64,000 bases of DNA from Euzebyales bacterium. Its GTDB lineage: Bacteria > Actinomycetota > Nitriliruptoria > Euzebyales > JAHELV01. Shown here one piece after another: positions 1 to 64,000 of the stretch. Every line of letters begins with the position of its first letter. Position 1 is the first letter of the stretch. The stretch is from NCBI GenBank assembly GCA_035461305.1, contig DATHVN010000109.1, positions 62,001 through 126,000 on the forward strand, in the 5' to 3' direction. The position numbers and the translations under genes were made by a program. Below the pieces are notes generated by a model that worked only from the letters and a program-made list of their open reading frames with translations, made no database searches and was not told the origin of the DNA.

Positions 1-1407
1 CTGTCGACGGCGACCAAGATGTTCTGTGGCTGCGCCACCGACTTCGGGGGCGAGCCCAACAGCCGCACCTGCCCTGTCTGCCTTGGCCAGCCCGGTTCGC
101 TGCCAGTCCCCAACGCGCGAGCGATCGACTACGCCATAAGGCTCGGCCTGGCACTGGGCTGCGAGATCATCGACCACAGCCAGTTCCACAGGAAGAACTA
201 CTTCTATCCGGACATGCCGAAGAATTACCAGATCTCGCAGTACGACGTGGCGATCTGCGAGCGCGGCCACCTCAACCTCGACCTGGACGGGCAGACGACG
301 CGCGTCGGCATCCATCGCGTCCACATGGAGGAGGACACCGGCAAGACGGTCCACGTCGGTACGTCCGGGCGCATCCACGGCGCCGACTACAGCCTTGTCG
401 ACTACAACCGCGCCGGGATCCCGTTGCTCGAGGTGGTCTCCGAGCCCGACCTGCGCTCGGCCTCGCAGGCGCAGGCGTACCTGGCCGAGCTGCGTGCGAT
501 CGTGCTGGCGCTCGGCATCAGCGACGCGAAGCTCGAGGAGGGCTCGATGCGGTGCGACGCGAACATCTCACTGCGCCCGCGCGGCCACACGGTGTTCGGC
601 ACCAGGGTGGAGGTCAAGAACCTCAACTCGATCCGGTCCCTGGGACGGGCGGTCACCCACGAGATCGAGCGCCAGGGCGACCTCCTGCGTGACGGCGTCC
701 CGGTGACCCAGGAGACCAGGCACTGGGACGAGGACGCCGGGCACACCTCGACGTTGCGGGCCAAGGAGGAAGTCTTCGACTACCGCTACTTCCCGGATCC
801 CGACCTGGTCGCGATCGAGCCGCCGGCAGCGTGGATCGATGAGCTGCGCGACGGGCTGCCGGAGCTCCCGGCGGCCGCCCGAGCCCGCCTGCGCGGCCTG
901 GGGCTGGACGCCGACCGGGCGGCGACACTGGTCTCGGCGGGCCTGGCCGACGTCCTGGACGAAGCCGTTGCGGCCGGCGCGCCCGGAGGCGACGCCGGGA
1001 AGTGGCTGACCAACGAGGTGCTCGGCTGGAGCAACGAGCACGGCGTCGATCCGTCGGCCCTGACGCTGACGGGCGCGCACCTCGCCGAGCTCGTCGCGAT
1101 GGTCAACGACGGCACGCTGTCGACCAGGTTGGCCCGGCAGGTCCTCGACGGCGTCCTCGCGGGCGAGGGGGCACCGTCCGAGGTCGCTCACGACCGTGGC
1201 CTGGAGCAGGTGTCGGACACCGGCGAGCTCGGGCGCATGGTCGACGAGGCGATCGCCGCGCAGCCCGACGCCGCGCAGCGCGTCCGGGACGGCAACCACA
1301 AGGCGATCGGTGCGCTGGTCGGCGCCGTCATGAAGGCCAGCCGCGGGCAGGCCAACCCCGCCCTGGTCAACGACCTGCTGCGCGCCCGGCTGGTCGACGA
1401 CGCATGA
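1..1407 (+). CDS. gatB: Asp-tRNA(Asn)/Glu-tRNA(Gln) amidotransferase subunit B (5' partial)
   Basis: GatB is the kinase/tRNA-binding subunit of GatCAB, which converts Glu-tRNA(Gln) to Gln-tRNA(Gln) and Asp-tRNA(Asn) to Asn-tRNA(Asn). The frame is open at base 1; its first codons read LSTATKMFCGC, matching the start of the GatB core where the zinc-site CGC sits, so only a few N-terminal residues are missing. The CPVCLGQPG zinc half-site, the HRVHMEEDTGK segment and the C-terminal YqeY-like tail, which contains a GAVMKASRGQANP motif, are all present. The stop is TGA at 1405. GltX and tRNA-Gln about 42 kb downstream complete the indirect glutaminylation route. Confidence 0.97.
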   Translation: MSTATKMFCGCATDFGGEPNSRTCPVCLGQPGSLPVPNARAIDYAIRLGLALGCEIIDHSQFHRKNYFYPDMPKNYQISQYDVAICERGHLNLDLDGQTTRVGIHRVHMEEDTGKTVHVGTSGRIHGADYSLVDYNRAGIPLLEVVSEPDLRSASQAQAYLAELRAIVLALGISDAKLEEGSMRCDANISLRPRGHTVFGTRVEVKNLNSIRSLGRAVTHEIERQGDLLRDGVPVTQETRHWDEDAGHTSTLRAKEEVFDYRYFPDPDLVAIEPPAAWIDELRDGLPELPAAARARLRGLGLDADRAATLVSAGLADVLDEAVAAGAPGGDAGKWLTNEVLGWSNEHGVDPSALTLTGAHLAELVAMVNDGTLSTRLARQVLDGVLAGEGAPSEVAHDRGLEQVSDTGELGRMVDEAIAAQPDAAQRVRDGNHKAIGALVGAVMKASRGQANPALVNDLLRARLVDDA

Positions 1408-1409
1408 GT

Positions 1410-1446
1410 GCCTCGAGCAGCGTCAGCGGTAGGGACATGTCATGAG
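1410..1446 (+). repeat. Dispersed 36-bp-type intergenic repeat, copy A
   Basis: This stretch just after gatB contains the core CAGCGTCAGCGGTAGGGACA and resembles the repeats at 50085-50192 and 50789-50856. As at coaD, the unit ends in a GTCATGAGC sequence. Here the ATG at 1442 opens a 34-codon frame with no recognisable product, which I do not call as a gene. Confidence 0.55.
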
Positions 1447-1545
1447 CGGCGCGGCGGGCTGTAACCGGCGGGCGAACGGGCCCGTCACGCCTTCCGAGGA
1501 CCCTCGGGTCCTACCATTGCCTGGCCCACGAAGGCGGAGACGGTG

Positions 1546-1587
1546 ATGAAGCGACCGTGGACCCTGCTCGACGCGCACGATGGTTGA
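1546..1587 (+). CDS. Possible 13-residue upstream ORF coupled to crtE
   Basis: The frame encodes MKRPWTLLDAHDG. It is preceded by the purine-rich AAGGCGGAG, about six bases before the ATG. Its stop overlaps the ATG of crtE by eight bases, and crtE has no ribosome-binding site of its own, so the short frame may deliver ribosomes to crtE. This is seen in the sequence but unsupported by homology; it could be chance. Confidence 0.25.
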   Translation: MKRPWTLLDAHDG

Positions 1588-2665
1588 CACGTCGTCGGCA
1601 GTCGACCTGACCGTGGACCCGCTGCGCGTGGTCTCCGAACCCGTCAATGCGCTCCTCACGGAGTTCCTCGGCGCACGGGAGCGTCAGCTGACAGACCTCG
1701 ACCCCCGGCTGGCGCCCATCGTGCGGGCCGTCAACCAGCTGGTGCTCACCGGCGGGAAGCGGATGCGGCCGGCCTTCGTCTACTGGGGGTACCGCGCGGG
1801 CGGCGCACCCCACACCGACACGATCTGGCACACGGCGGCGGCGTTCGAACTGCTCCAGAGCTTTGCTCTGATCCACGACGACGTCATGGACCGCAGCACG
1901 CGACGGCGCGGGCGGCCGGCGGTGCACGTCGCGCTGGCGGCGCACCACCGCGCCGCCGGACTGCGCGGTGACGGGGACTGGTTCGGTGTGGGCGCGGCCA
2001 TCCTGGCCGGTGACCTGGCCTTCGTGTGGGCCGACGAGCTCTTCGACGCCGCTCCGCTCGACACGCTGGACCGCGAGCGGGCGCGCCGGGTGTTCACCGA
2101 CCTGCGCACCGAGCTGATGGCCGGACAGTACCTCGACCTGGTGGTCGCCGCGACGACCGACGCACAACCCGAGCAGGCGCAGACCGTTGCGCTGCTCAAG
2201 GCCGGCCGCTACACGGTGACGCGCCCGCTGCAGCTCGGCGCCGCGATTGCCGGCGTCGACCCGGTGCTGGACGCGGCGCTCGTCGGCTACGGCGACGCCG
2301 TCGGCGTGGCCTTCCAGCTGCGCGACGACGTGCTCGGGCTGTTCGGCGACCCGGGTGACACCGGCAAGGGCGTGCTCGACGACCTGCGTCAGGGCAAGCG
2401 CACCCTGCTGATGCTCACCGCCCTCGATCTCGCCGACCGGACCCAGCGGGACGTGCTGACCGCTGCGCTGGGCAACCCGGACGTCGACGAGCGGGCGGCG
2501 AACGACGTGCGCACCGTCGTCACGGAGTGCGGCGCGCTCGAAACGATCGAACGGCAGGTCGGGCGGCACCACGCCCGGGCGCTGCAGGCGATCGCCACCG
2601 TCGACCCACCGGCGCGGGGAGCACTGGCACTACTCGCCGACCGCGCGCTGTTCCGGGATGCCTGA
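1580..2665 (+). CDS. crtE: Polyprenyl (geranylgeranyl) diphosphate synthase
   Basis: An isoprenyl diphosphate synthase that condenses IPP with allylic diphosphates to make the C20 precursor of phytoene. The 361-residue protein has the GGKRMRP substrate motif near residue 58, the first Asp-rich motif DDVMD starting at D100, and the second, FQLRDDVLGLFGD, near residue 240. Chain length cannot be read reliably from sequence, but the position directly before crtI and crtB argues for GGPP synthase. Its last eight bases overlap crtI, as in an operon. The ATG at 1580 lacks a clear ribosome-binding site. Confidence 0.9.
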   Translation: MVDTSSAVDLTVDPLRVVSEPVNALLTEFLGARERQLTDLDPRLAPIVRAVNQLVLTGGKRMRPAFVYWGYRAGGAPHTDTIWHTAAAFELLQSFALIHDDVMDRSTRRRGRPAVHVALAAHHRAAGLRGDGDWFGVGAAILAGDLAFVWADELFDAAPLDTLDRERARRVFTDLRTELMAGQYLDLVVAATTDAQPEQAQTVALLKAGRYTVTRPLQLGAAIAGVDPVLDAALVGYGDAVGVAFQLRDDVLGLFGDPGDTGKGVLDDLRQGKRTLLMLTALDLADRTQRDVLTAALGNPDVDERAANDVRTVVTECGALETIERQVGRHHARALQAIATVDPPARGALALLADRALFRDA

Positions 2666-4172
2666 CATCGCGCTGCGCGCGTCCGGGCGCGACCGTGTGG
2701 TCGTGATCGGCGCAGGGCTCGGCGGCCTCGCGGCGGCCATCCGGCTGGCGGTGTCCGGACGCGAGGTCGTCGTGCTGGAGCGCGAGCCGGTGCCCGGCGG
2801 TCGCGCGGGGCGGTTGGAGCGCGACGGCTTCACGTTCGACACCGGACCCAGCGTGCTGACCATGCCGGGCCTGATCGAGGAGCTGTTCGAGCTGGCGGGC
2901 GAGCGCATCGCCGACCACCTGCAGCTCGAACGGCTCGATCCCGCCTACCGCGCGAAGTTCCACGACGGGTCCCATCTGTACGTGCGCGGCAGCGTCGATG
3001 CGATGCGCGACGAGGTCGCTGCCGTCTGCGGGCCGGCCGAGGCGGACCGGTTCGTCGCCTTCGCCGACCACCTGCGCCGGTTGTATGAGACCGAGTACGG
3101 CCACTTCATCGACACCAACTTCGACTCGGTGCTCGACCTGGCCCGCCCGGTGGTGATGACGCGGCTGCTGCGGCTCGGCGGGTTCCGGCGCCTGTACCCG
3201 CTGGTCGCAGGCCATCTACGGGACTGGCGCCTCATCCGGCTGTTCACGTTCCAGGCCATGTACGCGGGCATGAGCCCGTACGAGGCACTCGGCGTCTACG
3301 CGATCATCGCCTACATGGACAGCATCGCAGGCGTGTTCTTCCCGGCTGGCGGCATCCACGCGGTCAGCCGGGCGCTCGCGGACCTCGCTGTCCGTCGTGG
3401 CGTCGACCTGCGGCTCGGGACGGCGGTGGCCCACGTCGAGGTCCGCGCCGGACGTGCCACCGGGGTGCGCACCGTCGACGGCGAGGTCGTGACGGCCGGC
3501 CACGTCGTCGTCAACGCGGATCTTCCGGTCGCCTACCGGGACCTGCTCGGCCCCGAGCTCACCCCGCGGCGCGTGCAGCGGTTGCGCTACTCGCCGTCGT
3601 GCGTGATCGTCCACCTGGGCCTTCGCGGTCCGCTGAAGGACGCTGCGCACCACAACATCCACTTCGCACGCGACTACCGCGCGTCGTTCGACGACCTGCT
3701 CGCGGGACGGATGCAACGCGACCCGTCGTGGTTCCTGACGGTGCCGACACAGGGCGACCCGTCAATGGCACCCGACGGTGGCGCCGTCGGCTTCCACCTG
3801 CTCCCGGCACCGAACCTGCGCGGCGACGACATCGACTGGGACGCCCGGGCGCCCGGCGAGCTGCGCGCGGCGCTGCGCCGACTCGAGGAGGCCGGGTACG
3901 GGTTGCCCGAGGTCGTGACCAGCACGGTCGTGACGCCGGCCGACTGGGCACGCCAGGGCATGGCGGCAGGCACGCCGTTCGCGGCGAGCCACCACTTCCT
4001 CCAGACGGGACCGTTCCGCCCGCGCAACGTCGCGCCGACCGTCGAGGGCGTGGTGTTCGCCGGTTCGAGCACGGTGCCCGGTGTCGGCGTCCCCATGGTG
4101 CTCGTGTCTGGAAAGCTCGCGGCCGAACGCGTCCTGAAGGATGCGACCCCGCGTCGGAGGCGGCGGTCGTGA
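2658..4172 (+). CDS. crtI: Phytoene desaturase (CrtI family)
   Basis: A FAD-dependent enzyme that introduces double bases into phytoene to give coloured polyenes such as lycopene. The 504-residue protein opens with the dinucleotide-binding motif VVVIGAGLGGLAAAIRLA followed by the acidic VVLERE and PGGRAG. Near the C-terminus it has the family's FAD motif FAGSSTVPGVGVPMVLVSGK. It overlaps crtE by eight bases and crtB by four (GTGA), so the three genes should be cotranscribed and translationally coupled. The number of desaturation steps, and so the final carotenoid, cannot be judged. Confidence 0.93.
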   Translation: MPDIALRASGRDRVVVIGAGLGGLAAAIRLAVSGREVVVLEREPVPGGRAGRLERDGFTFDTGPSVLTMPGLIEELFELAGERIADHLQLERLDPAYRAKFHDGSHLYVRGSVDAMRDEVAAVCGPAEADRFVAFADHLRRLYETEYGHFIDTNFDSVLDLARPVVMTRLLRLGGFRRLYPLVAGHLRDWRLIRLFTFQAMYAGMSPYEALGVYAIIAYMDSIAGVFFPAGGIHAVSRALADLAVRRGVDLRLGTAVAHVEVRAGRATGVRTVDGEVVTAGHVVVNADLPVAYRDLLGPELTPRRVQRLRYSPSCVIVHLGLRGPLKDAAHHNIHFARDYRASFDDLLAGRMQRDPSWFLTVPTQGDPSMAPDGGAVGFHLLPAPNLRGDDIDWDARAPGELRAALRRLEEAGYGLPEVVTSTVVTPADWARQGMAAGTPFAASHHFLQTGPFRPRNVAPTVEGVVFAGSSTVPGVGVPMVLVSGKLAAERVLKDATPRRRRRS

Positions 4173-5140
4173 CGGTCCACGAAGGGGTGCCCGGCTACCG
4201 TCATCCCGCGCCGTCGACCGCGATCGTCGCCGACGGACTGCCCGACGATCGTCGGGTCGATCTGGCGACCAGCTACGAGCTGTGCCGGCGGCTGAACGCA
4301 GCACACGGCCGCACCTACTACTTCGCGACCCGGTTCCTGCCCCGGCACCAGCGGCATCACGTGCACGCGTTGTACGGCTTCGCGCGCTACGCCGACGATC
4401 TGGTCGACCACTTCGACCTCGACTGGTCCGACGCGCAGCGCCGTGCGGCGCTCGAGGCGTGGAGCGCGGACTTCCTCGCATGCCTGGACCGCGGCCACAG
4501 CGACGATCCCGTGCTCAAGGCCGTGGTGGCCACCGTCTACGAGCTCGGCATCGCCCACGACGACCTCCGGGCGTTCCTGCGCTCGATGGCCATGGACCTG
4601 ACGGTCATCCGCTACGACACCTACGAGGACCTGTACGGCTACATGTACGGCTCGGCTGCGGTGATCGGCGCGATGATGCTGCCGGTGCTCGGTGGCCGGC
4701 ATCCCGACGCCAGGGCGCGCGCGATGGACCTCGGCATCGCGTTTCAGCTGACGAACTTCCTGCGGGACGTCGCCGAGGACTGGGACCGTGGGCGCATCTA
4801 CCTGCCGCAGGAGGATCTCGCGCGCTTCGACGTGTCCGAGGACCACTTCCGCCGCCGGCGGGTCACGCCCCAGCTGCGCAGCCTGCTGGCGTTCGAGATC
4901 GACAGGACCAGGATGCTGTACCGCCGGGCCGAGGAGGGCTGGGGGATGCTGGCGCCGCGCAGCCAGGCCTGCATCCGCATCGCCCACCGGCTCTACGGTG
5001 AGATCCTCGACCGCATCGAGGCGACCGGCTACCAGGTGTTCGACCATCGGGCGTCGGTGCCGACGCCGCGCAGGCTGGCGGTCGCCGGGCGGGAGGTGCT
5101 GCGCCGCCCCCGACCGGTCCCGCAGGTGCGGGCAGCCTAG
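4169..5140 (+). CDS. crtB: Phytoene/squalene synthase family, phytoene synthase
   Basis: Joins two GGPP molecules head to head to make phytoene. The 323-residue product carries both Asp-rich motifs of the family: YADDLVDHFD near residue 70 and NFLRDVAEDW near residue 195, with RIYLPQEDL just after. I chose the GTG at 4169 because it overlaps the crtI stop as GTGA and gives a normal family length; the frame runs open further upstream inside crtI but encodes nothing family-like there. The stop codon overlaps that of convergent dxs. Confidence 0.93.
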   Translation: MTVHEGVPGYRHPAPSTAIVADGLPDDRRVDLATSYELCRRLNAAHGRTYYFATRFLPRHQRHHVHALYGFARYADDLVDHFDLDWSDAQRRAALEAWSADFLACLDRGHSDDPVLKAVVATVYELGIAHDDLRAFLRSMAMDLTVIRYDTYEDLYGYMYGSAAVIGAMMLPVLGGRHPDARARAMDLGIAFQLTNFLRDVAEDWDRGRIYLPQEDLARFDVSEDHFRRRRVTPQLRSLLAFEIDRTRMLYRRAEEGWGMLAPRSQACIRIAHRLYGEILDRIEATGYQVFDHRASVPTPRRLAVAGREVLRRPRPVPQVRAA

Positions 5141-7005
5141 ATGCCGCCGAGCAGCTTGCGCGTCGCGGCGGCGATGCCCGTGGCGTCGAGACCCAGATCC
5201 GTGTGGATCTGGTCGGCGCTGCCGTGGTCGACGTAGTCGTCGGGGGTGCCGAGGTGCAGCAGCCGCGGGCTGCGCCCGGCGTCGTCGCGGTCCACCAGCA
5301 GGCCGGCGAGGTACGATCCGGCACCGCCGTGCCGCACGCCGTCCTCGACGGTGACGACCAGGTCGTGACGCGCGGCATCGTCGAGCAGGGCCGGGTCCGC
5401 TGGCTTGACGACACGGACGTCCCAGACTGTGGCCGACACCCCGTCCGCGGCCAGTTGCTGAGCGGCCTGGTCCGCCGCGGGCACCATCTTGCCGACTGCG
5501 AGGAAACACACCTCGGTGCCCTCGCGGACGCGTCGCGCCTCCAGCCCGCGGCCGACCTCGGTGGCGGGCACCTCAGGCGCCGTGCCCTTCGGGAAGCGCA
5601 CCAGCGAAGGTCCGTCCAGGGTCATCGCGTCAGTCAGCATCTGGCGCAGCTCGCCGGCCGAGGACGGTGCGAAGATCGTCATTCCCGGCACGCGCAGGCT
5701 GAGGGCCATGTCGAGCACGCCGTGGTGGGACGGGCCGTCGGGTCCGGTGATGCCGGCGCGGTCCAGGGCGAACACGACCGGCTTACCGTGCAGTCCGACG
5801 TCGAGGTTCATCTGGTCGAACGCTCGCGACAGGAACGTCGAGTAGACCGCGAACACCGGACGCATGCCCATCATGGCCATGCCCGCGGCGGCGGTGACGG
5901 CGTGCTGCTCGGCGATCCCGACGTCGATGACGCGGTCGGGGTGACGCTCGGCCAGAGGGAGCAGGCCTGTCGAACCCGGCATCGCCGCGGTGAGCGCGAC
6001 CAGCTCGTCGTGACGCTCGGCCAGATCGAGCATCGTGTCGGAGAACACCTGCGTGTAGGTGGGCCCGCCTCCACGGCTCGCGCTCCTGCCGGTGGTCGGG
6101 TCGAATGCCGACACGTCGTGCAGGCGCTTCTCGACGTCGGTCTCCGCGGGCGCGTAGCCGCGGCCCTTCTGCGTTCTGACGTGCACCACGATCGGACCGT
6201 CGTAGGTCGCGGCGTGTCGCAGGGACTGCTCGATGCGCGCGGTGTCGTGGCCGTCGATCGGACCGGTGTAGCGCACGTCGAGCGCCTCGAAGAAGGCGTG
6301 TGGCTCGATGACCTCACGCAGAGCGGCGCTGATCCCGTTGATGCCCTGGACCGCGACCTCGCCCATGCCGGCCAGCGCGCGCAGGCGGTCCTCGAGCACC
6401 CGGCGGGCGTGGACGTAGGACGGGTTCAGGCGCAGGCGGGCCAGGTGGTCGCCGAGCCGTGAGATCGTCGGAGCGTAGGACCGCCCGTTGTCGTTGAGCA
6501 CGATGATGACGCGGCGGCCGCTGTGGCCCAGGTTGTTCAGTGCCTCGAACGCCATGCCCCCGGTCAGCGCGCCGTCGCCGATGACCGCGACGACGCGGCG
6601 GTCGATCCCGCGCAGCGCGAAGCTCGTCGCCATGCCGTGGGCGTAGCTCAGGATGGTCGAGGCGTGGCTGTTGGACACCCAGTCGTGCTCGGACTCGTCG
6701 CGGGAGGGGTACCCCGAGAGGCCGCCCGCCTGCTTGAGCGCGTCGAAGCCCGCCTGACGTCCGGTGACGATCTTGTGCACGTACGCCTGGTGGCCGGTGT
6801 CCCACAGCACGACGTCGTGCGGGGAGTCGAAGACACGGTGCACCGCCAGCGTCAGCTCGACGGCGCCGAGGTTGGACCCCAGGTGCCCACCCGTTCGCGA
6901 CACCGCCTCGACGATGAACTGACGGATCTCGTCTGTGAGCCGTTCGAGCTGCGCTGCGTCGAGGCGCCGAAGGTCGCGTGGCGAGCGGATGGTCTCCAAC
7001 AGCAT
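5137..7005 (-). CDS. dxs: 1-deoxy-D-xylulose-5-phosphate synthase
   Basis: A thiamine-diphosphate enzyme that condenses pyruvate and glyceraldehyde-3-phosphate in the first step of the MEP isoprenoid pathway, and so feeds the neighbouring crt genes. The 622-residue protein has the ThDP motif VIGDGALTGGMAFEALNN and the transketolase-type motif DRAGITGPDGPSHHG. I chose the ATG at 7005 because GGAGGG lies about eight bases before it; an in-frame ATG at 7032 has no such site. It is convergent with crtB, the two stop codons sharing the bases CTAG, and no terminator fits between them. Confidence 0.96.
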   Translation of the reverse strand: MLLETIRSPRDLRRLDAAQLERLTDEIRQFIVEAVSRTGGHLGSNLGAVELTLAVHRVFDSPHDVVLWDTGHQAYVHKIVTGRQAGFDALKQAGGLSGYPSRDESEHDWVSNSHASTILSYAHGMATSFALRGIDRRVVAVIGDGALTGGMAFEALNNLGHSGRRVIIVLNDNGRSYAPTISRLGDHLARLRLNPSYVHARRVLEDRLRALAGMGEVAVQGINGISAALREVIEPHAFFEALDVRYTGPIDGHDTARIEQSLRHAATYDGPIVVHVRTQKGRGYAPAETDVEKRLHDVSAFDPTTGRSASRGGGPTYTQVFSDTMLDLAERHDELVALTAAMPGSTGLLPLAERHPDRVIDVGIAEQHAVTAAAGMAMMGMRPVFAVYSTFLSRAFDQMNLDVGLHGKPVVFALDRAGITGPDGPSHHGVLDMALSLRVPGMTIFAPSSAGELRQMLTDAMTLDGPSLVRFPKGTAPEVPATEVGRGLEARRVREGTEVCFLAVGKMVPAADQAAQQLAADGVSATVWDVRVVKPADPALLDDAARHDLVVTVEDGVRHGGAGSYLAGLLVDRDDAGRSPRLLHLGTPDDYVDHGSADQIHTDLGLDATGIAAATRKLLGGI

Positions 7006-7133
7006 CGATGACCCTCCTGGGTCGTACGTCAACTGACCACGCTACCGCGCCGTAGAAGCGTCACGCGATGTGGTCGAAGAAGGCTCGTGGGAGCAGCCCG
7101 TTGGGGTCATGGTTCCTACAACTCGACCTCGAA

Positions 7134-7161
7134 CTCGTCCGGTCTCCCTCGTCCGGTCTCC
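7134..7161 (+). repeat. Exact 14-bp tandem duplication
   Basis: CTCGTCCGGTCTCC occurs twice with no gap in the DNA upstream of dxs. It is either a replication-slippage product or a pair of protein-binding sites. No gene is visible on either side within this intergenic stretch. Confidence 0.85.
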
Positions 7162-7220
7162 GGCCGTCGGACTAGTGCGTGTCGTTCATACCGTGCTCGG
7201 AGTGCACGACCTGAGGGGTT

Positions 7221-7269
7221 GTTTAACGGATTTGTGTCGAGCCGTGAACAGCTCGAGTATAAGTTAAAC
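7221..7269 (+). promoter_or_regulatory. Strong promoter flanked by an inverted GTTTAAC/GTTAAAC pair
   Basis: A TATAAG -10 element (7258-7263) sits in unusually AT-rich DNA for this genome. TTGTGT at 7232-7237 is a possible -35 with a long 20-bp spacer. GTTTAAC (7221-7227) and its exact reverse complement GTTAAAC (7263-7269) bracket the promoter, 35 bp apart, as operator half-sites might. The predicted transcript starts near 7270 and runs into the hairpin at 7284 and the mini-ORF at 7360. Confidence 0.5.
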
Positions 7270-7283
7270 ATGTAGCTACTTGG

Positions 7284-7302
7284 CAACTACTTTTAGTAGT
7301 TG
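7284..7302 (+). other. Perfect 8-bp stem, 3-nt loop hairpin in the 5' leader
   Basis: CAACTACT-TTT-AGTAGTTG forms a perfect eight-pair stem with a three-base loop. It lies about 15 nt into the transcript predicted from the promoter at 7258 and about 40 nt before the ribosome-binding site of the mini-ORF. A second six-pair hairpin (GCTTCA/TGAAGC, 7383-7400) follows the mini-ORF. Neither has a T-run, so I would not call them simple terminators. Confidence 0.6.
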
Positions 7303-7359
7303 AAGCCGAGTGACAGATGTTTGAGCTTCGGTTGATGACCCCCAGGAGGTGACCAAGAC

Positions 7360-7380
7360 ATGCGCAAGGCTGGCTGGTAA
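7360..7380 (+). CDS. Six-codon mini-ORF (MRKAGW) with ideal ribosome-binding site
   Basis: ATG CGC AAG GCT GGC TGG TAA is preceded by AGGAGGT at 7344-7350, the best Shine-Dalgarno match I see in the window, at about ten bases' distance. It lies in a roughly 600-bp stretch between dxs and the sensor kinase that has no other credible gene, downstream of a clear promoter. It could be a regulatory leader ORF, a decoy initiation site, or a signalling peptide. No homology can be claimed from six residues. Confidence 0.45.
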   Translation: MRKAGW

Positions 7381-7609
7381 GCGCTTCAGCGATGTGAAGC
7401 TGCCCACACCGTCGCCCGTACCGTCGATGTGTTCAGAGTGACCGCCGTCAGCGGTTCCTCTGCACGTTGTGTGCCTCCGGGCCGACGGTCGCGACATGGA
7501 CCTCGGGCCGACGGCCCGCCGGGCCTCCGTCGTGCGCCGGAGCGGCATCGCCGCACGTGACCGTGCATCTCCCGCGGGTTGCGCCTCGCAGGGCTGCCCC
7601 GCGTCGCAC

Positions 7610-7621
7610 TAGGATCACACG
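7610..7621 (+). promoter_or_regulatory. -10 element TAGGAT for a leaderless sensor-kinase mRNA
   Basis: TAGGAT at 7610-7615 ends six bases before the GTG start at 7622. Transcription would begin at or next to the start codon, and there is no ribosome-binding site, the arrangement of a leaderless mRNA. Confidence 0.5.
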
Positions 7622-9316
7622 GTGACCGGCTCGGCAACGCAGCAGACGGCCGCTGCCACCAGGCTGCCGCCCTCTCGCCTGATGACCGCATACTCCGCGG
7701 TGCTGGCGCTCGGCTGCGGCGTGATCGTTGCGACGGGGTTCCCGTCGTCGTATCTCCAGGACGGATTGTTCTGGATACCGCTCATCGCTGTCGCGAACCT
7801 GACCACGCTGTCGATCCTGCCCGAGGTCGACGTGGAGTCGCCGCTGGGTCCCATCGTCATCGCGGCGGCCGCCGTGCTGTATCCGCCAGCGGCGGTCACC
7901 CTGTTCGCGTGTGTGGGCGCGCTGTTCTGGCGTGAGGTGCTGGGTGAGGCGCCGCTGGTCATGGCGGTGTTCAACCGCGCGATGTACGGGCTCGCCGGCG
8001 CGGCGTCGGCAGGCGCTGTGGAGGCGGTCTACGCTCTCCTCGGCAGCGGCTCGTGGCAGATCGTGCCCGCCGCCCTCGTGGCCGTCGTCTGCTTCGATGC
8101 GGTCAACACCGTGCTCCTCGCGGTGATGCTCGTCGTGCGTCGGGGCCGGTCGTGGCGGCAGGCCGTCTCCGAGTCGGCCAACCCCTTCCCGAGGTTCACG
8201 CTGAACGCCGCGGTCTCCGCGATGATGTCGCTGCTGATCGTGGTCCTGGTCCGAGACGTCAGCCGGTGGTCGGTCGTCCTCGTCGCCGTGCCGTTCTGGC
8301 TGAGTCACTCCGCGCAGCGCTCGGCGCGCATCGCGCAGGATCGGACCGAGCAGCTCACCGCCCGCGTGCGCGAGCTCGAGATGCTCAACCGGCTGTCCGG
8401 CGAGCTGCTCACCGTCCACGACGCGGGTGAGGTCGCGCCGGTCGCGACCAAGATCCTCGACCGAGCGCTCGACGGCGGGGTGCTCGCCGTCGATCTCGAC
8501 GGCACGACCTCCGATGGCATCCGCGTCGAGATCCCCGGAGCGGCGCCGGCCGCGATCGTGCTGTCCGGCCACGCCGAGCACCCGGGCGCGGTCGTGGAGG
8601 CGGCCGCCTCGCTGATCGGGCTGACGCTGACCCGTCTGCAGGTCGAGGCGGAGCTGGCCGAGACCGAACGGGCGCGCACGGCTCTGACCGCGCGGATCCT
8701 CGAGGAGGCGACGCACGAGCGCAGCCGGATCGCGATGGAGGTTCACGACGACGTCCTCCCGCTGTTCGCGGCGGCGCAGATGCAGATCGACAACGCGGAC
8801 ATGCTCATCGAGATCGACGATCCCGTGCGGGCCAGCGAGGTCGTCGAGAAGGCGACCGGCGCCGTGAGCGATGGCATCCGCGCCCTGCGCGACACGCTGG
8901 AGTCCCTGCGGCAGAGCACCCTCGTGCCAGGCACCGTCACCGAGGGCGTCCGCAGGCTGCTCGCGGATGTGCAGGCCCGCACGGGCGTCCGCGCGACGTT
9001 CGAGGCCCCTGACACCATGCCCGAGCTGCCGTTCGCCGTCGAGCTCCTCGCCTACGAGACGGTCCGCGGCTCGCTGGCCAACGTCGAGAAGCACGCAGCT
9101 GCGTCATCAGTGCATGTCGATTTCCGCCACGAGGGCGATAGGCTGGTGGTGCTCATGCGGGACGACGGTCGAGGCTTCGACCCGACGAAGGTCGGCATGC
9201 GCAGCCACGGGGTTGCGCTCATGCGACAGCGCGCGGAACTGGCGCGCGGCAGCTTCGACATCACGGGCACACCGGACAAGGGCACGACCGTGCGGCTGGA
9301 GGTGCCGACATGGTGA
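7622..9316 (+). CDS. NarL-type sensor histidine kinase with N-terminal membrane domain
   Basis: Inner-membrane sensor kinase of a two-component system, 564 residues. Residues 20-215 or so are hydrophobic with six or more likely membrane spans and no obvious extracellular ligand domain. A short coiled-coil linker and a degenerate GAF-like region follow. The HisKA_3 dimerisation domain contains HERSRIAMEVHDDVLP, with His-375 as the likely phosphoacceptor. The C-terminal ATPase domain has DDGRGFD and the GTPDKGTTVRLEVP end. It overlaps the response regulator gene by seven bases. The signal sensed is unknown. Confidence 0.9.
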   Translation: MTGSATQQTAAATRLPPSRLMTAYSAVLALGCGVIVATGFPSSYLQDGLFWIPLIAVANLTTLSILPEVDVESPLGPIVIAAAAVLYPPAAVTLFACVGALFWREVLGEAPLVMAVFNRAMYGLAGAASAGAVEAVYALLGSGSWQIVPAALVAVVCFDAVNTVLLAVMLVVRRGRSWRQAVSESANPFPRFTLNAAVSAMMSLLIVVLVRDVSRWSVVLVAVPFWLSHSAQRSARIAQDRTEQLTARVRELEMLNRLSGELLTVHDAGEVAPVATKILDRALDGGVLAVDLDGTTSDGIRVEIPGAAPAAIVLSGHAEHPGAVVEAAASLIGLTLTRLQVEAELAETERARTALTARILEEATHERSRIAMEVHDDVLPLFAAAQMQIDNADMLIEIDDPVRASEVVEKATGAVSDGIRALRDTLESLRQSTLVPGTVTEGVRRLLADVQARTGVRATFEAPDTMPELPFAVELLAYETVRGSLANVEKHAAASSVHVDFRHEGDRLVVLMRDDGRGFDPTKVGMRSHGVALMRQRAELARGSFDITGTPDKGTTVRLEVPTW

Positions 9317-9993
9317 CCTTCGCCACCCCGGTCATCGACCCGCCGCACACCGGCAGCGCGGTCATCCGCATCGTCATCGCCGAGGACCACGGCGTTGTGG
9401 CGGACGGCCTCGCGACCATGCTGTCGTTCGAGGACGACATGCAGGTCCAGGCGATCGTCACGTCTGGCGAGCAGCTGGTCGAGATCGTCCTGTCCGAGCG
9501 GCCCGACCTCGCGCTGGTCGATGTCAACCTCATCGGCATGGACGGCCTGACGGCGGTCCGCCAGATCCTGGAGCACGACGTGACCACCAGGATGATGGCC
9601 CTGACCATGTTCATCGACCACGACACCGTGACGCGGGCGGTCGCGGCCGGGGTCGCCGGCTACCTGCCCAAGAACGTGAGGCGCAAGGAGCTGATCCAGG
9701 CGGTCCGTGCGGTCGCGGCGGGCAAGGGGTTCCTCCACCCGGACGTCACGCGACCGTTCCTCGAGCGTGTCGGGCCGCTCGCGATCCACGCGGGCATCGA
9801 GCCGCTGACCCATCGCGAGCAGGAAGTGCTCGAGGTCATGGCGACGGGTGGCACGACGCGCGACATCGCCGACGTACTCTGCATAAGCGAGGAGACGGTC
9901 AAGAGCCATCTGTCACGGATCTACACGAAGTTGAAGGCCGATGACCGGGTGCAGGCCGTCGTCACGGCCATGCGGCACGGACTCGTCCGCTGA
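9310..9993 (+). CDS. NarL/FixJ-family response regulator (LuxR-type HTH)
   Basis: DNA-binding partner of the kinase just upstream, 227 residues. The receiver domain starts with VIRIVIAEDH and the likely phosphorylated aspartate is Asp-71 in LALVDVNLIG; the conserved Lys is in YLPKNVR. The C-terminal LuxR-type helix-turn-helix has LTHREQEVLEVMA and ETVKSHLSRIYTKL. The seven-base overlap with the kinase indicates translational coupling. The nearest regulatory DNA with paired repeats is the promoter region at 7221-7302, which may be a target, but that is inference. Confidence 0.93.
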   Translation: MVTFATPVIDPPHTGSAVIRIVIAEDHGVVADGLATMLSFEDDMQVQAIVTSGEQLVEIVLSERPDLALVDVNLIGMDGLTAVRQILEHDVTTRMMALTMFIDHDTVTRAVAAGVAGYLPKNVRRKELIQAVRAVAAGKGFLHPDVTRPFLERVGPLAIHAGIEPLTHREQEVLEVMATGGTTRDIADVLCISEETVKSHLSRIYTKLKADDRVQAVVTAMRHGLVR

Positions 9994-10020
9994 CATCACC
10001 CGCTGCCGGGCCGAAAGGGT

Positions 10021-10068
10021 GCACCGGCTGCGGGGGGAGGGGGCGGGAACCCGCCCCCCGCATGGTGC
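10021..10068 (+). terminator. GC-rich terminator hairpin after the two-component operon
   Basis: GGGGCGGG-AA-CCCGCCCC forms the inner stem. It is extended by TGCGG/CCGCA and an outer GCACC/GGTGC pair. No T-run follows, as is common in actinobacterial terminators. Confidence 0.6.
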
Positions 10069-10194
10069 CTTGCGGTGGGAACCACTGTACTCGATTCCGC
10101 CCGGTCATGACGGATTTCGAGGGCTGACGTGCGCACTGGACGCTCGGACAGGTCCGTCGTGGCGAGAGGTCAACAGATAACAGATGTGGTGTCG

Positions 10195-10223
10195 TTGACA
10201 TTCGCGGCGCGCCTCTGTGCGAA
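10195..10223 (+). promoter_or_regulatory. Candidate ilv promoter (-35 TTGACA)
   Basis: A perfect TTGACA occurs at 10195-10200. The hexamer 17 bases on is TGCGAA, a poor -10, inside a small CCTCTG/CAGAGG inverted repeat (10212-10230) that could be an operator. The 10069-10343 stretch holds no gene; the predicted 5' leader to the ilv leader peptide is about 110 nt. Confidence 0.35.
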
Positions 10224-10343
10224 GCAGAGGGTGGGCGGCGAAGCGTTGCGCCTTGTGGCAGCCGGGTTGCAATGCCGCGCGTCACGTCGCAGACTGCTGG
10301 TGGCGCGACCAGGCGCGCCATCCCGCTCGACCTGAGGACTGCC

Positions 10344-10418
10344 ATGAGCCAGCACTGGGATGACCGCCAGTCGCTCATCGTGCTCGTAGCCCTCGTCTCC
10401 ACGGTCGGAGGACGGTAG
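10344..10418 (+). CDS. ilvL: ilvBNC leader peptide (Leu/Ile/Val-rich)
   Basis: A 24-residue frame starting at ATG 10344, with GAGGA five bases upstream. Codons 11-18 read L-I-V-L-V-A-L-V, followed by S-T-V: eight of eleven consecutive codons specify the three branched-chain amino acids. The run spans 10374-10406, directly before a hairpin and the attenuator. Ribosome stalling here when charged Leu-, Ile- or Val-tRNA is scarce would favour antitermination, the classical mechanism for ilv operons. Coding sense is supported by codon content, ribosome-binding site and position rather than by homology. Confidence 0.85.
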
Positions 10419-10470
10419 TCGGCACAGCGACGATCAGCAGCCCTCCGCCACCCGGCGAAGGGCTTATTTG
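10394..10470 (+). terminator. Transcription attenuator of ilvBNC
   Basis: Mutually exclusive hairpins are visible. The 1:2 hairpin pairs CGTCTCC (10394-10400) with GGAGGACG (10407-10414), with one bulge. The antiterminator pairs CGGAGG (10406-10411) with CCTCCG (10442-10447). The terminator (10439-10464) is AGCCCT-C-CGCC / GGCG-A-AGGGCT, ten pairs with one mismatch, followed by TTATTTGGTT. The antiterminator uses the 5' arm of the terminator. The 1:2 hairpin overlaps the last leader codons, so ribosome position can select the structure. Confidence 0.8.
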
Positions 10471-10489
10471 GTTGAGAGGGTCAGTGCCC

Positions 10490-12277
10490 ATGCAGATGAC
10501 CGGAGCCCAGGCCGTGATCGCGACCCTCGAGACAGAGGGCGTCGAGGTGATGTTCGGTCACCCCGGCGGCGCGATCCTTCCCGCCTACGATCCGCTGCTC
10601 GACTCCCCGATGCGCCACGTGCTCGCCCGTCACGAGCAGGGCGCCGGCCACATGGCAGAGGGCTACGCGCAGGCCACTGGCCGTGTCGGCGTGGTCATGG
10701 CGACGTCCGGTCCGGGTGGCACGAACCTTGTGACCGCGCTCGCTGACGCGCACATGGACTCGGTGCCGCTCGTGGCGGTCACCGGCCAGGTTGCGCGGCC
10801 CGCCGTCGGTGGCGACGCGTTCCAGGAGGCCGACATCACCGGCATCACGATGCCGGTGACCAAGCACAATGAGCTCGTGCGCGACCCCGCCCGCATCGCC
10901 GGCGCGATCAAGGAGGCGTTCCACATCGCCTCCACCGGGCGGCCGGGACCGGTCCTGATCGACCTGCCCAAGGACGTGCTCGTCGAGACATTCGACTATC
11001 GCTACCCCGACCAGTTGAGCCTTCCCGGCTACCGTCCCACGGTCCGCGGGCACAGCAAGATGGTCCGCGAGGCAGCGCGGGAGATCCTCGACGCGCAGCG
11101 GCCTGTCATCTACGCGGGCGGAGGGATGATCAAGGCCCGTGGGGACGAGCAGCTGCGTGCGCTGGCCGAACTGCTCGAGCTCCCTGTGGTCACGACGCTG
11201 ATGGGCCGCGGCGTGTTCCCCGACGACCACCCCCAGCACCTTGGCATGCCGGGCATGCACGGCCACTGGACCGCCATCACCGCGCTCCAGCAGTCGGACC
11301 TGCTGATCGCGCTGGGCACGCGCTTCGACGACCGGGTCACCGGTGACCTCACGACCTTCGCGCCATACGCCCGGGTCATCCACGTTGACATCGACCCCGC
11401 GGAGATCGGCAAGAACCGCGAGCCCGACGTACCCATCGTCGGCGACGGCGCGGTCGTGACGCAGCAGATCAGCGACGCCGTGCGCCGCCTGCTGGCCGAT
11501 GGCGCCAGCGCCGCCGACCTTCAGCCGTGGTGGGATCGGCTTCGCACCTGGCGCGACGAGCACCCATTGCGGTGGGACCAGCAGGCGGACGGCCCGCTGA
11601 AGCCGCAGACCGTCATCCACGCGCTGGGTCGCCGGCTCGACGGGGAGGGCATTGTGGTCAGCGGTGTGGGCCAGCACCAGATGTGGGCGAGCCAGTTGGT
11701 CCGCTACCGCTCGCCGCGCACGTGGATCAACTCTGGTGGCCTCGGGACGATGGGCTTCTGCGTGCCGGCCGCCATCGGTGCCAAGATCGGGCGTCCCGAC
11801 GTGCCCGTCGTGGCGATCGACGGCGACGGCAGCTTCCAGATGACGCTGCAGGAGCTCGCGACCGCGACCACCGAGCGCGTCCCGGTCATCTTCTGCGTCA
11901 TCAACAATGGCGTGCTCGGCATGGTCCGTCAGTGGCAGGAGCTGTTCTACGAGCAGCGCTACTCACAGATCGAGCTGAGCACCGATGTGCCCGACCTGGT
12001 CAAGCTCGCCGACGCGATGGGCTGCGCCGGGTACCGGTGTGAGCGGCCGGAGGACGTCGAGCAGACCCTGGACAAGGCCCTCGCCGTCGGCGACGCGCCC
12101 GTCCTCGTCGACTTCCGCGTCGACCCCGAGGAGAAGGTGTTCCCGTTCGTGCCCGCCGGCGGCAGCAACGACGACGTCGTCGAGTCGCTCGACGAGTGGA
12201 CGGCCCGTCAGGACCCGCCCAAGGGCGGAGCGGGAGAGCCCGGAGGCGCCGGGCTGCCGATGGTCCCGCCGTCGTAG
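10490..12277 (+). CDS. ilvB: Acetolactate synthase large (catalytic) subunit
   Basis: ThDP- and FAD-dependent enzyme forming acetolactate or acetohydroxybutyrate, the first common step of valine, leucine and isoleucine synthesis. The protein is 595 residues. It has the catalytic Glu in [15 protein letters not shown], the FAD region [12 protein letters not shown] and the ThDP motif [16 protein letters not shown] chose the ATG at 10490, nine bases after GAGAGGG; an in-frame TTG at 10472 lies inside that site's upstream flank. It follows the attenuator and heads ilvB-ilvN-ilvC. Confidence 0.96.
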
Positions 12278-12311
12278 CCACCGGCACGTCCATGAGAGAG
12301 GTCCAGAACAG

Positions 12312-12836
12312 ATGAGCATGCACACCCTGAGCGTCCTCGTCGAGAACAAGCCGGGTGTCCTCGCCCGCGTCGCGGGGCTGTTCAGCCGCCGCGGGTTCAA
12401 CATCGAGTCGCTGTCGGTCGGCACGACCGAGTCGCCCCATGTGTCGCGCATGACGATCCTCGTCGATGCCGAGCACTCACCGCTGGAGCAGGTCACCAAG
12501 CAGCTGAACAAGCTGATCAACGTGCTCAAGATCGTCGAATTGACCCCGGCGGATGCCGTCGAGCGGGAGCTGCAGCTGATCAAGGTGGCCGCGACCGGCA
12601 CGACACGCAGCGAGATCATCGAAATCGCCGACGTGTTCCGCGCGAAGGTCGTCGACGTCGACGTCGAATCGGTCACCGTCGAGGTGACCGGATCGGCCGA
12701 CAAGCTCGAAGCGCTCGTGCGCCTGCTCGAACCGTACGGCATCCGCGAGCTCGTGCGATCGGGCATGATCGCGCTCGGCAGGGGCTCCCGCAGCATCACC
12801 GAGGGCCGGACGCTGCGCCTGCAACGCTCCGCCTGA
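12312..12836 (+). CDS. ilvN: Acetolactate synthase small (regulatory) subunit
   Basis: Regulatory ACT-domain subunit that activates IlvB and confers valine feedback inhibition in this family. The 174-residue protein has an N-terminal ACT domain starting [20 protein letters not shown] and the conserved [13 protein letters not shown], then the C-terminal domain with ERELQLIKV. The ATG at 12312 follows GAGAGAGG by about nine bases. It lies 34 bases after ilvB and 40 before ilvC, consistent with one operon. Confidence 0.96.
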
Positions 12837-12876
12837 CCCGCCCGCAGATCCATCACTTCACATAGAGGACGCCACG

Positions 12877-13878
12877 ATGGTCCAGATCCACTACGAGGAC
12901 GACGCCACGCTCGACCCGCTTGCCGACCGCACGGTGGCCGTGCTCGGCTTCGGCTCGCAGGGCCACGCGCACGCCCGCAACCTTGCGGAGTCGGGCGTCG
13001 CCGTCATCGTCGGTCTGCACGAGGGATCCTCGAGCAGAGGGCGCGCGCGAGATGCCGGCCTGGAGGTCACGTCGGTCGCCGACGCGGTCAAGCGTGCCGA
13101 CGTCGTCATGATGCTGATGCCCGACACGGTGCAGCCTGAGGCCTACCGCACCGAGGTCGAGCCCGGGCTGGTCGACGGCAACGCGCTGTTCTTCGCCCAC
13201 GGCTTCAACATCCACTACGGCCAGATCGTCCCGCCGGCGGGCGTCGACGTGTGCATGGTCGCCCCGAAGGGGCCAGGGCACCTGGTGCGCCGGACCTACA
13301 CCGAGGGCACGGGCGTGCCGGCGCTGATGGCGATCCACCAGGACGCGACCGGGACCGCCCGGAAGCTGACGCTGGCCTACGCCAGGGGTATCGGTGCCGC
13401 CCGCGCCGGCGTCCTCGAGACCACCTTCGCCGAGGAGACCGAGACCGACCTGTTCGGCGAGCAGGCCGTGCTGTGCGGTGGCGTGTCGAGCCTGGTGCAG
13501 AAGGCGTTCGAGACCCTGACAGAGGCCGGGTACCAACCGGAGGTCGCGTACTTCGAGTGCCTCCACGAGCTCAAGCTCATCGTTGACCTGTTCTACGAGG
13601 GCGGCCTGGCCCGCATGCGCTACTCGGTGTCGGACACCGCCGAGTACGGCGACTACTCCCGCGGCGACTACATCGTCGACGCCGGTGTCAAGGAACGCAT
13701 GCGCGACGCGCTGACCCAGATCCAGGACGGCCGGTTCGCCCGCGAGTGGATCCTTGAGAACGCGGCGGGGCGCCCCGCGTTCATGGCGCAGCGCCGCCGT
13801 CAGGCCGAGCACCCGATCGAGGAGGTCGGCCGGACGCTGCGGTCCATGATGAGCTGGCTGCCCCACCAGGACGACTGA
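12877..13878 (+). CDS. ilvC: Ketol-acid reductoisomerase (class I)
   Basis: Catalyses the Mg-dependent isomerisation and reduction of acetohydroxyacids. The 333-residue length is that of class I enzymes. The Rossmann motif [13 protein letters not shown] is near residue 24. The cofactor loop reads [12 protein letters not shown], keeping serines at the 2'-phosphate-binding positions, so NADPH use is likely. The C-terminal domain has the metal-binding [14 protein letters not shown] and [12 protein letters not shown]. It is the third gene of the ilv operon, with a GAGGA ribosome-binding site just upstream. Confidence 0.97.
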
Positions 13879-13921
13879 CCGCGCATCAGCGTTGGCGGGG
13901 TAGTCACTGTTTGACGACCGT

Positions 13922-13940
13922 CGGCCGGTCGAGCCGGCCG
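13922..13940 (+). terminator. Hairpin after ilvC
   Basis: CGGCCGG-TCGAG-CCGGCCG makes a perfect seven-pair stem with a five-base loop about 45 bases after the ilvC stop. There is no T-run. It lies just upstream of the metF -10 element. Confidence 0.5.
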
Positions 13941-13949
13941 GCGCGGCTG

Positions 13950-13963
13950 TAGGCTTCCGTGCC
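13950..13963 (+). promoter_or_regulatory. -10 element TAGGCT for leaderless metF
   Basis: TAGGCT at 13950-13955 ends eight bases before the metF ATG, and no ribosome-binding site is present. This fits a leaderless transcript. Confidence 0.45.
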
Positions 13964-14854
13964 ATGCCTGCATCCATCGTGTCGCTGCTGCGTGCCGACG
14001 CACCGACCCTGTCGTTCGAATTCTTCCCACCGAAGACCGACCAGGGCCGGCGAACGCTGTGGCGCACCATCGAGGGCCTCGCCGACCTGGCACCGGACTT
14101 CGTCTCGGTGACCTACGGCGCCGGCGGATCGACCCGCGACCGCACGCTGGACGTCATCGAGCGGGTCCGCGACCGGACGGCCCTGCTGCCGGTCATGCAC
14201 CTGACCTGCGTGGGGGCGACCCGCGAGGAGCTGACCGAACTCGCGCACGAGCTGACCGACCGCGGCGTCACCGACGTGCTCGCCCTGCGTGGCGACCCCC
14301 CGGACGGGCCGGCGGGGACGTGGGTCCCGACCGACGGCGGGTTTCGGTACGCCGCCGAACTCGTGGCGCTGCTCGACGGCCTCGGAGGCTTCGAGATCGG
14401 GGTCGCGGCCTTCCCGGAGGGCCATCCCGCATCGCCGTCGCGCGAGTCCGACATCGCCCACCTCGCCGCGAAGTGCGCGGTGGGCGCCGGCTACGCGATC
14501 ACGCAGTTCTTCTTCGATGTCAAGCAGTACGTGGCGCTGGTCGACGACCTGCGCGCGATCGGGTGCGAGACGCCGATCGTCCCCGGCGTGCTGCCCGTCA
14601 CCAACCCCGCGCAGACGCGACGCTTCGCGGCCGCGGCCGGCGCCACCATCCCCGCCGACCTCGACGCCGCGTTCCGGGCGGTCGAGGACGATCCGGCCAC
14701 AGTCCATGCGCTCGGTGTCGGCCGCGCGATCGAGTTGTCGCGCGACCTGCTCGCGGCGGGCGCGCCCGGGCTGCACATCTACACGCTCAACCGCGCCGCC
14801 GCGACCCGTGAGATCTGCGAGGCCCTGCGTGGCGTGGGAGCCCTGCCCGCCTGA
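13964..14854 (+). CDS. metF: 5,10-Methylenetetrahydrofolate reductase
   Basis: A FAD enzyme of one-carbon metabolism that reduces methylene-THF to 5-methyl-THF for methionine synthesis. The 296-residue protein has the N-terminal SFEFFPPKTDQG with the catalytic Glu, FVSVTYGAGGSTRD, the loop VLALRGDPP, and a flavin-binding ITQFFFDVKQY. Length and motifs match bacterial MetF. It stands alone with its own promoter between ilvC and serA. No S-adenosyl-homocysteine or cobalamin riboswitch is recognisable in the 85 bases upstream. Confidence 0.94.
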   Translation: MPASIVSLLRADAPTLSFEFFPPKTDQGRRTLWRTIEGLADLAPDFVSVTYGAGGSTRDRTLDVIERVRDRTALLPVMHLTCVGATREELTELAHELTDRGVTDVLALRGDPPDGPAGTWVPTDGGFRYAAELVALLDGLGGFEIGVAAFPEGHPASPSRESDIAHLAAKCAVGAGYAITQFFFDVKQYVALVDDLRAIGCETPIVPGVLPVTNPAQTRRFAAAAGATIPADLDAAFRAVEDDPATVHALGVGRAIELSRDLLAAGAPGLHIYTLNRAAATREICEALRGVGALPA

Positions 14855-14867
14855 GCGGGGCCGGGCT

Positions 14868-14897
14868 TTGTGACGTCATGCACGACCTGTCTACTCT
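14868..14897 (+). promoter_or_regulatory. Candidate serA promoter
   Basis: TTGTGA (14868-14873) and TACTCT (14892-14897) are separated by 18 bp. Transcription would start near 14904, about 28 nt before the serA ATG with its AGAGG ribosome-binding site. Confidence 0.45.
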
Positions 14898-14931
14898 GGC
14901 CCCGTCTCTCGTCCCTGCAGAGGTTGCAGCC

Positions 14932-16509
14932 ATGCGCGTGCTCATCGCAGACAAGCTGTCCGCCACCGGCGTGGCGGCGCTCGAGGCATCATACGACGTC
15001 GATGTCCGCACCGGGCTGTCCAAGCGGGAGCTGCTCGACATCGTCGGTCGTTACGACGCGGTCGTCGTCCGCTCGGCAACCACGATCGACGCCGACGTCA
15101 TCGCGGCGGCCGGCAGCCTGACCGTGATCGCGCGCGCCGGCATCGGCGTCGACAACATCGACCTCGAGGCTGCGACCGCGCGCGGGATCATCGTGTGCAA
15201 CGCCCCGCAGTCCAACACGATCAGCGCTGCCGAGCACACGATCGCGCTGCTGCTCGCACTCGCGCGCCGCGTCCCTGCCGCGGACCGCAGCCTCCGGGGC
15301 GGTGCGTGGGAACGCACCGCATTCCAGGGTGTCGAGCTGCACGGCCGCACCCTGGGCGTCATGGGCCTGGGCCGTGTCGGGACGCTCGTCGCCCGTCGGT
15401 GCGCGGCGTTCGGCATGAAGCTGGCCGCCTATGACCCGTACGTGTCGACCGAGCGGGCCGACCAGCTCGGCATCCAGCTCGTCGGGTCGCCCCTGCGGCT
15501 GTGCGAGATCGCCGACGTCGTGACGGTCCACCTCCCCCGCACCTCCGACACCGTAGGCATCGTCGGCGCCGAGGAGCTCGCCGCGCTCGGACCCGACGGT
15601 ATGCTCGTCAACACGGCGCGCGGTGGCATCGTCGACGAGGCGGCGCTGGCGACCGCGCTCGATGACGGCGTCCTCGGTGGGGCCGCGCTCGACGTGTTCT
15701 CGTCCGAGCCGGTGACGGAGTCCCCGCTGTTCTCCCTGCCCAACGTCGTGGTGACCCCGCACCTCGGCGCGTCGACTCAGCAGGCGCAGGACAAGGCCGG
15801 CCTGATGATCGCCGAGGCGGTGGACCTTGCGCTGCGCGGCGAGTTCGTGCCGAGCGCCGTCAACCTGCAGGTGTCTGCGGCGGTCACCGACCACGTGCGG
15901 GCGTTCCTGGGCCTGACCACGAAGCTCGGCCGGCTGTTCACCGCGCTGCACGAGGGTGTGACGAGTGCGATCACGATCGAGTACCGGGGCGGCATCGCCG
16001 ACGAGGACACCAGCGCGCTGAACCTCGCCGCGCTCACCGGGCTGTTGTCGGACGTCGTCGACGAGCCGGTGACCTACGTCAACGCGCCACTGACCGCCGA
16101 GGAACGCGGCCTCAAGTTGACGACGATGACCTCGTCGGCGCCGCGCGACTACGTGTCGCTCGTGCGGCTGACGGCCAACGGCGACAATGCGGTGGCCGGC
16201 ACGGTCGTCGGGCCGAACGACAAGGAGCGGCTGGTCGAGCTGTGGGGCTTCGAGATCGACATGGAGCCCAGCGAGCACATGCTGTTCTTCCGCTACGTGG
16301 ACCGGCCCGGCATCATCGGCCGGATCGGCAGCGTGCTGGGTGACGAGAACATCAACATCGCCACGATGCAGGTCGGGCGGCACGAGATGGGCGGCGACGC
16401 CCTGATCGCGATGACCACTGACTCGGCGGTTTCACCCGCCATAGCGCACCGCATAGCGGAGATCATCGGCTCCACCCACGCGCGGACCATCAGCCTGTCG
16501 CGGGCCTGA
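14932..16509 (+). CDS. serA: D-3-phosphoglycerate dehydrogenase
   Basis: Catalyses the first step of serine synthesis. It is the long type, 525 residues. The NAD motif GLGRVGTLVARR is near residue 146. The catalytic Arg is in NTARGGIVDE, the Glu in the following helix region, and the His in VVTPHLGASTQQAQ. Then come an intervening ASB-type domain (residues 320-450 or so) and a C-terminal ACT domain starting near HMLFFRYVDRPG, the serine-sensing part in related enzymes. I chose ATG 14932 for the AGAGG eight bases upstream; the frame extends to 14878 without a site. Confidence 0.95.
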   Translation: MRVLIADKLSATGVAALEASYDVDVRTGLSKRELLDIVGRYDAVVVRSATTIDADVIAAAGSLTVIARAGIGVDNIDLEAATARGIIVCNAPQSNTISAAEHTIALLLALARRVPAADRSLRGGAWERTAFQGVELHGRTLGVMGLGRVGTLVARRCAAFGMKLAAYDPYVSTERADQLGIQLVGSPLRLCEIADVVTVHLPRTSDTVGIVGAEELAALGPDGMLVNTARGGIVDEAALATALDDGVLGGAALDVFSSEPVTESPLFSLPNVVVTPHLGASTQQAQDKAGLMIAEAVDLALRGEFVPSAVNLQVSAAVTDHVRAFLGLTTKLGRLFTALHEGVTSAITIEYRGGIADEDTSALNLAALTGLLSDVVDEPVTYVNAPLTAEERGLKLTTMTSSAPRDYVSLVRLTANGDNAVAGTVVGPNDKERLVELWGFEIDMEPSEHMLFFRYVDRPGIIGRIGSVLGDENINIATMQVGRHEMGGDALIAMTTDSAVSPAIAHRIAEIIGSTHARTISLSRA

Positions 16510-16565
16510 GCGGACCGGGCGCAGGACGTGACACAATGCGCCGAGCCGACGACCGAGGATGCAAC

Positions 16566-17486
16566 GTGAGTGCCGTGCCGATCGCTGTCCTGCCCGAGGG
16601 AACCCGCGACTACATCGCCGAGGCGGTGCGCGAAGGCGGCGGCGAGGTCGTCGGGCCTGCCGACGCCCGGGGGCTGGTGTGGACCGACCCGGACGCGGCC
16701 GACGACCTGGCAGACCTGCTCAAGGCCAACGATGGCATCGAGTGGGTCCAGCTGCCGTGGGCCGGCGTGGAGCCGTACGCCGACGCCGGGGTCTTCGACG
16801 ACCAGCGCGTGTGGACGTCGGGCAAGGGCGTGTACGCCGAGCCGGTGGCCGAGCACGCCCTGGCGCTGGCGCTCGCGGGCCTGCGTGAGCTGCCGCGGTA
16901 CGCTCAGGAGGTCAGCTGGTCGGCCCAGGCGGGCATCAGTCTCATCGGCGGGTCGATCACGATCTTCGGCGGCGGGGGGATCACGACCGAACTCGTTCGC
17001 CTTCTCGAGCCGTTCAAGGCGAGGATCACGGTCGTCCGCCGGACCGCGGAGCCTATGGACGGCGTCGAACGCGTGTTGGCCTTCGACCACCGCTACGAGG
17101 CGCTCAAGGGTGCCGACGTGGTCGTCCTGGCGCTCGCCCTGACGCCCGAGACGGCGGGCGTCATCTCCCGTGTCGAGTTCGAGCTCATGGAGCCACACGC
17201 CTGGCTGGTCAACGTCGCACGCGGCGCCCACGTCGTCACCGAGGACCTCGTCGTCGCGCTCCGCGAGGACGTCATCGGCGGCGCGGCGCTGGACGTCACC
17301 GAGCCAGAGCCGCTGCCCGACGGCCACCCGCTGTGGCAGTTGCCCAACTGCCTGATCACCCCCCACACGGCCAACACCGAGGACATGGCCAAGCCGTTGC
17401 TGTCGGCGCGGATCGCTGAGAACGTCAGGCGCTTCGCGGCCGGCGAGGAGCTGATCGGCGTGGTCGACCCCGAGGTCGGCTACTGA
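16566..17486 (+). CDS. D-isomer-specific 2-hydroxyacid dehydrogenase
   Basis: A NAD(P)-dependent oxidoreductase of unknown substrate, 306 residues, related to the catalytic half of its neighbour SerA. It has a Rossmann motif GGGGITTEL, slightly unusual in lacking the final Gly pattern of SerA. The catalytic residues are in NVARGAHVV (Arg), DVTEPEPLPDGHPLW (Glu) and LITPHTAN (His). I chose GTG 16566, preceded by GAGGA; an earlier in-frame ATG at 16536 adds ten basic residues not expected in the family. Glyoxylate or hydroxypyruvate reduction are possible roles. Confidence 0.85.
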   Translation: MSAVPIAVLPEGTRDYIAEAVREGGGEVVGPADARGLVWTDPDAADDLADLLKANDGIEWVQLPWAGVEPYADAGVFDDQRVWTSGKGVYAEPVAEHALALALAGLRELPRYAQEVSWSAQAGISLIGGSITIFGGGGITTELVRLLEPFKARITVVRRTAEPMDGVERVLAFDHRYEALKGADVVVLALALTPETAGVISRVEFELMEPHAWLVNVARGAHVVTEDLVVALREDVIGGAALDVTEPEPLPDGHPLWQLPNCLITPHTANTEDMAKPLLSARIAENVRRFAAGEELIGVVDPEVGY

Positions 17487-17499
17487 CGTTCTCGGGCGG

Positions 17500-18369
17500 T
17501 CAGGTGGTCGCCGACGGGTGGACCGCGGTTCCCAGGCCGCCGGCCGACGGCAGGCCGACCCGCCCCTCGAAGCCAGGCAGCGGGACGCGGTAGGCGCACA
17601 GGTCGCAGTTCATGCGGGCGTCGCCCGCGATCGCCTCGCGGTACCGGTCCGTCACGACGTCGGCGACCATCGGGTCCGGACCGAACCGGCCGGCATCGGC
17701 GATGTCCAGGCCGTCGGCCGCCGCGTCGGCCGCCCACCCGTCGACGCGGCGCTCCAGCCGGCCGGCGAGCAGCGACCACGAGAACCGCACGACGCGCCTG
17801 GCGCCGGCGCGACGAACGCGGGCGAACAACGCGTCGGCCGTCGGCCACGTGACGCCGGCGTAGGCGATCTCGACCCACCGGTGTCCGGTCAGCTCGGCCA
17901 GCAGCCGGGCCGCCTTCGCGAGGTCCCCGTTCGCGTCGGGGTCGCTGGACCCTGCTCCGGTGACGACGAGCACCTCGTCGGCGCGGTCACCGTCGCTGAC
18001 CGCACCGATCCGCGCGCAGGCGAGGTCGAACAGCACCGGGTGCAGGCCCAGGACCCGCCCGTGGGTGACGGGCACCTCAGGGTGACGTGCTCGCACCCCT
18101 GCGACGGATGCGGGCACGTCGGTCTTGGCGTGACCGGCACCGAGCACCAGGAACGGCACCGTCACAATGGCCCGCGCACCGGCGTCGACGAGCTGCCCGG
18201 CCGCTGTCACCGCGTCGGGCTCGGCGAAGTCCTCGAGCCACGCCGCCGCGACCGGGGCGTCTACGCGCTCGTGCAGATGCCCGATGAGCTCGTCCATCTC
18301 CGTGGCGGCTGACGGCTCGCGCGTGCCGTGCGCGATGAGCAGGAGGGCGGGCTGGTGCTCAGCTGTCAC
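17500..18369 (-). CDS. CbiX/SirB-like sirohydrochlorin chelatase family protein
   Basis: The family inserts Co or Fe into sirohydrochlorin on the way to cobalamin or siroheme. The 289-residue protein has two tandem CbiX-type halves. The first carries LLLIAHGTREPSA, whose His is the metal-binding residue, and VPFLVLGAGHAKTDVP. The second half reads VVTGAGSSDPDA and VRFSWSLLAGRLERR. The C-terminus has NCDLCAYRVPLPGFEGRVG, a Cys-containing tail found on many actinobacterial CbiX proteins. No other tetrapyrrole gene is nearby. The metal cannot be assigned. Confidence 0.82.
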   Translation of the reverse strand: MTAEHQPALLLIAHGTREPSAATEMDELIGHLHERVDAPVAAAWLEDFAEPDAVTAAGQLVDAGARAIVTVPFLVLGAGHAKTDVPASVAGVRARHPEVPVTHGRVLGLHPVLFDLACARIGAVSDGDRADEVLVVTGAGSSDPDANGDLAKAARLLAELTGHRWVEIAYAGVTWPTADALFARVRRAGARRVVRFSWSLLAGRLERRVDGWAADAAADGLDIADAGRFGPDPMVADVVTDRYREAIAGDARMNCDLCAYRVPLPGFEGRVGLPSAGGLGTAVHPSATT

Positions 18370-18579
18370 GTGATCGTCCTGATGTCCCGGTCGGTCAGGC
18401 GCGACGGTTTCGCTCGCCGCGCGGATCTCGTACCCTTGTGATAAGCGCTGCGGTCACTCGACGCGATCCGTCCGGTGGCCGCGTCGAGGCCGGTGCGAAG
18501 CCCACGGGCCCCGATCCGCGCTCCGACGACGGTGTGTGGCACGGCGATCCCGTGACCGCACGAACCGAAGGAGTCGCCA

Positions 18580-19686
18580 ATGGTTGATGACCCATCTGCA
18601 CCTGATCCTTCCACGCTGCTGCCCCCGGCCACACCGGTCCGACTGCTCGAAAGCGACGGCACCTACCGCGCGGATCCCGACTGGGCAGTCGACCTCCCCG
18701 ATGACCAGCTCGTCGAGCTGTACCGGACGATGGTCATGGCCCGCCAGATTGACGCGCAGTCGATCAGGCTGCAGCGGCAGGGCCAGCTGGGCGTCTACGC
18801 GTCGCTGCGGGGTCAGGAGGCCGCCCAGATCGGCAGTGGGTTCGCGCTGGCGCCCCAGGACTGGGTCTTCCCCTCGTACCGCGAGCTCGGCGTGGCGCTG
18901 ACCCGTGCCATGGACCCGCGTGAGCTGCTCCACGTGTTCCGTGGCACGTGGCTGGGTGCCCACGACCCGGCCAAGCACCGGTTCGGCCTGATCACCATCT
19001 CGATCGGCACGCAGGCACTGCACGCCGCCGGCTTCGCCATGGGAGCACGCCTCGACGACGCGGACTGCTGCGCGGTCGTCTATCTGGGTGACGGTGCGAC
19101 CAGTGAGGGCGACGTCCACGAGGCGCTGAACTTCGCCGCGGTGTTCAACGCGCCGTGCGTGTTCTTCGTGCAGAACAACCAGTACGCGATCAGCGTGCCC
19201 GTCACCCGGCAGACGAAGGCGCCGACGATCGCCCACAAGGCCGTCGGCTACGGCATGCCCGGCTACCGCTGCGACGGCAACGACGTGCTCGCCTGCTACG
19301 CGGTGATGCGCCGTGCCCTCGAGCACGCACGCGGCGGTGGGGGACCGGTGCTCGTCGAGGCCGAGACCTACCGCATGGAGGCCCACACGACGGCCGACGA
19401 CCCGACGCGCTACCGGGACGAGCGCGAGCTCGAGCAGTGGCGCGCGCGTGACCCGATCACCCGTTTCGACAAGTTCCTGCGGGACCATGGGCTGCTCGAC
19501 GACGACCTGGCCGAGACCGTCGCGCAGGCCGCGACGGCCGAGGCGCAGGCCGTCCGGGCCGCGATCTACGACGCGCCGCACGGCGACCCGTTGGAGCTGT
19601 TCGACCACGTGTACGTCGAGCCCACCGCGCGCCTGCGTGCCCAGCGGGCGCAGCTCGCGGCCGAGCTGGCCGGGCAGGAGGCGTGA
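18580..19686 (+). CDS. pdhA: 2-oxoacid (pyruvate or branched-chain) dehydrogenase E1 alpha subunit
   Basis: ThDP-dependent decarboxylase subunit of a 2-oxoacid dehydrogenase complex, 368 residues. The ThDP motif GDGATSEGDVHEALNFAAVF and the QNNQYAISVP segment are clear, as is ETYRMEAHTTADDPTRYR, which holds the phosphorylation-loop region in homologues. AAGGAG precedes the ATG at 18580. E1 beta and E2 follow at once; no E3 gene is in the window. Whether pyruvate or branched-chain 2-oxoacids are the substrate cannot be settled from sequence. Confidence 0.92.
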   Translation: MVDDPSAPDPSTLLPPATPVRLLESDGTYRADPDWAVDLPDDQLVELYRTMVMARQIDAQSIRLQRQGQLGVYASLRGQEAAQIGSGFALAPQDWVFPSYRELGVALTRAMDPRELLHVFRGTWLGAHDPAKHRFGLITISIGTQALHAAGFAMGARLDDADCCAVVYLGDGATSEGDVHEALNFAAVFNAPCVFFVQNNQYAISVPVTRQTKAPTIAHKAVGYGMPGYRCDGNDVLACYAVMRRALEHARGGGGPVLVEAETYRMEAHTTADDPTRYRDERELEQWRARDPITRFDKFLRDHGLLDDDLAETVAQAATAEAQAVRAAIYDAPHGDPLELFDHVYVEPTARLRAQRAQLAAELAGQEA

Positions 19687-20657
19687 TGGCGGTCACGATG
19701 GCCGGCGCGCTCAACCGCGCCCTGCACGATGCGATGGACGACGACGATCGCGTGGTGGTCTTCGGCGAGGACGTCGCCGACCTCGGTGGCGTGTTCCGCG
19801 TGACCGACCGCCTCGCCGAGCGGTTCGGTCCGGACCGCTGCTTCGACACGCCACTGGCCGAGTCCGGTATCGTCGGCACTGCCGTGGGCATGGCGATGTA
19901 TGGCTACCGGCCTGTGGTCGAGCTGCAGTTCGACGGCTTCAGCTACCCGGCGTTCGACCAGATCACGTCGCACCTGGCCAAGCTGCCGAACCGGTCGCGC
20001 GGCACCGTCCGTCTCCCCGTCGTCGTCCGCATCCCGTTCGGCGGGGGCATCGGAGCCGTCGAGCACCACTCCGAGAGCCCGGAGGTGCTGTACGCGCACA
20101 CTGCGGGGCTCAAGATCGTCACCCCGTCGACCCCGAGCGACGCCTACGCGCTGCTGCGCGGGTCGATCGCGTCACCGGACCCTGTGCTGTTCTTCGAGCC
20201 GAAGCGGCGGTACTGGACCAAGGAGGACGTCGAGCTGCCGGTGACGACCGAGCCGCCTGATAGGGCCGTGGTCCGGCGACCGGGGTCGACGGCCACGCTC
20301 ATCAGCTACGGTCCGACGGTCGCGACCTGCCTGGAGGCCGCCGAGGCCGCCACCGCGGAGGGCTGGGAGCTGGAGGTCATCGATCTTCGCTCGCTCACGC
20401 CGATCGACATCGACACGCTCGTGGCCGCCCTCGAGCGCACTGGCCGCGCGATCGTCGTCCACGAGGCCAGTGTGTTCGCCGGCCTCGGGGCCGAGATCGC
20501 CGCGGAGCTGCTCGAGCAGGCGTTCTGGTCGCTGGAGGCGCCGGTGCTGCGGGTCGGCGGTTTCGACATCCCCTACCCGGCGTCGCAGCTCGAGCACTAC
20601 CACCTGCCCGACGTCGACCGCATCCTCGATGCGGTCGAGCGCAGCCTGGACTACTAG
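19686..20657 (+). CDS. pdhB: 2-oxoacid dehydrogenase E1 beta subunit
   Basis: Beta subunit of the E1 heterotetramer, 323 residues. It has the transketolase pyrimidine-binding start with VVVFGEDVADLGGVFRVT, the ELQFDGFSYPAFDQI segment and the C-terminal domain with EVIDLRSLTPIDIDTL. The start ATG (19686) shares its A with the stop of E1 alpha (TGATG), the usual sign of coupled translation of a stoichiometric pair. Confidence 0.92.
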   Translation: MAVTMAGALNRALHDAMDDDDRVVVFGEDVADLGGVFRVTDRLAERFGPDRCFDTPLAESGIVGTAVGMAMYGYRPVVELQFDGFSYPAFDQITSHLAKLPNRSRGTVRLPVVVRIPFGGGIGAVEHHSESPEVLYAHTAGLKIVTPSTPSDAYALLRGSIASPDPVLFFEPKRRYWTKEDVELPVTTEPPDRAVVRRPGSTATLISYGPTVATCLEAAEAATAEGWELEVIDLRSLTPIDIDTLVAALERTGRAIVVHEASVFAGLGAEIAAELLEQAFWSLEAPVLRVGGFDIPYPASQLEHYHLPDVDRILDAVERSLDY

Positions 20658-20669
20658 GAGGGCAGGGCA

Positions 20670-21971
20670 ATGGCGAATGAGCAGGTACGACTGCCTGACC
20701 TGGGCGAAGGCCTGACCGAGGCGACGATCGTGCGCTGGCTGGTCGACGTCGGCGACTCGGTCATCGTCGACCAGATCGTGGCCGAGGTCGAGACGGCGAA
20801 GGCCACCGTGGAACTTCCGACGCCCCACGCGGGGACCGTCGCCGCGCTGCACGCGGCCGAGGGCGACGAGATCGCCGTCGGCTCCGCCGTGCTGACGATC
20901 GACCGCTCGGTGCCGGCGTCCGAGGCGCCGCCGGCCGCCGGCGACACCGAGACAGCCGAGGACACCGAGACGGCCGAGGACACCGACGAGGGCGATGCTG
21001 AGACGGCCGAGGGCGATGAAGGCACGGACGTGCTGGTCGGGTACGGGACCGGCCGGGGGAGCCGGCGCCGCCGGCGCGGCCGTGCGCACCGCACGCCGGC
21101 CCCGTCACAGCCGGCGCGCCCACGGGCCAAGCCACCGGTGCGCAAGCTGGCCAAGGACCTCGGCGTGAACCTCGAGGCCCTGACGGGCAGCGGGCCGGAC
21201 GGCCGCATCACCCGCGACGACGTCCGTGGCGCCGCCCGACGTCCCGCCGAGGCCGCGCCTCGCGGTGGTCGGTCGGTCGACGGCGACCGCCGCGAAGCCG
21301 TCACCGGGGTGCGGGCGCGCATCGCCGACCACCTGACCGTCGCATGGCGCGAGATCCCCGCGGCGTCCTGCTGGGTCGAGTGCGACACCTCGGCGATGCT
21401 GGCGGTCCGCGACGAGTTGGCCGCCGCGCACCCGGACGTGAAGCTGACGCCGCTGGCACTGATCCTGCGCTCGTGCGTCGTGGCGCTCGGCGAGGTGCCG
21501 CAGCTCAACGCCAGCTTCGATGCCGAACACCGCGAGATCGTCCACCACGGATGCGTCGACCTCGGCGTGGCCACGCAGACCGACCGGGGGCTGTTGGTCC
21601 CGGTCGTCCGCGACGCAGGCGGGCGGTCGGTGCTCGACCTGGCGTCCGAGGTCGAGCGGCTCGCCGGTGAGGCGCGCAGCGGCGACCTCGCGCCTGGCGA
21701 GCTCGTCGGCAGCACGTTCACCGTGTCCAACGTTGGCGCCTTCGGCATCGACGGTGGCGGACCGATCATCAACCACCCCGAGGCGGGCATCCTCGGCGTC
21801 GGACGCATTGCCCCCCGTCCGTGGGTCGTCGAAGACGACGTCGTCGTCCGCCCGGTCGTGCAGCTGACGCTGTCGTTCGACCACCGTGTGTGCGACGGGG
21901 CGGAGGCTGCGGGGTTCCTGCGCCGGGTCGCCGATCTCGTCGAGCGGCCGACGCTGCTGATCGCGCACTAG
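20670..21971 (+). CDS. pdhC: Dihydrolipoamide acyltransferase E2 subunit
   Basis: Core acyltransferase of the same complex, 433 residues. Residues 1-80 are one lipoyl domain with the lipoylated Lys in VAEVETAKATVELP. An acidic linker with repeated DTETAED-type units and a short Arg-rich stretch (near residue 130) follow. The E1/E3-binding domain reads VRKLAKDLGVNLEAL. The catalytic domain ends with the active-site motif FDHRVCDGAEAAGFLR. An AGGAGG site precedes the ATG. The Arg-rich linker segment is unusual. Confidence 0.93.
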   Translation: MANEQVRLPDLGEGLTEATIVRWLVDVGDSVIVDQIVAEVETAKATVELPTPHAGTVAALHAAEGDEIAVGSAVLTIDRSVPASEAPPAAGDTETAEDTETAEDTDEGDAETAEGDEGTDVLVGYGTGRGSRRRRRGRAHRTPAPSQPARPRAKPPVRKLAKDLGVNLEALTGSGPDGRITRDDVRGAARRPAEAAPRGGRSVDGDRREAVTGVRARIADHLTVAWREIPAASCWVECDTSAMLAVRDELAAAHPDVKLTPLALILRSCVVALGEVPQLNASFDAEHREIVHHGCVDLGVATQTDRGLLVPVVRDAGGRSVLDLASEVERLAGEARSGDLAPGELVGSTFTVSNVGAFGIDGGGPIINHPEAGILGVGRIAPRPWVVEDDVVVRPVVQLTLSFDHRVCDGAEAAGFLRRVADLVERPTLLIAH

Positions 21972-21988
21972 GGGGCCCGTCTCCCCCT
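21970..21988 (+). terminator. Short hairpin overlapping the E2 stop codon
   Basis: AGGGGG-CCCGTCT-CCCCCT forms six pairs beginning at the stop codon itself. It could end the dehydrogenase operon; there is no T-run. Confidence 0.35.
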
Positions 21989-22325
21989 CCCGGCCGGCGT
22001 TCGATCGCATCTGCATCCCCGCTCGCGTCGTTGCGACTCGCTGCGAGCTTCGTGGGGCCTGGTTCCACGAACCACTCGGCGGACCGGCTTCGCCGGCACA
22101 CGGGCAGGCCCGGTATGCGCCGCTCACCGCGCCTCGCGAGCCGGGCGCAGCTGCGTCCTGGTCACCGTGCCGTGGGCTCCTTGGGCGTCGGGAGTCGAGC
22201 GTCAGCGAGACGACCACGCGCACGGCCGGTCCGGGAGACGGATCCCGCCACTGTCGCGGCCGCCCGCCCGCCGCTATCGTGCGCTGCGACGGGCGGTCGC
22301 CGCGCCCTGGGGCGAGGAGGAACGG
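21989..22325 (+). other. Intergenic stretch without a recognisable gene
   Basis: This 337-bp gap separates the E2 gene from the aminotransferase. An open frame continuous with the aminotransferase runs back to 22167, but its residues are Arg/Pro-rich noise and it has no ribosome-binding site. The bases CTCGCGTCGTTGCGACTCGC near 22022 are semi-palindromic, like the repeats at 25301-25393. No clear promoter is visible. Confidence 0.5.
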
Positions 22326-23615
22326 ATGACGACCCACGCTGACCTGCTCGCCCGGCACCGGGCTGTGCTGCCGTCGTGGATGGCGCTGTACTACGACGAG
22401 CCGATCGCGCTGGTCCGCGGTGAGGGACGCCACGTGTGGGACGCCGAGGGCGCACGCTACCTCGACTTCTTCGGCGGCATACTCACGACAATGACCGCCC
22501 ACGCGCTGCCCGAAGTCGTCGAGGCCGTGCGCGGGCAGGCGGGCCGGATCCTGCACACTTCGACGCTCTACCTGATCGAGTCGCAGATCGAGCTCGCCGA
22601 GGAGATCGCCGCGCTCGTGCCGATGGACGACGCGAAGGTCTTCTTCACGACGTCGGGCACCGAAGCCAACGAGGCCGCGCTGCTCCTGGCGTGCACCGCG
22701 CGGCGCAGCAACCAGATCCTCGCGATGCGCAACAGCTACCACGGACGGTCGTTCGCGGCGATGGCCATCACGGGCAACCGCGGCTGGTCGGCGTCGAGCC
22801 TCTCGCCGGTGCAGACCAGCTACGTCCAGGGCGGCTACCGCTACCGCAGCCCGTGGCGAGACCTGTCCGACGACGAGTACATCGCCGCCGGCGTGGCGGA
22901 CCTCGTCGACGTGCTCGACACCACCACGGCCGGTGACGTGGCGTGCATGATCGCCGAGCCGATCCAGGGCGTCGGCGGGTTCGCCCACCCGCCCGACGGG
23001 TTCTACGGCGCACTGGCCGAGGTCCTGGCCGAGCGCGGGATCCTCTTCATCAGCGACGAGGTGCAGACCGGATGGGGACGCACGGGCGAGCACTTCTGGG
23101 GCTTCGGGGCCCACGACGTCGTGCCGGATGCGATCACGTTCGCCAAGGGCCTGGGTAACGGCCTGACGCTGGCAGGCGTCGTGGCGCCGGCGGAGCTGAT
23201 GGACGGGGTCGCTGCGAATTCGATCTCCACGTTCGGCGGCAATCCGCTGGCGACGGCGGGCGGTCTGGCCAACCTCCGCTACCTGCTGGCCAACGGCCTG
23301 CAGGAGCACGCGCTCAAGGTCGGCCAGCAGCTCCGGGCCCAGCTGACAGACGGCCTGGGTGACATCCCCGACGTCGCCGACGTCCGTGGCAAGGGGCTGA
23401 TGCTCGGCATCGAGCTCGCGGCGGAGGACCGCACGCCGCACCCCGCGACCGCCTCAGCCGTGCTCGAACGCTCTCGGTCCGAGGGCCTGCTCGTCGGCAA
23501 AGGCGGCCTGTACGGCAACGTGCTGCGGATCTCACCGCCGTTGACCGTCATGCCCGACGAGATCGACGAGGGTGGTCAGATCCTCGTCGAGGCGATCAGG
23601 ACAGCGAGCGGTTGA
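22326..23615 (+). CDS. Class III pyridoxal-phosphate aminotransferase (AGXT2-like)
   Basis: PLP-dependent omega-aminotransferase, 429 residues. FFTTSGTEANEAALLLA and the aromatic-turn NSYHGRS bind the cofactor phosphate and ring. ISDEVQTGWGRTGEHFWGF and the Schiff-base Lys in ITFAKGLGNG follow. The overall pattern resembles alanine-glyoxylate / beta-alanine aminotransferases, but the substrate is not certain. GAGGAGGAA lies just before the ATG at 22326. Its last 20 bases overlap the convergent ACT-domain gene. Confidence 0.88.
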   Translation: MTTHADLLARHRAVLPSWMALYYDEPIALVRGEGRHVWDAEGARYLDFFGGILTTMTAHALPEVVEAVRGQAGRILHTSTLYLIESQIELAEEIAALVPMDDAKVFFTTSGTEANEAALLLACTARRSNQILAMRNSYHGRSFAAMAITGNRGWSASSLSPVQTSYVQGGYRYRSPWRDLSDDEYIAAGVADLVDVLDTTTAGDVACMIAEPIQGVGGFAHPPDGFYGALAEVLAERGILFISDEVQTGWGRTGEHFWGFGAHDVVPDAITFAKGLGNGLTLAGVVAPAELMDGVAANSISTFGGNPLATAGGLANLRYLLANGLQEHALKVGQQLRAQLTDGLGDIPDVADVRGKGLMLGIELAAEDRTPHPATASAVLERSRSEGLLVGKGGLYGNVLRISPPLTVMPDEIDEGGQILVEAIRTASG

Positions 23616-24150
23616 CGTCGCGGGCCCCCACGCCGACCGCGCGCTGCGCGAGCCGCAGCAGCGCCATCGCGCGTTCCCGCTCGGTCGTTGTGAACCGGTA
23701 GTCGCGGCGTAGCACGAGCATCTCGTGGCCGGCATCGAGGACCAGCACGCGTCGATCGTGGCCGTCGGGCGCCTGTGACGCGGGGACGAACTCGGCTGCG
23801 CGCGCGTGCAGCATGCCACCGATCAGGGTGCACACGCCCCGGCGAGCCTCGGCGCTGCCGTCGAGCAGTGACTCGATGCCGATCGACAGGCGCGTCACCG
23901 CGTCGCCGGGCTGGCCACGGGACGGGCCGGCGTGGATCACGCTCACCCCGTCGAGCGTCGCCAGGCGGTCGAGCAGCGTCGGGACGTGCTCCTCGTCGAG
24001 GATCACCTCGAGGTCGTCGAGCGCACGTCCGTCATCGTGCTCGACGACGTCGACCGCGTGGATGTCGCCACCGACGGCCGAGATCGCGCTGGCCAGCTTC
24101 GCGAGCGCACCGGGCCGGTCGGGCAACGCGCAGCGCAGCATCAGTTCCAT
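23596..24150 (-). CDS. ACT-domain protein
   Basis: A 184-residue protein whose first 75 residues form an ACT amino-acid-binding domain: LRCALPDRPGALAKLASAIS, then GGDIHAVDVVEHD. The remaining half has no recognisable domain. No catalytic domain is attached, so it is likely a small-molecule-sensing regulator. A TAGGCT hexamer nine bases before the ATG, with no ribosome-binding site, suggests a leaderless mRNA. Convergent with the aminotransferase, overlapping by 20 bases. Confidence 0.75.
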   Translation of the reverse strand: MELMLRCALPDRPGALAKLASAISAVGGDIHAVDVVEHDDGRALDDLEVILDEEHVPTLLDRLATLDGVSVIHAGPSRGQPGDAVTRLSIGIESLLDGSAEARRGVCTLIGGMLHARAAEFVPASQAPDGHDRRVLVLDAGHEMLVLRRDYRFTTTERERAMALLRLAQRAVGVGARDVNRSLS

Positions 24151-24159
24151 CAGGACAGC

Positions 24160-24165
24160 AGCCTA
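24160..24165 (-). promoter_or_regulatory. -10 element TAGGCT of the ACT-domain gene
   Basis: On the minus strand TAGGCT ends nine bases before the ATG at 24150, the same spacing and sequence seen at metF. Confidence 0.4.
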
Positions 24166-24219
24166 GGTCACATTGCCGGCACCTGCTGTTACATCGTCGA
24201 AGTCGATGACGTGTCGACC

Positions 24220-24696
24220 TCAGTCCGTCGGCAGGCGGTCCTGCGCGCGGGTCGTCGATCCGGGGTCTGTCAAGCTGTCGCGGAGCAGAGACGTCTCATC
24301 GAGCACGATCTGCTTCGTCAGCATGACCTTCGTCCCACGGCCCTCCTGGACCCGGAAATCGGCCTCGTCCATCAGCATGCGCATCAACGCCAGGCCGCGT
24401 CCACCCTCGGCCAGCGCTCCCGCCATCCGCTGACGGCCGTTCACCTCGAACCCCATGCCACTGTCGGCGATCGTGACCCTCGCGGCCTCGCGGTTCAGCT
24501 CGAAGGTGACCTGGTACCGGTCTGTGGAGGTGGCGTGCCGCACGACGTTGGCGCAGCCCTCGGTCAGTGCTAGCTCGACATCGGCTGCGCACGACCGCTC
24601 CACACCGACCTCCGCCATCGCACTCGCGACGATGCGCCGCACGGCTGAGACGCTCTCGCGGTCACGCGGCAGCCCAAGCGAGATCTCGATGTGCAC
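24220..24696 (-). CDS. RsbW/SpoIIAB-like ATP-binding anti-sigma or regulatory kinase
   Basis: A 158-residue GHKL-ATPase domain alone, as in anti-sigma factors of the partner-switching type. The N box is ELALTEGCANVVRHA, the G1 box IADSGMGFEVNG and the G2 region GGRGLALMRMLMD. I chose GTG 24696, where homologous sequence starts (HIEISLGLPRDRESV) and GGAAGG lies upstream; the frame stays open far beyond, without domain content. No anti-anti-sigma or PP2C gene is next to it. The RpoD-like sigma factor at 37 kb is not an obvious partner. Confidence 0.82.
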   Translation of the reverse strand: MHIEISLGLPRDRESVSAVRRIVASAMAEVGVERSCAADVELALTEGCANVVRHATSTDRYQVTFELNREAARVTIADSGMGFEVNGRQRMAGALAEGGRGLALMRMLMDEADFRVQEGRGTKVMLTKQIVLDETSLLRDSLTDPGSTTRAQDRLPTD

Positions 24697-24801
24697 GCAC
24701 CTGCCTTCCGACGTACTCCGTTGTACACAGGGCATCCGTACAGTCACGGCGGACAGTACCCAACGTCTATGACCGCCATGCGCTACCCATCGGGGGCCAC
24801 G

Positions 24802-25269
24802 ATGGACCTGACAGTGTCGGTCATCGGCTCCGCCGTCCCCGCAGCCGATACCGACTCGGCAGCCCGAGACGTGGGCAGGCTGCTGGCGGCCGCAGATGCG
24901 GTCGTCGTCTGTGGCGGGCTCGGCGGGGTCATGGCGGCCGTCTGTCAGGGTGCCCAGGAGGCCGGTGGGCGGACGATCGGCGTGCTTCCGGGGGTGGACG
25001 CCGCGACCGCGAACCCGTGGGTCGACGTCGCACTGCCCACCGGCATGGGCGAGGCGCGCAACGTGCTCGTGGTGCGCGCGGGCCGCGCCGTCATCGCCGT
25101 CGGTGGTGGCTTCGGGACGCTGTCGGAGATCGCGTTCGCCCGCAAGCTGCAGATCCCGGTGGTCGGCCTTGACACCTGGACCCTGCCCGACGACGGCATC
25201 ATCCACGTCCACACGCCCGACGAGGCCGTCCGTGTGGCCCTGTCCGCCGCCCGGCCCGCACCCGGGTAG
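24802..25269 (+). CDS. LOG-family / TIGR00725-like Rossmann-fold protein
   Basis: A 155-residue SLOG-superfamily protein. It has VVVCGGLGGVMAAVCQGAQE and the nucleotide-binding NVLVVRAGRAVIAVGGGFGT, with GTLSEIAFARK holding the conserved Glu. Relatives include cytokinin-activating phosphoribohydrolases, but the exact PGGxGTxxE motif is GGGFGTLSE here, so that activity is not assured. I chose ATG 24802, preceded by GGGGG; ATGs at 24769 and 24778 lack a site. It is divergent from the RsbW-like gene. Confidence 0.75.
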   Translation: MDLTVSVIGSAVPAADTDSAARDVGRLLAAADAVVVCGGLGGVMAAVCQGAQEAGGRTIGVLPGVDAATANPWVDVALPTGMGEARNVLVVRAGRAVIAVGGGFGTLSEIAFARKLQIPVVGLDTWTLPDDGIIHVHTPDEAVRVALSAARPAPG

Positions 25270-25300
25270 CGAGGGGCCGGAGCAGGTCTGTGCGGTGATT

Positions 25301-25393
25301 GGAGCGAGCGCAGGGGGTGGCTGCGAGCAGGGTGTGGCTGGAGCTCCTTGGGCCGTTGTGAGCGGAGCGAGCGCAGCGAGTGGCCGCGAGCAA
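25301..25393 (+). repeat. Direct repeat of 30 bp (two copies)
   Basis: Copies at 25301-25330 and 25364-25393 both start GGAGCGAGCGCAG and match at 26 of 30 positions. They lie in the gap before the leu leader, immediately upstream of its -35 element. They could be mobile intergenic repeats or binding sites. Confidence 0.7.
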
Positions 25394-25394
25394 G

Positions 25395-25423
25395 TTGACA
25401 GCTGGCGCGCGGACGCGTAGTAG
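25395..25423 (+). promoter_or_regulatory. leu operon promoter
   Basis: A perfect -35 TTGACA (25395-25400), a 17-bp spacer, and -10 TAGTAG (25418-25423). Transcription would start about 25430, at the GTG of the leader frame (25432). This is the best-matching promoter in the window. Confidence 0.7.
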
Positions 25424-25431
25424 TAGGGGCC

Positions 25432-25524
25432 GTGCAGATCTCCCGGCCCGACGTACCTTCGCGCCCGACGGGCGCGATCTTCGGGCTGCTGCTCGCGGGC
25501 CTTCTCGGCCTCCTCATTCTTTGA
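25432..25524 (+). CDS. leuL: leuA leader peptide (Leu-rich)
   Basis: A 30-residue frame from GTG 25432 to TGA 25522. Its last fourteen residues are F-G-L-L-L-A-G-L-L-G-L-L-I-L: eight Leu and one Ile. The promoter just upstream would place the transcription start at the GTG, so it is probably read as a leaderless message. A strong hairpin starts three bases after the stop. Position, Leu content and downstream leuA fit leucine-responsive attenuation. A membrane-inserting micropeptide is an alternative reading of the hydrophobic end. Confidence 0.75.
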   Translation: MQISRPDVPSRPTGAIFGLLLAGLLGLLIL

Positions 25525-25526
25525 CG

Positions 25527-25559
25527 CCGCGGGGCGGAATCTCTCCCAACCCCCCGCGG
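25527..25559 (+). terminator. Attenuator hairpin before leuA
   Basis: CCGCGGGG (25527-25534) pairs perfectly with CCCCGCGG (25552-25559) around a 17-base loop. CGCGGG at 25494-25499, inside the Leu codon run, could instead pair with CCCGCG (25553-25558), giving a competing structure. There is no T-run, so termination strength is uncertain. Confidence 0.5.
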
Positions 25560-25613
25560 AGCGCCAGTCCGGGTCCACACCCAGCCCCCTGGTCAACGTG
25601 AGGAGACCGCACG

Positions 25614-27170
25614 ATGCCCCCCAACGCTGTACAGATCTTCGACACGACGCTGCGCGACGGCGAGCAGGCGCCCGGGATCTCGCTGGGCGTCAAGGAGAAG
25701 CTCGAGATCGCTGACCAGTTGGCCAGGCTGCACGTCGACATCATCGAGGCCGGCTTCCCCATCACCTCCCAGGGGGACTTCGACGCCGTCAAGGCGATCG
25801 CGGAGGACGTGGGCACCGTTCCCGACGCGCCCGTCATCGCGGCGCTCGCCCGCTGTGCGCGTGGCGACATCGACCGTGCGGCCGCCGCGCTGAAAGGTGC
25901 GGCGCGCTCCCGGATCCACGTGTTCCTGTCGACGTCGGAGATCCACCGGCGCGCGATGCTGCGGGCATCGGAGGAGGAGATCCTGGCGTCGACCGCCGCC
26001 TCGGTCCGCCACGCCCGCAGCTACACCGACAACGTCGAGTTCAGCCCGCAGGACGCCACCCGCACCGACCACGACTTCCTGGTGAAGGTCGTCGACGTGG
26101 CGGTCGAGAACGGGGCGACGACGGTCAACATCCCGGACACGGTCGGCTACGCGCTGCCCCACGACTTCGGCGCGCTGATCGCCGAGATCGTCGGCCGGGT
26201 CGGCGACGACGTCATGGTCAGCGTGCACTGCCACAACGACCTGGGTCTGGCGGTCGCGAACTCGCTGGAGGCGGTCCGTAACGGTGCCCGCCAGATCGAG
26301 GTGGCGGTCAACGGCATCGGTGAGCGCGCGGGCAACTGCTCCATGGAGGAGGTCGTCATGGCGCTGGCGACGAGGTCGGATCTGCTGGAGCGCTCGACGC
26401 AGATCGCGACGCGCGAGATCGCACGCACCTCACGTATGGTCACGGCTCTCACCGGCTATCCGGTCCAGTTCAACAAGGCCGTCGTTGGTCGCAACGCGTT
26501 CGCCCACGAATCCGGCATCCACCAGCACGGCGTGCTCCAGGACCGCCTGACCTACGAGATCATGCGTGCCGAGGACATCGGGTTGACGGGCGCCCAGATC
26601 GTCCTGGGCAAGCACTCGGGCCGCCACGCCTTCGCCACTCAGCTGGCCGAGCTGGGCTACGAGCTCGCGGACGACGAACTGGCGCGAGCGTTCTCACGCT
26701 TTAAGGAGCTGGCCGACCGCAAGGTCGAGCTGACCGACATCGACCTCGAGGCGATCGTCGCCGACGAGGTCTCGGCCAGCGCCGACGACGTGTTCGAACT
26801 GCAGTCCCTGCAGGTCTCCGGTGGCACCGCGACGGCACCAACCGCCACGGTCCGCGTCCGCAGGACGGCCGACGACGTCACGATCGACGAGTCGGCGATG
26901 GGAGACGGCATGGTCGACGCTGCCTGCGGCGCGATCCGCCGCGCAGTGGGGATCGAGGCGAGGTTGGTCACCTTCAACGTCGCCGCTGTCACCGGGGGCA
27001 TCGACGCCCTCGGCGACGTGACCGTGCAGGTCGAGGTCGACGGCAGGCGCATCAGCGGCCGCGGCGTGTCAACCGACATCGTCGAGGCCAGTGCACGCGC
27101 CTTCCTGTCGGCCATCAACAAGTCGGTACGCCTGCGCCACCGCGCGCGGGCGATGACCGACACCCCCTGA
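25614..27170 (+). CDS. leuA: 2-Isopropylmalate synthase
   Basis: Condenses 2-ketoisovalerate with acetyl-CoA, the first committed leucine step. The 518-residue protein is of the bacterial LeuA type. IFDTTLRDGEQAPGISL opens the TIM barrel, VSVHCHNDLGLAVANSLEA supplies metal ligands and FAHESGIHQHGVL is the C-terminal barrel signature. The LeuA regulatory dimer domain (residues 390-510) is present, so leucine feedback inhibition is likely. GAGGAG precedes the ATG. It follows the leader peptide and attenuator. Confidence 0.95.
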   Translation: MPPNAVQIFDTTLRDGEQAPGISLGVKEKLEIADQLARLHVDIIEAGFPITSQGDFDAVKAIAEDVGTVPDAPVIAALARCARGDIDRAAAALKGAARSRIHVFLSTSEIHRRAMLRASEEEILASTAASVRHARSYTDNVEFSPQDATRTDHDFLVKVVDVAVENGATTVNIPDTVGYALPHDFGALIAEIVGRVGDDVMVSVHCHNDLGLAVANSLEAVRNGARQIEVAVNGIGERAGNCSMEEVVMALATRSDLLERSTQIATREIARTSRMVTALTGYPVQFNKAVVGRNAFAHESGIHQHGVLQDRLTYEIMRAEDIGLTGAQIVLGKHSGRHAFATQLAELGYELADDELARAFSRFKELADRKVELTDIDLEAIVADEVSASADDVFELQSLQVSGGTATAPTATVRVRRTADDVTIDESAMGDGMVDAACGAIRRAVGIEARLVTFNVAAVTGGIDALGDVTVQVEVDGRRISGRGVSTDIVEASARAFLSAINKSVRLRHRARAMTDTP

Positions 27171-27233
27171 CCGCACACGCGGAGCACCGCCCACCACCGC
27201 GGTGAGCCGACGGGGCCGGATGGTCCAGGCGCC

Positions 27234-27254
27234 GCGCAGGGTCATCGCCTGCGC
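27234..27254 (+). terminator. Hairpin between leuA and leuCD
   Basis: GCGCAGG-GTCATCG-CCTGCGC is a perfect seven-pair stem with a seven-base loop, 64 bases after leuA. It may terminate some leuA transcripts or protect the 5' end of the downstream message. No T-run. Confidence 0.4.
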
Positions 27255-27299
27255 GACGCCGGGACCGGCACCGGCCGCCACCCTAGGAGCAGGAGCGAC

Positions 27300-27446
27300 A
27301 TGACCACCATCGACCCCGACGTCGCGGCCCAGCCCACGGCGACGGACACCGGCGACAGCACCGCGACCACACCCCTGGAGCCCGTCGTGCGCATCGACGG
27401 CGAGCTCGCGGGCAGACTGCTGGCCAGCGCACGCTGGCAGCAGTGA
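27300..27446 (+). CDS. 48-residue unknown protein coupled to leuC
   Basis: ATG 27300 follows AGGAGCAGGAG closely, one of the strongest ribosome-binding sites in the window. The frame ends with TGA at 27444, overlapping the GTG start of leuC as GTGA. The product is Thr/Asp-rich for 25 residues, then [20 protein letters not shown] and a Trp-Gln-Gln end. I recognise no family. It is not a Leu-rich leader. Overlap and signals suggest real translation, either to couple leuC or as a small LeuCD-associated protein. Confidence 0.6.
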
Positions 27447-28858
27447 CAGAGGCAGGGATGCCCGAGACTCCCAGGACCCTGATCGACAAGATCTTCGACA
27501 GCCACGTCGTCGTCCAGGACGACGGCCCAGCACTGCTCTATGTCGATCTCCACCTCGTCCACGAGGTCACAAGCCCACAGGCGTTCGAGGGGCTGCGGCT
27601 CTCGGGTCGGCGGGTGCGCCGCCCGGAGCTGACGCTGGCCACGATGGACCACAACGTGCCGACGACCGACCGATCGCTGCCGGTGGCCGACGAGCTGTCC
27701 GCCGCCCAGATCGAGGCGCTGCGCAGCAACTGCGAGGAGTTCGGCATCCGCCTGTTCGACCTGCACTCGCGGCAGCAGGGCATCGTCCACATGATCGGCC
27801 CCGAGCTCGGGCTCACCCAGCCGGGCATGACGATCGTCTGCGGCGACAGTCACACGGCGACGCACGGCGCGTTCGGTGCGCTGGCGTTCGGCATCGGCAC
27901 GAGCGAGGTCGAGCACGTGCTGGCCACCCAGACGCTGCCCCAGGGGCGGCCGAGGCAGATGGTAGTCGAGGTCGACGGCGACCTGCCGTTCGGCGTGACC
28001 GCCAAGGACGTCATCCTGTCCATCATCGCCGCGATCGGCGTCGATGGTGGCAACGGCCACGTCATCGAGTACCGCGGCAGCACGGTCGCGGGCCTGTCCA
28101 TGGAAGGCCGCATGACGATCTGCAACATGTCGATCGAGGGCGGTGCCCGGGCCGGCCTGATCGCGCCCGACGAGACCACCTTCGCCTACCTCAAGAACCG
28201 CCCGCACGCGCCGCAGGGCGACCAGTGGGACGAGGCCCTGGCGTACTGGCGATCGCTGCCGACCGAGGACGGCGCGATGTTCGACCGCGTGGAACGCCTG
28301 TCCGCTGCCGACGTCGAGCCAACGGTGACGTGGGGCACCACCCCCGCGATGAGCGTCCCGGTAGGCGGGCACGTCCCGCACCCGGAGGACACACCGGACC
28401 CGGCGCACGCCCAGCGGGCGCTCGAGTACATGGGTCTCCAGGGCGGCGACGCCATCACCGACATCACGCTCGACCGCGTGTTCCTCGGCTCGTGCACGAA
28501 CGCCAGGATCGAGGATCTGCGCGCGGCCGCGACCGTCGTCGCCGGCAGACGCGTCGCAGACGGCATCCACGCGATGGTGGTGCCCGGCTCGTACCCCGTG
28601 AAGCTGCAGGCCGAGTCCGAGGGCCTTGCCGACGTCTTCGTCGACGCCGGCTTCGAGTGGCGCGAGCCCGGCTGTTCGATGTGCCTGGGCATGAACCCCG
28701 ACATCCTGGCACCCGGTGAACGCTGCGCGTCGACGTCGAACCGCAACTTCGAGGGCCGGCAGGGTAGAGGCGGACGCACCCACCTGGTGTCGCCCGTGAT
28801 GGCCGCGGCGGCCGCGGTCCACGGGCACTTCGTCGACGTCCGCGACCTGACCGACTGA
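27443..28858 (+). CDS. leuC: 3-Isopropylmalate dehydratase large subunit
   Basis: Iron-sulphur aconitase-family subunit that isomerises 2- to 3-isopropylmalate, 471 residues. [21 protein letters not shown] is typical of the family. The three cluster cysteines are in [13 protein letters not shown] and [16 protein letters not shown]. The GTG at 27443 overlaps the preceding small gene's stop. leuD starts 19 bases downstream. Confidence 0.97.
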
Positions 28859-28877
28859 CGACGAAAGCGACGAGCAC

Positions 28878-29471
28878 GTGGAGCCACTCACCGCAGTCTC
28901 CGGCCGTATGGCCCCGCTGGACCGTGCGCACGTCGACACGGACCAGATCATGCCGAAGCAGCACCTCAAGCGCATCGAGCGGACAGGCTTCGGCGACCTC
29001 GTGTTCAGCGACTGGCGCGCCGACCCGGACTTCGTGCTGAACCGGCAGCGGCACGCCGGTGCGACGATTCTGGTCGCCGGCCCGAACTTCGGTTCGGGGT
29101 CGTCCCGTGAGCATGCAGCATGGGGTCTGCAGCAGTACGGCTTCGATGCGATCATCGCGCCGTCGTTCGCGGACATCTTCCGCAGCAACTGCGCGAAGAT
29201 CGGCTTGCTGACCGTCGTCCTGTCCGCCGAACGCTGCGGGGAACTGATCGCCCTGGCGACCGACCAGCCGCATGTCGACATCCACATCGATGTGTACGAG
29301 CAGAGCGTCCGGACACCGTCCTGGATGGAGCACTTCGAGATGGACCGGCACACGAAGCGTGTGCTGACCAAGGGCCTGGACTCCATCGACCTCATCCTCA
29401 CCCAGGAGGGCGACATCGCCGGCTTCGAGGCATCCCGACCGTCGTTCCTGCCGGTGGCCGCGAGCGCCTGA
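28878..29471 (+). CDS. leuD: 3-Isopropylmalate dehydratase small subunit
   Basis: The swivelling-domain partner of LeuC, 197 residues. It has TDQIMPKQHLKRIERTGFG, the phosphate-binding GPNFGSGSSREHAAWGLQQYG and APSFADIFRSNCAKIG. The start is GTG 28878 with only a weak purine-rich site; an operon with leuC is clear. leuB, needed for the next step, is at 39.1 kb instead. Confidence 0.96.
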   Translation: MEPLTAVSGRMAPLDRAHVDTDQIMPKQHLKRIERTGFGDLVFSDWRADPDFVLNRQRHAGATILVAGPNFGSGSSREHAAWGLQQYGFDAIIAPSFADIFRSNCAKIGLLTVVLSAERCGELIALATDQPHVDIHIDVYEQSVRTPSWMEHFEMDRHTKRVLTKGLDSIDLILTQEGDIAGFEASRPSFLPVAASA

Positions 29472-29496
29472 AGATCGCGGGACGCCGGAGCCTGGG

Positions 29497-29651
29497 TCAG
29501 TCGGCCTGCGCGCAGGCGATGCCGTCACCATCGCGTCGAGCCCGAGCTGGTCGTCGGTGCTCGCGGCGACGCCGCCCGGGAACAGGTCGCGCACGTCCCG
29601 GCAGGTCCACGAGGCTTTGTTCTCGGAGCCGGCATCGCCACCGGCAGGCAC
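29497..29651 (-). pseudogene. Frameshifted Excalibur-domain gene remnant
   Basis: On the minus strand one frame reads SWTCRDVRDLFPGGVAAS and ends in ...GLD; one base must be added near 29534 to continue into DGDGIACAQAD and a stop. Joined, they form the end of an Excalibur calcium-binding domain (DRDGDGIAC signature with an upstream Cys). The 5' part up to about 29900 shows coding-like pieces in shifting frames (for example ANQLRTALAMAAQEPVGAG) but no intact start. The rest of the 29472-29909 gap holds nothing else I can support. Confidence 0.4.
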
Positions 29652-29909
29652 TCGCCGTCCTCGCCGTGGCCGACACGCATCCGGCGTCTGGAGCTGTCGT
29701 CAGCACCTGCCCGGGGCGCACGCGACCCGGCGGCGGTCCAGCCGCACGGCCGCAGCCAGGCGCGTGATGCCGGCACCGACCGGCTCCTGCGCGGCCATCG
29801 CCAGCGCGGTCCGCAGCTGGTTCGCCGCATGCCGGGGGGACGCCGCATCGTCCCCGCTGCCGGCTTCGTCCGCGGCCTCTCCGAATGGCGGGGGCGCCGG
29901 CCCGATCGC

Positions 29910-29923
29910 TACAGTGCGCGGCC
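29910..29923 (+). promoter_or_regulatory. -10 element TACAGT for leaderless alkX-like gene
   Basis: TACAGT at 29910-29915 ends eight bases before ATG 29924, with no ribosome-binding site, again the leaderless arrangement. Confidence 0.4.
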
Positions 29924-31132
29924 ATGCATGCCCTGCGACCCGAACAGGTGCGACGGATCGCCCTCGCCGCCCAGGGGTTCGACCGGCCGCGGCCGTCGGG
30001 CCGCATCGACATCCGCCACCTGCGTGGCGTGATGCGCCGGCTCGACCTGCTGCAGATCGATGCGGTGCAGACGGTCGAGCGCAGCCAGTACCTGCCGATC
30101 TTCTCCCGGCTCGGGCCCTACCCGCACAGCCTGCTCGACGACGCGGCCTACCGCCGTCGCGAGCTGTTCGAGGCGTGGGCGCACGAGGCGAGCCTGGTCG
30201 CGATCGAGCGGTGGCCGGCGCTGGCGCACCGTCGTGACAACTGGTCGAGTGGACGCGCTGCGCGCCTGGAGGCGGAACGTCCCGGCTACATCGCGCAGGT
30301 CCGTGCCGAGGTCGCGGCGCGCGGACCCCTGACTGTCGGCGACCTGTCCGACCCGGGTGAGCGCACCGGGCCGTGGTGGGGATGGTCGCCGGGCAAGGCA
30401 GCTCTGGAGGCCCTGTTCGCGTGGGGCGAGGTGGCGATCGCTGGGCGCCGCGGCCAGACGCGCTCGTACGACCTGACCGAACGGGTCATCCCGGCAGCTG
30501 TGCGCGCACGCTTGATCCTGGACCGGGCCGCGGCGTACCGCGAGCTGCTGCTCGTCGCCGCCGACGCCTTGGGGGTGGCGACGGCCGATGACCTCGCCGA
30601 CTACTACCGGCTTGGGGTCACGGCCACGCGGCCGGCCCTCGATGACCTGGTCCGCAGGGGTGTGCTCGAACCGGTCGAGGTCACCGGGTGGGACCGCGTG
30701 GCCTACCGCGCGCCGAGCGCACGACTGACGCGGGACGTGCAGGCGGCGGCGCTTCTGACGCCGTTCGATCCACTGGTCTGGTACCGCGACCGCGCAGAGC
30801 GTGTCTTTGACTTCCACTACCGCCTGGAGTTCTACGTCCCGGCGGAGCAGCGGCGGTACGGGTACTTCGTGATGCCGTTCGTGCTCGGCGACACGGTCGT
30901 CGCCCGCGCCGACGTGAAGGCGGACCGCCGCGCCGGGGTGGTGCGCGTCCCAGCGGCCTTCGCCGAGCCGGCGGTCGACCCCGCCCACGTCGCCGGCCCG
31001 CTGCTCGACGAGCTGCGGACGCTGACCGCCTGGTTGGGCCTCGACGGAGTGGTCGTGGACGGAGAGGGCGCGCTTGACCATGCCCTACGCCGGGCTGCCG
31101 GCACCGAGGCGATCGCGGTCAGTGGGTCGTGA
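29924..31132 (+). CDS. YcaQ/AlkX-family winged-helix DNA glycosylase
   Basis: A 402-residue HTH_42 (YcaQ) family protein. Characterised relatives unhook DNA interstrand crosslinks. The family's QxD-type catalytic motif is visible as LLQIDAVQTVERSQYLPIFSR near residue 40 (Gln-Ile-Asp). The winged-helix repeats follow, and the C-terminus has LLTPFDPLVWYRDRAERVFDF, a strong family signature. Broken genes lie on both sides, so it may be a retained gene in a decaying patch. Confidence 0.82.
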   Translation: MHALRPEQVRRIALAAQGFDRPRPSGRIDIRHLRGVMRRLDLLQIDAVQTVERSQYLPIFSRLGPYPHSLLDDAAYRRRELFEAWAHEASLVAIERWPALAHRRDNWSSGRAARLEAERPGYIAQVRAEVAARGPLTVGDLSDPGERTGPWWGWSPGKAALEALFAWGEVAIAGRRGQTRSYDLTERVIPAAVRARLILDRAAAYRELLLVAADALGVATADDLADYYRLGVTATRPALDDLVRRGVLEPVEVTGWDRVAYRAPSARLTRDVQAAALLTPFDPLVWYRDRAERVFDFHYRLEFYVPAEQRRYGYFVMPFVLGDTVVARADVKADRRAGVVRVPAAFAEPAVDPAHVAGPLLDELRTLTAWLGLDGVVVDGEGALDHALRRAAGTEAIAVSGS

Positions 31133-31454
31133 CGACCGCACCGGATCCGGCCTCGGCAGTGGTCGCCCCGGAACGACGCCGCCCTCGCCGCGCAGCTGCA
31201 CGGTGGGGTCGTGCAGCAGCTCACGGCGCTGTCGCTGGCGGTGGTCAGCGCCCTGCTGCATCACGCCGACGGTGACGCCGCTGCGGTCGAGGCCGCGCTA
31301 CGTTCGGTGCGAGCGGTCGCGGACGCGACCGTGCGCGACTGCCGGAGCTGATCGACGGGTTGCACGGAGATGCTTGATTTCAGGACCCGCCGCCGCCACG
31401 CTGGTCGTCGCGCCCGTTCCCGATGACCCCTGGGGAGTACCGGTTGGCAGCTGA
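31129..31454 (+). pseudogene. Truncated, frameshifted NarL-type histidine kinase remnant
   Basis: Starting at a GTG that overlaps the previous stop, the reading must change frame twice. The central piece reads AAQLHGGVVQQLTALSLAVV and continues to a stop at about 31350; it matches a HisKA_3 phosphoacceptor helix (His in QLHGGVV). The next piece, ELIDGLHGDA, is in another frame, and a third frame gives ISGPAAATLVVAPVPDD. No ATPase domain remains. I read it as the decayed relic of a kinase gene. Confidence 0.5.
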
Positions 31455-31962
31455 GCCCGCACCCAGGTCTCCGGAGGTGCGTGAGGTCCCCGCCTATGCC
31501 TGGGACTGGCTGCAGCGGTCGCGTCCAGTCGTTGAACAGCTCGCCGACGTCCTGACGGGCCAGCGTCCCCGAGCCGGTTTCGTCGACGCGGTCCGGCGCA
31601 GCTACGCCAAGGACCCACTCGTCCGTGACGCGGTGCACTCGGTCGTGTCCGACGTGGCGTTCCGTGGAAGGGTGCCGCCGCGGCGGCCACCGGGCGCGTC
31701 GTGGGACCGTGGACTGGTGTGGTGGGCCGCCACGCTGGCGGGCTGCGCGCCCGACGACTACGCCGAGCGCGCCGCCCGGGTCGACCAACCGACCCTGTTC
31801 GGTGAGCCGGTCCAGGCGCCGGCCTCGGAGCGGGCGGCGCTGATCGCCGCGCTGCGGGACCTGTTGGCACTTCGGATCGGTGACCAGGTCCCGGCGGCCG
31901 CCGTGCGTCAACTCATTGCGCACCTGGAGCGCGATTCAGAGGCAGACGACCAGGTCCGCTAG
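31444..31962 (+). CDS. Hypothetical protein, no recognised domain
   Basis: A 172-residue protein with YAWDWLQRSRPVVEQLADVL and WDRGLVWWAATLAGCAPDDY as its most distinctive parts; helical, soluble, Trp-rich in the first half. I recognise no family. The TTG at 31444 has GGGGAG six bases upstream; an ATG at 31423 without such a site is the alternative. It sits between the kinase relic and the SNF2 gene, 35 bases before the latter's first codons, and could be its upstream operon partner. Confidence 0.5.
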   Translation: MAAEPAPRSPEVREVPAYAWDWLQRSRPVVEQLADVLTGQRPRAGFVDAVRRSYAKDPLVRDAVHSVVSDVAFRGRVPPRRPPGASWDRGLVWWAATLAGCAPDDYAERAARVDQPTLFGEPVQAPASERAALIAALRDLLALRIGDQVPAAAVRQLIAHLERDSEADDQVR

Positions 31963-31997
31963 CGTGGAGGGTTCTGCGCTGACGAAAGGCCCGCGCG

Positions 31998-34904
31998 CTG
32001 TTCGATCTCGTCTTCTCGCCGCACCCCGCGCTGCCCGCTGCCGGCCGCCTGCTGTTCCACCGACCGCGCGGTGGCGGCGCGCCCGTCGCCGATGCCGGCG
32101 CACTCGGGATCACGGTTGTCGCAGGCCGCGCGTCACTGGTCGTGCCGGTCGACGGGGTCGCTCGACGTCAGGACCACCCCGTCGCGGCCGCGGCGCTGTC
32201 GGACGCGCTTCCCCGCTTGCTGTCGGCTGACAGGTCAGCCTCGCCGTCGGTCGACGTCTACGTCCGTGCTGCCCGCCTGGCGGTCGGACTGGTCGCCGAG
32301 CACCAGGTCGCGCCCGTCCTGCGCGCGTTCGGCGACCACGTTGTGGCCACGTGGCAGGCGTTGCTGCCGGTCGGTGGCATGGCGATCGATGCCGTCGGTG
32401 CCCTGTCCGATGCGCTGCCGGCAGCCGGCCACGCACTGCCGTGCGGGTCTGACGACGAGGTCTGGCACCCGTTCGCCCTGCTGCGGTGCTTCGTCGACGC
32501 GGTCGTCGACGCGTTGGTGCGTTCATCGTCGGACGACCCGCGCGGCGCCCGTCCACGTGACCGCCTGCTGCCGTGGACGGCGCGGTGGCAGGAGGCCGGG
32601 ACCGATGCCGGCGACCCGGTGGTGCCGCTGCGCGCGGAGCGCGGTGAGCTGCTCGCAGGTGTGCGTGAGTGGCTGCGACCCTACGAACAGCCCCGAACCG
32701 AGCACACCCCGGAGCTGACGCTTGCGCCGCCCGACCGCGCCGACGGGCCGTGGACGATCGAGTTCGGGCTGCGCGACCGACACGGTGCGCTGCTGACGGC
32801 GGCGGACCTGTGGCGCGACGACCAGGGCCTGTCCGACGGGATCGAGGCGCTGCTCGAGGCGCTGGCGCGGGCCGCGCGCGTGTGCGGCCCGATCGAGGAC
32901 GCACTCGACCAGCGGCAGCCCGTCAGCGCCCGGCTCGACAGCACCGAGGCGTGGCGGTTCATCGACGAGACGGCGCCGCTGCTCGGCGACGCCGGGTACC
33001 GGGTCGTGCTTCCCGACGCGGTCAAGCAGCTGCGTCCCCGGCTGCAGCTCGGCGACACCGACGACGAGGGGTCGCTCGACGGGACCGTCGAGGTCCACTG
33101 GATGGGCTCCATCGGCGATGACGTCGTCGACGCCACAACGGTCGACGACCTGCTCGAAGCCGACGAGCCTCTCGTCTGGTGGCGGGACCGGTGGGTCCAC
33201 GTCGAGCCGGAGGTCCGGGCCGCCTGGGAGACACGCGCCGAGCTCGGGACCCGGGTGCCGCTGATCGAGGCGGTCGGCCTTGCAGTGGCCGGTGTCGGCG
33301 CCGTTCCGGGCGCGGCGCGGGGGTCTGACGTGACCCGTGTGACCGCGCTCGGGCCGCTGGCCACGATGGTGGACCGGCTGCGCGGCGGCGGACCAGCCGG
33401 CCGTGGAACCCCCGTCGCACCCGGGTTCACTGGACGCCTGCGCGGCTACCAGCTCGACGCCGTCGGTTGGCTCGAGATGATGCGCGGCCTCGGACTCGGC
33501 GCGGTGCTCGCCGACGACATGGGGCTGGGCAAGACCGTCATGCTCATCGCCCACGTGCTGGCACAGACCCACGGACCACACCTCGTGGTGTGCCCGACGT
33601 CGGTGGTCACCAACTGGGAACGTGAGCTCGCCCGGTTCGCACCCGACCTGCCGGTGCACCGCCACCACGGTCCCGACCGGGCCGGCAGCCTCAATGATGT
33701 CGAGGGTGTCGTCGTTACGTCGTACGGCACCCTGCGCCGTGACATCGACGTCCTGTCGGCCGTCAACTGGGAGATCACCGCACTCGACGAGGCGCAGCAG
33801 GTCAAGAACCCGGACACGCTCGGCGCCCGGGCGATCCGTCGGTTGCGGTCCGCCCACTGCGTCGCGTTGACCGGCACGCCCGTGGAGAACCGACTGCGCG
33901 AACTGTGGTCTGTGATCGACCTGACCAACCCCGGGCTGCTGGGATCCCGTCCGTCCTTCGAGCGCCGGTTCGCCCATCCGATCGAACGAAGGGGCGACCA
34001 CACCACCCGCGCGCAGCTGCGCCGCCTGATCGCCCCGTTCGTGCTGCGCCGGACCAAGTCCGACCCGTCGGTCGCGCCCGACCTGCCACCGCGCATCGAG
34101 CGCACCGTGCCGTGCACGATGAGCGACGGCCAACGACGCCGGTACGCCGACGCCGTCGACGCGTTTCGACGACAGGCACCGGGGGCGGTCGGTGGCATGC
34201 AGTACCGGGGCGCCGTGCTCGCCCTGCTGACCCGGCTGAAGCAGATCTGTGACCACCCGGCACTCGGCGCGACAGCGTCGAGCCCCACCGTGGGTCGCTC
34301 CGGCAAGCTCGCCGTCGCACATCAGCTGATCGCCGAAGCCACGCAGGCCGGGGAACGGGTGCTCGTCTTCACCCAGTTCGTCGGCATGGCGCGCATCCTG
34401 GTAGACGAGCTGTCGCACGCGCTCGGCGCCCCGGTGCCGATGTTGCACGGCGGCATGTCGGCGACCGCGCGTCAGCGGGTCGTGGACCGCTTCCAGGGCG
34501 AGACCAACGACCCACCCCCGCCCGTGCTCGTTGCCAGCCTCCGCGCCGGCGGAACCGGGATGAATTTGACCGCCGCGACCCAGGTGATCCACTACGACCG
34601 CTGGTGGAACCCGGCGGTGGAGGACCAGGCGTCCGACCGCGCCCACAGGATCGGGCAGACCGAGCGGGTGCTGATTCACCGCCTTATGGCCGTGGGCACG
34701 TTGGAGGAGCGGATCGACGCCATGCTGACCGCCAAGCGCGAGATGGCGTCGGCCGTCGTCGGCGCGGGGGAGACGTGGATCACCGAGCTCGAGCCCGACG
34801 CGCTGCTCGAGCTGGTCGAGCTCAGCGACAGCTCGCGGGGCGGGGACGCGCCGGCGCTGGCGGCGGTGGACGCGGCCCGGACCACGTCAGGCGGTCGGTC
34901 GTGA
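31998..34904 (+). CDS. SNF2/SWI2-family DEAD-box ATPase (helicase-like)
   Basis: A double-stranded DNA translocase of the bacterial SNF2 family, about 968 residues. The N-terminal 470 residues are an unassigned family-specific region. Motif I is ADDMGLGKTVMLIAH, motif II ALDEAQQVKN (DEAQ), and the second lobe has HGGMSATARQRVVDRFQ and DRWWNPAVEDQASDRAHRIG. The frame is closed by TGA at 31980; the first ATG/GTG/TTG is GTG 32142, yet homologous-looking residues (LFDLVFSPHPALPAAGRLL) lie upstream. I therefore propose CTG 31998, eight bases after AAAGG. The end overlaps the SWIM gene (GTGA). Confidence 0.88.
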   Translation: MFDLVFSPHPALPAAGRLLFHRPRGGGAPVADAGALGITVVAGRASLVVPVDGVARRQDHPVAAAALSDALPRLLSADRSASPSVDVYVRAARLAVGLVAEHQVAPVLRAFGDHVVATWQALLPVGGMAIDAVGALSDALPAAGHALPCGSDDEVWHPFALLRCFVDAVVDALVRSSSDDPRGARPRDRLLPWTARWQEAGTDAGDPVVPLRAERGELLAGVREWLRPYEQPRTEHTPELTLAPPDRADGPWTIEFGLRDRHGALLTAADLWRDDQGLSDGIEALLEALARAARVCGPIEDALDQRQPVSARLDSTEAWRFIDETAPLLGDAGYRVVLPDAVKQLRPRLQLGDTDDEGSLDGTVEVHWMGSIGDDVVDATTVDDLLEADEPLVWWRDRWVHVEPEVRAAWETRAELGTRVPLIEAVGLAVAGVGAVPGAARGSDVTRVTALGPLATMVDRLRGGGPAGRGTPVAPGFTGRLRGYQLDAVGWLEMMRGLGLGAVLADDMGLGKTVMLIAHVLAQTHGPHLVVCPTSVVTNWERELARFAPDLPVHRHHGPDRAGSLNDVEGVVVTSYGTLRRDIDVLSAVNWEITALDEAQQVKNPDTLGARAIRRLRSAHCVALTGTPVENRLRELWSVIDLTNPGLLGSRPSFERRFAHPIERRGDHTTRAQLRRLIAPFVLRRTKSDPSVAPDLPPRIERTVPCTMSDGQRRRYADAVDAFRRQAPGAVGGMQYRGAVLALLTRLKQICDHPALGATASSPTVGRSGKLAVAHQLIAEATQAGERVLVFTQFVGMARILVDELSHALGAPVPMLHGGMSATARQRVVDRFQGETNDPPPPVLVASLRAGGTGMNLTAATQVIHYDRWWNPAVEDQASDRAHRIGQTERVLIHRLMAVGTLEERIDAMLTAKREMASAVVGAGETWITELEPDALLELVELSDSSRGGDAPALAAVDAARTTSGGRS

Positions 34905-35662
34905 ACCGGGCGCGCTGGCTCGAGGCGCTCGGCATTCGCGCCGCTGCCGTGACCGACGAGCGGACCCTGCGTGAGGCGGAACGGCTGCGGACCGCCGGGC
35001 GGGTCATGTCGGTCCGCACCTCCGCGGGCCTGATCGAGGCGCGGGTGCAGGGGTCGCACGCTCGACCGCACCTCGTCGAGCTCGCGGTCGACACGTGGAC
35101 CGACGAGCAGTGGCACGCCGTCGGTGACCTGCTCGCGCGACAGGCCCGCCACTACGCGCGCCTGCTCGCCGGCCAGCTGCCAGACCAGTTCGACGTCGCG
35201 CTGGCCGAGCTCGGCCTGTCCCTGGTGCCCCCGGCCGGACAGTGGCGTCTGCGGTGCACCTGCGACCAGGCGTCACCGTGCGTGCACCAGGTCGCCGTGT
35301 GGCTCAGCGTCCGCGACCACCTCGACCGCGAACCGTATCTGATCACCCGGCTACGTGGTCGCAGCCGCGAGCAGCTGCTCGCCGAGATCCGCGATCAGCG
35401 GGAGGCCGGCGAGCGTTCGGGTGTCGACGCGACCACCCTCGATACACGCCGCTGGTCCCAGGCCGCCATGGATCCCGCCGAGGTACCGCTACCCGCCGTG
35501 CGCCGCCCGGCGACCACGGCTGGACCCCTGCGGATGCTCGGCGACCCACCGGGCTGGGCGGGAGTGGCTGACGCGCTCACGATGTTCGGGCCCGCGATCG
35601 AGGCGGCGGGTGAGCGCGCGCGCCTCCTGCTCAGCGAGGACGGCCACGTCGAAGACGGCTGA
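34901..35662 (+). CDS. SWIM zinc-finger protein paired with SNF2 ATPase
   Basis: A 253-residue protein with a SWIM zinc finger, CTCDQASPCVHQVAVWL (Cys-x-Cys...Cys-x-His). It starts at a GTG overlapping the SNF2 stop codon, so the two should be made together. In many bacteria a SWIM-finger protein is encoded beside this type of SNF2 ATPase; the finger probably guides DNA or protein binding. The precise role, DNA repair or transcription, is not established from sequence. Confidence 0.85.
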   Translation: MNRARWLEALGIRAAAVTDERTLREAERLRTAGRVMSVRTSAGLIEARVQGSHARPHLVELAVDTWTDEQWHAVGDLLARQARHYARLLAGQLPDQFDVALAELGLSLVPPAGQWRLRCTCDQASPCVHQVAVWLSVRDHLDREPYLITRLRGRSREQLLAEIRDQREAGERSGVDATTLDTRRWSQAAMDPAEVPLPAVRRPATTAGPLRMLGDPPGWAGVADALTMFGPAIEAAGERARLLLSEDGHVEDG

Positions 35663-35758
35663 GCCGGTCCAGGCGCGGGAGCCCTCAGGGGACAGGTCGG
35701 GGGTCGCCGAGGACGTGATCGTGCCGGGGCGCCGGCGCGCCTGCCGAGGCCGTAGGCG

Positions 35759-36154
35759 CTAGGCGACGTCCTGCAGCCCGGGAGGCAGGGTGCCGGTCGC
35801 GCGCCGCCATCCCGCGGCCGCACCACGGCTGGCTACCATGCGCGCGACGCCGATCACCAGTCCGGTCGCGGCGGTCCATGCGATGGCCTCGCCCCATGAG
35901 GTGGCGGGATCGGCCGGGTTGTTCGGTGGTTCCGACTTCGCGACGCTGCGCCACACGGCAATCAGCAGGTTGCGCACCGCCATGCTCGCCAGCACCGCGG
36001 CGCCCGTCGCCGCGATCTTCCAGACGGTCTTCTCCATCGCCTGTCCCATCTCTGCGCGCATCTCGTCGTTGAAGACGTCCAGGTCGCGTCCCAAGCGCTC
36101 GCGTGCGGCGCGCACGGCCTCGTGCTGGGGAAGCAGCCCCTTGGTCTCGTTCAC
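35759..36154 (-). CDS. DUF4235 membrane protein
   Basis: A 131-residue small membrane protein. WKIAATGAAVLASMAVRNLL is a likely membrane segment and PPNNPADPATSWGEAIAW the family signature, followed by a second hydrophobic stretch. I chose GTG 36154 because it overlaps the upstream gene's stop as GTGA and GAGG precedes it; an ATG at 36181 would overlap by 31 bases. Function unknown; the family is actinobacterial. Confidence 0.78.
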   Translation of the reverse strand: MNETKGLLPQHEAVRAARERLGRDLDVFNDEMRAEMGQAMEKTVWKIAATGAAVLASMAVRNLLIAVWRSVAKSEPPNNPADPATSWGEAIAWTAATGLVIGVARMVASRGAAAGWRRATGTLPPGLQDVA

Positions 36155-36594
36155 CGTCCTCGCAGGTGTGTCTTGACCCACGCCATGTCCTCCTGCACGT
36201 TCGTCTTCGCCTGCTCAACGGACACGGGCGTGCCCAGCTTGTTCCTGCCGATCAGCATCAGCACGGCGGCGATGAGGATCAGGACCCCAGCCACGATGAG
36301 CGCCGCAGCCCATCCTGGCATGACCAGTGCGAGTGCGAATCCCGCCGCGATCAGCAGGCCCTGCACGGCCAGCCACAGCAGCACGGCCGCGCCAATCATC
36401 AAGCCCATGCCGAGGCCGTTGGCCATGACGCCCTGCGTCAGCTCGGCCTTGGCCAGGTCGATCTCGGCGCGGACCAGCTCCGACGTGTCCTGCGCGACCG
36501 CCTTGAGCGCTGTGGCGGCGCCGATGGTCGGCCTGGCTCCGAACGTGTAGCGCGATCCCGGTGGCGGCCGTCCGTCCGTGTCAATCTCCGTCAT
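36151..36594 (-). CDS. Actinobacterial Holin-X / phage-holin superfamily III-like membrane protein
   Basis: A 147-residue protein with the amphipathic SELVRAEIDLAKAELTQG followed by two long hydrophobic segments (about residues 58-80 and 86-108) and a polar tail. This pattern fits the Holin-X/DUF1469 group of chromosomal membrane proteins, which despite the name are not in phages here. It forms a two-gene unit with DUF4235 and is divergent from the sigma factor gene. Confidence 0.72.
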   Translation of the reverse strand: MTEIDTDGRPPPGSRYTFGARPTIGAATALKAVAQDTSELVRAEIDLAKAELTQGVMANGLGMGLMIGAAVLLWLAVQGLLIAAGFALALVMPGWAAALIVAGVLILIAAVLMLIGRNKLGTPVSVEQAKTNVQEDMAWVKTHLRGR

Positions 36595-36997
36595 CTGCCC
36601 ACCCGCTGTCGTGTGACGTTGTCTCGTCGCGTCCGATGGTACCCGGTGTGGTGCATTCCCAGCGTGCACCTCCACACCCGTTGGTACGCGAGATCGTGCT
36701 CATCCGCGGAGCCCATCACACGCCGGGAGGGTACGAAGTGGTACGACCGGGTATCCGTTCCGAGCAGCCACGGCAAGGAGTCGGGTTGCACGATCAGACG
36801 GCACCACGCACCATGTGCAGCGCGCCTGGTGCCACAGGTGCGCATCGTAGCGGTCCGCGCACCGTATCCTGGCAGGCGTCCGCATGTCCCAACCCGGGTC
36901 GTTCCGGTCACCAGGACGGACCCGACCACCGGTTTGCGCGGTGCGGGCGGGCGCGAGCACGGACGTTGGACGGGTCGAACGAAGGGTGACGGCGACG
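36595..36997 (+). promoter_or_regulatory. Sigma-factor upstream region with hairpin and four GGTAC boxes
   Basis: No gene is seen in these 403 bases. A hairpin with GGTGTGG-TGCA / TGCA-CCT-CCACACC arms spans 36645-36678. GGTAC occurs four times (from 36638, 36683, 36730 and 36740); the last two, both GGTACGA, lie exactly 10 bp apart, one helical turn. TATCCT at 36864 is a possible -10. Overlapping open frames here are Arg/Pro-rich noise. Confidence 0.45.
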
Positions 36998-37930
36998 GTG
37001 CCACAGATCGTAGAGGAGATGCCGCTCCACGATCACGTGCAGCTGTACCTGCGCGAGATGGCGCGGACCGCCCTGTTGACCGCGGAGGAGGAGGTCGACC
37101 TCGCGAAGCGCTACGAGGCCGGTCTCGAGGCCGACCGTCTGATCAAGAACGGCGGCGAGCAGCAGCAGCCCCGACGACGGCAGCTCCAACAGGTGCTGCG
37201 GGACGGCCAGCGCGCCAAGGAACGCCTGGTGCAGGCCAACCTCCGACTTGTCGTGTCCGTCGCCAAGCGCTACCAGGGCCAGGGACTGCCACTGCTCGAC
37301 CTCATCCAGGAGGGCAACCTCGGGCTGCTCCGCGCCGTGGAGAAGTTCGACTATCGCCGCGGCTACAAGTTCTCGACGTACGCGACCTGGTGGATCCGCC
37401 AGGCGGTGGGACGCGGCGTCGCCGACAAGGGCCGCACGATCCGTCTGCCCGTGCACATGATGGAGCGGGTCCGCCGTGCGCTGTCGATGCAGCGCGACCT
37501 GGCCGAGAGCCTGGGACGTGAGCCCGCGATCGAGGAGCTCGCCGAGGAGCTCGGCGAAGACGTCGAGACCGTCGAGGAGCTGCTCACCTACGCCCGGACG
37601 CCGACGTCACTGGAGACGCCGGTCGGTGAGGACGGCGACGCCGAGCTCGGTGACTTCATCGAGGACCGCAACGCCGACGACCCGATGGAGGTCGCGGCGA
37701 AGGGCATGGCCCGCCGGGAACTGCTCGACGTCGTCGCCGGGCTGCCCGAGCGGGAACGCATCATCCTCGAGCTGAGGTTCGGCCTGCTTGACGGCGAGGC
37801 GCGCACGCTCGACGACGTCGGCCGGTACTTCGGCCTCACGCGGGAGCGCATCCGTCAACTTGAGGCGCGCGCGCTGTCCAAGCTGCGCCATCCCTCGCGT
37901 GGCCGCGCGCTCAGCGACACCGCCGCCTGA
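36998..37930 (+). CDS. RpoD/SigA-like sigma-70 factor without region 1.1
   Basis: A group 1/2 sigma factor, 310 residues. Region 1.2 is HVQLYLREMARTALLTAEEE. Regions 2.1-2.4 include RLVVSVAKRYQGQGLPLLDL and YKFSTYATWWIRQAVGRG, with the core -10 recognition helix. Region 3 and region 4.2 (TLDDVGRYFGLTRERIRQLE) are intact. The acidic region 1.1 is absent, suggesting either a short primary factor or a group 2 paralog. I chose GTG 36998, twelve bases after GAAGG; ATG 37019 has its GAGGAG directly abutting. Confidence 0.88.
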   Translation: MPQIVEEMPLHDHVQLYLREMARTALLTAEEEVDLAKRYEAGLEADRLIKNGGEQQQPRRRQLQQVLRDGQRAKERLVQANLRLVVSVAKRYQGQGLPLLDLIQEGNLGLLRAVEKFDYRRGYKFSTYATWWIRQAVGRGVADKGRTIRLPVHMMERVRRALSMQRDLAESLGREPAIEELAEELGEDVETVEELLTYARTPTSLETPVGEDGDAELGDFIEDRNADDPMEVAAKGMARRELLDVVAGLPERERIILELRFGLLDGEARTLDDVGRYFGLTRERIRQLEARALSKLRHPSRGRALSDTAA

Positions 37931-37952
37931 CGCCCACGACAGCCGACGTCGC

Positions 37953-38360
37953 ATGTCCGCAGGCGCCGACAGGATCGAGGCCGCGGGCGGCGTGCTGTGG
38001 CGCAGGGATACGGACGGTCTGCGGTACGCGATCATCCACCGCCCCAAGTACGATGACTGGTCGCTGCCCAAGGGCAAGCTGGATCCCGGCGAGACCCACG
38101 AGCAGGCCGCCGTCCGCGAGGTCGAGGAGGAGACCGGCTGGCAGGCCGAGGTCGGTCCGGAGCTCGGCGTGATCACCTACGAGCACGGCGGCCGTCCCAA
38201 GCGGGTGGAGTACTGGAGCATGCGTGCCATCGACGGTGACTTCGTCCCGAACAAGGAGGTCGACGACCTGCGGTGGCTGCCTCAGGACCAGGCGCGGGCG
38301 CTGTTGAGCTACGACCGCGACCGTGACGTCTTCGACCGCTTCGTGGCGGCGCTCGACTGA
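37953..38360 (+). CDS. NUDIX hydrolase
   Basis: A 135-residue NUDIX protein that cleaves nucleoside-diphosphate-linked substrates. The box GKLDPGETHEQAAVREVEEE followed by TGW fits the consensus. The EAAGGVLWRRDTDGLRYAIIH start and the WSLPKGK motif resemble diadenosine-polyphosphate / RNA-cap-type hydrolases, including some actinobacterial MutT1 N-terminal domains; the histidine phosphatase domain of MutT1 is not present. It begins 22 bases after the sigma factor. Confidence 0.88.
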   Translation: MSAGADRIEAAGGVLWRRDTDGLRYAIIHRPKYDDWSLPKGKLDPGETHEQAAVREVEEETGWQAEVGPELGVITYEHGGRPKRVEYWSMRAIDGDFVPNKEVDDLRWLPQDQARALLSYDRDRDVFDRFVAALD

Positions 38361-38388
38361 GGCGCGTGGCTACCCGTGGTGCGTGGGT

Positions 38389-38895
38389 CTACAGGTCCTG
38401 CTCCAGCAGGTCCATGAGCAGACAGTCCTGCCAGGTGCCGTCCGCGGCTCGCTCGTACTGACGCATCACGCCCACGGACTGGAAGCCGACGCGGGAGAAC
38501 GTCCGGATGGCGGGATCGTTGTCGACAGCCGGGTACACCGCGACCCGGTGGTGGCTGCGGTCATAGATGAGGTGGCGCACAAGGGTGCGCACGGCGTCGG
38601 TGGCCAGGCCCTTGCCCTGCTCCTCGGGGTCAAGGAAGAGATCCATGCTGGCGTGCCGGTAGTCCCGGGCGGGCTCCTCGGCGTACTGCACCGAACCGAT
38701 CACCCGTGTGTCCAGTGCGATCACGTACACGGTCAGATCGGTGCTGTCGACCAGCACGTCGCGCACCCGGGCATGGTCGTACCGCGGCCACCACCGCGTG
38801 ACCTCGGGCAACGCGAGGATGTGCGTCAGCGGCTCGGCGTCGGCGGCCGTGGCCGGGCGCAGCGTCACGTGCGCTCCGTGCAACCTGGCCGCCAT
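38389..38895 (-). CDS. GNAT-family N-acetyltransferase (AAC(6')-like)
   Basis: A 168-residue acetyltransferase. [14 protein letters not shown] opens the fold; [20 protein letters not shown] is the acetyl-CoA-binding motif A, and [20 protein letters not shown] motif B. The sequence pattern resembles aminoglycoside 6'-N-acetyltransferase-like proteins, but substrate cannot be inferred. Start ATG 38895 has GAGG upstream. It is divergent from leuB. Confidence 0.82.
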
Positions 38896-39094
38896 GCGGG
38901 GACCTCGACTTCCGCTCCGGACACCGCCTTCGACACGGCGCCTGGATCGTATCGTGCCAGATCCCGGCAGCGCGTGCTGGCGTTTCGTACGGTCCGACGG
39001 ATCGGCACCCCACCGGGCTGCGTCGCCACCCGCAGATGTGGCAGGCTCTAGCTGCAGCGACGACACAGCGGCGAAACGCGCGCAAGGGAGCACG

Positions 39095-40198
39095 ATGACC
39101 ACCGCCAAGCCGGCCGCCGTGGCCGAACCCTCCTCTGACCTCCAGATCGCGGTCATCGCCGGAGATGGCGTCGGTCCGGAGGTGATCAGCGAGGCGCTGA
39201 AAGCGCTGCGCGTCGCGGCGACACGCTTCGGCTTCACCGTCGACACGACCACCTACGACCTCGGTGGACGTCGGTACCTGCGGACCGGGGAGGTTCTGCC
39301 CGACCCGGTGCTTGCCGAACTGGCCGAGCACGACGCGATCCTCCTGGGTGCGGTCGGCACGCCGGACGTTCCACCTGGTGTGCTCGAGCGGGGCCTGCTG
39401 CTGCGCCTGCGCTTCGCGTTCGACCAGTACGTCAACCTTCGACCGGTGCGGCTGCTCCCCGGGGTCACGTCCCCCGTCGCCGGTCTCACGCCCGAGCAGT
39501 GCGACCTCGTGGTCGTGCGCGAGAACACCGAGGGTGCATACGCCGGCGCCGGCGGTGCGCTGTACCTCGGCACACCCGCCGAGGTCGCGACGCAGGACTC
39601 GATCAACACCCGACGCGGCGTCGAACGGGTCGTGCGGTTCGCCTTCGAGGCCGCGCAGCATCGTGGTGGGCACGTGACCCTGTGCCACAAGACCAACGTG
39701 CTCACCTTCGCCGGTGATCTGTGGAAGCGGACCGTGGATGACGTCGCGGCCGACCATCCCGACGTCACCGTCGACTACACCCACGTCGACGCCGCGTGCC
39801 TGTACCTGGTGACCGACCCCGGTCGCTTCGACGTGATCGTCACCGACAACCTGTTCGGTGACATCATCACCGACCTCGGAGCGGCCGTGCAGGGCGGTAT
39901 GGGCCTGGCGGCCAGTGGCAATCTCAACCCGACCGGTATCGCCCCGAGCATGTTCGAGCCGGTGCACGGGTCGGCTCCGGACATCGCCGGGACAGGCCAG
40001 GCCAACCCGGTCGCCGCGGTGCTGTCGGTGGCGATGTGCCTCGAGCATGTCGGTCACGACAAGGCGGCGACCTCGATCGACAACGCCGTCGCCGCGATCC
40101 TGCCACAACTCGCCGCGATGGGTGGCGACGCGATGGGCTACTCGACCAAGGAGATCGGTGACCGGATCGCCCAGGCCGTCGCGTCAGGCGCGGCCTGA
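39095..40198 (+). CDS. leuB: 3-Isopropylmalate dehydrogenase
   Basis: NAD-dependent oxidative decarboxylase of leucine synthesis, 367 residues. It has [17 protein letters not shown], the substrate-binding [32 protein letters not shown] and the metal-binding [18 protein letters not shown]. The adenosine loop is [25 protein letters not shown] lies a few bases before ATG 39095. It is separate from leuACD and placed before the cimA leader. CimA-pathway methylmalate may also be its substrate, as in other organisms. Confidence 0.95.
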
Positions 40199-40252
40199 GC
40201 GTGTGGGACGCGGGCGACCGCCTGCACCGGTGGAGCCTGCGAGCCGGCCAGG

Positions 40253-40281
40253 TTGAGTTTCGCCAGGGCCTTGGGCACAAT
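40253..40281 (+). promoter_or_regulatory. cimA leader promoter
   Basis: TTGAGT (40253-40258), a 17-bp spacer and CACAAT (40276-40281). Transcription would start about seven bases later, at the ATG of the leader frame, giving a leaderless leader-peptide message like that of leuA. Confidence 0.55.
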
Positions 40282-40288
40282 CGCAGCC

Positions 40289-40393
40289 ATGCGTGCGATC
40301 ACGTCTCCCACTGCCGCGCTGCACGAAGGCGCGGACCACCGCCGGCCCACCGCCGGCGCCAGCGACGTGATCATCATCCGCAGGTCCCGTTAG
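40289..40393 (+). CDS. cimA leader peptide with Ile-Ile-Ile codons
   Basis: A 34-residue frame from ATG 40289 to TAG 40391. Near its end are V-I-I-I encoded by GTG ATC ATC ATC (40367-40378), followed by R-R-S-R and the stop. Isoleucine is the end product of the citramalate route started by the downstream gene, so three consecutive Ile codons just before a hairpin fit attenuation by charged tRNA-Ile. No second protein-coding role is evident. Support is from codon content, promoter spacing and position. Confidence 0.65.
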   Translation: MRAITSPTAALHEGADHRRPTAGASDVIIIRRSR

Positions 40394-40401
40394 GGCCGGC
40401 A

Positions 40402-40433
40402 GCTGGTGCCGGGCCGACGGGGTCCGCACCAGC
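40402..40433 (+). terminator. Attenuator-type hairpin before cimA
   Basis: GCTGGTGC (40402-40409) and GCACCAGC (40426-40433) are perfect complements around a 16-base loop, beginning nine bases after the leader stop. There is no T-run; it may block transcription or the initiation region of cimA. Confidence 0.5.
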
Positions 40434-40482
40434 GCGCTCCGCAGCCCGGCATCGGCCAGCACACCACCCGAAAGGCCATGCC

Positions 40483-42117
40483 GTGACCGTTACCTTCGAG
40501 CAGCAGCCCCACGCGCGTCCAGCCGTGCCCGCGCTGTACGACACGACCTTGCGCGACGGGACGCAGCAGGAGGGCATCTCGCTGACGGTCGACGACAAGC
40601 TGCGTGTCGCCAGGATCCTCGACACCCTCGGCGTCGCGTTCGTCGAGGGTGGCTGGCCCGGCGCGAACCCCAAGGACACCGAGTTCTTCAAGCGGGCCGC
40701 CTCGGGAGATCTCAAGTTGACGCGCGCCGTCCTCACGGCGTTCGGCATGACCCGTCGCCCCAACGCCGACGCCGCCGGTGACCCCACGCTGGACGCGCTG
40801 CTGACCGCCGAGACGCCGGTGATCTGCCTGGTCGGCAAGTCCGACATCCTCCACGTCGACACGGCGCTGCGCACCAGCGGCGACGAGAACCTGGCCATGG
40901 TCGCCAGCTCGATCAAGCTGCTACGCGACGAGGGCAGGCGCGTGCTGTTCGACGCCGAGCACTTCTTCGACGGCTACCGCCGGGACCCCGCGTACGCGCT
41001 GGCGGTGCTGCGCGCTGCCGCCGATGCGGGTGCGGAGTGCGTCGTCCTGTGCGACACGAACGGTGGTGCGCTGCCCGCACAGGTCCACGACGTGGTCTCG
41101 ACCGTCGTGGCCGAGCTCGGCGCCGGGGTGGACGTCGGCGTCCACGTCCACAACGACGCCGACTGCGCCGTCGCCAACTCACTCGTCGGCCTGCAGGCCG
41201 GAGCCAGCCACGTGCAGGGGACCGTCAATGGCATCGGCGAGCGCTGCGGCAACGCCAACCTGATGTCGCTGATCCCGAACCTGAAGTTGAAGCTCGGTCT
41301 CGACGTGGTCGACGACGCCGACCTGTCGCGGTTGACCCGTCTGGCCCACGAGGTCGCCGAGATCATGAACCTCACACCCGATCCCCATGCGCCGTACGTG
41401 GGACACGCGGCGTTCGCGCACAAGGCGGGCCTGCACGTGTCGGCGCTGGCGCGGCGCACCGACCTGTACCAGCACGTCGAACCCGATCTGGTCGGCAACT
41501 CGCTGCGGCTGCTCGTCAGCGAGCTGGCCGGCCGGTCGACGGTCGTGCTGAAGGGGCGCGAGCTGGGACTCGACCTCGCGTCGGACCGCGTGGCGGCGGA
41601 CCGCGTCCTCGAACGGGTCAAGGAGCTCGAGCACATCGGCTACACCTTCGAGGCCGCCGACGCGTCGTTCGAGCTGCTGGTGCGTGCCGAGACCGGGATG
41701 CTTTGGGAGCACTTCCGCCTCGAGAGCTACCGGACGATCGTCGAGCGGCGCGACGACGGGACCGTGGTCGCCGAGGCCACCGTGAAGGTGTGGGTCGACG
41801 ATGAGCGCTTCATCGGCACTGGCGAGGGCAACGGGCCCGTCGACGCACTCGATCACGCGTTCCGTGCCGCCCTGTCGGATCGGCTGCCCTCGATCGCCCG
41901 GATGCACCTGCGCGACTACAAGGTGCGCATCCTCGACGCCGGCGCCGGCGCCGGCACCGGCGCGACCACCCGCGTGCTGATCCGCTCGACCGACGGCGAG
42001 CGGGACTGGGACACGGTGGGCGTGTCGTCGAACGTGATCGAGGCGTCATGGAAGGCGATGGAGGACGCGTACGCCACGGCGTTCCGGCTGGCCGTCGACA
42101 GCGGGACGTCTGCGTAG
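40483..42117 (+). CDS. cimA: (R)-Citramalate synthase
   Basis: Condenses pyruvate with acetyl-CoA to citramalate, giving 2-ketobutyrate and isoleucine without threonine. The 544-residue protein starts ALYDTTLRDGTQQEGISLTV, the version of the DRE-TIM signature typical of CimA rather than LeuA, and has VHVHNDADCAVANSLVGLQA and AFAHKAGLHVSALARR. A LeuA-type regulatory domain is present at the C-terminus. GTG 40483 lies seven bases after AAAGG. It is preceded by leuB and the Ile leader. Confidence 0.93.
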   Translation: MTVTFEQQPHARPAVPALYDTTLRDGTQQEGISLTVDDKLRVARILDTLGVAFVEGGWPGANPKDTEFFKRAASGDLKLTRAVLTAFGMTRRPNADAAGDPTLDALLTAETPVICLVGKSDILHVDTALRTSGDENLAMVASSIKLLRDEGRRVLFDAEHFFDGYRRDPAYALAVLRAAADAGAECVVLCDTNGGALPAQVHDVVSTVVAELGAGVDVGVHVHNDADCAVANSLVGLQAGASHVQGTVNGIGERCGNANLMSLIPNLKLKLGLDVVDDADLSRLTRLAHEVAEIMNLTPDPHAPYVGHAAFAHKAGLHVSALARRTDLYQHVEPDLVGNSLRLLVSELAGRSTVVLKGRELGLDLASDRVAADRVLERVKELEHIGYTFEAADASFELLVRAETGMLWEHFRLESYRTIVERRDDGTVVAEATVKVWVDDERFIGTGEGNGPVDALDHAFRAALSDRLPSIARMHLRDYKVRILDAGAGAGTGATTRVLIRSTDGERDWDTVGVSSNVIEASWKAMEDAYATAFRLAVDSGTSA

Positions 42118-42237
42118 GCGCCCGCGCTATCGTCGCAGGCAGTCCACTGCGCCCGATGTGCCGGTCTGTGATCGTTCGGGATCCTGTGGACGGGTCCGAA
42201 GGGTCGGCGCGCACTTCATCACCAGAGAGGTCTTCTG

Positions 42238-43788
42238 ATGTCCACACCGACACCGCGGGTCCGCTTCTGCCCGGCACCCAGCGGACGGCTGCATGTGGGC
42301 GGGGCCCGCACCGCGCTCTACAACTGGCTGCACGCCCGCCGCCACGGCGGCGCCTTCGTGTTCCGTGTCGAGGACACCGACGCCCAGCGTGCCACCGACG
42401 CTTCGCTGCGGGGGATGGTCGACGCGCTGCGGTTCCTGGGACTGACCTGGGACGAGGGCCCCGAGGTCGGCGGGCCGTACGGACCGTACCGTCAGAGCGA
42501 GCGTCAGGCGCTGTACGGCCGGGTCGCCGACCTGCTGCTGGCCTCCGGTGCCGCCTACGAGGCCTTCGAGACGCCCGAGGAGCTGGCGGCCCAGCGGGAG
42601 GCGGCGCAACGGGAGGGTCGCGCTCCGGGCTACGACGGTGGCCACCGCGACCTCAGCGAGGAGCAGCGCTCTGCGTTCCGCGCCGAGGGTCGCGCGCCGG
42701 CGCTCCGCCTGCGGACGCCGGACAGCCGTACGATCGAGGTCGTCGACCTCGTGCGCGGTGAGGTCGCGTTCGACTGGACGGATGTGTCCGACTTCGTGGT
42801 CCGGCGTGCTGACGGCACGGCGACATACCTGCTGGCCAATACCGTCGACGACCTGGCGATGGGCATCACGCTGATCGCCCGTGGCGAGGACCTGCTGTCG
42901 GCGACGCCGCGCCAGCGCCTGCTGATCGATCGCCTGCTCGCACGTGGTGACGATGGGCGGACCGTGCTCCAGACCGCGCTGAAGGCTGTCGGCATCGCAG
43001 GTGTGCCCGAGCCTGAGGTGCCCGCATACGCCCACCTGCCGCTGCTGGTGGGCGACGACCGCAAGCCGCTGTCGAAGCGCCACGGCTCGGTCGCCGTCGA
43101 CGAGTTCCGCCGTCAGGGCGTGCTGCCTGAGACGCTGGTGAACTTCCTCGCGTTGTGCGGCTGGAGCTACGACGGTGTCACCGAGCGCTTCACGACCGAG
43201 GAGCTCATCGAGCGGTTCTCGTTCGACCGTGTCGGGCGCAATCCGGCCGCGTTCGACACTGACAAGCTGCGGTCGATGAACGGCGACCGCATCCGCGACC
43301 TGCCGGTCGACGACCTGGCCGGCCGCCTCGTACCGCTCCTCCAGGCCGACGGGGCCCTGTCCGGTGAACCGACCGACGAGCAGCGCGCGCTGCTCGTCGC
43401 GCTGACGCCGCTGATCCAGGAGCGCATCCAGATGCTGGCCGAGGCAGTGCCCCTGATCGGCTTCTGCTTCGCCGACGAGGTCACCTACGACGATGCGGCG
43501 GTCCGCAAGCATTTGAAGCACCGGGCGGGGGAGGTCCTCGACGCTGCCGCGCCTGCGCTCGCGGGTCTCTCGTCGTGGACGACCGACGAGATCATGGAGG
43601 CGCTGGACGGCATCGCTCAGGATCTCGGCCTGGGGCGGGGCAAGACGTTCCAGCCCGTCCGCGTCGCAGTCACGGGCACGGCGGTCAGCCCGCCGCTGCC
43701 GGAGACCCTGGCCGTCATGGACCGCGACGTGGTGGTGGATCGGATCCGTGCTGCACGGTCGCTCGTGGCCGCTCCCTCCAGCGCCTGA
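42238..43788 (+). CDS. gltX: Glutamyl-tRNA synthetase
   Basis: Class I synthetase charging tRNA-Glu and, in organisms using GatCAB, also tRNA-Gln. The 516-residue protein has the HIGH-type motif in APSGRLHVGGARTALYNW (HVGG at residues 19-22), RVEDTD, and the KMSKS-type KPLSKRHGS. No GlnRS signature is present. GAGAGG precedes ATG 42238. tRNA-Gln and tRNA-Glu genes follow directly downstream, and gatB is in the same window. Confidence 0.96.
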   Translation: MSTPTPRVRFCPAPSGRLHVGGARTALYNWLHARRHGGAFVFRVEDTDAQRATDASLRGMVDALRFLGLTWDEGPEVGGPYGPYRQSERQALYGRVADLLLASGAAYEAFETPEELAAQREAAQREGRAPGYDGGHRDLSEEQRSAFRAEGRAPALRLRTPDSRTIEVVDLVRGEVAFDWTDVSDFVVRRADGTATYLLANTVDDLAMGITLIARGEDLLSATPRQRLLIDRLLARGDDGRTVLQTALKAVGIAGVPEPEVPAYAHLPLLVGDDRKPLSKRHGSVAVDEFRRQGVLPETLVNFLALCGWSYDGVTERFTTEELIERFSFDRVGRNPAAFDTDKLRSMNGDRIRDLPVDDLAGRLVPLLQADGALSGEPTDEQRALLVALTPLIQERIQMLAEAVPLIGFCFADEVTYDDAAVRKHLKHRAGEVLDAAAPALAGLSSWTTDEIMEALDGIAQDLGLGRGKTFQPVRVAVTGTAVSPPLPETLAVMDRDVVVDRIRAARSLVAAPSSA

Positions 43789-43792
43789 CCTG

Positions 43793-43821
43793 TTGTTGGG
43801 TACACCCGCCGCTGCTATGGT
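43793..43821 (+). promoter_or_regulatory. tRNA-Gln promoter
   Basis: TTGTTG (43793-43798), 17 bp, TATGGT (43816-43821). This is 12 bases before the tRNA 5' end and starts right after gltX. Confidence 0.6.
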
Positions 43822-43833
43822 CGGGACCGCCCT

Positions 43834-43905
43834 TCGGGGGTGGTGTAATTGGCAACACAGCTGGTTCTGGTCCAGTCGTTGAGGGTTCGAGTCCTTCCCC
43901 CCGAG
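43834..43905 (+). tRNA. tRNA-Gln (anticodon CUG)
   Basis: The acceptor arms TCGGGGG and CCCCCGA pair fully. The anticodon arm is GCTGG-TTCTGGT-CCAGT, giving anticodon CTG (reads CAG). The T arm is GAGGG-TTCGAGT-CCTTC. The discriminator base is G905 and CCA is not fully encoded. In a GatCAB organism this tRNA is glutamylated by GltX and then amidated. Confidence 0.95.
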
Positions 43906-43947
43906 CAAGTGCGACTGGGCGTCCTGCGCTAGGATCCCGGTTGACAT

Positions 43948-44020
43948 GGCCCCGTCGTCTAGCGGCCTAGGACACTGCCCTCTCAAGGCAGCGGCGCCGG
44001 TTCAAATCCGGTCGGGGCTA
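43948..44020 (+). tRNA. tRNA-Glu (anticodon CUC)
   Basis: Acceptor arms GGCCCCG and CGGGGCT pair with one G-T. The anticodon loop is CTCTCAA with anticodon CTC (reads GAG). The T arm is GCCGG-TTCAAAT-CCGGT. The discriminator is A and no CCA is encoded. TAGGAT at 43930-43935 may be its own -10 element. Confidence 0.95.
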
Positions 44021-44091
44021 CGTGTTGTCGTCTTCCTGTCACTCTTCGACGCACCCGCAGCGCGTCCTGAGTGCTGGTGGCTCGGCGAACG

Positions 44092-44203
44092 TCGGGGTGG
44101 TGTAGCGGAGTTCGGGGTGGTGAGCGCATTTCGGCCCATGCGCGAAGTGTGACTACCACCCCGAAGTTCGTGGCCGAAGGTGGTGCAGCGACGTTCGGGG
44201 GTG
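44092..44203 (+). repeat. Palindromic intergenic element downstream of tRNA-Glu
   Basis: TTCGGGGTGGT (44111-44121) and its exact complement ACCACCCCGAA (44155-44165) bracket an inner hairpin GCGCAT (44124-44129)/ATGCGC (44138-44143). A further direct copy, GTCGGGGTGGTG, starts near 44091, and a related TTCGGGGGTGG lies near 44194. The structure is not coding. It may be a repetitive extragenic palindrome, a non-autonomous element next to the tRNA, or a terminator for the tRNA transcript. Confidence 0.6.
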
Positions 44204-44212
44204 GACGCGGCG

Positions 44213-44605
44213 TCAGGAGGCGGGCCGCAGGATCGCTCGGCGGATGCGGCGGGTAAGCAGCAGCCCGAGCTCCGAGCCTGCGAGCATGATGCCGACCACG
44301 CTGCCCGCTCCGCGGAACGGCACGGCGGCGCCGAGCAGTGTAACGGCGGCAACCAGGACCCCCAGTGGCCAGGCCCACGGGCGGCGTCGTGCCACGCCGT
44401 AGGCCACGCCGCCGTGGAGGCAGGCTGCGACGGCGAAGGCGATGGCCGCCGGCACGACAGGCGCCGAGCCGCCCGGACCGAGTGCGGACACGACCGGGAT
44501 CCGCACACCAACGTGCCCGACGGCAAGCAGCGCCGACCCGACGGCGAGCGCTGCGCTGATCCACGCGACGGCGTCAACCGCCGCGCCTCGGGTGGCGTCG
44601 GTCAC
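44213..44605 (-). CDS. Small four-helix membrane protein, unknown function
   Basis: A 130-residue protein with four predicted membrane spans (roughly residues 10-32, 45-68, 76-95 and 97-115) and an Arg-rich C-terminus. I recognise no family. The GTG start overlaps the stop of the cold-shock-like gene (GTGA), so the two are an operon. Confidence 0.6.
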   Translation of the reverse strand: MTDATRGAAVDAVAWISAALAVGSALLAVGHVGVRIPVVSALGPGGSAPVVPAAIAFAVAACLHGGVAYGVARRRPWAWPLGVLVAAVTLLGAAVPFRGAGSVVGIMLAGSELGLLLTRRIRRAILRPAS

Positions 44606-44796
44606 AGGCTGACGATCTGGAGGTCGGTGACCCGCTCACCGTCACGGCGGAAGCGGACACGCTGGCCGAGTCGCAGCTCGACGAGCCCGCTGTCGACGAA
44701 CGCCTGGGTGTCGAAGCTGAGCTCGGCGCTCTCGTCGTCGACCAGGGTTCCGGCGCCCGACTCGATGTCGAAGTCCTTGATGGTTCCCTGCGGCAT
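44602..44796 (-). CDS. Cold-shock-domain-like small protein
   Basis: A 64-residue protein with a single OB-type fold resembling the cold-shock domain: GTIKDFDIESGAGTLVDDES in place of the canonical KWFNxxKGFGFI, and LRLGQRVRFRRDGERVTDLQ in place of the second half. The aromatic RNP residues are mostly missing, so nucleic-acid binding is doubtful. GAGGAG lies about seven bases before ATG 44796. Confidence 0.6.
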   Translation of the reverse strand: MPQGTIKDFDIESGAGTLVDDESAELSFDTQAFVDSGLVELRLGQRVRFRRDGERVTDLQIVSL

Positions 44797-44879
44797 GTCG
44801 TGCTCCTCGGCGGTGGTCTCTCGTCAACTGCAGGAGGTGCCCGGTCCCGTGTACAGCGGACCGGCCGGCGCCGGCGCAG

Positions 44880-45479
44880 CTATGTGGCGCCGGGTCGGCC
44901 GAGAATGCCAGCGTAGCGATGCAGGTCTCCGGCACGGTCGACGTCATGGACGAGGCCGGATGTCGACAGCAGCACGGTGCGCACCCCTACCCGTTGACCT
45001 GCAGCGAGGTGCGCGGCCGCGGATGCAGGACCGAAGGCTGGTTCGATGACGTCGGCGGGGCGCCGAAGCAGTGCACCCGTGCCACCGTCATGGGTGCGGG
45101 CGACGACCACAGCCGGGCCGACCGCACCGGCGGCTGCGACGCGGTCGATGTCGGTCACCGTCAGCCGGGGCAGGTCGGCGACGACGACCAGCGACGCGTC
45201 GCCCGAGATCCGGTCGGTGGCGTGCGCCACCGCGGCATTGAGCTCGGCAGTCGGCTCACGGAGCCAGGTCACGCCAGCTCCCCGTGCGAGCGCTGCGCCG
45301 TGCTCGTCGCCGACGACGGCGCAGACGTCGGTGATGGCGGATGCCGCTGCGCAGACGCCGACGACGTGGGTGAACAGACGGGCCATCAACGCCGCCCGCT
45401 CGCCGTCGTCCAGGTGGCCGGCCAGGCGCTGCTTGGACCTGTGCAGGGCCTTGAGGGGCACGATTGCCGTGATGGACAC
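44880..45479 (-). CDS. cofC: 2-Phospho-L-lactate / phosphoenolpyruvate guanylyltransferase (F420 biosynthesis)
   Basis: Adds GMP to 2-phospholactate or PEP to start the side chain of coenzyme F420 (CofC/FbiD). The 199-residue protein has ITAIVPLKALHRSKQRLAGH, the nucleotide-binding start of the family, and VVVADLPRLTVTDIDRV. The C-terminal half has ARTHDGGTGALLRRPADVI. GTG 45479 lies six bases after a TACAGT -10, consistent with a leaderless mRNA. No other F420 gene is in the window. It is divergent from ddl. Confidence 0.85.
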   Translation of the reverse strand: MSITAIVPLKALHRSKQRLAGHLDDGERAALMARLFTHVVGVCAAASAITDVCAVVGDEHGAALARGAGVTWLREPTAELNAAVAHATDRISGDASLVVVADLPRLTVTDIDRVAAAGAVGPAVVVARTHDGGTGALLRRPADVIEPAFGPASAAAHLAAGQRVGVRTVLLSTSGLVHDVDRAGDLHRYAGILGRPGAT

Positions 45480-45485
45480 CTGTGC

Positions 45486-45491
45486 ACTGTA
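45486..45491 (-). promoter_or_regulatory. -10 element TACAGT of cofC
   Basis: TACAGT on the minus strand ends six bases before the GTG at 45479, and no ribosome-binding site is present. Confidence 0.4.
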
Positions 45492-45514
45492 GATCGAGCC
45501 CGCGCAGGAGGCTC

Positions 45515-45520
45515 TAGACT
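45515..45520 (+). promoter_or_regulatory. -10 element TAGACT upstream of ddl
   Basis: TAGACT lies ten bases before ATG 45531 of a 16-codon frame (MITRPLHATVDGLPRW, 45531-45581). That frame's stop overlaps the ddl start region. ddl has no ribosome-binding site, so it may be reached by coupling from this leaderless frame. Confidence 0.35.
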
Positions 45521-45574
45521 CCTCCGCACCATGATCACCCGCCCGCTCCACGCCACAGTCGACGGCCTCCCGCG

Positions 45575-46678
45575 ATGGTGATTGGGCTGCATCCCGTTCG
45601 CGTCCTCGTGCTGTTCGGCGGAAGGTCTCCGGAGCACGAGATCTCGTGCCTGTCCGCGCGCAACATCGTTGCGGCGCTCGACCGCGACCGGTACCGGGTG
45701 ACCACGGTCGGCATCACCCGTGACGGCAGGTGGACGCTGGTCGACGACGTTCCCCAGGCCAGCGACGGCCTGCCGAGCGTGCCCGACGACGGCGACACGG
45801 TCGGGCTGGTCAACGGCGTCAAGGGGCCGCGGCTGGTCCGCTTCCGCGATGACGACGAGGTGGATGTCCTCGGCCCCGTCGACGTCTGCTTCCCGGTGCT
45901 GCACGGCCCCTACGGGGAGGACGGCACCGTACAGGGCCTGCTGGCCAGCATGCGGGTGCCGTACGTCGGCGCGTGCGTCGCGGCAAGCGCCATCGGTATC
46001 GACAAGCGCCAGATGAAGAACGTGTTCACCGCCCGCGGCCTGCCACAGGTGCCCTACGTCGTCGTCCGGCGATGGCGGGTCGAGCAGGACCGGTCGGGCG
46101 TGCTCGACGAGATCGAGGACCAGCTGCCCTATCCGATGTTCACCAAGCCGGCCCGGCAGGGATCGTCGATCGGGATCCGCAAGGTCCGCCACCGCCACGA
46201 CCTCGCGGCCGGCATCGACGAGGCGCTCGACTACGACCGCTGCGTGCTGGTTGAGCAGGGGCTCGAGGACCTGCGTGAGCTGGAGTGCGGTGTGCTCGGC
46301 AACGCCGAGATCGAGGTCACGTTCCCGGGCGAGGTGCTGACGGGCAACGAGTTCTATGACTTCGAAGGCAAGTACCTCGATGACGACCTGCAGCTGAGGT
46401 GTCCGGCCGATGTCCCCGACGACGTGCGTGACAGGTGCATGGAGCTCGCCCGCAGCGCCTACCTCGCGATCGGTGCGCGGGGCATGGCGCGGGTGGACCT
46501 GTTCTATGCGGGCGGCGAGGTGCTGCTCAACGAGATCAACACCATCCCCGGCTTCACCGCGGCGTCGATGTTCCCGTACGTGTGGGAACGGCAGGGGCTC
46601 GGCACCCCGCAGCTGGTCGAGCGGCTCCTCGAGCTCGCGTTCGAGGCGGCCGACTCCGAGGCCCGCTTCTCACCCTGA
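45575..46678 (+). CDS. ddl: D-alanine--D-alanine ligase
   Basis: ATP-grasp enzyme making D-Ala-D-Ala for peptidoglycan, 367 residues. The N-terminal VRVLVLFGGRSPEHEISC is the Ddl signature. VCFPVLHGPYGEDGTVQG, FTKPARQGSSIGIRKV and the C-terminal EVLLNEINTIPGFTAASMFP supply the catalytic and metal-binding residues. The start has no ribosome-binding site; the ATG at 45575 is followed by an alternative GTG at 45578. Confidence 0.95.
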   Translation: MVIGLHPVRVLVLFGGRSPEHEISCLSARNIVAALDRDRYRVTTVGITRDGRWTLVDDVPQASDGLPSVPDDGDTVGLVNGVKGPRLVRFRDDDEVDVLGPVDVCFPVLHGPYGEDGTVQGLLASMRVPYVGACVAASAIGIDKRQMKNVFTARGLPQVPYVVVRRWRVEQDRSGVLDEIEDQLPYPMFTKPARQGSSIGIRKVRHRHDLAAGIDEALDYDRCVLVEQGLEDLRELECGVLGNAEIEVTFPGEVLTGNEFYDFEGKYLDDDLQLRCPADVPDDVRDRCMELARSAYLAIGARGMARVDLFYAGGEVLLNEINTIPGFTAASMFPYVWERQGLGTPQLVERLLELAFEAADSEARFSP

Positions 46679-46704
46679 CGGGAAGCACCTCGGCATCCGG
46701 GTGC

Positions 46705-46938
46705 TCAGAGGCTGACCACCGGGCAGGTCAGCGTGCGGTCGATACCGTCGATCGCCTGGATCCGTGCGACGACCAACCGGCCCAGCTCGTTGATGTCGCT
46801 CGCGCATGCACGCACGATCACGTCGTAGGGCCCGGTGACGTCGTCACTCGACTCGACGCCGGGCAGGGCGCGGATCGCCTTGGCCACGTCCGCCGACCGG
46901 CCCACCTGCGTGAGGACGAGGATGTAGGCCGTGATCAT
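46705..46938 (-). CDS. Stand-alone Lrp/AsnC ligand-binding (RAM) domain protein
   Basis: A 77-residue protein equal to the C-terminal effector-binding domain of Lrp/AsnC regulators, without the DNA-binding half: AYILVLTQVGRSADVAKAIR, then GPYDVIVRACASDINELGRL. Such single-domain proteins are common in Actinobacteria and may bind amino acids or modulate full-length Lrp proteins. It is convergent with ddl. Confidence 0.82.
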   Translation of the reverse strand: MITAYILVLTQVGRSADVAKAIRALPGVESSDDVTGPYDVIVRACASDINELGRLVVARIQAIDGIDRTLTCPVVSL

Positions 46939-47141
46939 GTCCCGGACCCGTCACCACCGCTGTGTCCCGCGACTGATGTGACGCGCGTCACATCCACGGA
47001 ACACGATCTGCCACTGCCGCTCATGTCACCCTCTCGCGCGCCATGGCCACGGCCGCGGGCACGGGGACCGCGACCACGTCGATCCTCACACGTTCGGTGG
47101 CCGAGCACCAGCGCGACGTCGCGCCATGCGCGGGTTCTACG

Positions 47142-47414
47142 TCAGGGTGAGTCGGGGCGGTCGCGACGTCGGCGGCGCAGGCCGGCGGTACGGAGCCGGC
47201 GCACAAGGTCACGGCTGTCGATCGGAGTGGCGCCGAGCGCGACGGCGTCGTCCCACAGGTGCTCGGGTAGGTCGTAGTGGTCGCCCTGGAACCAGTCGCG
47301 GCGCAGGCCGAGCCGGGCCGCGAAGTCGTGGAGCTCGTCGTACGCGGTGTCGCTGGCCAGGTGCGACCAGCGTTGACCGCGCCACCGCCACACCGGCGGG
47401 TCGATGAGGATCAC
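47142..47414 (-). CDS. DUF4031 protein
   Basis: A 90-residue protein with DPPVWRWRGQRWSHLASDTA, ELHDFAARLGLRRDWFQGDH and AVALGATPIDSRDLVRR, the pattern of DUF4031. Function unknown. It starts 17 bases after rpmB ends on the same strand, so it may be cotranscribed with it. Confidence 0.72.
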   Translation of the reverse strand: MILIDPPVWRWRGQRWSHLASDTAYDELHDFAARLGLRRDWFQGDHYDLPEHLWDDAVALGATPIDSRDLVRRLRTAGLRRRRRDRPDSP

Positions 47415-47430
47415 GCCGGTGCGGCGACGA

Positions 47431-47634
47431 TCAAACCGTGCGCTGCGGTGGCCGCTGCACCTTGCCGGCCTTCATGCAGGACGTGCACACGTCCCTACGG
47501 CGGGTCCGCGTGCCGTCCCAGACGCGGATGCGCTGGATGTTCGGGTTCCAGCGTCGCTTGCTCCGGCGGTGGGAGAAGCTCACCTGGTAGCTGAAGTGTG
47601 GGCCTTTTCCGCAGATCTCGCAGACGGCAGCCAT
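47431..47634 (-). CDS. rpmB: 50S ribosomal protein L28 (zinc-ribbon form)
   Basis: A 67-residue L28. It keeps both CxxC pairs of the zinc-binding form: [20 protein letters not shown] and [19 protein letters not shown] precedes ATG 47634. Its promoter, divergent from recG, has TTGCGA and TACTAT 16 bp apart on the minus strand (47851-47856 and 47829-47834). Confidence 0.95.
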
Positions 47635-47828
47635 CGGGTGGTCCTTCGCGTTCGGTACGTCGTGATCGTCGCCGGCCGGGTCGGGTGCGGGGCGCGGGGC
47701 CCGCGGGCGTGTGCCGCCGTTTCGTCCGCGGGCGGTCGGCGTTGAGCGCAGCCGCAGGGCGTGCGCGGCAGGCACAGCGAGGACCGCGGAGCAATGATGG
47801 GTCGCCGACGCGCGAACCGGCAGTCGGA

Positions 47829-47856
47829 ATAGTACCGGCGCCCGGTGGCTTCGCAA
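47829..47856 (-). promoter_or_regulatory. rpmB promoter
   Basis: Minus-strand TTGCGA (47856-47851), 16 bp, TACTAT (47834-47829). The rest of the 47635-47920 gap shows only a candidate recG -10 (TACACT near 47877) and no gene. Confidence 0.4.
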
Positions 47857-47920
47857 GGCGTGGAGTCCGGGCTGCGTACACTCGGGAGGCCATCGCACCG
47901 ACCGACGACGTCGAAGGACC

Positions 47921-50086
47921 ATGGACACGCAGGACCAACTCGACGACCACGTGACGTGGCAACGCGGTGACGCGGCGACCTGGCTCGATGCGGCGGTCAC
48001 GGAGGTTCCGGGCGTGAGCGCACGGATCGCCGGCGTGCTGCGGTCAGCGTTCGGCATCACCACGGTCCGGGAGCTCGTCACCCACTACCCGGTGCAGGGC
48101 AAGTACCGGGATCTCGGCGCCGTCGAGGAGCCCACTCTGGAGCTGCTCGACGAGCAGATCACGATCATCGGCGTGATCGATCGCTGGCGGATCATCCGGC
48201 CGCGTCGCCGAAAGCTGACGATCGCGCGTGCGCGCGTGCGGACCGACGGTGGGGCACTCGTGGACGCGCCGTTCTTCAATCAGGAATGGCGCGCACGCCG
48301 TCACCCCGAGGGCAGCAGGGTCGCGCTCGCGGGCACGCTCGAGCGGTTCCGGGGCGACCTGCAGCTCAAGAATCCCACGGTCGTGGAGCTGGACGACGCC
48401 GGTGGCGTGGCGTCCGAGGCGCGCATCGTGCCGACCTACCCGGCGACCGAGAAGCTCTCGAGCGCGCGGCTGCGGGGGCTCATCGAGTCCGCGCTCGACG
48501 AGCTGGCCCCGGTGGAGGACTTCGTGCCGATCGTGCTACGCGCGGCGCATGGCCTGGTCGAGCTCGATGACGCGCTGCGCACCATCCACCGGCCGGAGTC
48601 GTTGGCAGCTGTCCGTCCGGCCCGAGACCGGCTGGTCTACGACGAGCTGCTCACCCTGCAGGTGGGTCTGCAGCGGCGCCGCCACCGCTTGGAGGCCGAT
48701 GAGATCGGGCTGGGGCAACCACCGGTCACCGGCGCGCTGGTGTCGCAGCTCGCCGTCGGGCTGCCGTTCATGCCGACCAAGGCACAGCTGAACGCCTTCG
48801 CGGAGATTGACGACGACATGGCCGGGCCCCGCCCGATGCACCGGCTGCTGCAGGGCGACGTCGGTGCGGGCAAGACCCTCGTGGCGGCGCGGGCCATGCT
48901 GACGGCCGTGGACAACGGGCGCCAGGCGGCGCTCATGGCACCCACCGAGGTGCTCGCCGAGCAGCACGTCCGCACCTTCGAGCAGCTGCTGGCACCGCTC
49001 GGGCTGAACATGCTTGACGGTCCGCGGCTCGCGCTGCTGACCGGTAGCACGACCAACGCCCAGCTGCGGCAGATCCTGGCACAGCTCGCCGCCGGCGACA
49101 TCCAGATGGTGGTCGGCACCCATGCGCTCCTCGAGCCCAGGGTCATGTTCCACGACCTCGGCCTGGTGGTCGTCGACGAGCAGCACCGCTTCGGCGTGCG
49201 TCACCGGGCCAGGCTCAAGGACAAGCGCGAAGACGGTCGGTCGCCCGACGTGCTCGTCATGACCGCGACGCCGATCCCGCGGTCGCTCGCACTGACCATC
49301 TACGGTGACCTGGACGTCACGATCCTCGACGAGCTCCCTCCGGGACGTCAGCCGATCACGACGACGGCGCTGCACAGCGACTCGCCGCGGCGGGGACGCC
49401 TCTACGACTTCGTCCGCCAGCGGGTCGCGGCAGGGGAGCGTGCGTACGTGGTCTGCCCGCTGGTCAGCGACTCCGAGGCGCTCGAGGACGTCGCGTCGGC
49501 AGAGACGATCCGTCGGCGGCTGGCCGACGAGGTGCTCCGCGACCTCGACGTCGGCCTCGTCCATGGCCAGCTGGCTTCGTCCGAGAAGGACGAGGCCATG
49601 GCCGCGTTCCGCAGCGGCGCCACGCAGGTGCTGGTCTCGACGACGGTCATCGAGGTGGGCGTCGACGTGCCGGAGGCCACGATCATGATCATCGAGGACG
49701 CCGACCGGTTCGGTCTCAGCCAGCTCCATCAGCTGCGTGGCCGCGTCGGCCGTGGCAGTGGCCGCAGCTACTGCGTGCTGTTCTCCCGCGCCCCCGAGGA
49801 CAACGAGCGCCTCGAGGCGCTGGTGAAGACGAGCGACGGGTTCGAGCTCGCCGAGATCGATCTGCGCCTGCGTGGCGAGGGCAGCCTGTTCGACACACGG
49901 CAGTCCGGCCTGCCGGACCTCAAGCTCGCCAAGCTCATCCGGGACGAGCACTGGGTGAAGCACACCCGTGACGACGCCCGTGCGCTCGTGGAGACCGAGG
50001 GCGGGCTGGACCCGTACGCCGAGCTGGAACAGGAGGTCCGCCGCCGCTACGGCGACGCACGCATCGCCGAGCTCGAGACGTCATGA
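47921..50086 (+). CDS. recG: ATP-dependent DNA helicase RecG
   Basis: Superfamily 2 helicase that reverses stalled forks and branch-migrates Holliday junctions, 721 residues. The wedge (OB) domain is in residues 60-170. Motif I is [18 protein letters not shown], motif [16 protein letters not shown] (DEQH), motif [18 protein letters not shown], and motif [19 protein letters not shown]. The C-terminal TRG region is present. AAGGA lies just before the ATG. The conserved neighbours rpmB upstream and rsmD-coaD downstream support the call. Confidence 0.96.
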
Positions 50087-50192
50087 CCTCATGCAGCGGC
50101 AGCGGTAGGTCACGTGACCTGACCTCATGCAGCGGCAGCGGTAGGTCGCATGGCCTGACCTCCTGCGCTGGAGCGGCGGGTGGGGTCCCATG
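50085..50192 (+). repeat. 36-bp tandem repeat between recG and rsmD (two exact-type copies plus one degenerate)
   Basis: Units start at 50085, 50121 and 50157. The first two share GACCTCATGCAGCGGCAGCG followed by GTAGGTC; the third is degenerate (GACCTCCTGCGCTGGAGCGG...) and runs into the rsmD start. Each good unit contains ATG CAG CGG CAG CGG TAG, a five-codon frame. The same core recurs at 1410 and 50789. Confidence 0.85.
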
Positions 50193-50786
50193 ACGCGCGT
50201 CGTGGCCGGCACCCTCGGCGGACGGCGTCTGGACGTCCCGAAGGGTCGCGCGGTGCGGCCGACCAGTGACCGGGTGCGGGAGGCGTTGTTCTCGACACTG
50301 GGCGACCGTGTGGTCGGAGCGAAGGTGCTCGACCTGTTCGCCGGCACGGGGGCGCTCGGCATCGAGGCGCTGTCACGCGGTGCTGCCCACGCGACGTTCG
50401 TCGAACGCGACCCCGCGGTAGCGCGCGTACTGCGGGCGAACCTCGAGGCGCTGGGGCTGATCGCCGATGTGCGGGTCGTCACCGCGGCCCGGTACGTCGA
50501 CGAGGTCGCGACGGACGCCGACGCACCGGTCTTCGACGTGGTCCTGTGCGACCCGCCCTACCATGGGTCCGCCACCGACGTGGTGGTCCTGCTGGACTCC
50601 CTGGTGCGCGGTGGCCACGTGGCGCCCGACGCCCTCATGGCCATCGAACGCTCACGGCACGGTGACGCGTTCGTGCTCCCGAACGACATCCTCGCCGTCA
50701 CGGATGTGCGCACGTACGGCGACACGGTGTTGTACTACGTGCGGAGCGGAGCAGCCGACGAGCAGGAAGGTGGTCCGGACGCGTGA
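50190..50786 (+). CDS. rsmD: 16S rRNA (guanine966-N2)-methyltransferase
   Basis: SAM-dependent methyltransferase modifying the 30S subunit, 198 residues. RVVAGTLGGRRLDVPKG and the RPTSDRVREALFSTL segment open the family. VLDLFAGTGALGIEALSRG binds SAM and VVLCDPPYHG is the catalytic DPPY motif. It lies between two copies of the 36-bp repeat and directly before coaD, its usual partner. Confidence 0.94.
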   Translation: MTRVVAGTLGGRRLDVPKGRAVRPTSDRVREALFSTLGDRVVGAKVLDLFAGTGALGIEALSRGAAHATFVERDPAVARVLRANLEALGLIADVRVVTAARYVDEVATDADAPVFDVVLCDPPYHGSATDVVVLLDSLVRGGHVAPDALMAIERSRHGDAFVLPNDILAVTDVRTYGDTVLYYVRSGAADEQEGGPDA

Positions 50787-50788
50787 AT

Positions 50789-50856
50789 GCCTCATGCAGC
50801 GGCAGCGGTGGGCACACGTCGCGTGGCTCATGCAGCAGCGGTAGGCACACGTCATG
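50789..50856 (+). repeat. Two copies of the 36-bp-type repeat between rsmD and coaD
   Basis: Copies at about 50789-50820 (CTCATGCAGCGGCAGCGGTG) and 50821-50856 (GGCTCATGCAGCAGCGGTAG). The second ends in GTCATGAGC, and its ATG is the coaD start; its GGTAGG may serve as the ribosome-binding site. Confidence 0.8.
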
Positions 50857-51351
50857 AGCAATGCGGCGGTGTGCCCCGGGACGTTCGACCCGGTCACCAA
50901 CGGTCACGTCGACGTGATCGAACGCGCCGCGGCGCATTTCGACCACCTACTGGTGGCGTGCCTGCGCAACGTCGGCAAGCAGCCGCTGTTCGAGCTCGAC
51001 CGGCGCGTCGATCTACTCGAAGTGGCCACGTCACACCTCGATAACGTCGAGATCGCCACGTTCGAAGGGCTCCTGGTCGACTTCTGCCGCGCGCATGACG
51101 TCCGGATCGTGGTGCGTGGCCTGCGTGCGGTCAGCGACTTCGAGAGCGAGCTCGAGATGGCCCAGATGAACCACCGCCTGGCCGATGTGGAGACATTCTT
51201 CGTCGCGACCAGTCCACTGCACTCGTTCCTGTCGTCCACACTGGTGAAGGAAGTGGCACGCTTCGGCGGTGACGTGACGCCGTTCGTGCCGGCGGCGGTC
51301 AACGACAGCCTGCGGGCGAAGTACGCCAGCAAGGGGACGTCAGATGAGTGA
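50854..51351 (+). CDS. coaD: Phosphopantetheine adenylyltransferase
   Basis: Penultimate step of coenzyme A synthesis, 165 residues. CPGTFDPVTNGHVDVIERA holds the TxGH-type (TNGH) nucleotidyltransferase motif. RIVVRGLRAVSDFESELEMA and the SSTLVKEVARFGGDV end are family hallmarks. The start codon is the last codon of an intergenic repeat copy. The last eight bases overlap the next gene. Confidence 0.96.
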   Translation: MSNAAVCPGTFDPVTNGHVDVIERAAAHFDHLLVACLRNVGKQPLFELDRRVDLLEVATSHLDNVEIATFEGLLVDFCRAHDVRIVVRGLRAVSDFESELEMAQMNHRLADVETFFVATSPLHSFLSSTLVKEVARFGGDVTPFVPAAVNDSLRAKYASKGTSDE

Positions 51352-51868
51352 GATCACGCTGGGCGAGCTCGAGGAACGCCTCGACGAGCTCGAGCTGGCC
51401 CTGTCAGAGGCGCGGCCGATGCCACTGTCGGCCTCTGTGCTGGTCAGCCGTGAGGCGCTGACCCAGCTGGTCGGGGAGATCCGCGAGCTGCTGCCCGACG
51501 AGCTGCGCCAGGCCCGGTGGGTGCTGCGGGAGCGCGAGAGCCTTTTGGAGGAGGCCGAGCAGACCGTGCAGCGCATCGTCGCCGACGCACGGCAGGAGTG
51601 CATGCGGCTGGCGGGGGAGACCGAGGTGATGCGCACGGCCGAGCGGGAGGCCAAGCGCGTCCACCGCGAGGCGACCGAGCAGGCGCGTACCATGAAGCTC
51701 GAGGCGGAGGACTACATCGACGGCCAGCTCGCGCGCTTCGAGCTGATCCTGACCAAGACCCTCAAGACGGTCGCAGCGGGCCGTGACAGGTTGCGCTCGG
51801 ATGGCGACGACATGTCGATCGACCTGACCGGCAATGACCAGGCGCTGTTCGATCACGAGCGCGCCTGA
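51344..51868 (+). CDS. DivIVA-like coiled-coil protein (SepIVA homologue)
   Basis: A 174-residue, highly helical protein with long heptad-like Glu/Arg-rich stretches (residues 60-150), for example LLEEAEQTVQRIVADARQE, and no membrane span. Length, composition and position directly before DUF177, rpmF and rnc match the mycobacterial septum factor SepIVA (Rv2927c in M. tuberculosis). The likely role is control of division or polar growth; this rests mainly on synteny. Confidence 0.72.
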   Translation: MSEITLGELEERLDELELALSEARPMPLSASVLVSREALTQLVGEIRELLPDELRQARWVLRERESLLEEAEQTVQRIVADARQECMRLAGETEVMRTAEREAKRVHREATEQARTMKLEAEDYIDGQLARFELILTKTLKTVAAGRDRLRSDGDDMSIDLTGNDQALFDHERA

Positions 51869-51967
51869 GCCGACTCGGCCGGGACAGTGCCGCACACCTC
51901 CGTGATATGCTTGAGTGTTCGTACAATCTGACGCCCGCTGCGTCTTCCGACTGCCTGCTTCAGACCC

Positions 51968-52495
51968 ATGCCCTCACCTGCCGACACGCTGATCGACGTC
52001 CGTTCGTTGATCGACCGGCCGGGAGCGACCAGGTCGCTCGACCGGCATGTCGCCGTGCCCGCGAACTTCGCCGATGAGTTGATCGAGGTCGGTCCGCGGG
52101 TGACGGTCGTGGCCATCATCGAGCGCGTGGTCGACGGTCTGCTGGTGCAGGGCACGGTGACGGCACCGGCACGGGTCGCGTGCGCCCGGTGCCTCGCCGA
52201 GCGCGACGAGCAGATCCACGCCGACGTCATCGAGATGTTCAGCGCCAGGGTCGGCGCGGAGGAGGACGTCGAGCCTGGGTACGACATCGTCGACGCCACC
52301 ATCGACATCGACACGCTGATCCGGGACGCACTGGCCACCGTCATGCCGGTCCGGCCGCTGTGCCGCCCGGACTGCGTCGGGCTGTGCCCCGTCTGCGGCA
52401 CCGATCTGAACGTCGCGCCGTGCAACGGCCACCCCGAGCAGCAGGACCCACGGTGGGCCGCCCTGTCCGAGCTGCGTCTTCCGGACGCCCGCTAG
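51968..52495 (+). CDS. DUF177/YceD family protein
   Basis: A 175-residue protein of the YceD (23S rRNA accumulation) family. Two Cys pairs are present: CARCLAERDEQ and RPDCVGLCPVCGTDLN, the DUF177 signature. It almost always precedes rpmF, as here (15 bases). Its role in 50S assembly is known from plants and E. coli relatives. Confidence 0.9.
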   Translation: MPSPADTLIDVRSLIDRPGATRSLDRHVAVPANFADELIEVGPRVTVVAIIERVVDGLLVQGTVTAPARVACARCLAERDEQIHADVIEMFSARVGAEEDVEPGYDIVDATIDIDTLIRDALATVMPVRPLCRPDCVGLCPVCGTDLNVAPCNGHPEQQDPRWAALSELRLPDAR

Positions 52496-52510
52496 CAACG
52501 AAAGACCGTC

Positions 52511-52693
52511 ATGGCTGTCCCAAAGCGCAAGAAGTCACGCTCCCGCACGCGGCACCGCCGGTCAAACTGGCTCGCATTGCGCAAGCCCACGATGTCCACC
52601 TGTGGACAGTGCTCGTCCCCGCTGCAGCCCCATACCGTGTGCGGCGTCTGCGGTTACTACCGTGGTCGACGCGTCCTGGAGGTGGGCGCGTAG
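52511..52693 (+). CDS. rpmF: 50S ribosomal protein L32
   Basis: A 60-residue L32. The start AVPKRKKSRSRTRHRRSNW is typical and the zinc-ribbon cysteines remain in STCGQCSSPLQPHTVCGVCG. Ribosome-binding is by CGAAAGAC a few bases before the ATG. It is in the DUF177-rpmF-rnc order common in bacteria. Confidence 0.97.
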   Translation: MAVPKRKKSRSRTRHRRSNWLALRKPTMSTCGQCSSPLQPHTVCGVCGYYRGRRVLEVGA

Positions 52694-52743
52694 GCCGACG
52701 CGATGTGCGTGCGCGGGGGGACCGCGACGGTCCCACGGCTGTG

Positions 52744-53511
52744 ATGCCGACCTGTGGTGGCATCGCGCTGCAACGTGCACTGGCTGTGGAGGTTTCCGAT
52801 CCGGAGCTGTGGACCCGTGCGCTGACCCACCGCAGCTTCGCCTTCGAAGCGGGTGGCACGCCGGACAACGAGCGGCTGGAGTTCCTGGGCGACGCTGTGC
52901 TCCAGCTCGTGATCACAGACGAGATCTTCCGCGGGTTGTCGGACGCTCGTGAGGGGCGGCTGGCCAAGCTGCGTGCGGCCATGGTCAACACTGCACGTCT
53001 TGCGGAGCTCGCCCGCGCGGTGGATCTCGGCGCGGCGGTCAAGCTGGGCCGCGGCGAGGAGCAGTCGGGCGGGCGCGACAAGGACTCGATCCTGGCGGAC
53101 ACGCTCGAGGCCGTGTTCGGCGCGATCTACCTCGACCAGGGCCTGGAGACCGTCACGACGGTCATCCGTGCCCTGTTCCGCCCCCTGATCGAGGAGCTGT
53201 CGACCCAGCACGCCGCGCTGGACTACAAGACCTCGTTACAGGAGCTCGCCGCCGCCCGTCTGTCGTCGCTGCCGGTGTACGAGGTGACCGACTCCGGGCC
53301 CGACCACGACAAGGAGTTCGTGGCCGAGGCCATCCTCGACGGGGAGCGGCTCGGACGGGGGCATGGGCGCAGCAAGAAGGCAGCCGAGCAGGAGGCCGCG
53401 CGCGAGGCGTACGCGGTCCTCGCCGAACGGGTCGGCGAGACGCACGACCGAATTGACGTCGCCGGTACTGTTGCCGGCAGCCGGTCGGATGCAACAGGAG
53501 AGCACGCGTGA
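52744..53511 (+). CDS. rnc: Ribonuclease III
   Basis: Double-strand-specific RNase processing rRNA precursors, 255 residues. The catalytic signature NERLEFLGDAVLQLVITDEI is intact, with the second acidic site in DTLEAVFGAIYLDQG. The dsRNA-binding domain has DYKTSLQELAAARLSSLPVY and GRSKKAAEQEAAREAY. No ribosome-binding site marks the start; I chose ATG 52744, with GTG 52741 or GTG 52705 as alternatives. Its stop overlaps the next gene's GTG. Confidence 0.93.
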   Translation: MPTCGGIALQRALAVEVSDPELWTRALTHRSFAFEAGGTPDNERLEFLGDAVLQLVITDEIFRGLSDAREGRLAKLRAAMVNTARLAELARAVDLGAAVKLGRGEEQSGGRDKDSILADTLEAVFGAIYLDQGLETVTTVIRALFRPLIEELSTQHAALDYKTSLQELAAARLSSLPVYEVTDSGPDHDKEFVAEAILDGERLGRGHGRSKKAAEQEAAREAYAVLAERVGETHDRIDVAGTVAGSRSDATGEHA

Positions 53512-54332
53512 CCTACCTGCCCGAGGTCGAGGTGATCCGCAAGGAGCTCGAGAAGGAGGTCCAGGGAAAGCGCTTCAAGACGGTCAACGTCAAGAGCGCG
53601 TCCTCGGTTGGACGGCACCGCAACCGGCCGGAGTTCTACAGGGCGCTGGACGGGCGCAAGATCGAGTCGGTCACCCGGCGGGGCCGGCTGCTGTTGTTCG
53701 AGCTCGACGAGGACCTGACACTGGTGATCGCCCTCGGGTCGCGTGGTGCGCTGAGGCGGGAGACCGCGACCGAGGAGGCGGGGCCTGACACTCAGTTCAC
53801 CGCGTCGTTCACCACCGGCGGGGCCCTGCACCTGGTCGACCCCGTCAAGGACGCCGAGCTGTTCGTGGTGCCGACCCCCGAGCTGGACGCGCTTCCGGAG
53901 CTGTCGACGGGTGGCATCGACGCACTGGCGGACACCTTCACGTGGCACGCGTTCGGTCAGGAGCTTGTGCTGCGCCAGCAGCCGCTCGCGTTGCTGCTGC
54001 GTGACGAGACGTTCATCCTCGGACTCGGCGACCTGTACGCTGACGAGATCCTGTGGTCGGCGGGGCTGGCGCCCACGCGCCCGAGCAACAGCCTGAGCAG
54101 CCAGGAGGTGCGGCGGCTGTATCGGGCGATCTTCGAGGTCCTGTACGAGGCCGTCAAGCAGGGTGGCGTCAACGTCACCGATGTCGACGCCGAAGAGGAA
54201 GAGGTCGGGTACGCCGACTTCGTCAAGGTCTACGAGCGCGTCGGCGAGCAGTGTGTGCGGTGCCGACGCCCGATCGGGCAGATCGACGTCGACGGTGTCA
54301 CGGTGTTCGCCTGCTCGGGCTGTCAGACCTGA
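53508..54332 (+). CDS. Fpg/Nei-family protein lacking catalytic residues
   Basis: Fpg/Nei DNA glycosylase fold, 274 residues, in the place of mutM between rnc and smc. The N-terminus reads MTYLPEVEVIRKEL; the family start is M-P-E-L-P-E-V-E, so the nucleophile Pro2 is Thr and the acid Glu3 is Tyr. The active-site Lys of the RRxKYLL segment is Arg (RRGRLLL), GNIYADE is GDLYADE, and the zinc-finger Arg is missing (DGVTVFACSGC). The zinc cysteines (CVRC, CSGC) and helix-two-turn-helix remain. It probably binds DNA without glycosylase activity. The start GTG overlaps rnc. Confidence 0.85.
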   Translation: MTYLPEVEVIRKELEKEVQGKRFKTVNVKSASSVGRHRNRPEFYRALDGRKIESVTRRGRLLLFELDEDLTLVIALGSRGALRRETATEEAGPDTQFTASFTTGGALHLVDPVKDAELFVVPTPELDALPELSTGGIDALADTFTWHAFGQELVLRQQPLALLLRDETFILGLGDLYADEILWSAGLAPTRPSNSLSSQEVRRLYRAIFEVLYEAVKQGGVNVTDVDAEEEEVGYADFVKVYERVGEQCVRCRRPIGQIDVDGVTVFACSGCQT

Positions 54333-55401
54333 CCTTGCCCGTGGCCACCCGTCCCTGCTCGGCTCGCGCCGGCTCGCCGACCACCTGAGGGCGGACACAT
54401 CCGGAGCTGGTCACGGCGTCGACCGCGGCCAGCAGCGCCGGAGCGAACACGTCGGCCCGCGCGATCATTGCGTCGTGGTCGACGTCGAGCTCGATGACGG
54501 TCGTGCCCGGACCAAGCCGGGCGGCCAGGTCGCGCTGGTTGGCGACGCCGACCAGCTTGTCGCGCGTCGTGACGATGACTGCGGCGGGGACGTCGACGGT
54601 CGCCATCCACGCGCGAGCGTCGAACCGCGACAGCTCCCGTCCGGCTTCGGCGATGTCCTCGGCGCTGCCACGGTCAACCTCGCCGACCATCCAGGGCAGT
54701 AGGCCGGCGAGCTGGTCGGGAAGGTCGATCCCGATCATCCGTGTCAGCTGTAGGGGCATCCTGCCACCGATGACGGCGTGCAACGCCCGCTCCCACCAGT
54801 GGCGCGGGAACAGGCGCATGACCAGCTGCAGGACTCCCATGCCGCGCCACAGCCAGTGGTCGGTCCGGGTGACGTTGAAGGTTGCGCTCGTGGCGCACAG
54901 CACCAGGCCGGACACCAGCTCGGGGTGACGCTGCCACAGGAGCAGGGCGATCGGGCCCCCCATCGAGTAGCCGACGGCCGTGACCGGGCCGGCGTCCAGC
55001 GCGCGGATCAGTGCCGCTGCGTCATCGGCGACGTCGGTCAGCCGGAACGGTCGAGACGGGCGTGTGCCGCGGCCGTGACCGCGGTGGTCGGGTGCAAGCA
55101 CCCGCGCGCGCTCCGACAGCGGGCCGTACGACGAGAACCAGTGCATGTCGGCCGGAAACATCCAGCCGTGCAGCAGCAGCACTGTGGGCGCGCCCGGCGC
55201 GGGGCCGACGGCGTCGCGGACGAACAGCTCTCCGTGGCCGGCCACGGGGATGATCCGTGCCGGTGGGAGCTGCGGTGGAGGATCGGGGCTGGCATCCGCC
55301 GGGGGCTCGGGGCGCGAGCGTCCCGCGGCCCATAGCGCCGCTGCGACGGTCGCCACGGTGGACGCGGCCCACCACAGCAGCAGTCGTTTGAGCGTTCGCA
55401 T
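54298..55401 (-). CDS. Membrane-anchored alpha/beta hydrolase
   Basis: A 367-residue alpha/beta hydrolase with an N-terminal signal anchor (LLLWWAASTVATVAAALWAA). VLLLHGWMFPADMHWF holds the oxyanion region, GYSMGGPIALLLW the nucleophile Ser, and LDVDHDAMI the catalytic His. An Asp in VIVTTRDKLVG completes the triad. The substrate is unknown. It is convergent with the Fpg-like gene, overlapping 35 bases, and interrupts the otherwise conserved rnc-fpg-smc order. Confidence 0.82.
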   Translation of the reverse strand: MRTLKRLLLWWAASTVATVAAALWAAGRSRPEPPADASPDPPPQLPPARIIPVAGHGELFVRDAVGPAPGAPTVLLLHGWMFPADMHWFSSYGPLSERARVLAPDHRGHGRGTRPSRPFRLTDVADDAAALIRALDAGPVTAVGYSMGGPIALLLWQRHPELVSGLVLCATSATFNVTRTDHWLWRGMGVLQLVMRLFPRHWWERALHAVIGGRMPLQLTRMIGIDLPDQLAGLLPWMVGEVDRGSAEDIAEAGRELSRFDARAWMATVDVPAAVIVTTRDKLVGVANQRDLAARLGPGTTVIELDVDHDAMIARADVFAPALLAAVDAVTSSGCVRPQVVGEPARAEQGRVATGKVRSDSPSRRTP

Positions 55402-55499
55402 GCTGACAGCGTATGATCTGCGCATTCCGTGGCGTGTCACGAACCACGCCGCGGGCTGGCGCCGCCGGTCATGAAGCAGCGATGATCGTCGTGCGACGG

Positions 55500-55555
55500 T
55501 TGCGTGCGATCGCCCGCAATAGGGTATAGTGCAATCGTGAAAATGTGACGCGTCA
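55500..55555 (+). promoter_or_regulatory. Promoter and palindromic operator of the small coiled-coil gene
   Basis: TTGCGT (55500-55505), a 19-bp spacer and TATAGT (55525-55530). TGACGCGTCA, a perfect 10-bp palindrome, lies at 55546-55555, about 10-20 bases into the transcript, where a repressor would block transcription. Confidence 0.55.
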
Positions 55556-55657
55556 GCGGATCGCGCTGGGATCGTGTCGCTTCCATCGTCTTGCGGCCAC
55601 CCGTCGTCGACGATGTGCGGGTGCACCGAGCCGAGTAGACCTGAGAGGACGACCTGC

Positions 55658-55846
55658 ATGAAGGCGCTCATCGGAGCCATGGATCATCGGCCCTACCAGA
55701 TGCTCGCAGAGCTCACATCACTGCGGGCGAGGGTAGCCGGCCTGCGCGAGGAGCTTGCGGCCAGCGAGGCCGAGAAGCTCGCGTTGCAGGAGGAAGTTGC
55801 CCGACTGCGTGCGATCGCCGAGCGTGAGGTGGTCCTCACCAGCTGA
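55658..55846 (+). CDS. 62-residue coiled-coil protein of unknown function
   Basis: ATG 55658 lies eight bases after GAGAGGA. The product is a single amphipathic helix after the first ten residues: LTSLRARVAGLREELAASEA then EKLALQEEVARLRAIAERE, a regular heptad pattern. I recognise no family. It has its own promoter (55525) and an intrinsic terminator (55864), so it is expressed separately from smc. Small coiled-coil adaptors are possible homologues; a DNA-binding role is not indicated. Confidence 0.7.
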   Translation: MKALIGAMDHRPYQMLAELTSLRARVAGLREELAASEAEKLALQEEVARLRAIAEREVVLTS

Positions 55847-55863
55847 TCGCACCACACGACCAC

Positions 55864-55890
55864 AGAGCGGCACCTGATGCCGCTCTTTTT
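55864..55890 (+). terminator. Rho-independent terminator
   Basis: AGAGCGGCA-CCTGA-TGCCGCTCT is a perfect nine-pair stem with a five-base loop followed by TTTTT counting its last base. It is the only textbook intrinsic terminator in the window and ends the small coiled-coil gene's transcript. Confidence 0.9.
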
Positions 55891-55919
55891 CGTGCGCGTG
55901 CACGGCACGTCGGGGGTGT

Positions 55920-55948
55920 TTGGTCCGGTCGGGGCCGCTCCCTAGACT
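55920..55948 (+). promoter_or_regulatory. smc promoter, leaderless type
   Basis: TTGGTC (55920-55925), 17 bp, TAGACT (55943-55948). The GTG start of smc is seven bases further on and has no ribosome-binding site. Confidence 0.6.
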
Positions 55949-55955
55949 GCGACGC

Positions 55956-58900
55956 GTGTATCTGTCGTCCCTCACCCTGCGCGGCTTCAAGTCGTTCGCC
56001 GACAAGACGACCCTCGCCATGGAGCCCGGTGTCACGGTCATCGTCGGGCCCAACGGCTCAGGCAAGTCCAACGTCGTGGACGCGCTCACGTGGGTGCTGG
56101 GGACCCAGAGCCCCCGCTCTCTGCGCGGCGGCGCGATGTCCGACGTCATCTTCGCCGGAGCGCCCGGTCGCCCCGCGCTGGGGTGGGCATCGGTCGAGAT
56201 CACAATCGACAACTCCGATGGCGCCGTACCGCTGGACCTCAGCGAGATCACCGTGGGCCGTGCGATGTTCGCCTCGGGCGAGACCGAGTACTCGATCAAC
56301 GGCACGGCCTGTCGCCAGCTCGACATCGCCGAGCTGCTGAGTGACACCGGACTGGGGCGCGAGAGCCACACCATCGTCAGCCAGGGCCAGCTCGACGCGA
56401 TCCTGACCGCCCGTCCGGAGGATCGCCGCGCGTTCATCGACGAGGCCGCAGGCATCACCAAGCACCGCCGCCGCAAGGACCGTGCAGTCCGAAAGCTGAC
56501 CCAGATGGCCGAGCACGCGGAGCGGCTGGCCGACGTCGACCGCGAGCTCAGGCGGAGCCTGCGCCCGCTGGAACGCCAGGCCGAGGCTGCGGCGCGGCAC
56601 GCCGAGCTGGCGGCCCAGCTGCGCGCGGTCCGCATCGAGCGCGTCACCGACATGCTGGTGCGGTCCACCCGCCGGTACGCCGCGGTGGCCGACCGCCACG
56701 CCGACCAGGCGAGTGCGGCGCGGCGCCTGCAGGAGCGGCTCGAGCGCCTGCGCGCCGAGCAGGAGATGGCGGAGGGCGCGCTAGCCGAGCTGCGGCACGC
56801 CGCCGAGCGTGCGGCGTCCGCCCACTTCCGGCTGGCCAACGGCCTGGAGCGGTTGCGATCGGTGCGGACCCAGATCACCGAGCGCCAGATCGGCCTGCAG
56901 ACCGCACTCGACGAGCCCGTGATGCTGCGCGACCCCGCCGACCTGCGCAAGGCGGCAGGCCAGGAGCGCGAAGCGCTGGCAGCGGCCGAGCGCGAGGTGG
57001 CCCAGAACCAGGGCGTGCTCACCCATGCCGTGGCCGCACACGAGGAGGCCGATCGCGTCCGCCGGGCCCACGCGCAGGCCGCTGCCGCGGAGGCGCGGCG
57101 CCGGGCCGCTGCGCGGGAGCTCCGCCTGCGCTGGGAGGGCGAAGTCGCTGCCCTGCGATCCACGCTCGCACGAGCCGTCAGCGAGCAGGGACGCATCGGC
57201 GGCCGGCTGAGCGCGCTGCGGGAGCGCGACCAGCGACATGCCGACGACATCGCCGCGGCGCGCGCGGCGTACGAGGAGCAGCGGGCGCGGTGCGAGACGC
57301 AGATCGCAGCCGCCGAGGCCGCCGACACCGAGGTCGACGCGCTGCGGGCGGCGCTCGACGAGGTCATCGCCGAAGAGCGTGACTGCGAGCGGCGGCGCGC
57401 CGCGCTGGCTGCGCGTGTCGACGCGCTCGCCGCCGCTGCGGCAGACGTGACCGACGGGACGCGCACCCTCCTGGACGGCCGGCCCGCGGGCGTCGTGGGT
57501 CTCCTCGCCGAGCAGCTCACCGTCGCCGCGGGCGACGAACGGGCCATCGGCGTCGCCCTCGGCCCGGCGGCCGAGGCGTTGATCGTGGCGGATCCCGACG
57601 CGGCGGAAGCGGCGGCACGACAGGTGCGCGACGGAGACGACGGCCGTGTCCACCTGCTGGTCGCCGGTGCCAGCCGTCCACGGGCACGTGCCGTACCCGA
57701 CGGTGCCCGAGCCGCGGTCGACCTGCTCGAGGGCCCGGCTCCGGTCGTCTCCGCGATCGCGCCCCTGCTGCGCGACACCGTCGTCGTCGACGACTACGAC
57801 ACCGCCTGCCGGGTGGCCCGGGAACGCCCCGACCTGACCGTGGTCACCACGGCCGGCGAGCTCGCGGGCGCCCGCGGCTACGTGGTCGGCAGCACCCCGC
57901 CCGGCTCCACCGTCGAGCGGCACGCGGCGCTCGGCGATGCGCGCTGGCAGCTTGCCACCGTCGACGACGAGGCGGCCGACATCGCCGGACGGGCCGCGTC
58001 CGCACAGTCCGCCTTCGTGGCCGCCGAGGAGGCCAGGTCGGCGGTCGTCGTTGAGCTTCGCGTCGCGACGGTGGCACGCGACGAGCGGGCGGAACAGCTG
58101 CGCAGGCTCGAGGCGGAGGCCGCGGCCTACCATCGTGAGCTCGAAGCCGTCGAGCAGGCCGCTGAGCAGGTCGACCGCGAGGTGGGGTCACGCAGCAACG
58201 AGCTCGCCGTGCTCGAGGCGGCCGCGCAGCCCGACGCCACGGAGGACGACGGTGGCGCCGACGTCGAGGCAGAGCGTCTCGTCGACGCGCTGCGGGCGGC
58301 GCAGGAGCGCGAGGTCGACGCGCGCGTCGCCTTGTCGTCGGCGGTCAGCCGTCGGGACGAGATCGCGCGGCGCATCGCCGTCGCCGAACGGGAGGCTGCA
58401 GAGCTCGAGCGCGCCTGGGCAGCCGCCGACGAGCGCCAGGAACGGCGGCGCATCGCCGTCGAGCGGTGCCGCGCGCTCGCCGAGGTCGTCGACCACGCGC
58501 TGCGGGCCGGTATGGACGCGCTCGACGCGTCCGCTGCGGAGCGGTCCACGGTTGAGGCGCGCCGCGACGAGCAGCAGGCGGCGCTCGGAGCGTTGCGCTC
58601 GCGGTCGTCCGACGCCGAGCGTGAGCTGTCCGACCACACCCGCAGCCAGCACACCGGCGAGCTTGCCGTCGCCGAGGCGCGCCACGCACTGGACGATGCT
58701 CGCACGCGCGCCCGCGACCTCGGCCTGGATCCCGACGGGCTGGTCGACGACGACCCGGCCTCGGTCGGTGACGAACGTCGTGCGGAGCTGGTCTCCACCG
58801 AGGAGGACCTTGCCCGTCAGGTCGCCCTGCTGGGGCCGGTCAACCCGCTCGCGGTCGACGAGTTCGAGGCGCTCAAGGAGCGGCAGCGCTTCCTCAGCGA

Positions 58901-59432
58901 GCAGCTCGACGACCTCGAACGGTCGCGCCAGGACCTCCTCGAGATGGTCACGGCCGTCGACGAGCGGATCCGTGAGATCTTCGGCCAGGCGTTCGCCGAC
59001 GTCGCCGTCGAGTTCGAGCGCCTGTTCGAGCGCCTGTTCCCCGGCGGCGAGGGTCGTCTGGAGCTGACTGACCCCGACGACCTGCTCACGACCGGCGTCG
59101 ATGTGCTGGCGCGTCCGGCCGGCAAGCGGGTGTCCCGGCTGTCGCTCCTGTCGGGCGGGGAACGCTCGCTCGTGGCGCTCGCGCTGGCGTTCGCGATCTT
59201 CGCGGCCCGTCCGTCGCCGTTCTACGTGCTCGACGAGGTCGAGGCGGCGCTGGACGACATCAACCTCCAGCGGGTGCTCGACGTCATCGACGAGTTCCGG
59301 TCCAGCAGCCAGCTGATCGTGGTGACCCACCAGAAGCGGACCATGGAGGTCGCCGACGTGCTGTACGGCGTCACGATGCGGACCGGCGGGGTCTCCAAGG
59401 TGCTCAGCCAGCGGTTGTCCGACGTCGCCTGA
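55956..59432 (+). CDS. smc: Chromosome segregation protein SMC
   Basis: SMC ATPase of the condensin complex, 1158 residues. The N-terminal ATPase half has Walker A GPNGSGKS (residues 31-38). Long coiled coils flank a hinge at about residues 505-650 (PAGVVGLLAEQLTVAAGDER). The C-terminal half has the signature LSGGERSLVALALAFAIFA and Walker B FYVLDEVEAALDD. I chose GTG 55956, supported by the -10 element and by alignment of YLSSLTLRGFKSFADKT with the family start. ScpA/ScpB are not in the window. Confidence 0.96.
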   Translation: MYLSSLTLRGFKSFADKTTLAMEPGVTVIVGPNGSGKSNVVDALTWVLGTQSPRSLRGGAMSDVIFAGAPGRPALGWASVEITIDNSDGAVPLDLSEITVGRAMFASGETEYSINGTACRQLDIAELLSDTGLGRESHTIVSQGQLDAILTARPEDRRAFIDEAAGITKHRRRKDRAVRKLTQMAEHAERLADVDRELRRSLRPLERQAEAAARHAELAAQLRAVRIERVTDMLVRSTRRYAAVADRHADQASAARRLQERLERLRAEQEMAEGALAELRHAAERAASAHFRLANGLERLRSVRTQITERQIGLQTALDEPVMLRDPADLRKAAGQEREALAAAEREVAQNQGVLTHAVAAHEEADRVRRAHAQAAAAEARRRAAARELRLRWEGEVAALRSTLARAVSEQGRIGGRLSALRERDQRHADDIAAARAAYEEQRARCETQIAAAEAADTEVDALRAALDEVIAEERDCERRRAALAARVDALAAAAADVTDGTRTLLDGRPAGVVGLLAEQLTVAAGDERAIGVALGPAAEALIVADPDAAEAAARQVRDGDDGRVHLLVAGASRPRARAVPDGARAAVDLLEGPAPVVSAIAPLLRDTVVVDDYDTACRVARERPDLTVVTTAGELAGARGYVVGSTPPGSTVERHAALGDARWQLATVDDEAADIAGRAASAQSAFVAAEEARSAVVVELRVATVARDERAEQLRRLEAEAAAYHRELEAVEQAAEQVDREVGSRSNELAVLEAAAQPDATEDDGGADVEAERLVDALRAAQEREVDARVALSSAVSRRDEIARRIAVAEREAAELERAWAAADERQERRRIAVERCRALAEVVDHALRAGMDALDASAAERSTVEARRDEQQAALGALRSRSSDAERELSDHTRSQHTGELAVAEARHALDDARTRARDLGLDPDGLVDDDPASVGDERRAELVSTEEDLARQVALLGPVNPLAVDEFEALKERQRFLSEQLDDLERSRQDLLEMVTAVDERIREIFGQAFADVAVEFERLFERLFPGGEGRLELTDPDDLLTTGVDVLARPAGKRVSRLSLLSGGERSLVALALAFAIFAARPSPFYVLDEVEAALDDINLQRVLDVIDEFRSSSQLIVVTHQKRTMEVADVLYGVTMRTGGVSKVLSQRLSDVA

Positions 59433-59506
59433 CTGCGCCGCGGCACACGGCACGGCACGATCGTGTCCACGGACCGCAGCTCCGACGACAGCGAGGCCTC
59501 CGCCAC

Positions 59507-60460
59507 ATGACAGCACCAGCTCCCATCGACACCACGATCGACCGGCGGGCCTTCCTACGTGTGCTCGCGGTGCTGGGCGCCGGAGGCGCGCTGGCGGCCT
59601 GCGGTGGCAGCGGCGGGCACGCGTCGCAGGACCCGAGCTCGGCGGCGAGCGCCACGTCGGACCCGGGCGAGGAGGCCGTGTCCGCGGTAGCGCCCGACGC
59701 GGAGGTGTCGCTCGCGGTCGTCGCCGCGACGTTCGAGCAGCTCATCGATCAGCCCAACCCGTTCGTGTTCGGCCTGTTCACACTGGAGCAGGAGCCGATC
59801 GAGGGTGCGTCGGCGCAGGTCTACGCGGTGCCGTCGAACGGGGGCGAGCCGGTTGGTCCGTGGTCGGCGACGCCCGCGGACGTGGACGTCCCACCAGGTG
59901 GCCTCTACACCGTCGACGCCGCGTTTCCCAGCGCCGGGCTGCACGAGGTCGTGGTCGTCACCGACGACGGACAGGCCGGCACGGTCGCGGTCGACGTGCG
60001 TGATGCGTCGTCCAGCCAGCTGCCAGCTCCGGGGCAGCAGGCACAGGCGGTCGCGACACCCACCGAGGGGGACCCGCTGGGCTACACGACCCTGTGCACC
60101 CGCGAGCAACCCTGCGGCATGCACGAGGTCAGCCTCGACGAGGCGCTCCTGGCGGGACAGCCGATCGTGCTGCTGTTCGCCACGCCCGCGTTCTGCCAGA
60201 CCGCGGTGTGTGGCCCGACGGTCGACGTCGTCGAGAAGGTGCGCCGGAACGGGTTCGACGACGTGCAGTTCATCCACTGCGAGATCTTCTCCGACGAGGG
60301 TTCCACGCTGGGCGAACCCGTCCAGGCCTGGAACCTGCCGACCGAACCGTGGCTGTTCGTCATCGACCCCGACGGGCGGATCGTGCGCCGGGCCGACGGC
60401 CCGTTGCTGGTCCTCGCCGATCAGGTACGGTCGCTGATCAACGACGGCCTTTCGGCCTGA
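59507..60460 (+). CDS. Tat-exported lipoprotein with C-terminal thioredoxin-like domain
   Basis: A 317-residue exported protein. The signal has a twin-arginine motif (DRRAFLRVL) and a lipobox ending LAAC, so it should be a Tat-dependent lipoprotein. Residues 65-165 resemble an immunoglobulin-like beta domain. The C-terminal part has a thioredoxin-like look, with AFCQTAVCGPTVDVVEKVRR (two Cys four residues apart, not a CxxC) and LPTEPWLFVIDPDGRIVRR. The redox function is uncertain. It lies between smc and ftsY. Confidence 0.72.
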   Translation: MTAPAPIDTTIDRRAFLRVLAVLGAGGALAACGGSGGHASQDPSSAASATSDPGEEAVSAVAPDAEVSLAVVAATFEQLIDQPNPFVFGLFTLEQEPIEGASAQVYAVPSNGGEPVGPWSATPADVDVPPGGLYTVDAAFPSAGLHEVVVVTDDGQAGTVAVDVRDASSSQLPAPGQQAQAVATPTEGDPLGYTTLCTREQPCGMHEVSLDEALLAGQPIVLLFATPAFCQTAVCGPTVDVVEKVRRNGFDDVQFIHCEIFSDEGSTLGEPVQAWNLPTEPWLFVIDPDGRIVRRADGPLLVLADQVRSLINDGLSA

Positions 60461-60491
60461 CCCCCCACACCCTCCGCGAGCAGGAACGATC

Positions 60492-61673
60492 ATGGAAGCT
60501 GTCATCCTCGCGACGGTGCTCGGCGTACTCGTCGCCGTCGTGTTCGTCGCGCTGCTGCGCGTCCGTCGCCACCCACCACCGCTCGACGAGCAGACCGCCG
60601 AGCAGCTCGCCGACCGGGCTCCGACGATCGACGTCCCGGAGGCCGACGAGCCGCAGCCGGCCGGAGCGCCGGAGGTCACCGACGCCGCCCCGTCGGTCGC
60701 CGCCCCGCCCGCACCGGCGCTGTCACCGGCGGAGCGCTTCCGCTTGCGGCTGGGTCGCGCGCGGTCGGGCCTGGGCGGCGCGATCGTGGCCATCTTCCAT
60801 GGCGGCGTCGACGACGACGTGTGGGACGAACTGGAGGACTCGCTGATCGCCGCCGACGTCGGCGTCGATGCGACGCTGGAGCTGGTCGCCGGCCTGCGCG
60901 AGCGGGTGCGGGCCGAGAACATCCGCAGCGGCCCCGAGGTGCTCGAGCTGCTCAAGGAGGTCCTGCGCCTCGAGCTGGGCGTGGCCGACCGCAGCCTCGC
61001 GTGGCGTGAGGACGGCACGACCGTCTGGCTGATCACCGGTGTCAACGGGACCGGCAAGACGACCTCGATCGGCAAGGTGGCCGCGCGTGAGCGCGCCGTC
61101 GGACGGACCGTCGTGCTGGCCGCCGCAGACACCTTCCGTGCCGCCGCCGCCGATCAGCTCGCGCTGTGGGGTGAGCGTGCGGGCGCCCGGGTGGTGCGGC
61201 AGGAGGAGGGTGCCGATCCCGCCGCTGTCGCCTTCGACGGCTGGTCCGCGGCCTCGGCTGCCGGAGCAGACCTGCTGATGGTCGACACCGCAGGGCGGCT
61301 GCAGAACAAGCGCGCACTCATGGGCGAGCTGAGCAAGGTCAAGCGGGTGCTCGACCGTGAGGCCGGGCGCGTCGACGAGGTGCTGCTGGTCCTCGACGCG
61401 ACCACCGGCCAGAACGGCCTTGCCCAGGCGAAGGCGTTCGCCGAGGCCGTGGACGTCACCGGGGTGGTGCTCACCAAGCTCGACGGCACCGCCAAGGGTG
61501 GGATCGTCGTCGCGATCCAGCGCCAGCTCGGCCTGCCGGTCAAGCTGGTCGGGCTCGGCGAGGACATCGAGGACCTCGCGACCTTCGACCCGGACGCGTT
61601 CGTGGACGCCCTGTTCGCTGAGGGCAGCCAGGACGTCGAGATCGAGCAGGCTGGCGCGACCGAGGAGCGCTGA
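60492..61673 (+). CDS. ftsY: Signal recognition particle receptor FtsY
   Basis: SRP receptor GTPase, 393 residues. An N-terminal membrane segment (ILATVLGVLVAVVFVALL) and a Pro/Glu/Ala-rich linker precede the NG domain. The G1 loop is GVNGTGKTTSIGKVA; then LAAADTFRAAAADQL, VDTAGRLQNK and LTKLDGTAKGG. The membrane anchor is typical of actinobacterial FtsY. It precedes a WYL-domain gene and ffh. Confidence 0.96.
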   Translation: MEAVILATVLGVLVAVVFVALLRVRRHPPPLDEQTAEQLADRAPTIDVPEADEPQPAGAPEVTDAAPSVAAPPAPALSPAERFRLRLGRARSGLGGAIVAIFHGGVDDDVWDELEDSLIAADVGVDATLELVAGLRERVRAENIRSGPEVLELLKEVLRLELGVADRSLAWREDGTTVWLITGVNGTGKTTSIGKVAARERAVGRTVVLAAADTFRAAAADQLALWGERAGARVVRQEEGADPAAVAFDGWSAASAAGADLLMVDTAGRLQNKRALMGELSKVKRVLDREAGRVDEVLLVLDATTGQNGLAQAKAFAEAVDVTGVVLTKLDGTAKGGIVVAIQRQLGLPVKLVGLGEDIEDLATFDPDAFVDALFAEGSQDVEIEQAGATEER

Positions 61674-61674
61674 C

Positions 61675-62562
61675 GTGCTCGACCGTCTCCGGCTCGAAGA
61701 GACGCGGGAGGCGCTGCGACTGCTCGGCGTCGAGGCGCCGACCGGCAGGACGACGGCCCTGCGTGCACTGCGCGACGCCTTCGCCCAGTTCGGCTTCGTC
61801 CGCCAGCAGCTCGAGCAGTCGCCGCCAGTCGCGCGCAGCGCGTTCCTGCGCCTGCTCCACGAGGGACCGCTGTCGGTGGAGCAGTTGCTCGGACGCGGCT
61901 GGTGGGCGCGAGGGATGCTGCCGACCCCACTGGACTGGCTGCAGCGGCGCGCGTTCGTGATGGTCGACGACGCCGGCCGTGTCGTCGCCGTCCGGGAGGC
62001 ACGTGAGGGCTACCTGGCCGGTGCGCACGAGCCACCCGACGAGGCCGACGACGAGCCGTTCACCGGCGCCGCGCGGCTGAGCGTCGAGCCGGCCGGCGCG
62101 GTCGTCATCTGCGAGGACGCCGACCTGCTCCACCGCGCGGTCGCGCTCGCCGCCGGGCGTCTGCAACTGGTGGCGCCGACGGTGGCCGTGTCGACCGGGT
62201 CGCCCGCCACCGTGGTCCGCGCGCTGCGCGAGGCGAACCTGCCGCTCGTCGAGGACCTGCAGGTCGCGGCGAGCTCCAGCCAGCCTGCATTGCCGGACCG
62301 CGTCGAGCAGGCGGTGGGCCCCCAGGCGATCCGCGCGCTGCTGACGCGTGCGGTCGCCGAGGAGCGTCAGGTCCGGCTCGACTACTACGCGTCGTCGCGC
62401 GGCGGGGTTGCGACGGACCGCGTGGTCGACCCGTGGCGGTTCGTGGACGATCTGCTGACGGGCTGGTGCCACCTGCGTACGGCCGAGCGCACCTTCGCCC
62501 TCGACCGGATCGGTCGGGCGCGCATGCTGCCGGCCGCCATCACCCACCGCGACGGCGCCTGA
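61675..62562 (+). CDS. WYL-domain protein with helicase-associated-like region
   Basis: A 295-residue protein beginning one base after the ftsY stop. The N-terminal half is helical and winged-helix-like (LLHEGPLSVEQLLGRGW). The middle (VVICEDADLLHRAVALAAGR, LQLVAPTVAVSTGSPATVVR) resembles the Helicase_C_3-type domain. The C-terminal part is WYL-like (LTGWCHLRTAERTFALDRIG). WYL domains sense ligands or nucleic acids in regulators. The role next to the SRP genes is unknown. Confidence 0.65.
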   Translation: MLDRLRLEETREALRLLGVEAPTGRTTALRALRDAFAQFGFVRQQLEQSPPVARSAFLRLLHEGPLSVEQLLGRGWWARGMLPTPLDWLQRRAFVMVDDAGRVVAVREAREGYLAGAHEPPDEADDEPFTGAARLSVEPAGAVVICEDADLLHRAVALAAGRLQLVAPTVAVSTGSPATVVRALREANLPLVEDLQVAASSSQPALPDRVEQAVGPQAIRALLTRAVAEERQVRLDYYASSRGGVATDRVVDPWRFVDDLLTGWCHLRTAERTFALDRIGRARMLPAAITHRDGA

Positions 62563-62579
62563 CTGCTCTGGGGAGCCGC

Positions 62580-62688
62580 TCCGGCGTATACGGTGGTCTG
62601 ACTCCCAGAACGACGGGGACAATCGGACCCTGGGAGTGCGTCCGGCGTATGCGGTGGTTTGGCTCCGGAACCGACGGGTGCCGGAGCC
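62580..62688 (+). repeat. Degenerate direct repeat containing two hairpins, upstream of ffh
   Basis: Two copies starting TCCGGCGTATACGGTGGT (62580) and TCCGGCGTATGCGGTGGT (62641), about 39 bp each. The first is followed by the inverted pair ACTCCCAG (62601)/CTGGGAGT (62630). The second contains GGCTCCGG (62661)/CCGGAGCC (62681). TACAGT at 62693-62698 may be the ffh -10. Confidence 0.75.
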
Positions 62689-62772
62689 CCGCTACAGTGA
62701 GACACCCACGGCTGCCGCGCGTTCGTCGCGGTCATGCCGATCCCAGACCCCACCAACCTTCGGATCTGCCCC

Positions 62773-64000
<1,228 letters not shown>

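Follow-up and report, generated by a model that had tools for sequence, protein, structure and literature searches.

The stretch of DNA analysed here, referred to as the window (64,000 nucleotides from a Euzebyales bacterium, G+C about 70%), carries three sets of genes for branched-chain amino acid biosynthesis:

10490-12277, plus strand: ilvB, acetolactate synthase large subunit (NCBIfam)
12312-12836, plus strand: ilvN, acetolactate synthase small subunit (NCBIfam/Pfam)
12877-13878, plus strand: ilvC, ketol-acid reductoisomerase (NCBIfam)
25614-27170, plus strand: leuA, 2-isopropylmalate synthase (NCBIfam)
27443-29471, plus strand: leuC and leuD (NCBIfam/Pfam)
40483-42117, plus strand: cimA, citramalate synthase, GTG start (TIGR00977)

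Citramalate synthase forms the entry to the threonine-independent isoleucine route and has been used in metabolic engineering. Reading the window directly, a short leader ORF is found 5' of each of ilvB, leuA and cimA, all on the plus strand and all within 30 kb, and leuB (NCBIfam) lies directly 5' of the cimA leader. The closest named relatives of the CimA protein stem from metagenome-assembled genomes labelled Nitriliruptorales (72%) and Nitriliruptoria (67%), and the window's class is represented by 66 genomes in the collection used for comparison.

The initial annotation had described these ORFs as rich in codons for the product of the respective pathway and as followed in each case by a hairpin. 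Both observations hold: the ORF before ilvB contains LIVLVALV, the one before leuA has eight Leu in its last 14 codons, the one before cimA reads Ile-Ile-Ile, and hairpins follow at 10439-10464, 25527-25559 and 40402-40433. Short ORFs were then scanned in the 300-nucleotide upstream regions across the class, with first-order shuffles as control. An ORF with at least three Ile in five codons precedes cimA in 74% of 53 class members (shuffles 0.2%; upstream regions of leuA and ilvB 0%), one with at least five Leu in nine codons precedes leuA in 89% of 38 (shuffles 0.3%; cimA upstream regions 0%), and one with at least six Ile, Leu or Val in eight codons precedes ilvB in 52% of 50 (shuffles 0.7%). 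All three leaders are thus conserved far above chance across the class, and the fit between end-product codons and enzyme that had been pointed out for the window is a property of the class, where codon identity is kept gene by gene. Loss of the leaders or of their codons in relatives, which would have spoken against the idea, was looked for in part, and the relatives keep both. The choice of synonymous codons is also skewed, with ATT and ATA accounting for 27% in the leaders versus 6% in the enzyme genes (Fisher p 6e-9), Leu codons other than CTC and CTG for 25% versus 4.5% (Fisher p 7e-18), and GTA and GTT for 29% versus 2.8% (Fisher p 8e-23). That each leader would sense the charged tRNA of its own pathway product is well supported at the sequence level. 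No convincing leader was seen at ilvD, ilvE-type aminotransferase genes, leuB, serA or gltX, the only other genes of the window's genome included in this search.

We consider it probable that the three ORFs encode leader peptides for ribosome-mediated attenuation, each acting on a separate switch. A shortage of the corresponding charged tRNA would stall a ribosome on its codons and shift the RNA fold toward expression. At ilvB the switch would be an intrinsic transcription terminator, at leuA it would be a helix between the Leu codons and the ribosome-binding site of leuA, which a stalled ribosome covering these codons would prevent, and at cimA in the window's class the terminator would be replaced by two stems, P1 and P3, compatible with a pseudoknot, and by an alternative helix, b:c. 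The trio is accordingly not one mechanism, as judged from a predicted terminator at ilvB, a predicted pairing between codons and Shine-Dalgarno sequence at leuA, and neither of these at cimA. Of the earlier proposal that a single logic senses charged tRNAs across unlinked operons, the tRNA-sensing half and the separate transcription units stand, whereas the three outputs differ and the loci, lying within 30 kb, are not unlinked.

The ilvB upstream region contains two features:

10344-10418, plus strand: ilvB leader ORF containing LIVLVALV (read directly; Ile/Leu/Val-rich leaders in relatives)
10439-10464, plus strand: hairpin resembling an intrinsic terminator, AGCCCTCCGCCACCCGGCGAAGGGCT and then TATTTGGTT (stem of 11 bp, 5 T in 8)

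TATTTGG follows directly 3' of the hairpin, which is absent from the list produced by a stricter scan. A sister genome (L147) has the same terminator hairpin with 7 T in 8 in its tail, and intrinsic terminators occur in 18 of 39 ilvB upstream regions of the class and in none of the shuffles. In minimum-energy folds of the window's leader region, the terminator is kept at every ribosome position tried and no antiterminator appears; a GGAGG:CCTCC competitor was recognized by eye only. In a test across the class, the tail of the ilvB leader did not pair with the ilvB Shine-Dalgarno sequence.

At leuA the arrangement is different:

25432-25524, plus strand: leuA leader ORF VQISRPDVPSRPTGAIFGLLLAGLLGLLIL, ending at its stop codon, GTG start, 8 Leu in the last 14 residues (read directly; relatives)
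25510-25516, plus strand: CTCCTCA within the Leu codons, complementary to the leuA Shine-Dalgarno sequence (class z = 6.8)
25527-25559, plus strand: conserved GC-rich LEU-type hairpin CCGCGGGG...CCCCCGCGG, no U tract (sequence, class comparison)
25599-25605, plus strand: leuA Shine-Dalgarno sequence TGAGGAG, partner of 25510-25516 (complementarity, folding)

The helix between Leu codons and Shine-Dalgarno sequence (CTCCTCAT:GTGAGGAG in the window) reaches z = 6.8 across the class relative to shuffled Shine-Dalgarno regions; it extends to 10 bp in some class members, and its two sides vary together. The conserved hairpin and complementary loop and downstream motifs were also seen by eye in the class, and an intrinsic terminator 3' of the leuA leader was found in 0 of 35 class members.

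The cimA upstream region is the most elaborate of the three:

40253-40281, plus strand: candidate promoter, TTGAGT-17 nt-CACAAT, with its end 7 nt 5' of the leader ATG (by eye)
40289-40393, plus strand: cimA leader ORF MRAITSPTAALHEGADHRRPTAGASDVIIIRRSR, ending at its stop codon; Ile codons 40370-40378 (read directly; class-wide scan)
40367-40443, plus strand: match of covariance model R1 to the cimA element (best match in the whole genome, E = 0.008)
40383-40391, plus strand: arm a of stem P1, within the last leader codons, pairing with 40416-40424 (alignment, folding)
40402-40433, plus strand: stem P3, 40402-40409 with 40426-40433 (GCTGGTGC...GCACCAGC), whose loop holds arm a' of P1 (alignment, folding)
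40445-40456, plus strand: segment c, alternative 12-bp partner of 40402-40413 (folding)

The position of the candidate promoter suggests that the cimA leader transcript is leaderless, although strict promoter scans at the three loci returned nothing, this candidate included. In the window's genus the leaders end in VIIIRRSR, VIIIRRS, MIIIRGSR or VAIIREPR before the stop codon, in most of the class in IIIxPLP or near it, and their last Ile codon is invariant in AT with T or C as third base. The frame of the leader relative to cimA is random (13/18/16 over the three frames), and the leader is therefore not an N-terminal extension of CimA or a missed N-terminus.

An alignment of the class gives the common order CGCTCCCGTAG-CCGG...CCGGGCTG-CGGGAGCG-GCCCGG, in which P1 is formed by the last leader codons and the stop codon with CGGGAGCG, and P3 by CCGGGC with GCCCGG across the P1 arm. 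Since the loop of P3 holds arm a' of P1, the two stems can form an H-type pseudoknot. P1 is paired in 97.5% and P3 in 78.7% of alignment cells, with covariation above that of all 500 shuffles; pair counts exceed those of shuffles, and both the cells paired and the covariation score exceed slid controls. Most pairs of P1 are nearly invariant, and P3 is shifted in one family (f2). Covariance model R1, built without the window's genus, has roughly one strong match in each of about 43 of the class's 66 genomes, and these matches lie immediately 5' of cimA. Exceptions are two genomes (G022 and G023) whose cimA has no leader and in which the element sits before another gene, the product of which has no Pfam match and a predicted fold of low confidence. 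In six class members (L094, L097, L098, L101, L107 and L109) cimA has no detectable leader. An intrinsic terminator 3' of the cimA leader was found in 0 of 48 class members, the window included, and pairing of the regulatory codons with the Shine-Dalgarno sequence is absent (z = -2.5 in the class).

With an unhindered ribosome, P1 and P3 would form and the cimA start would stay occluded, while a ribosome stalled on the Ile codons would mask P1, allow b to pair with c and thereby free the start. In class-wide folding, opening the cimA start region costs 8.7 kcal/mol if the ribosome sits on the last Ile codon, compared to 10.2 kcal/mol if the segment just 5' is shuffled (p about 5e-5) and 11.5 kcal/mol if P1/P3 are formed (p about 8e-8); the window's values in this comparison are 6.5 and 13.1. 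An earlier folding test, which had no shuffled-segment control, was not specific, in that a ribosome at the stop codon shifted the value as much as one at the Ile codon. Helix b:c competes with P3 (z = 6.2 relative to shuffles). Among the sequences that pair with the start region, segment c has a share of 0.21, only slightly above the 0.17 expected from its length. A hairpin recognized by eye beside the Shine-Dalgarno sequence and start of cimA (40448-40457/40474-40482) shares part of its 5' arm with segment c. The folding results suggest that the output of the cimA leader in the class is most likely translational control of access to the start.

Outside the class, an Ile-rich ORF lies 5' of cimA in Thermobifida fusca, Actinomadura, Nonomuraea, Sphaerisporangium and Acrocarpospora as well as in Aeromicrobium, Nocardioides, Pedococcus, Knoellia and Terrabacter, so that predicted leaders occur in Streptosporangiales, Nocardioides, Micrococcales and genomes of several other families. 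One of these families, consisting of a single genus (f23), probably Streptomyces, has a near-identical leader ending in LSFAMIIGSRRAGPQ and the stop codon, together with a terminator, in eight of eight sampled genomes. Many other sampled families have no cimA leader, and the distribution of the putative Ile leader in Actinobacteria is widespread but patchy. An intrinsic terminator accompanies the Ile leader outside the class in 35 of 35 cases (19/19 plus 16/16; the search for terminators began only once the leaders had been listed, and the sixteen named loci were hand-picked), compared to 4 of 49 cimA upstream regions that have no leader and 5-7% of shuffles.

The main competitor of translational control holds that the class cimA leader controls transcription instead, with Rho or a U-less hairpin stopping the polymerase in a C-rich stretch before cimA once the ribosome has completed the leader, unless a ribosome stalled on Ile prevents it. 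Since Ile leaders outside the class come with an intrinsic terminator, transcriptional control of cimA may be ancestral, and the stretch after the cimA element is indeed C-rich (C 0.42-0.46 and G 0.30-0.32, vs. 0.35 and 0.33 at leuA and 0.31 and 0.39 at ilvB). However, C-richness is weak evidence, a U-tract terminator is missing in 48 of 48 class members, and the b:c helix and the start-opening energies favor control of initiation, so that we regard this alternative as rather unlikely. It is possible, though we hold it with somewhat less than even confidence, that actinobacterial cimA is under an Ile attenuator, that the window's class swapped the terminator for a pseudoknot switch acting on translation, and that the type of output thus shifted in evolution.

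Two further explanations would dispense with attenuation by leader peptides. Binding of a protein or ligand to these RNA elements, with the leader peptides being incidental, has a precedent at leuA, where Seliverstov et al. argued for a protein site on the ground that mutating codons in S. coelicolor changed little, and binding of ML1624 orthologues to the LEU element has been proposed (PMC1262725). Yet each enzyme has leader codons of its own kind, the synonymous codons preferred are rare ones, and the Leu codons covary with the leuA Shine-Dalgarno sequence, none of which a protein site needs, and this makes the explanation improbable. That the hairpins and codon runs merely reflect chance in a GC-rich genome or coding remnants is hardly credible: hairpins are cheap at 70% G+C, and the cimA frame has no stop codon across the leader region (ORF 40201-42117), but the right codons are conserved in the class and beyond it, rare codons are enriched, the stems covary, and the relative frame is random. 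For the codon runs, chance is ruled out by the class-wide comparison.

The window's ilvB leader is of a kind already known in Actinobacteria and is ordinary. It shares the leader ORF rich in branched-chain amino acids and the subsequent intrinsic terminator with the actinobacterial ilvB attenuator (ilvBNC/ilvB1NC) and differs only in lineage and leader sequence. That attenuator was predicted computationally in 2005 (PMC1262725) and has received experimental support in C. glutamicum in 2025 (PMC11857589) and in M. tuberculosis in 2026 (PMC13236596), while mutations of ilvB leader codons in S. coelicolor were reportedly without effect, as cited in PMC1262725. The leuA leader, on its predicted features, is likewise ordinary and is the LEU element already described in Actinobacteria by Seliverstov et al. 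in 2005 (PMC1262725), with the same Leu-run leader, conserved hairpin, lack of a terminator and complementarity of Leu codons to the leuA Shine-Dalgarno sequence; only the lineage differs, and in the window's class the codon pairing reaches 10 bp and covaries. Mutations of leuA in S. coelicolor, cited in the same paper, reportedly did not fit classical attenuation.

The isoleucine leader of cimA appears to be undescribed. No mention was found in the literature searched, which was mainly open-access, so that its absence there is not proof of novelty. In Rfam, the window returned only two tRNAs at the gathering threshold, with nothing significant for the ilvB leader, and sixteen loci searched at E <= 0.1, including the window's leuA and ilvB upstream regions and cimA leaders inside and outside the class, gave no match. 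The closest inventory is that of S. lividans TK24 (PMC8079986), an actinobacterium that likewise has amino acid leader peptides (leuL1, leuL2, ilvL, trpL1, trpL2, alaL, metL and thrL) on mostly leaderless transcripts; it lists no cimA leader, although the family that is probably Streptomyces has one with a terminator. A leader sensing charged tRNA-Ile would constitute a direct control point in Actinobacteria, probably including Streptomyces, that annotation has missed. Most lineages pair this sensor with a terminator and the window's class does not, which makes it a natural case for comparing transcriptional with translational attenuation. In translational attenuation of the ermC type, the signal is an antibiotic. 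The likeness to the mechanism that we infer for cimA lies in a ribosome that stalls on the leader, whereupon the hairpins re-pair and a ribosome-binding site further 3' becomes accessible, whereas the signal at cimA would be codon starvation.

Upstream of ilvB, most members of the window's class (upstream regions L168-L230) carry a near-perfect hairpin (CGCGTGCTC...GAGCACGCG) whose first base lies at the leader stop codon, and most also carry a second hairpin (AACCTCCCGG...CCGGGAGGTT) 3' of it, an arrangement that is more regular in the class members than in the window itself. Elsewhere in the window, the leu and cimA loci are separated by, among others, a gene (36884-37930) for a sigma factor of the sigma-70 family that has regions 1.2 to 4, and two tRNA genes lie downstream of gltX (43834-43905 and 43948-44020).

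Short ORFs upstream of cimA were also seen in an Armatimonadetes MAG (L042) and in Candidatus Actinomarina (L081). These end in ATTIIIT* and KKIIIII*, respectively, and suggest that the range of cimA Ile leaders may extend beyond the lineages tested.

In two class genomes of family f3, G022 and G023, the gene behind the Ile leader element is not cimA and encodes a protein of 197-211 aa; the displaced leaders end in ...ALIIRSVT* and ...ARIIRSAT*.

Ile leader element with downstream gene in G022/G023
L312: 1553-2263, + strand
L313: 3046-3798, - strand

A Pfam search with this protein returned no match. In a low-confidence predicted structure (pLDDT 48), the strands and helices at its N-terminus follow a beta-alpha-beta-beta-alpha-beta order reminiscent of an ACT domain.

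Follow-up and report, generated by a model that had tools for sequence, protein, structure and literature searches.

A conserved, probably leaderless leucine leader of leuA in a Euzebyales bacterium, and its likeness to the actinobacterial LEU element

The DNA analysed here, referred to as the window, is a stretch of 64,000 nucleotides from the genome of a Euzebyales bacterium (contig DATHVN010000109.1, positions 62,001 to 126,000), and all coordinates are those of the window. Its forward strand carries leuA (25614 to 27170), which was assigned to a 2-isopropylmalate synthase of the short type (518 amino acids) by sequence reading and by its match to leuA family models, and the nearest named relatives of which are in Egibacteraceae and Nitriliruptoraceae assemblies. 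On the same strand follow a 48-codon frame (27300 to 27446) that overlaps the start of leuC by 4 bases, leuC (27443 to 28858), and a leuD-like frame (28878 to 29471), the last two named from sequence reading. Upstream of leuA, a sequence-only reading had placed a promoter at 25395, a leucine-rich frame starting with GTG at 25432, and a hairpin at 25527 to 25559, and all three were found there.

The leader frame (25432 to 25524, forward strand) consists of 30 codons with the translation fMQISRPDVPSRPTGAIFGLLLAGLLGLLIL, ends with TGA at 25522 to 25524, 89 bases before leuA, and contains only one start codon. All eight of its Leu codons fall within the final 12 codons (25486 to 25521), a run that ends CTC CTC ATT CTT. 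To see how widely this arrangement occurs, 65 other genomes of the class, Nitriliruptoria, were searched. It was found that the motif CT[TC]-stop-[CT]GCCGC was present upstream of leuA in 39 of the 39 class loci taken in; the upstream region of locus L112, which has no leader on reading, had been left out beforehand. In the 34 of these loci with readable starts, a promoter-like TTG hexamer with a spacer of 16 to 18 bases (17 or 18 except in one) is followed by a start codon 6 to 10 bases past the −10, and by a leader of 27 to 41 codons with 4 to 10 Leu in the final 12. The last sense codon is almost always the rare CTT, which accounts for 54 of the 228 Leu codons in the leader tails of the class (24%) compared to 0.8% in the leuA genes; this preference may serve either stalling or pairing. 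A covariance model of the leader gave one strong match in the genome of the window and mostly one per related genome, standing before short-type leuA wherever that gene was in the searched sequence. Of the matches beyond the class, a single one was at leuA (genome G089), and because the model has only four pairs, the outside matches, which are mostly not leuA leaders, were not used. The frame, its stop, and its Leu codons are conserved, and there is very little doubt that the leucine-rich frame before leuA senses leucine. That a leucine-rich frame should stand by chance beside an unrelated promoter is a reading to which we give next to no credence: we would expect GC-rich DNA to abound in open frames and in CTC and CTG codons, but the conservation of the arrangement across five families of the class refutes it.

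The promoter has the −35 hexamer TTGACA (25395 to 25400), a spacer of 17, and the −10 hexamer TAGTAG (25418 to 25423), with 8 bases between the end of TAGTAG and the GTG; immediately upstream (25300 to 25394) is a repetitive, GAGCG-rich stretch (GAGCGGAGCGAGCGCAGCGAGTGG). The promoter had been described as the best in the window and as a consensus promoter. TTGACA-N16-18-TA occurs just once in the entire window, both strands considered (0.16 expected). However, a strict sigma-70 scan of the window missed it, since the final T is absent from TAGTAG, a poor −10 when judged by the consensus. Therefore, the consensus label rests on the −35 hexamer and on conservation: within the order, TTGAC-N17/18-TA stands at the equivalent place in every one of the 18 genomes that could be tested, that of the window being one of them. 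Because the first search for starts had admitted in-frame starts only, it was repeated blind to frame, and each of these 18 members proved to have an ATG or GTG 7 to 10 bases past the −10 that shares frame 0 with the stop of the Leu run, with no intervening stop, although the leaders differ in length (27, 29, 30, 33, 35, 36, and 37 codons). The other families, in which the −10 sequences are weaker, mostly do not conform to this stricter pattern.

A spacing of this size between the −10 and the start codon is typical of leaderless genes. Transcription is thus predicted from the sequence to start at the GTG at 25432 or within about 3 bases of it, and a leaderless start of the leuA message is very likely, because the distance of 7 to 10 bases is conserved and because the message of the Streptomyces lividans homologue has been mapped as leaderless. 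The claim that the leucine-rich frame lies directly at the leuA promoter is upheld, and if the transcript does start at the GTG, ribosomes would have to load on its 5′ end without a Shine-Dalgarno site.

Two bases past the leader stop begins the hairpin P1 (25527 to 25559), formed by CCGCGGGG (25527 to 25534) and CCCCGCGG (25552 to 25559). P1 was found in the aligned leaders of the class, with four invariant pairs and with A-T in place of G-C in three loci (L011, L012, and L021), so that a conserved, probably regulatory hairpin does stand behind the leader frame. Its counterpart in the LEU element, as published in 2005, is helix P1. A pseudoknot helix, P2, may form between CCC in the P1 loop (25545 to 25547) and GGG at 25571 to 25573 (overall 25545 to 25574), with only three pairs in the window. 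In relatives, P2 is strong (11 bp in L017, 8 bp in L011 and L012), and the combined p values for the pairing were 3e-4 in family f2 and 4e-4 in family f3, with no significance in the genus of the window or in family f4; permutation within families is uninformative for P2, as the helix is near-constant within them. Covariation was also seen for a different pairing of the P1 loop, with the leuA Shine-Dalgarno sequence (8 of 5000 permutations within families). When the whole class was aligned and folded with MAFFT and RNAalifold, the loops of different families were misaligned, so that only the four invariant P1 pairs emerged and there was no covariation term; the helices were therefore parsed genome by genome. 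A comparison with Rfam gave no match to any curated covariance model at the gathering score, and only a chance-level one of 13.5 bits on the other strand (E 8.5).

The leuA Shine-Dalgarno sequence was computed to pair with the Leu codons in a further helix, P0, formed by CTCCTCAT (25510 to 25517) and GTGAGGAG (25598 to 25605), the latter of which includes the Shine-Dalgarno GAGGAG (25600 to 25605). In the free RNA, the predicted pairing of the Shine-Dalgarno sequence with the last 12 codons was 0.83 in the window and 0.72 on average, exceeding 0.5 in 29 of the 34 genomes. Synonymous recoding lowered this mean from 0.72 to 0.52, and in each of 14 replicates the value was lower. The P0 helix score over all genomes was 18.8 for matched arms, relative to 16.3 when arms were exchanged between families (0 of 5000 permutations) and to 16.5 after synonymous recoding (0 of 300); permuting within families only gave a weak result (191 of 5000). 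Part of the pairing is unavoidable because CUC runs complement GAGG, and for the window alone, 21% of synonymous recodings attain its P0 score. In locus L002 (genome G003), a duplicated insertion (CACACGTCACGTGCCTCATGTAGCGAAGCGGTAGG twice) lies between P2 and the leuA Shine-Dalgarno sequence and gives a longer leuA leader, and there the Leu codons and the Shine-Dalgarno sequence pair over 10 bp despite the insertion.

The effect of a ribosome on this pairing was simulated. With the ribosome on the Leu codons or on the stop, the predicted accessibility of the Shine-Dalgarno sequence rose from 0.19 to about 0.4, and with the ribosome at codon 10 or 15 it stayed at 0.20. In the fold model, ribosomes at the stop and at the Leu codons could not be told apart, and a switch of this kind would therefore depend on dwell time.

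The interpretation that we favour, and consider reasonably probable from sequence comparison and fold modelling, is that this is the leucine leader of a leuA-leuCD operon and, as a variety of the actinobacterial LEU element particular to its lineage, acts through P0 by translational attenuation. Transcription would begin at the GTG at 25432 or only a few bases away from it. When Leu-tRNA is ample, the ribosome would translate the whole CTC/CTT run and come off at the TGA, which lies at the foot of P1. The Leu codons could then pair with the leuA Shine-Dalgarno sequence, enclosing P1 and, in relatives, P2, and leuA would be poorly translated. In leucine shortage, the ribosome would stall on the Leu codons and block P0, and leuA would be translated. 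This direction of control is what we infer, and it may be accompanied by an effect on transcription, for example through Rho acting on untranslated leuA.

The sequence-only reading had taken the hairpin at 25527 to 25559 to be a terminator. In classical transcription attenuation, P1 would terminate, a hairpin in the first half of the leader (H1, described below) or a pairing of the tail would serve as antiterminator, and the ribosome on the leader would decide between them. P1 is followed by AGCGCCAGTCCGGG and no U-tract; 25560 to 25600 contains no T run, none is visible behind P1 in the listed sequences of the relatives, and a terminator scan of the window returned chance-level sites only, with none at P1. 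P1 also sits within the conserved P0/P2 framework. Some relatives (L133, L135, L137, and L162), which are Acidimicrobiia-like by their resemblance to the named Acidimicrobiia locus L035, do have leaderless Leu leaders with a GC-rich hairpin and then a genuine T-tract behind them, and the fixed place of H1 is as expected of a pause hairpin. On balance, we regard this mechanism as unlikely here, and masking of the Shine-Dalgarno sequence is better supported than termination at P1.

Only a slim chance is given to Rho-dependent attenuation, in which the leader would govern the exposure to Rho of C-rich RNA past it and P0 would act mainly by leaving leuA untranslated. A C-rich stretch does lie at 25574 to 25590, but such C-richness is ordinary for a GC-rich genome. 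Rho has been suggested for cys leaders that have no terminators (PMC1262725), and a title cited in PMC13236596 refers to Rho-shaped leader termination in Mycobacterium tuberculosis. However, this mechanism leaves the pairing between the Leu codons and the Shine-Dalgarno sequence unexplained.

It was reported that mutations in the Leu codons of the Streptomyces coelicolor leuA leader gave effects inconsistent with classical attenuation, which speaks against attenuation and led to the idea that the element is a protein-binding site, with a DEAD-box helicase proposed in 2005 and the leader frame secondary (PMC1262725). That explanation is improbable for the leaders considered here, in which the frame, the start, the stop, and the Leu run are kept although the length and the sequence of the leader vary. 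The mutation result would be equally expected if the Leu codons double as an arm of P0.

Under the translational attenuation that we favour, the timing of the ribosome against the polymerase, which had been raised as a difficulty, matters less because the leuA Shine-Dalgarno sequence would be masked. If timing does matter, a feature absent from the earlier reading could supply it. The hairpin H1 (TCGCGCCC[GAC]GGGCGCGA, 25459 to 25477) occupies nucleotides 28 to 46 from the start codon and is conserved in position: the best stem was centred at nucleotides 36 to 42 in 30 of the 34 genomes, relative to a mean of 3.9 and a maximum of 11 in shuffles. The 34 genomes have 25 different 5′ arms, and both G-C and C-G occur at register 30/44. 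Folding in the first half of the leader is stronger than in shuffled sequences (mean z −1.55), with a combined p that is inflated by shared ancestry. Our guess is that H1 is a candidate polymerase pause hairpin or one that insulates the 5′ end. In a tentative and rather doubtful extension, the leader would be a two-stage leaderless attenuator, in which H1 (+28 to +46) makes the polymerase pause and wait for a ribosome loaded on the bare 5′ end; that ribosome would then be translating the CTC/CTT run just as P1, P2, and the leuA Shine-Dalgarno sequence emerge, and the device would be shared by a separate leuC operon in some genomes. If so, leaderless initiation would come with its own synchronising device.

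Leaders of the window type, with a Leu-rich frame, TGATGCCGCGG, and a hairpin at about nucleotides 30 to 44, were also seen at loci L197 (G012:C1:4023200-4023900), L198, and L199. They precede a small frame (MTKIKLTVPPDQTPAEEAALVA..., MTVIKVTVPPDSTPEEEARLV...), which in L197 is followed by leuC, as is the 48-codon frame in the window. In this leuC-operon leader of L197, the hairpin CCGCC[ACTTC]GGCGG lies at nucleotides 30 to 44, the place matching that of H1. These leaders point to a leucine regulon that extends past leuA.

The way in which the LEU element works has been unclear since 2005, partly due to the paradoxical results of the Streptomyces Leu-codon mutations. A variant in which the stop is clear of the structure and the Leu codons covary with the Shine-Dalgarno sequence points to codons with two jobs, as sensor and as anti-Shine-Dalgarno, and in this variant the dual role could be tested by the use of synonymous Leu codons. 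It also extends leaderless leucine leaders to a further, little-studied class of Actinomycetota and adds the positionally fixed hairpin H1, which is worth testing as a polymerase pause.

Seliverstov et al. (2005, PMC1262725) described the LEU element of Actinobacteria, which lies upstream of leuA and comprises a frame with a run of Leu codons, a pseudoknot, and a base stem in which these codons pair with the leuA Shine-Dalgarno sequence. The leader of the window shares with it the place upstream of leuA, the short Leu-run frame, the lack of a terminator, and the base stem (although 21% of synonymous recodings reach the score of the window on its own). The pairing of the hairpin loop further downstream, as a pseudoknot, is clear in relatives and weak in the genus of the window. 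It differs in that the stop is directly at P1, whereas the classical frame runs into P1; in its length of 27 to 41 codons, compared to about 15; in the conserved hairpin at about +37 and the nearly constant CTT at the end; and in the gene controlled, the short leuA of 518 amino acids rather than the long TIGR00970 type. The classical element is found before long-type leuA in some genomes of the class of the window (for example MRNVELLLLRCRGEVG in L191), and G051 has both forms (L111 and L193). Recoding at in-frame TGAs of long-type leuA matches is not claimed; a long uninterrupted frame was present in six of the seven loci read, and in the seventh (L194) the gene runs past the end of the stretch taken.

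A leader peptide translated from a leaderless message had been considered unusual, which does not agree with what is known from other Actinobacteria. Mapping of transcript starts in S. lividans showed LeuL1, the leader of leuA, to be leaderless, along with most of the other leader peptides (PMC8079986). LeuL1 of strain TK24 (MRFGLLLLSCRGEGL), like the leader of the window, is a leaderless Leu leader of leuA with no typical terminator; it differs in having 15 codons, an ATG, a Leu run near the start, and a start mapped by RNA-seq rather than predicted. The same peptide, MRFGLLLLSCRGEGL, was found upstream of leuA in L127, L129, and L130. The ilvB leader of Corynebacterium diphtheriae is leaderless (PMC5784534), and mycobacteria translate any mRNA that starts with AUG or GUG (PMC4633059). 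The leaderless polycysteine frames of Mycobacterium smegmatis, as described where they are cited, are attenuators (Canestrari et al. 2020, cited in PMC9031893 and PMC13236596); by that description, and not by sequence, they resemble the leader of the window in being leaderless, in carrying a run of the regulated amino acid, and in controlling the translation of the next genes, and they differ in the amino acid, cysteine, and in the genes. Attenuators of the trp/ilvB type have in common with it a leader peptide rich in the end-product amino acid and stalling as the signal, whereas the window has no U-tract terminator and the output is probably leuA translation. At L133, L135, L137, L162, and L035, leuA is preceded by a leaderless Leu leader (MNRRELLLLT and similar) with two hairpins and a T-tract behind it, and these are candidate true transcription attenuators. 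Taken together, the leader of the window is of the LEU-element kind by function and, on most of the features tested, by architecture, and it is a distinct variant. The leaderless leucine-leader layout recurs across the phylum, and the kind is already known in other Actinobacteria.
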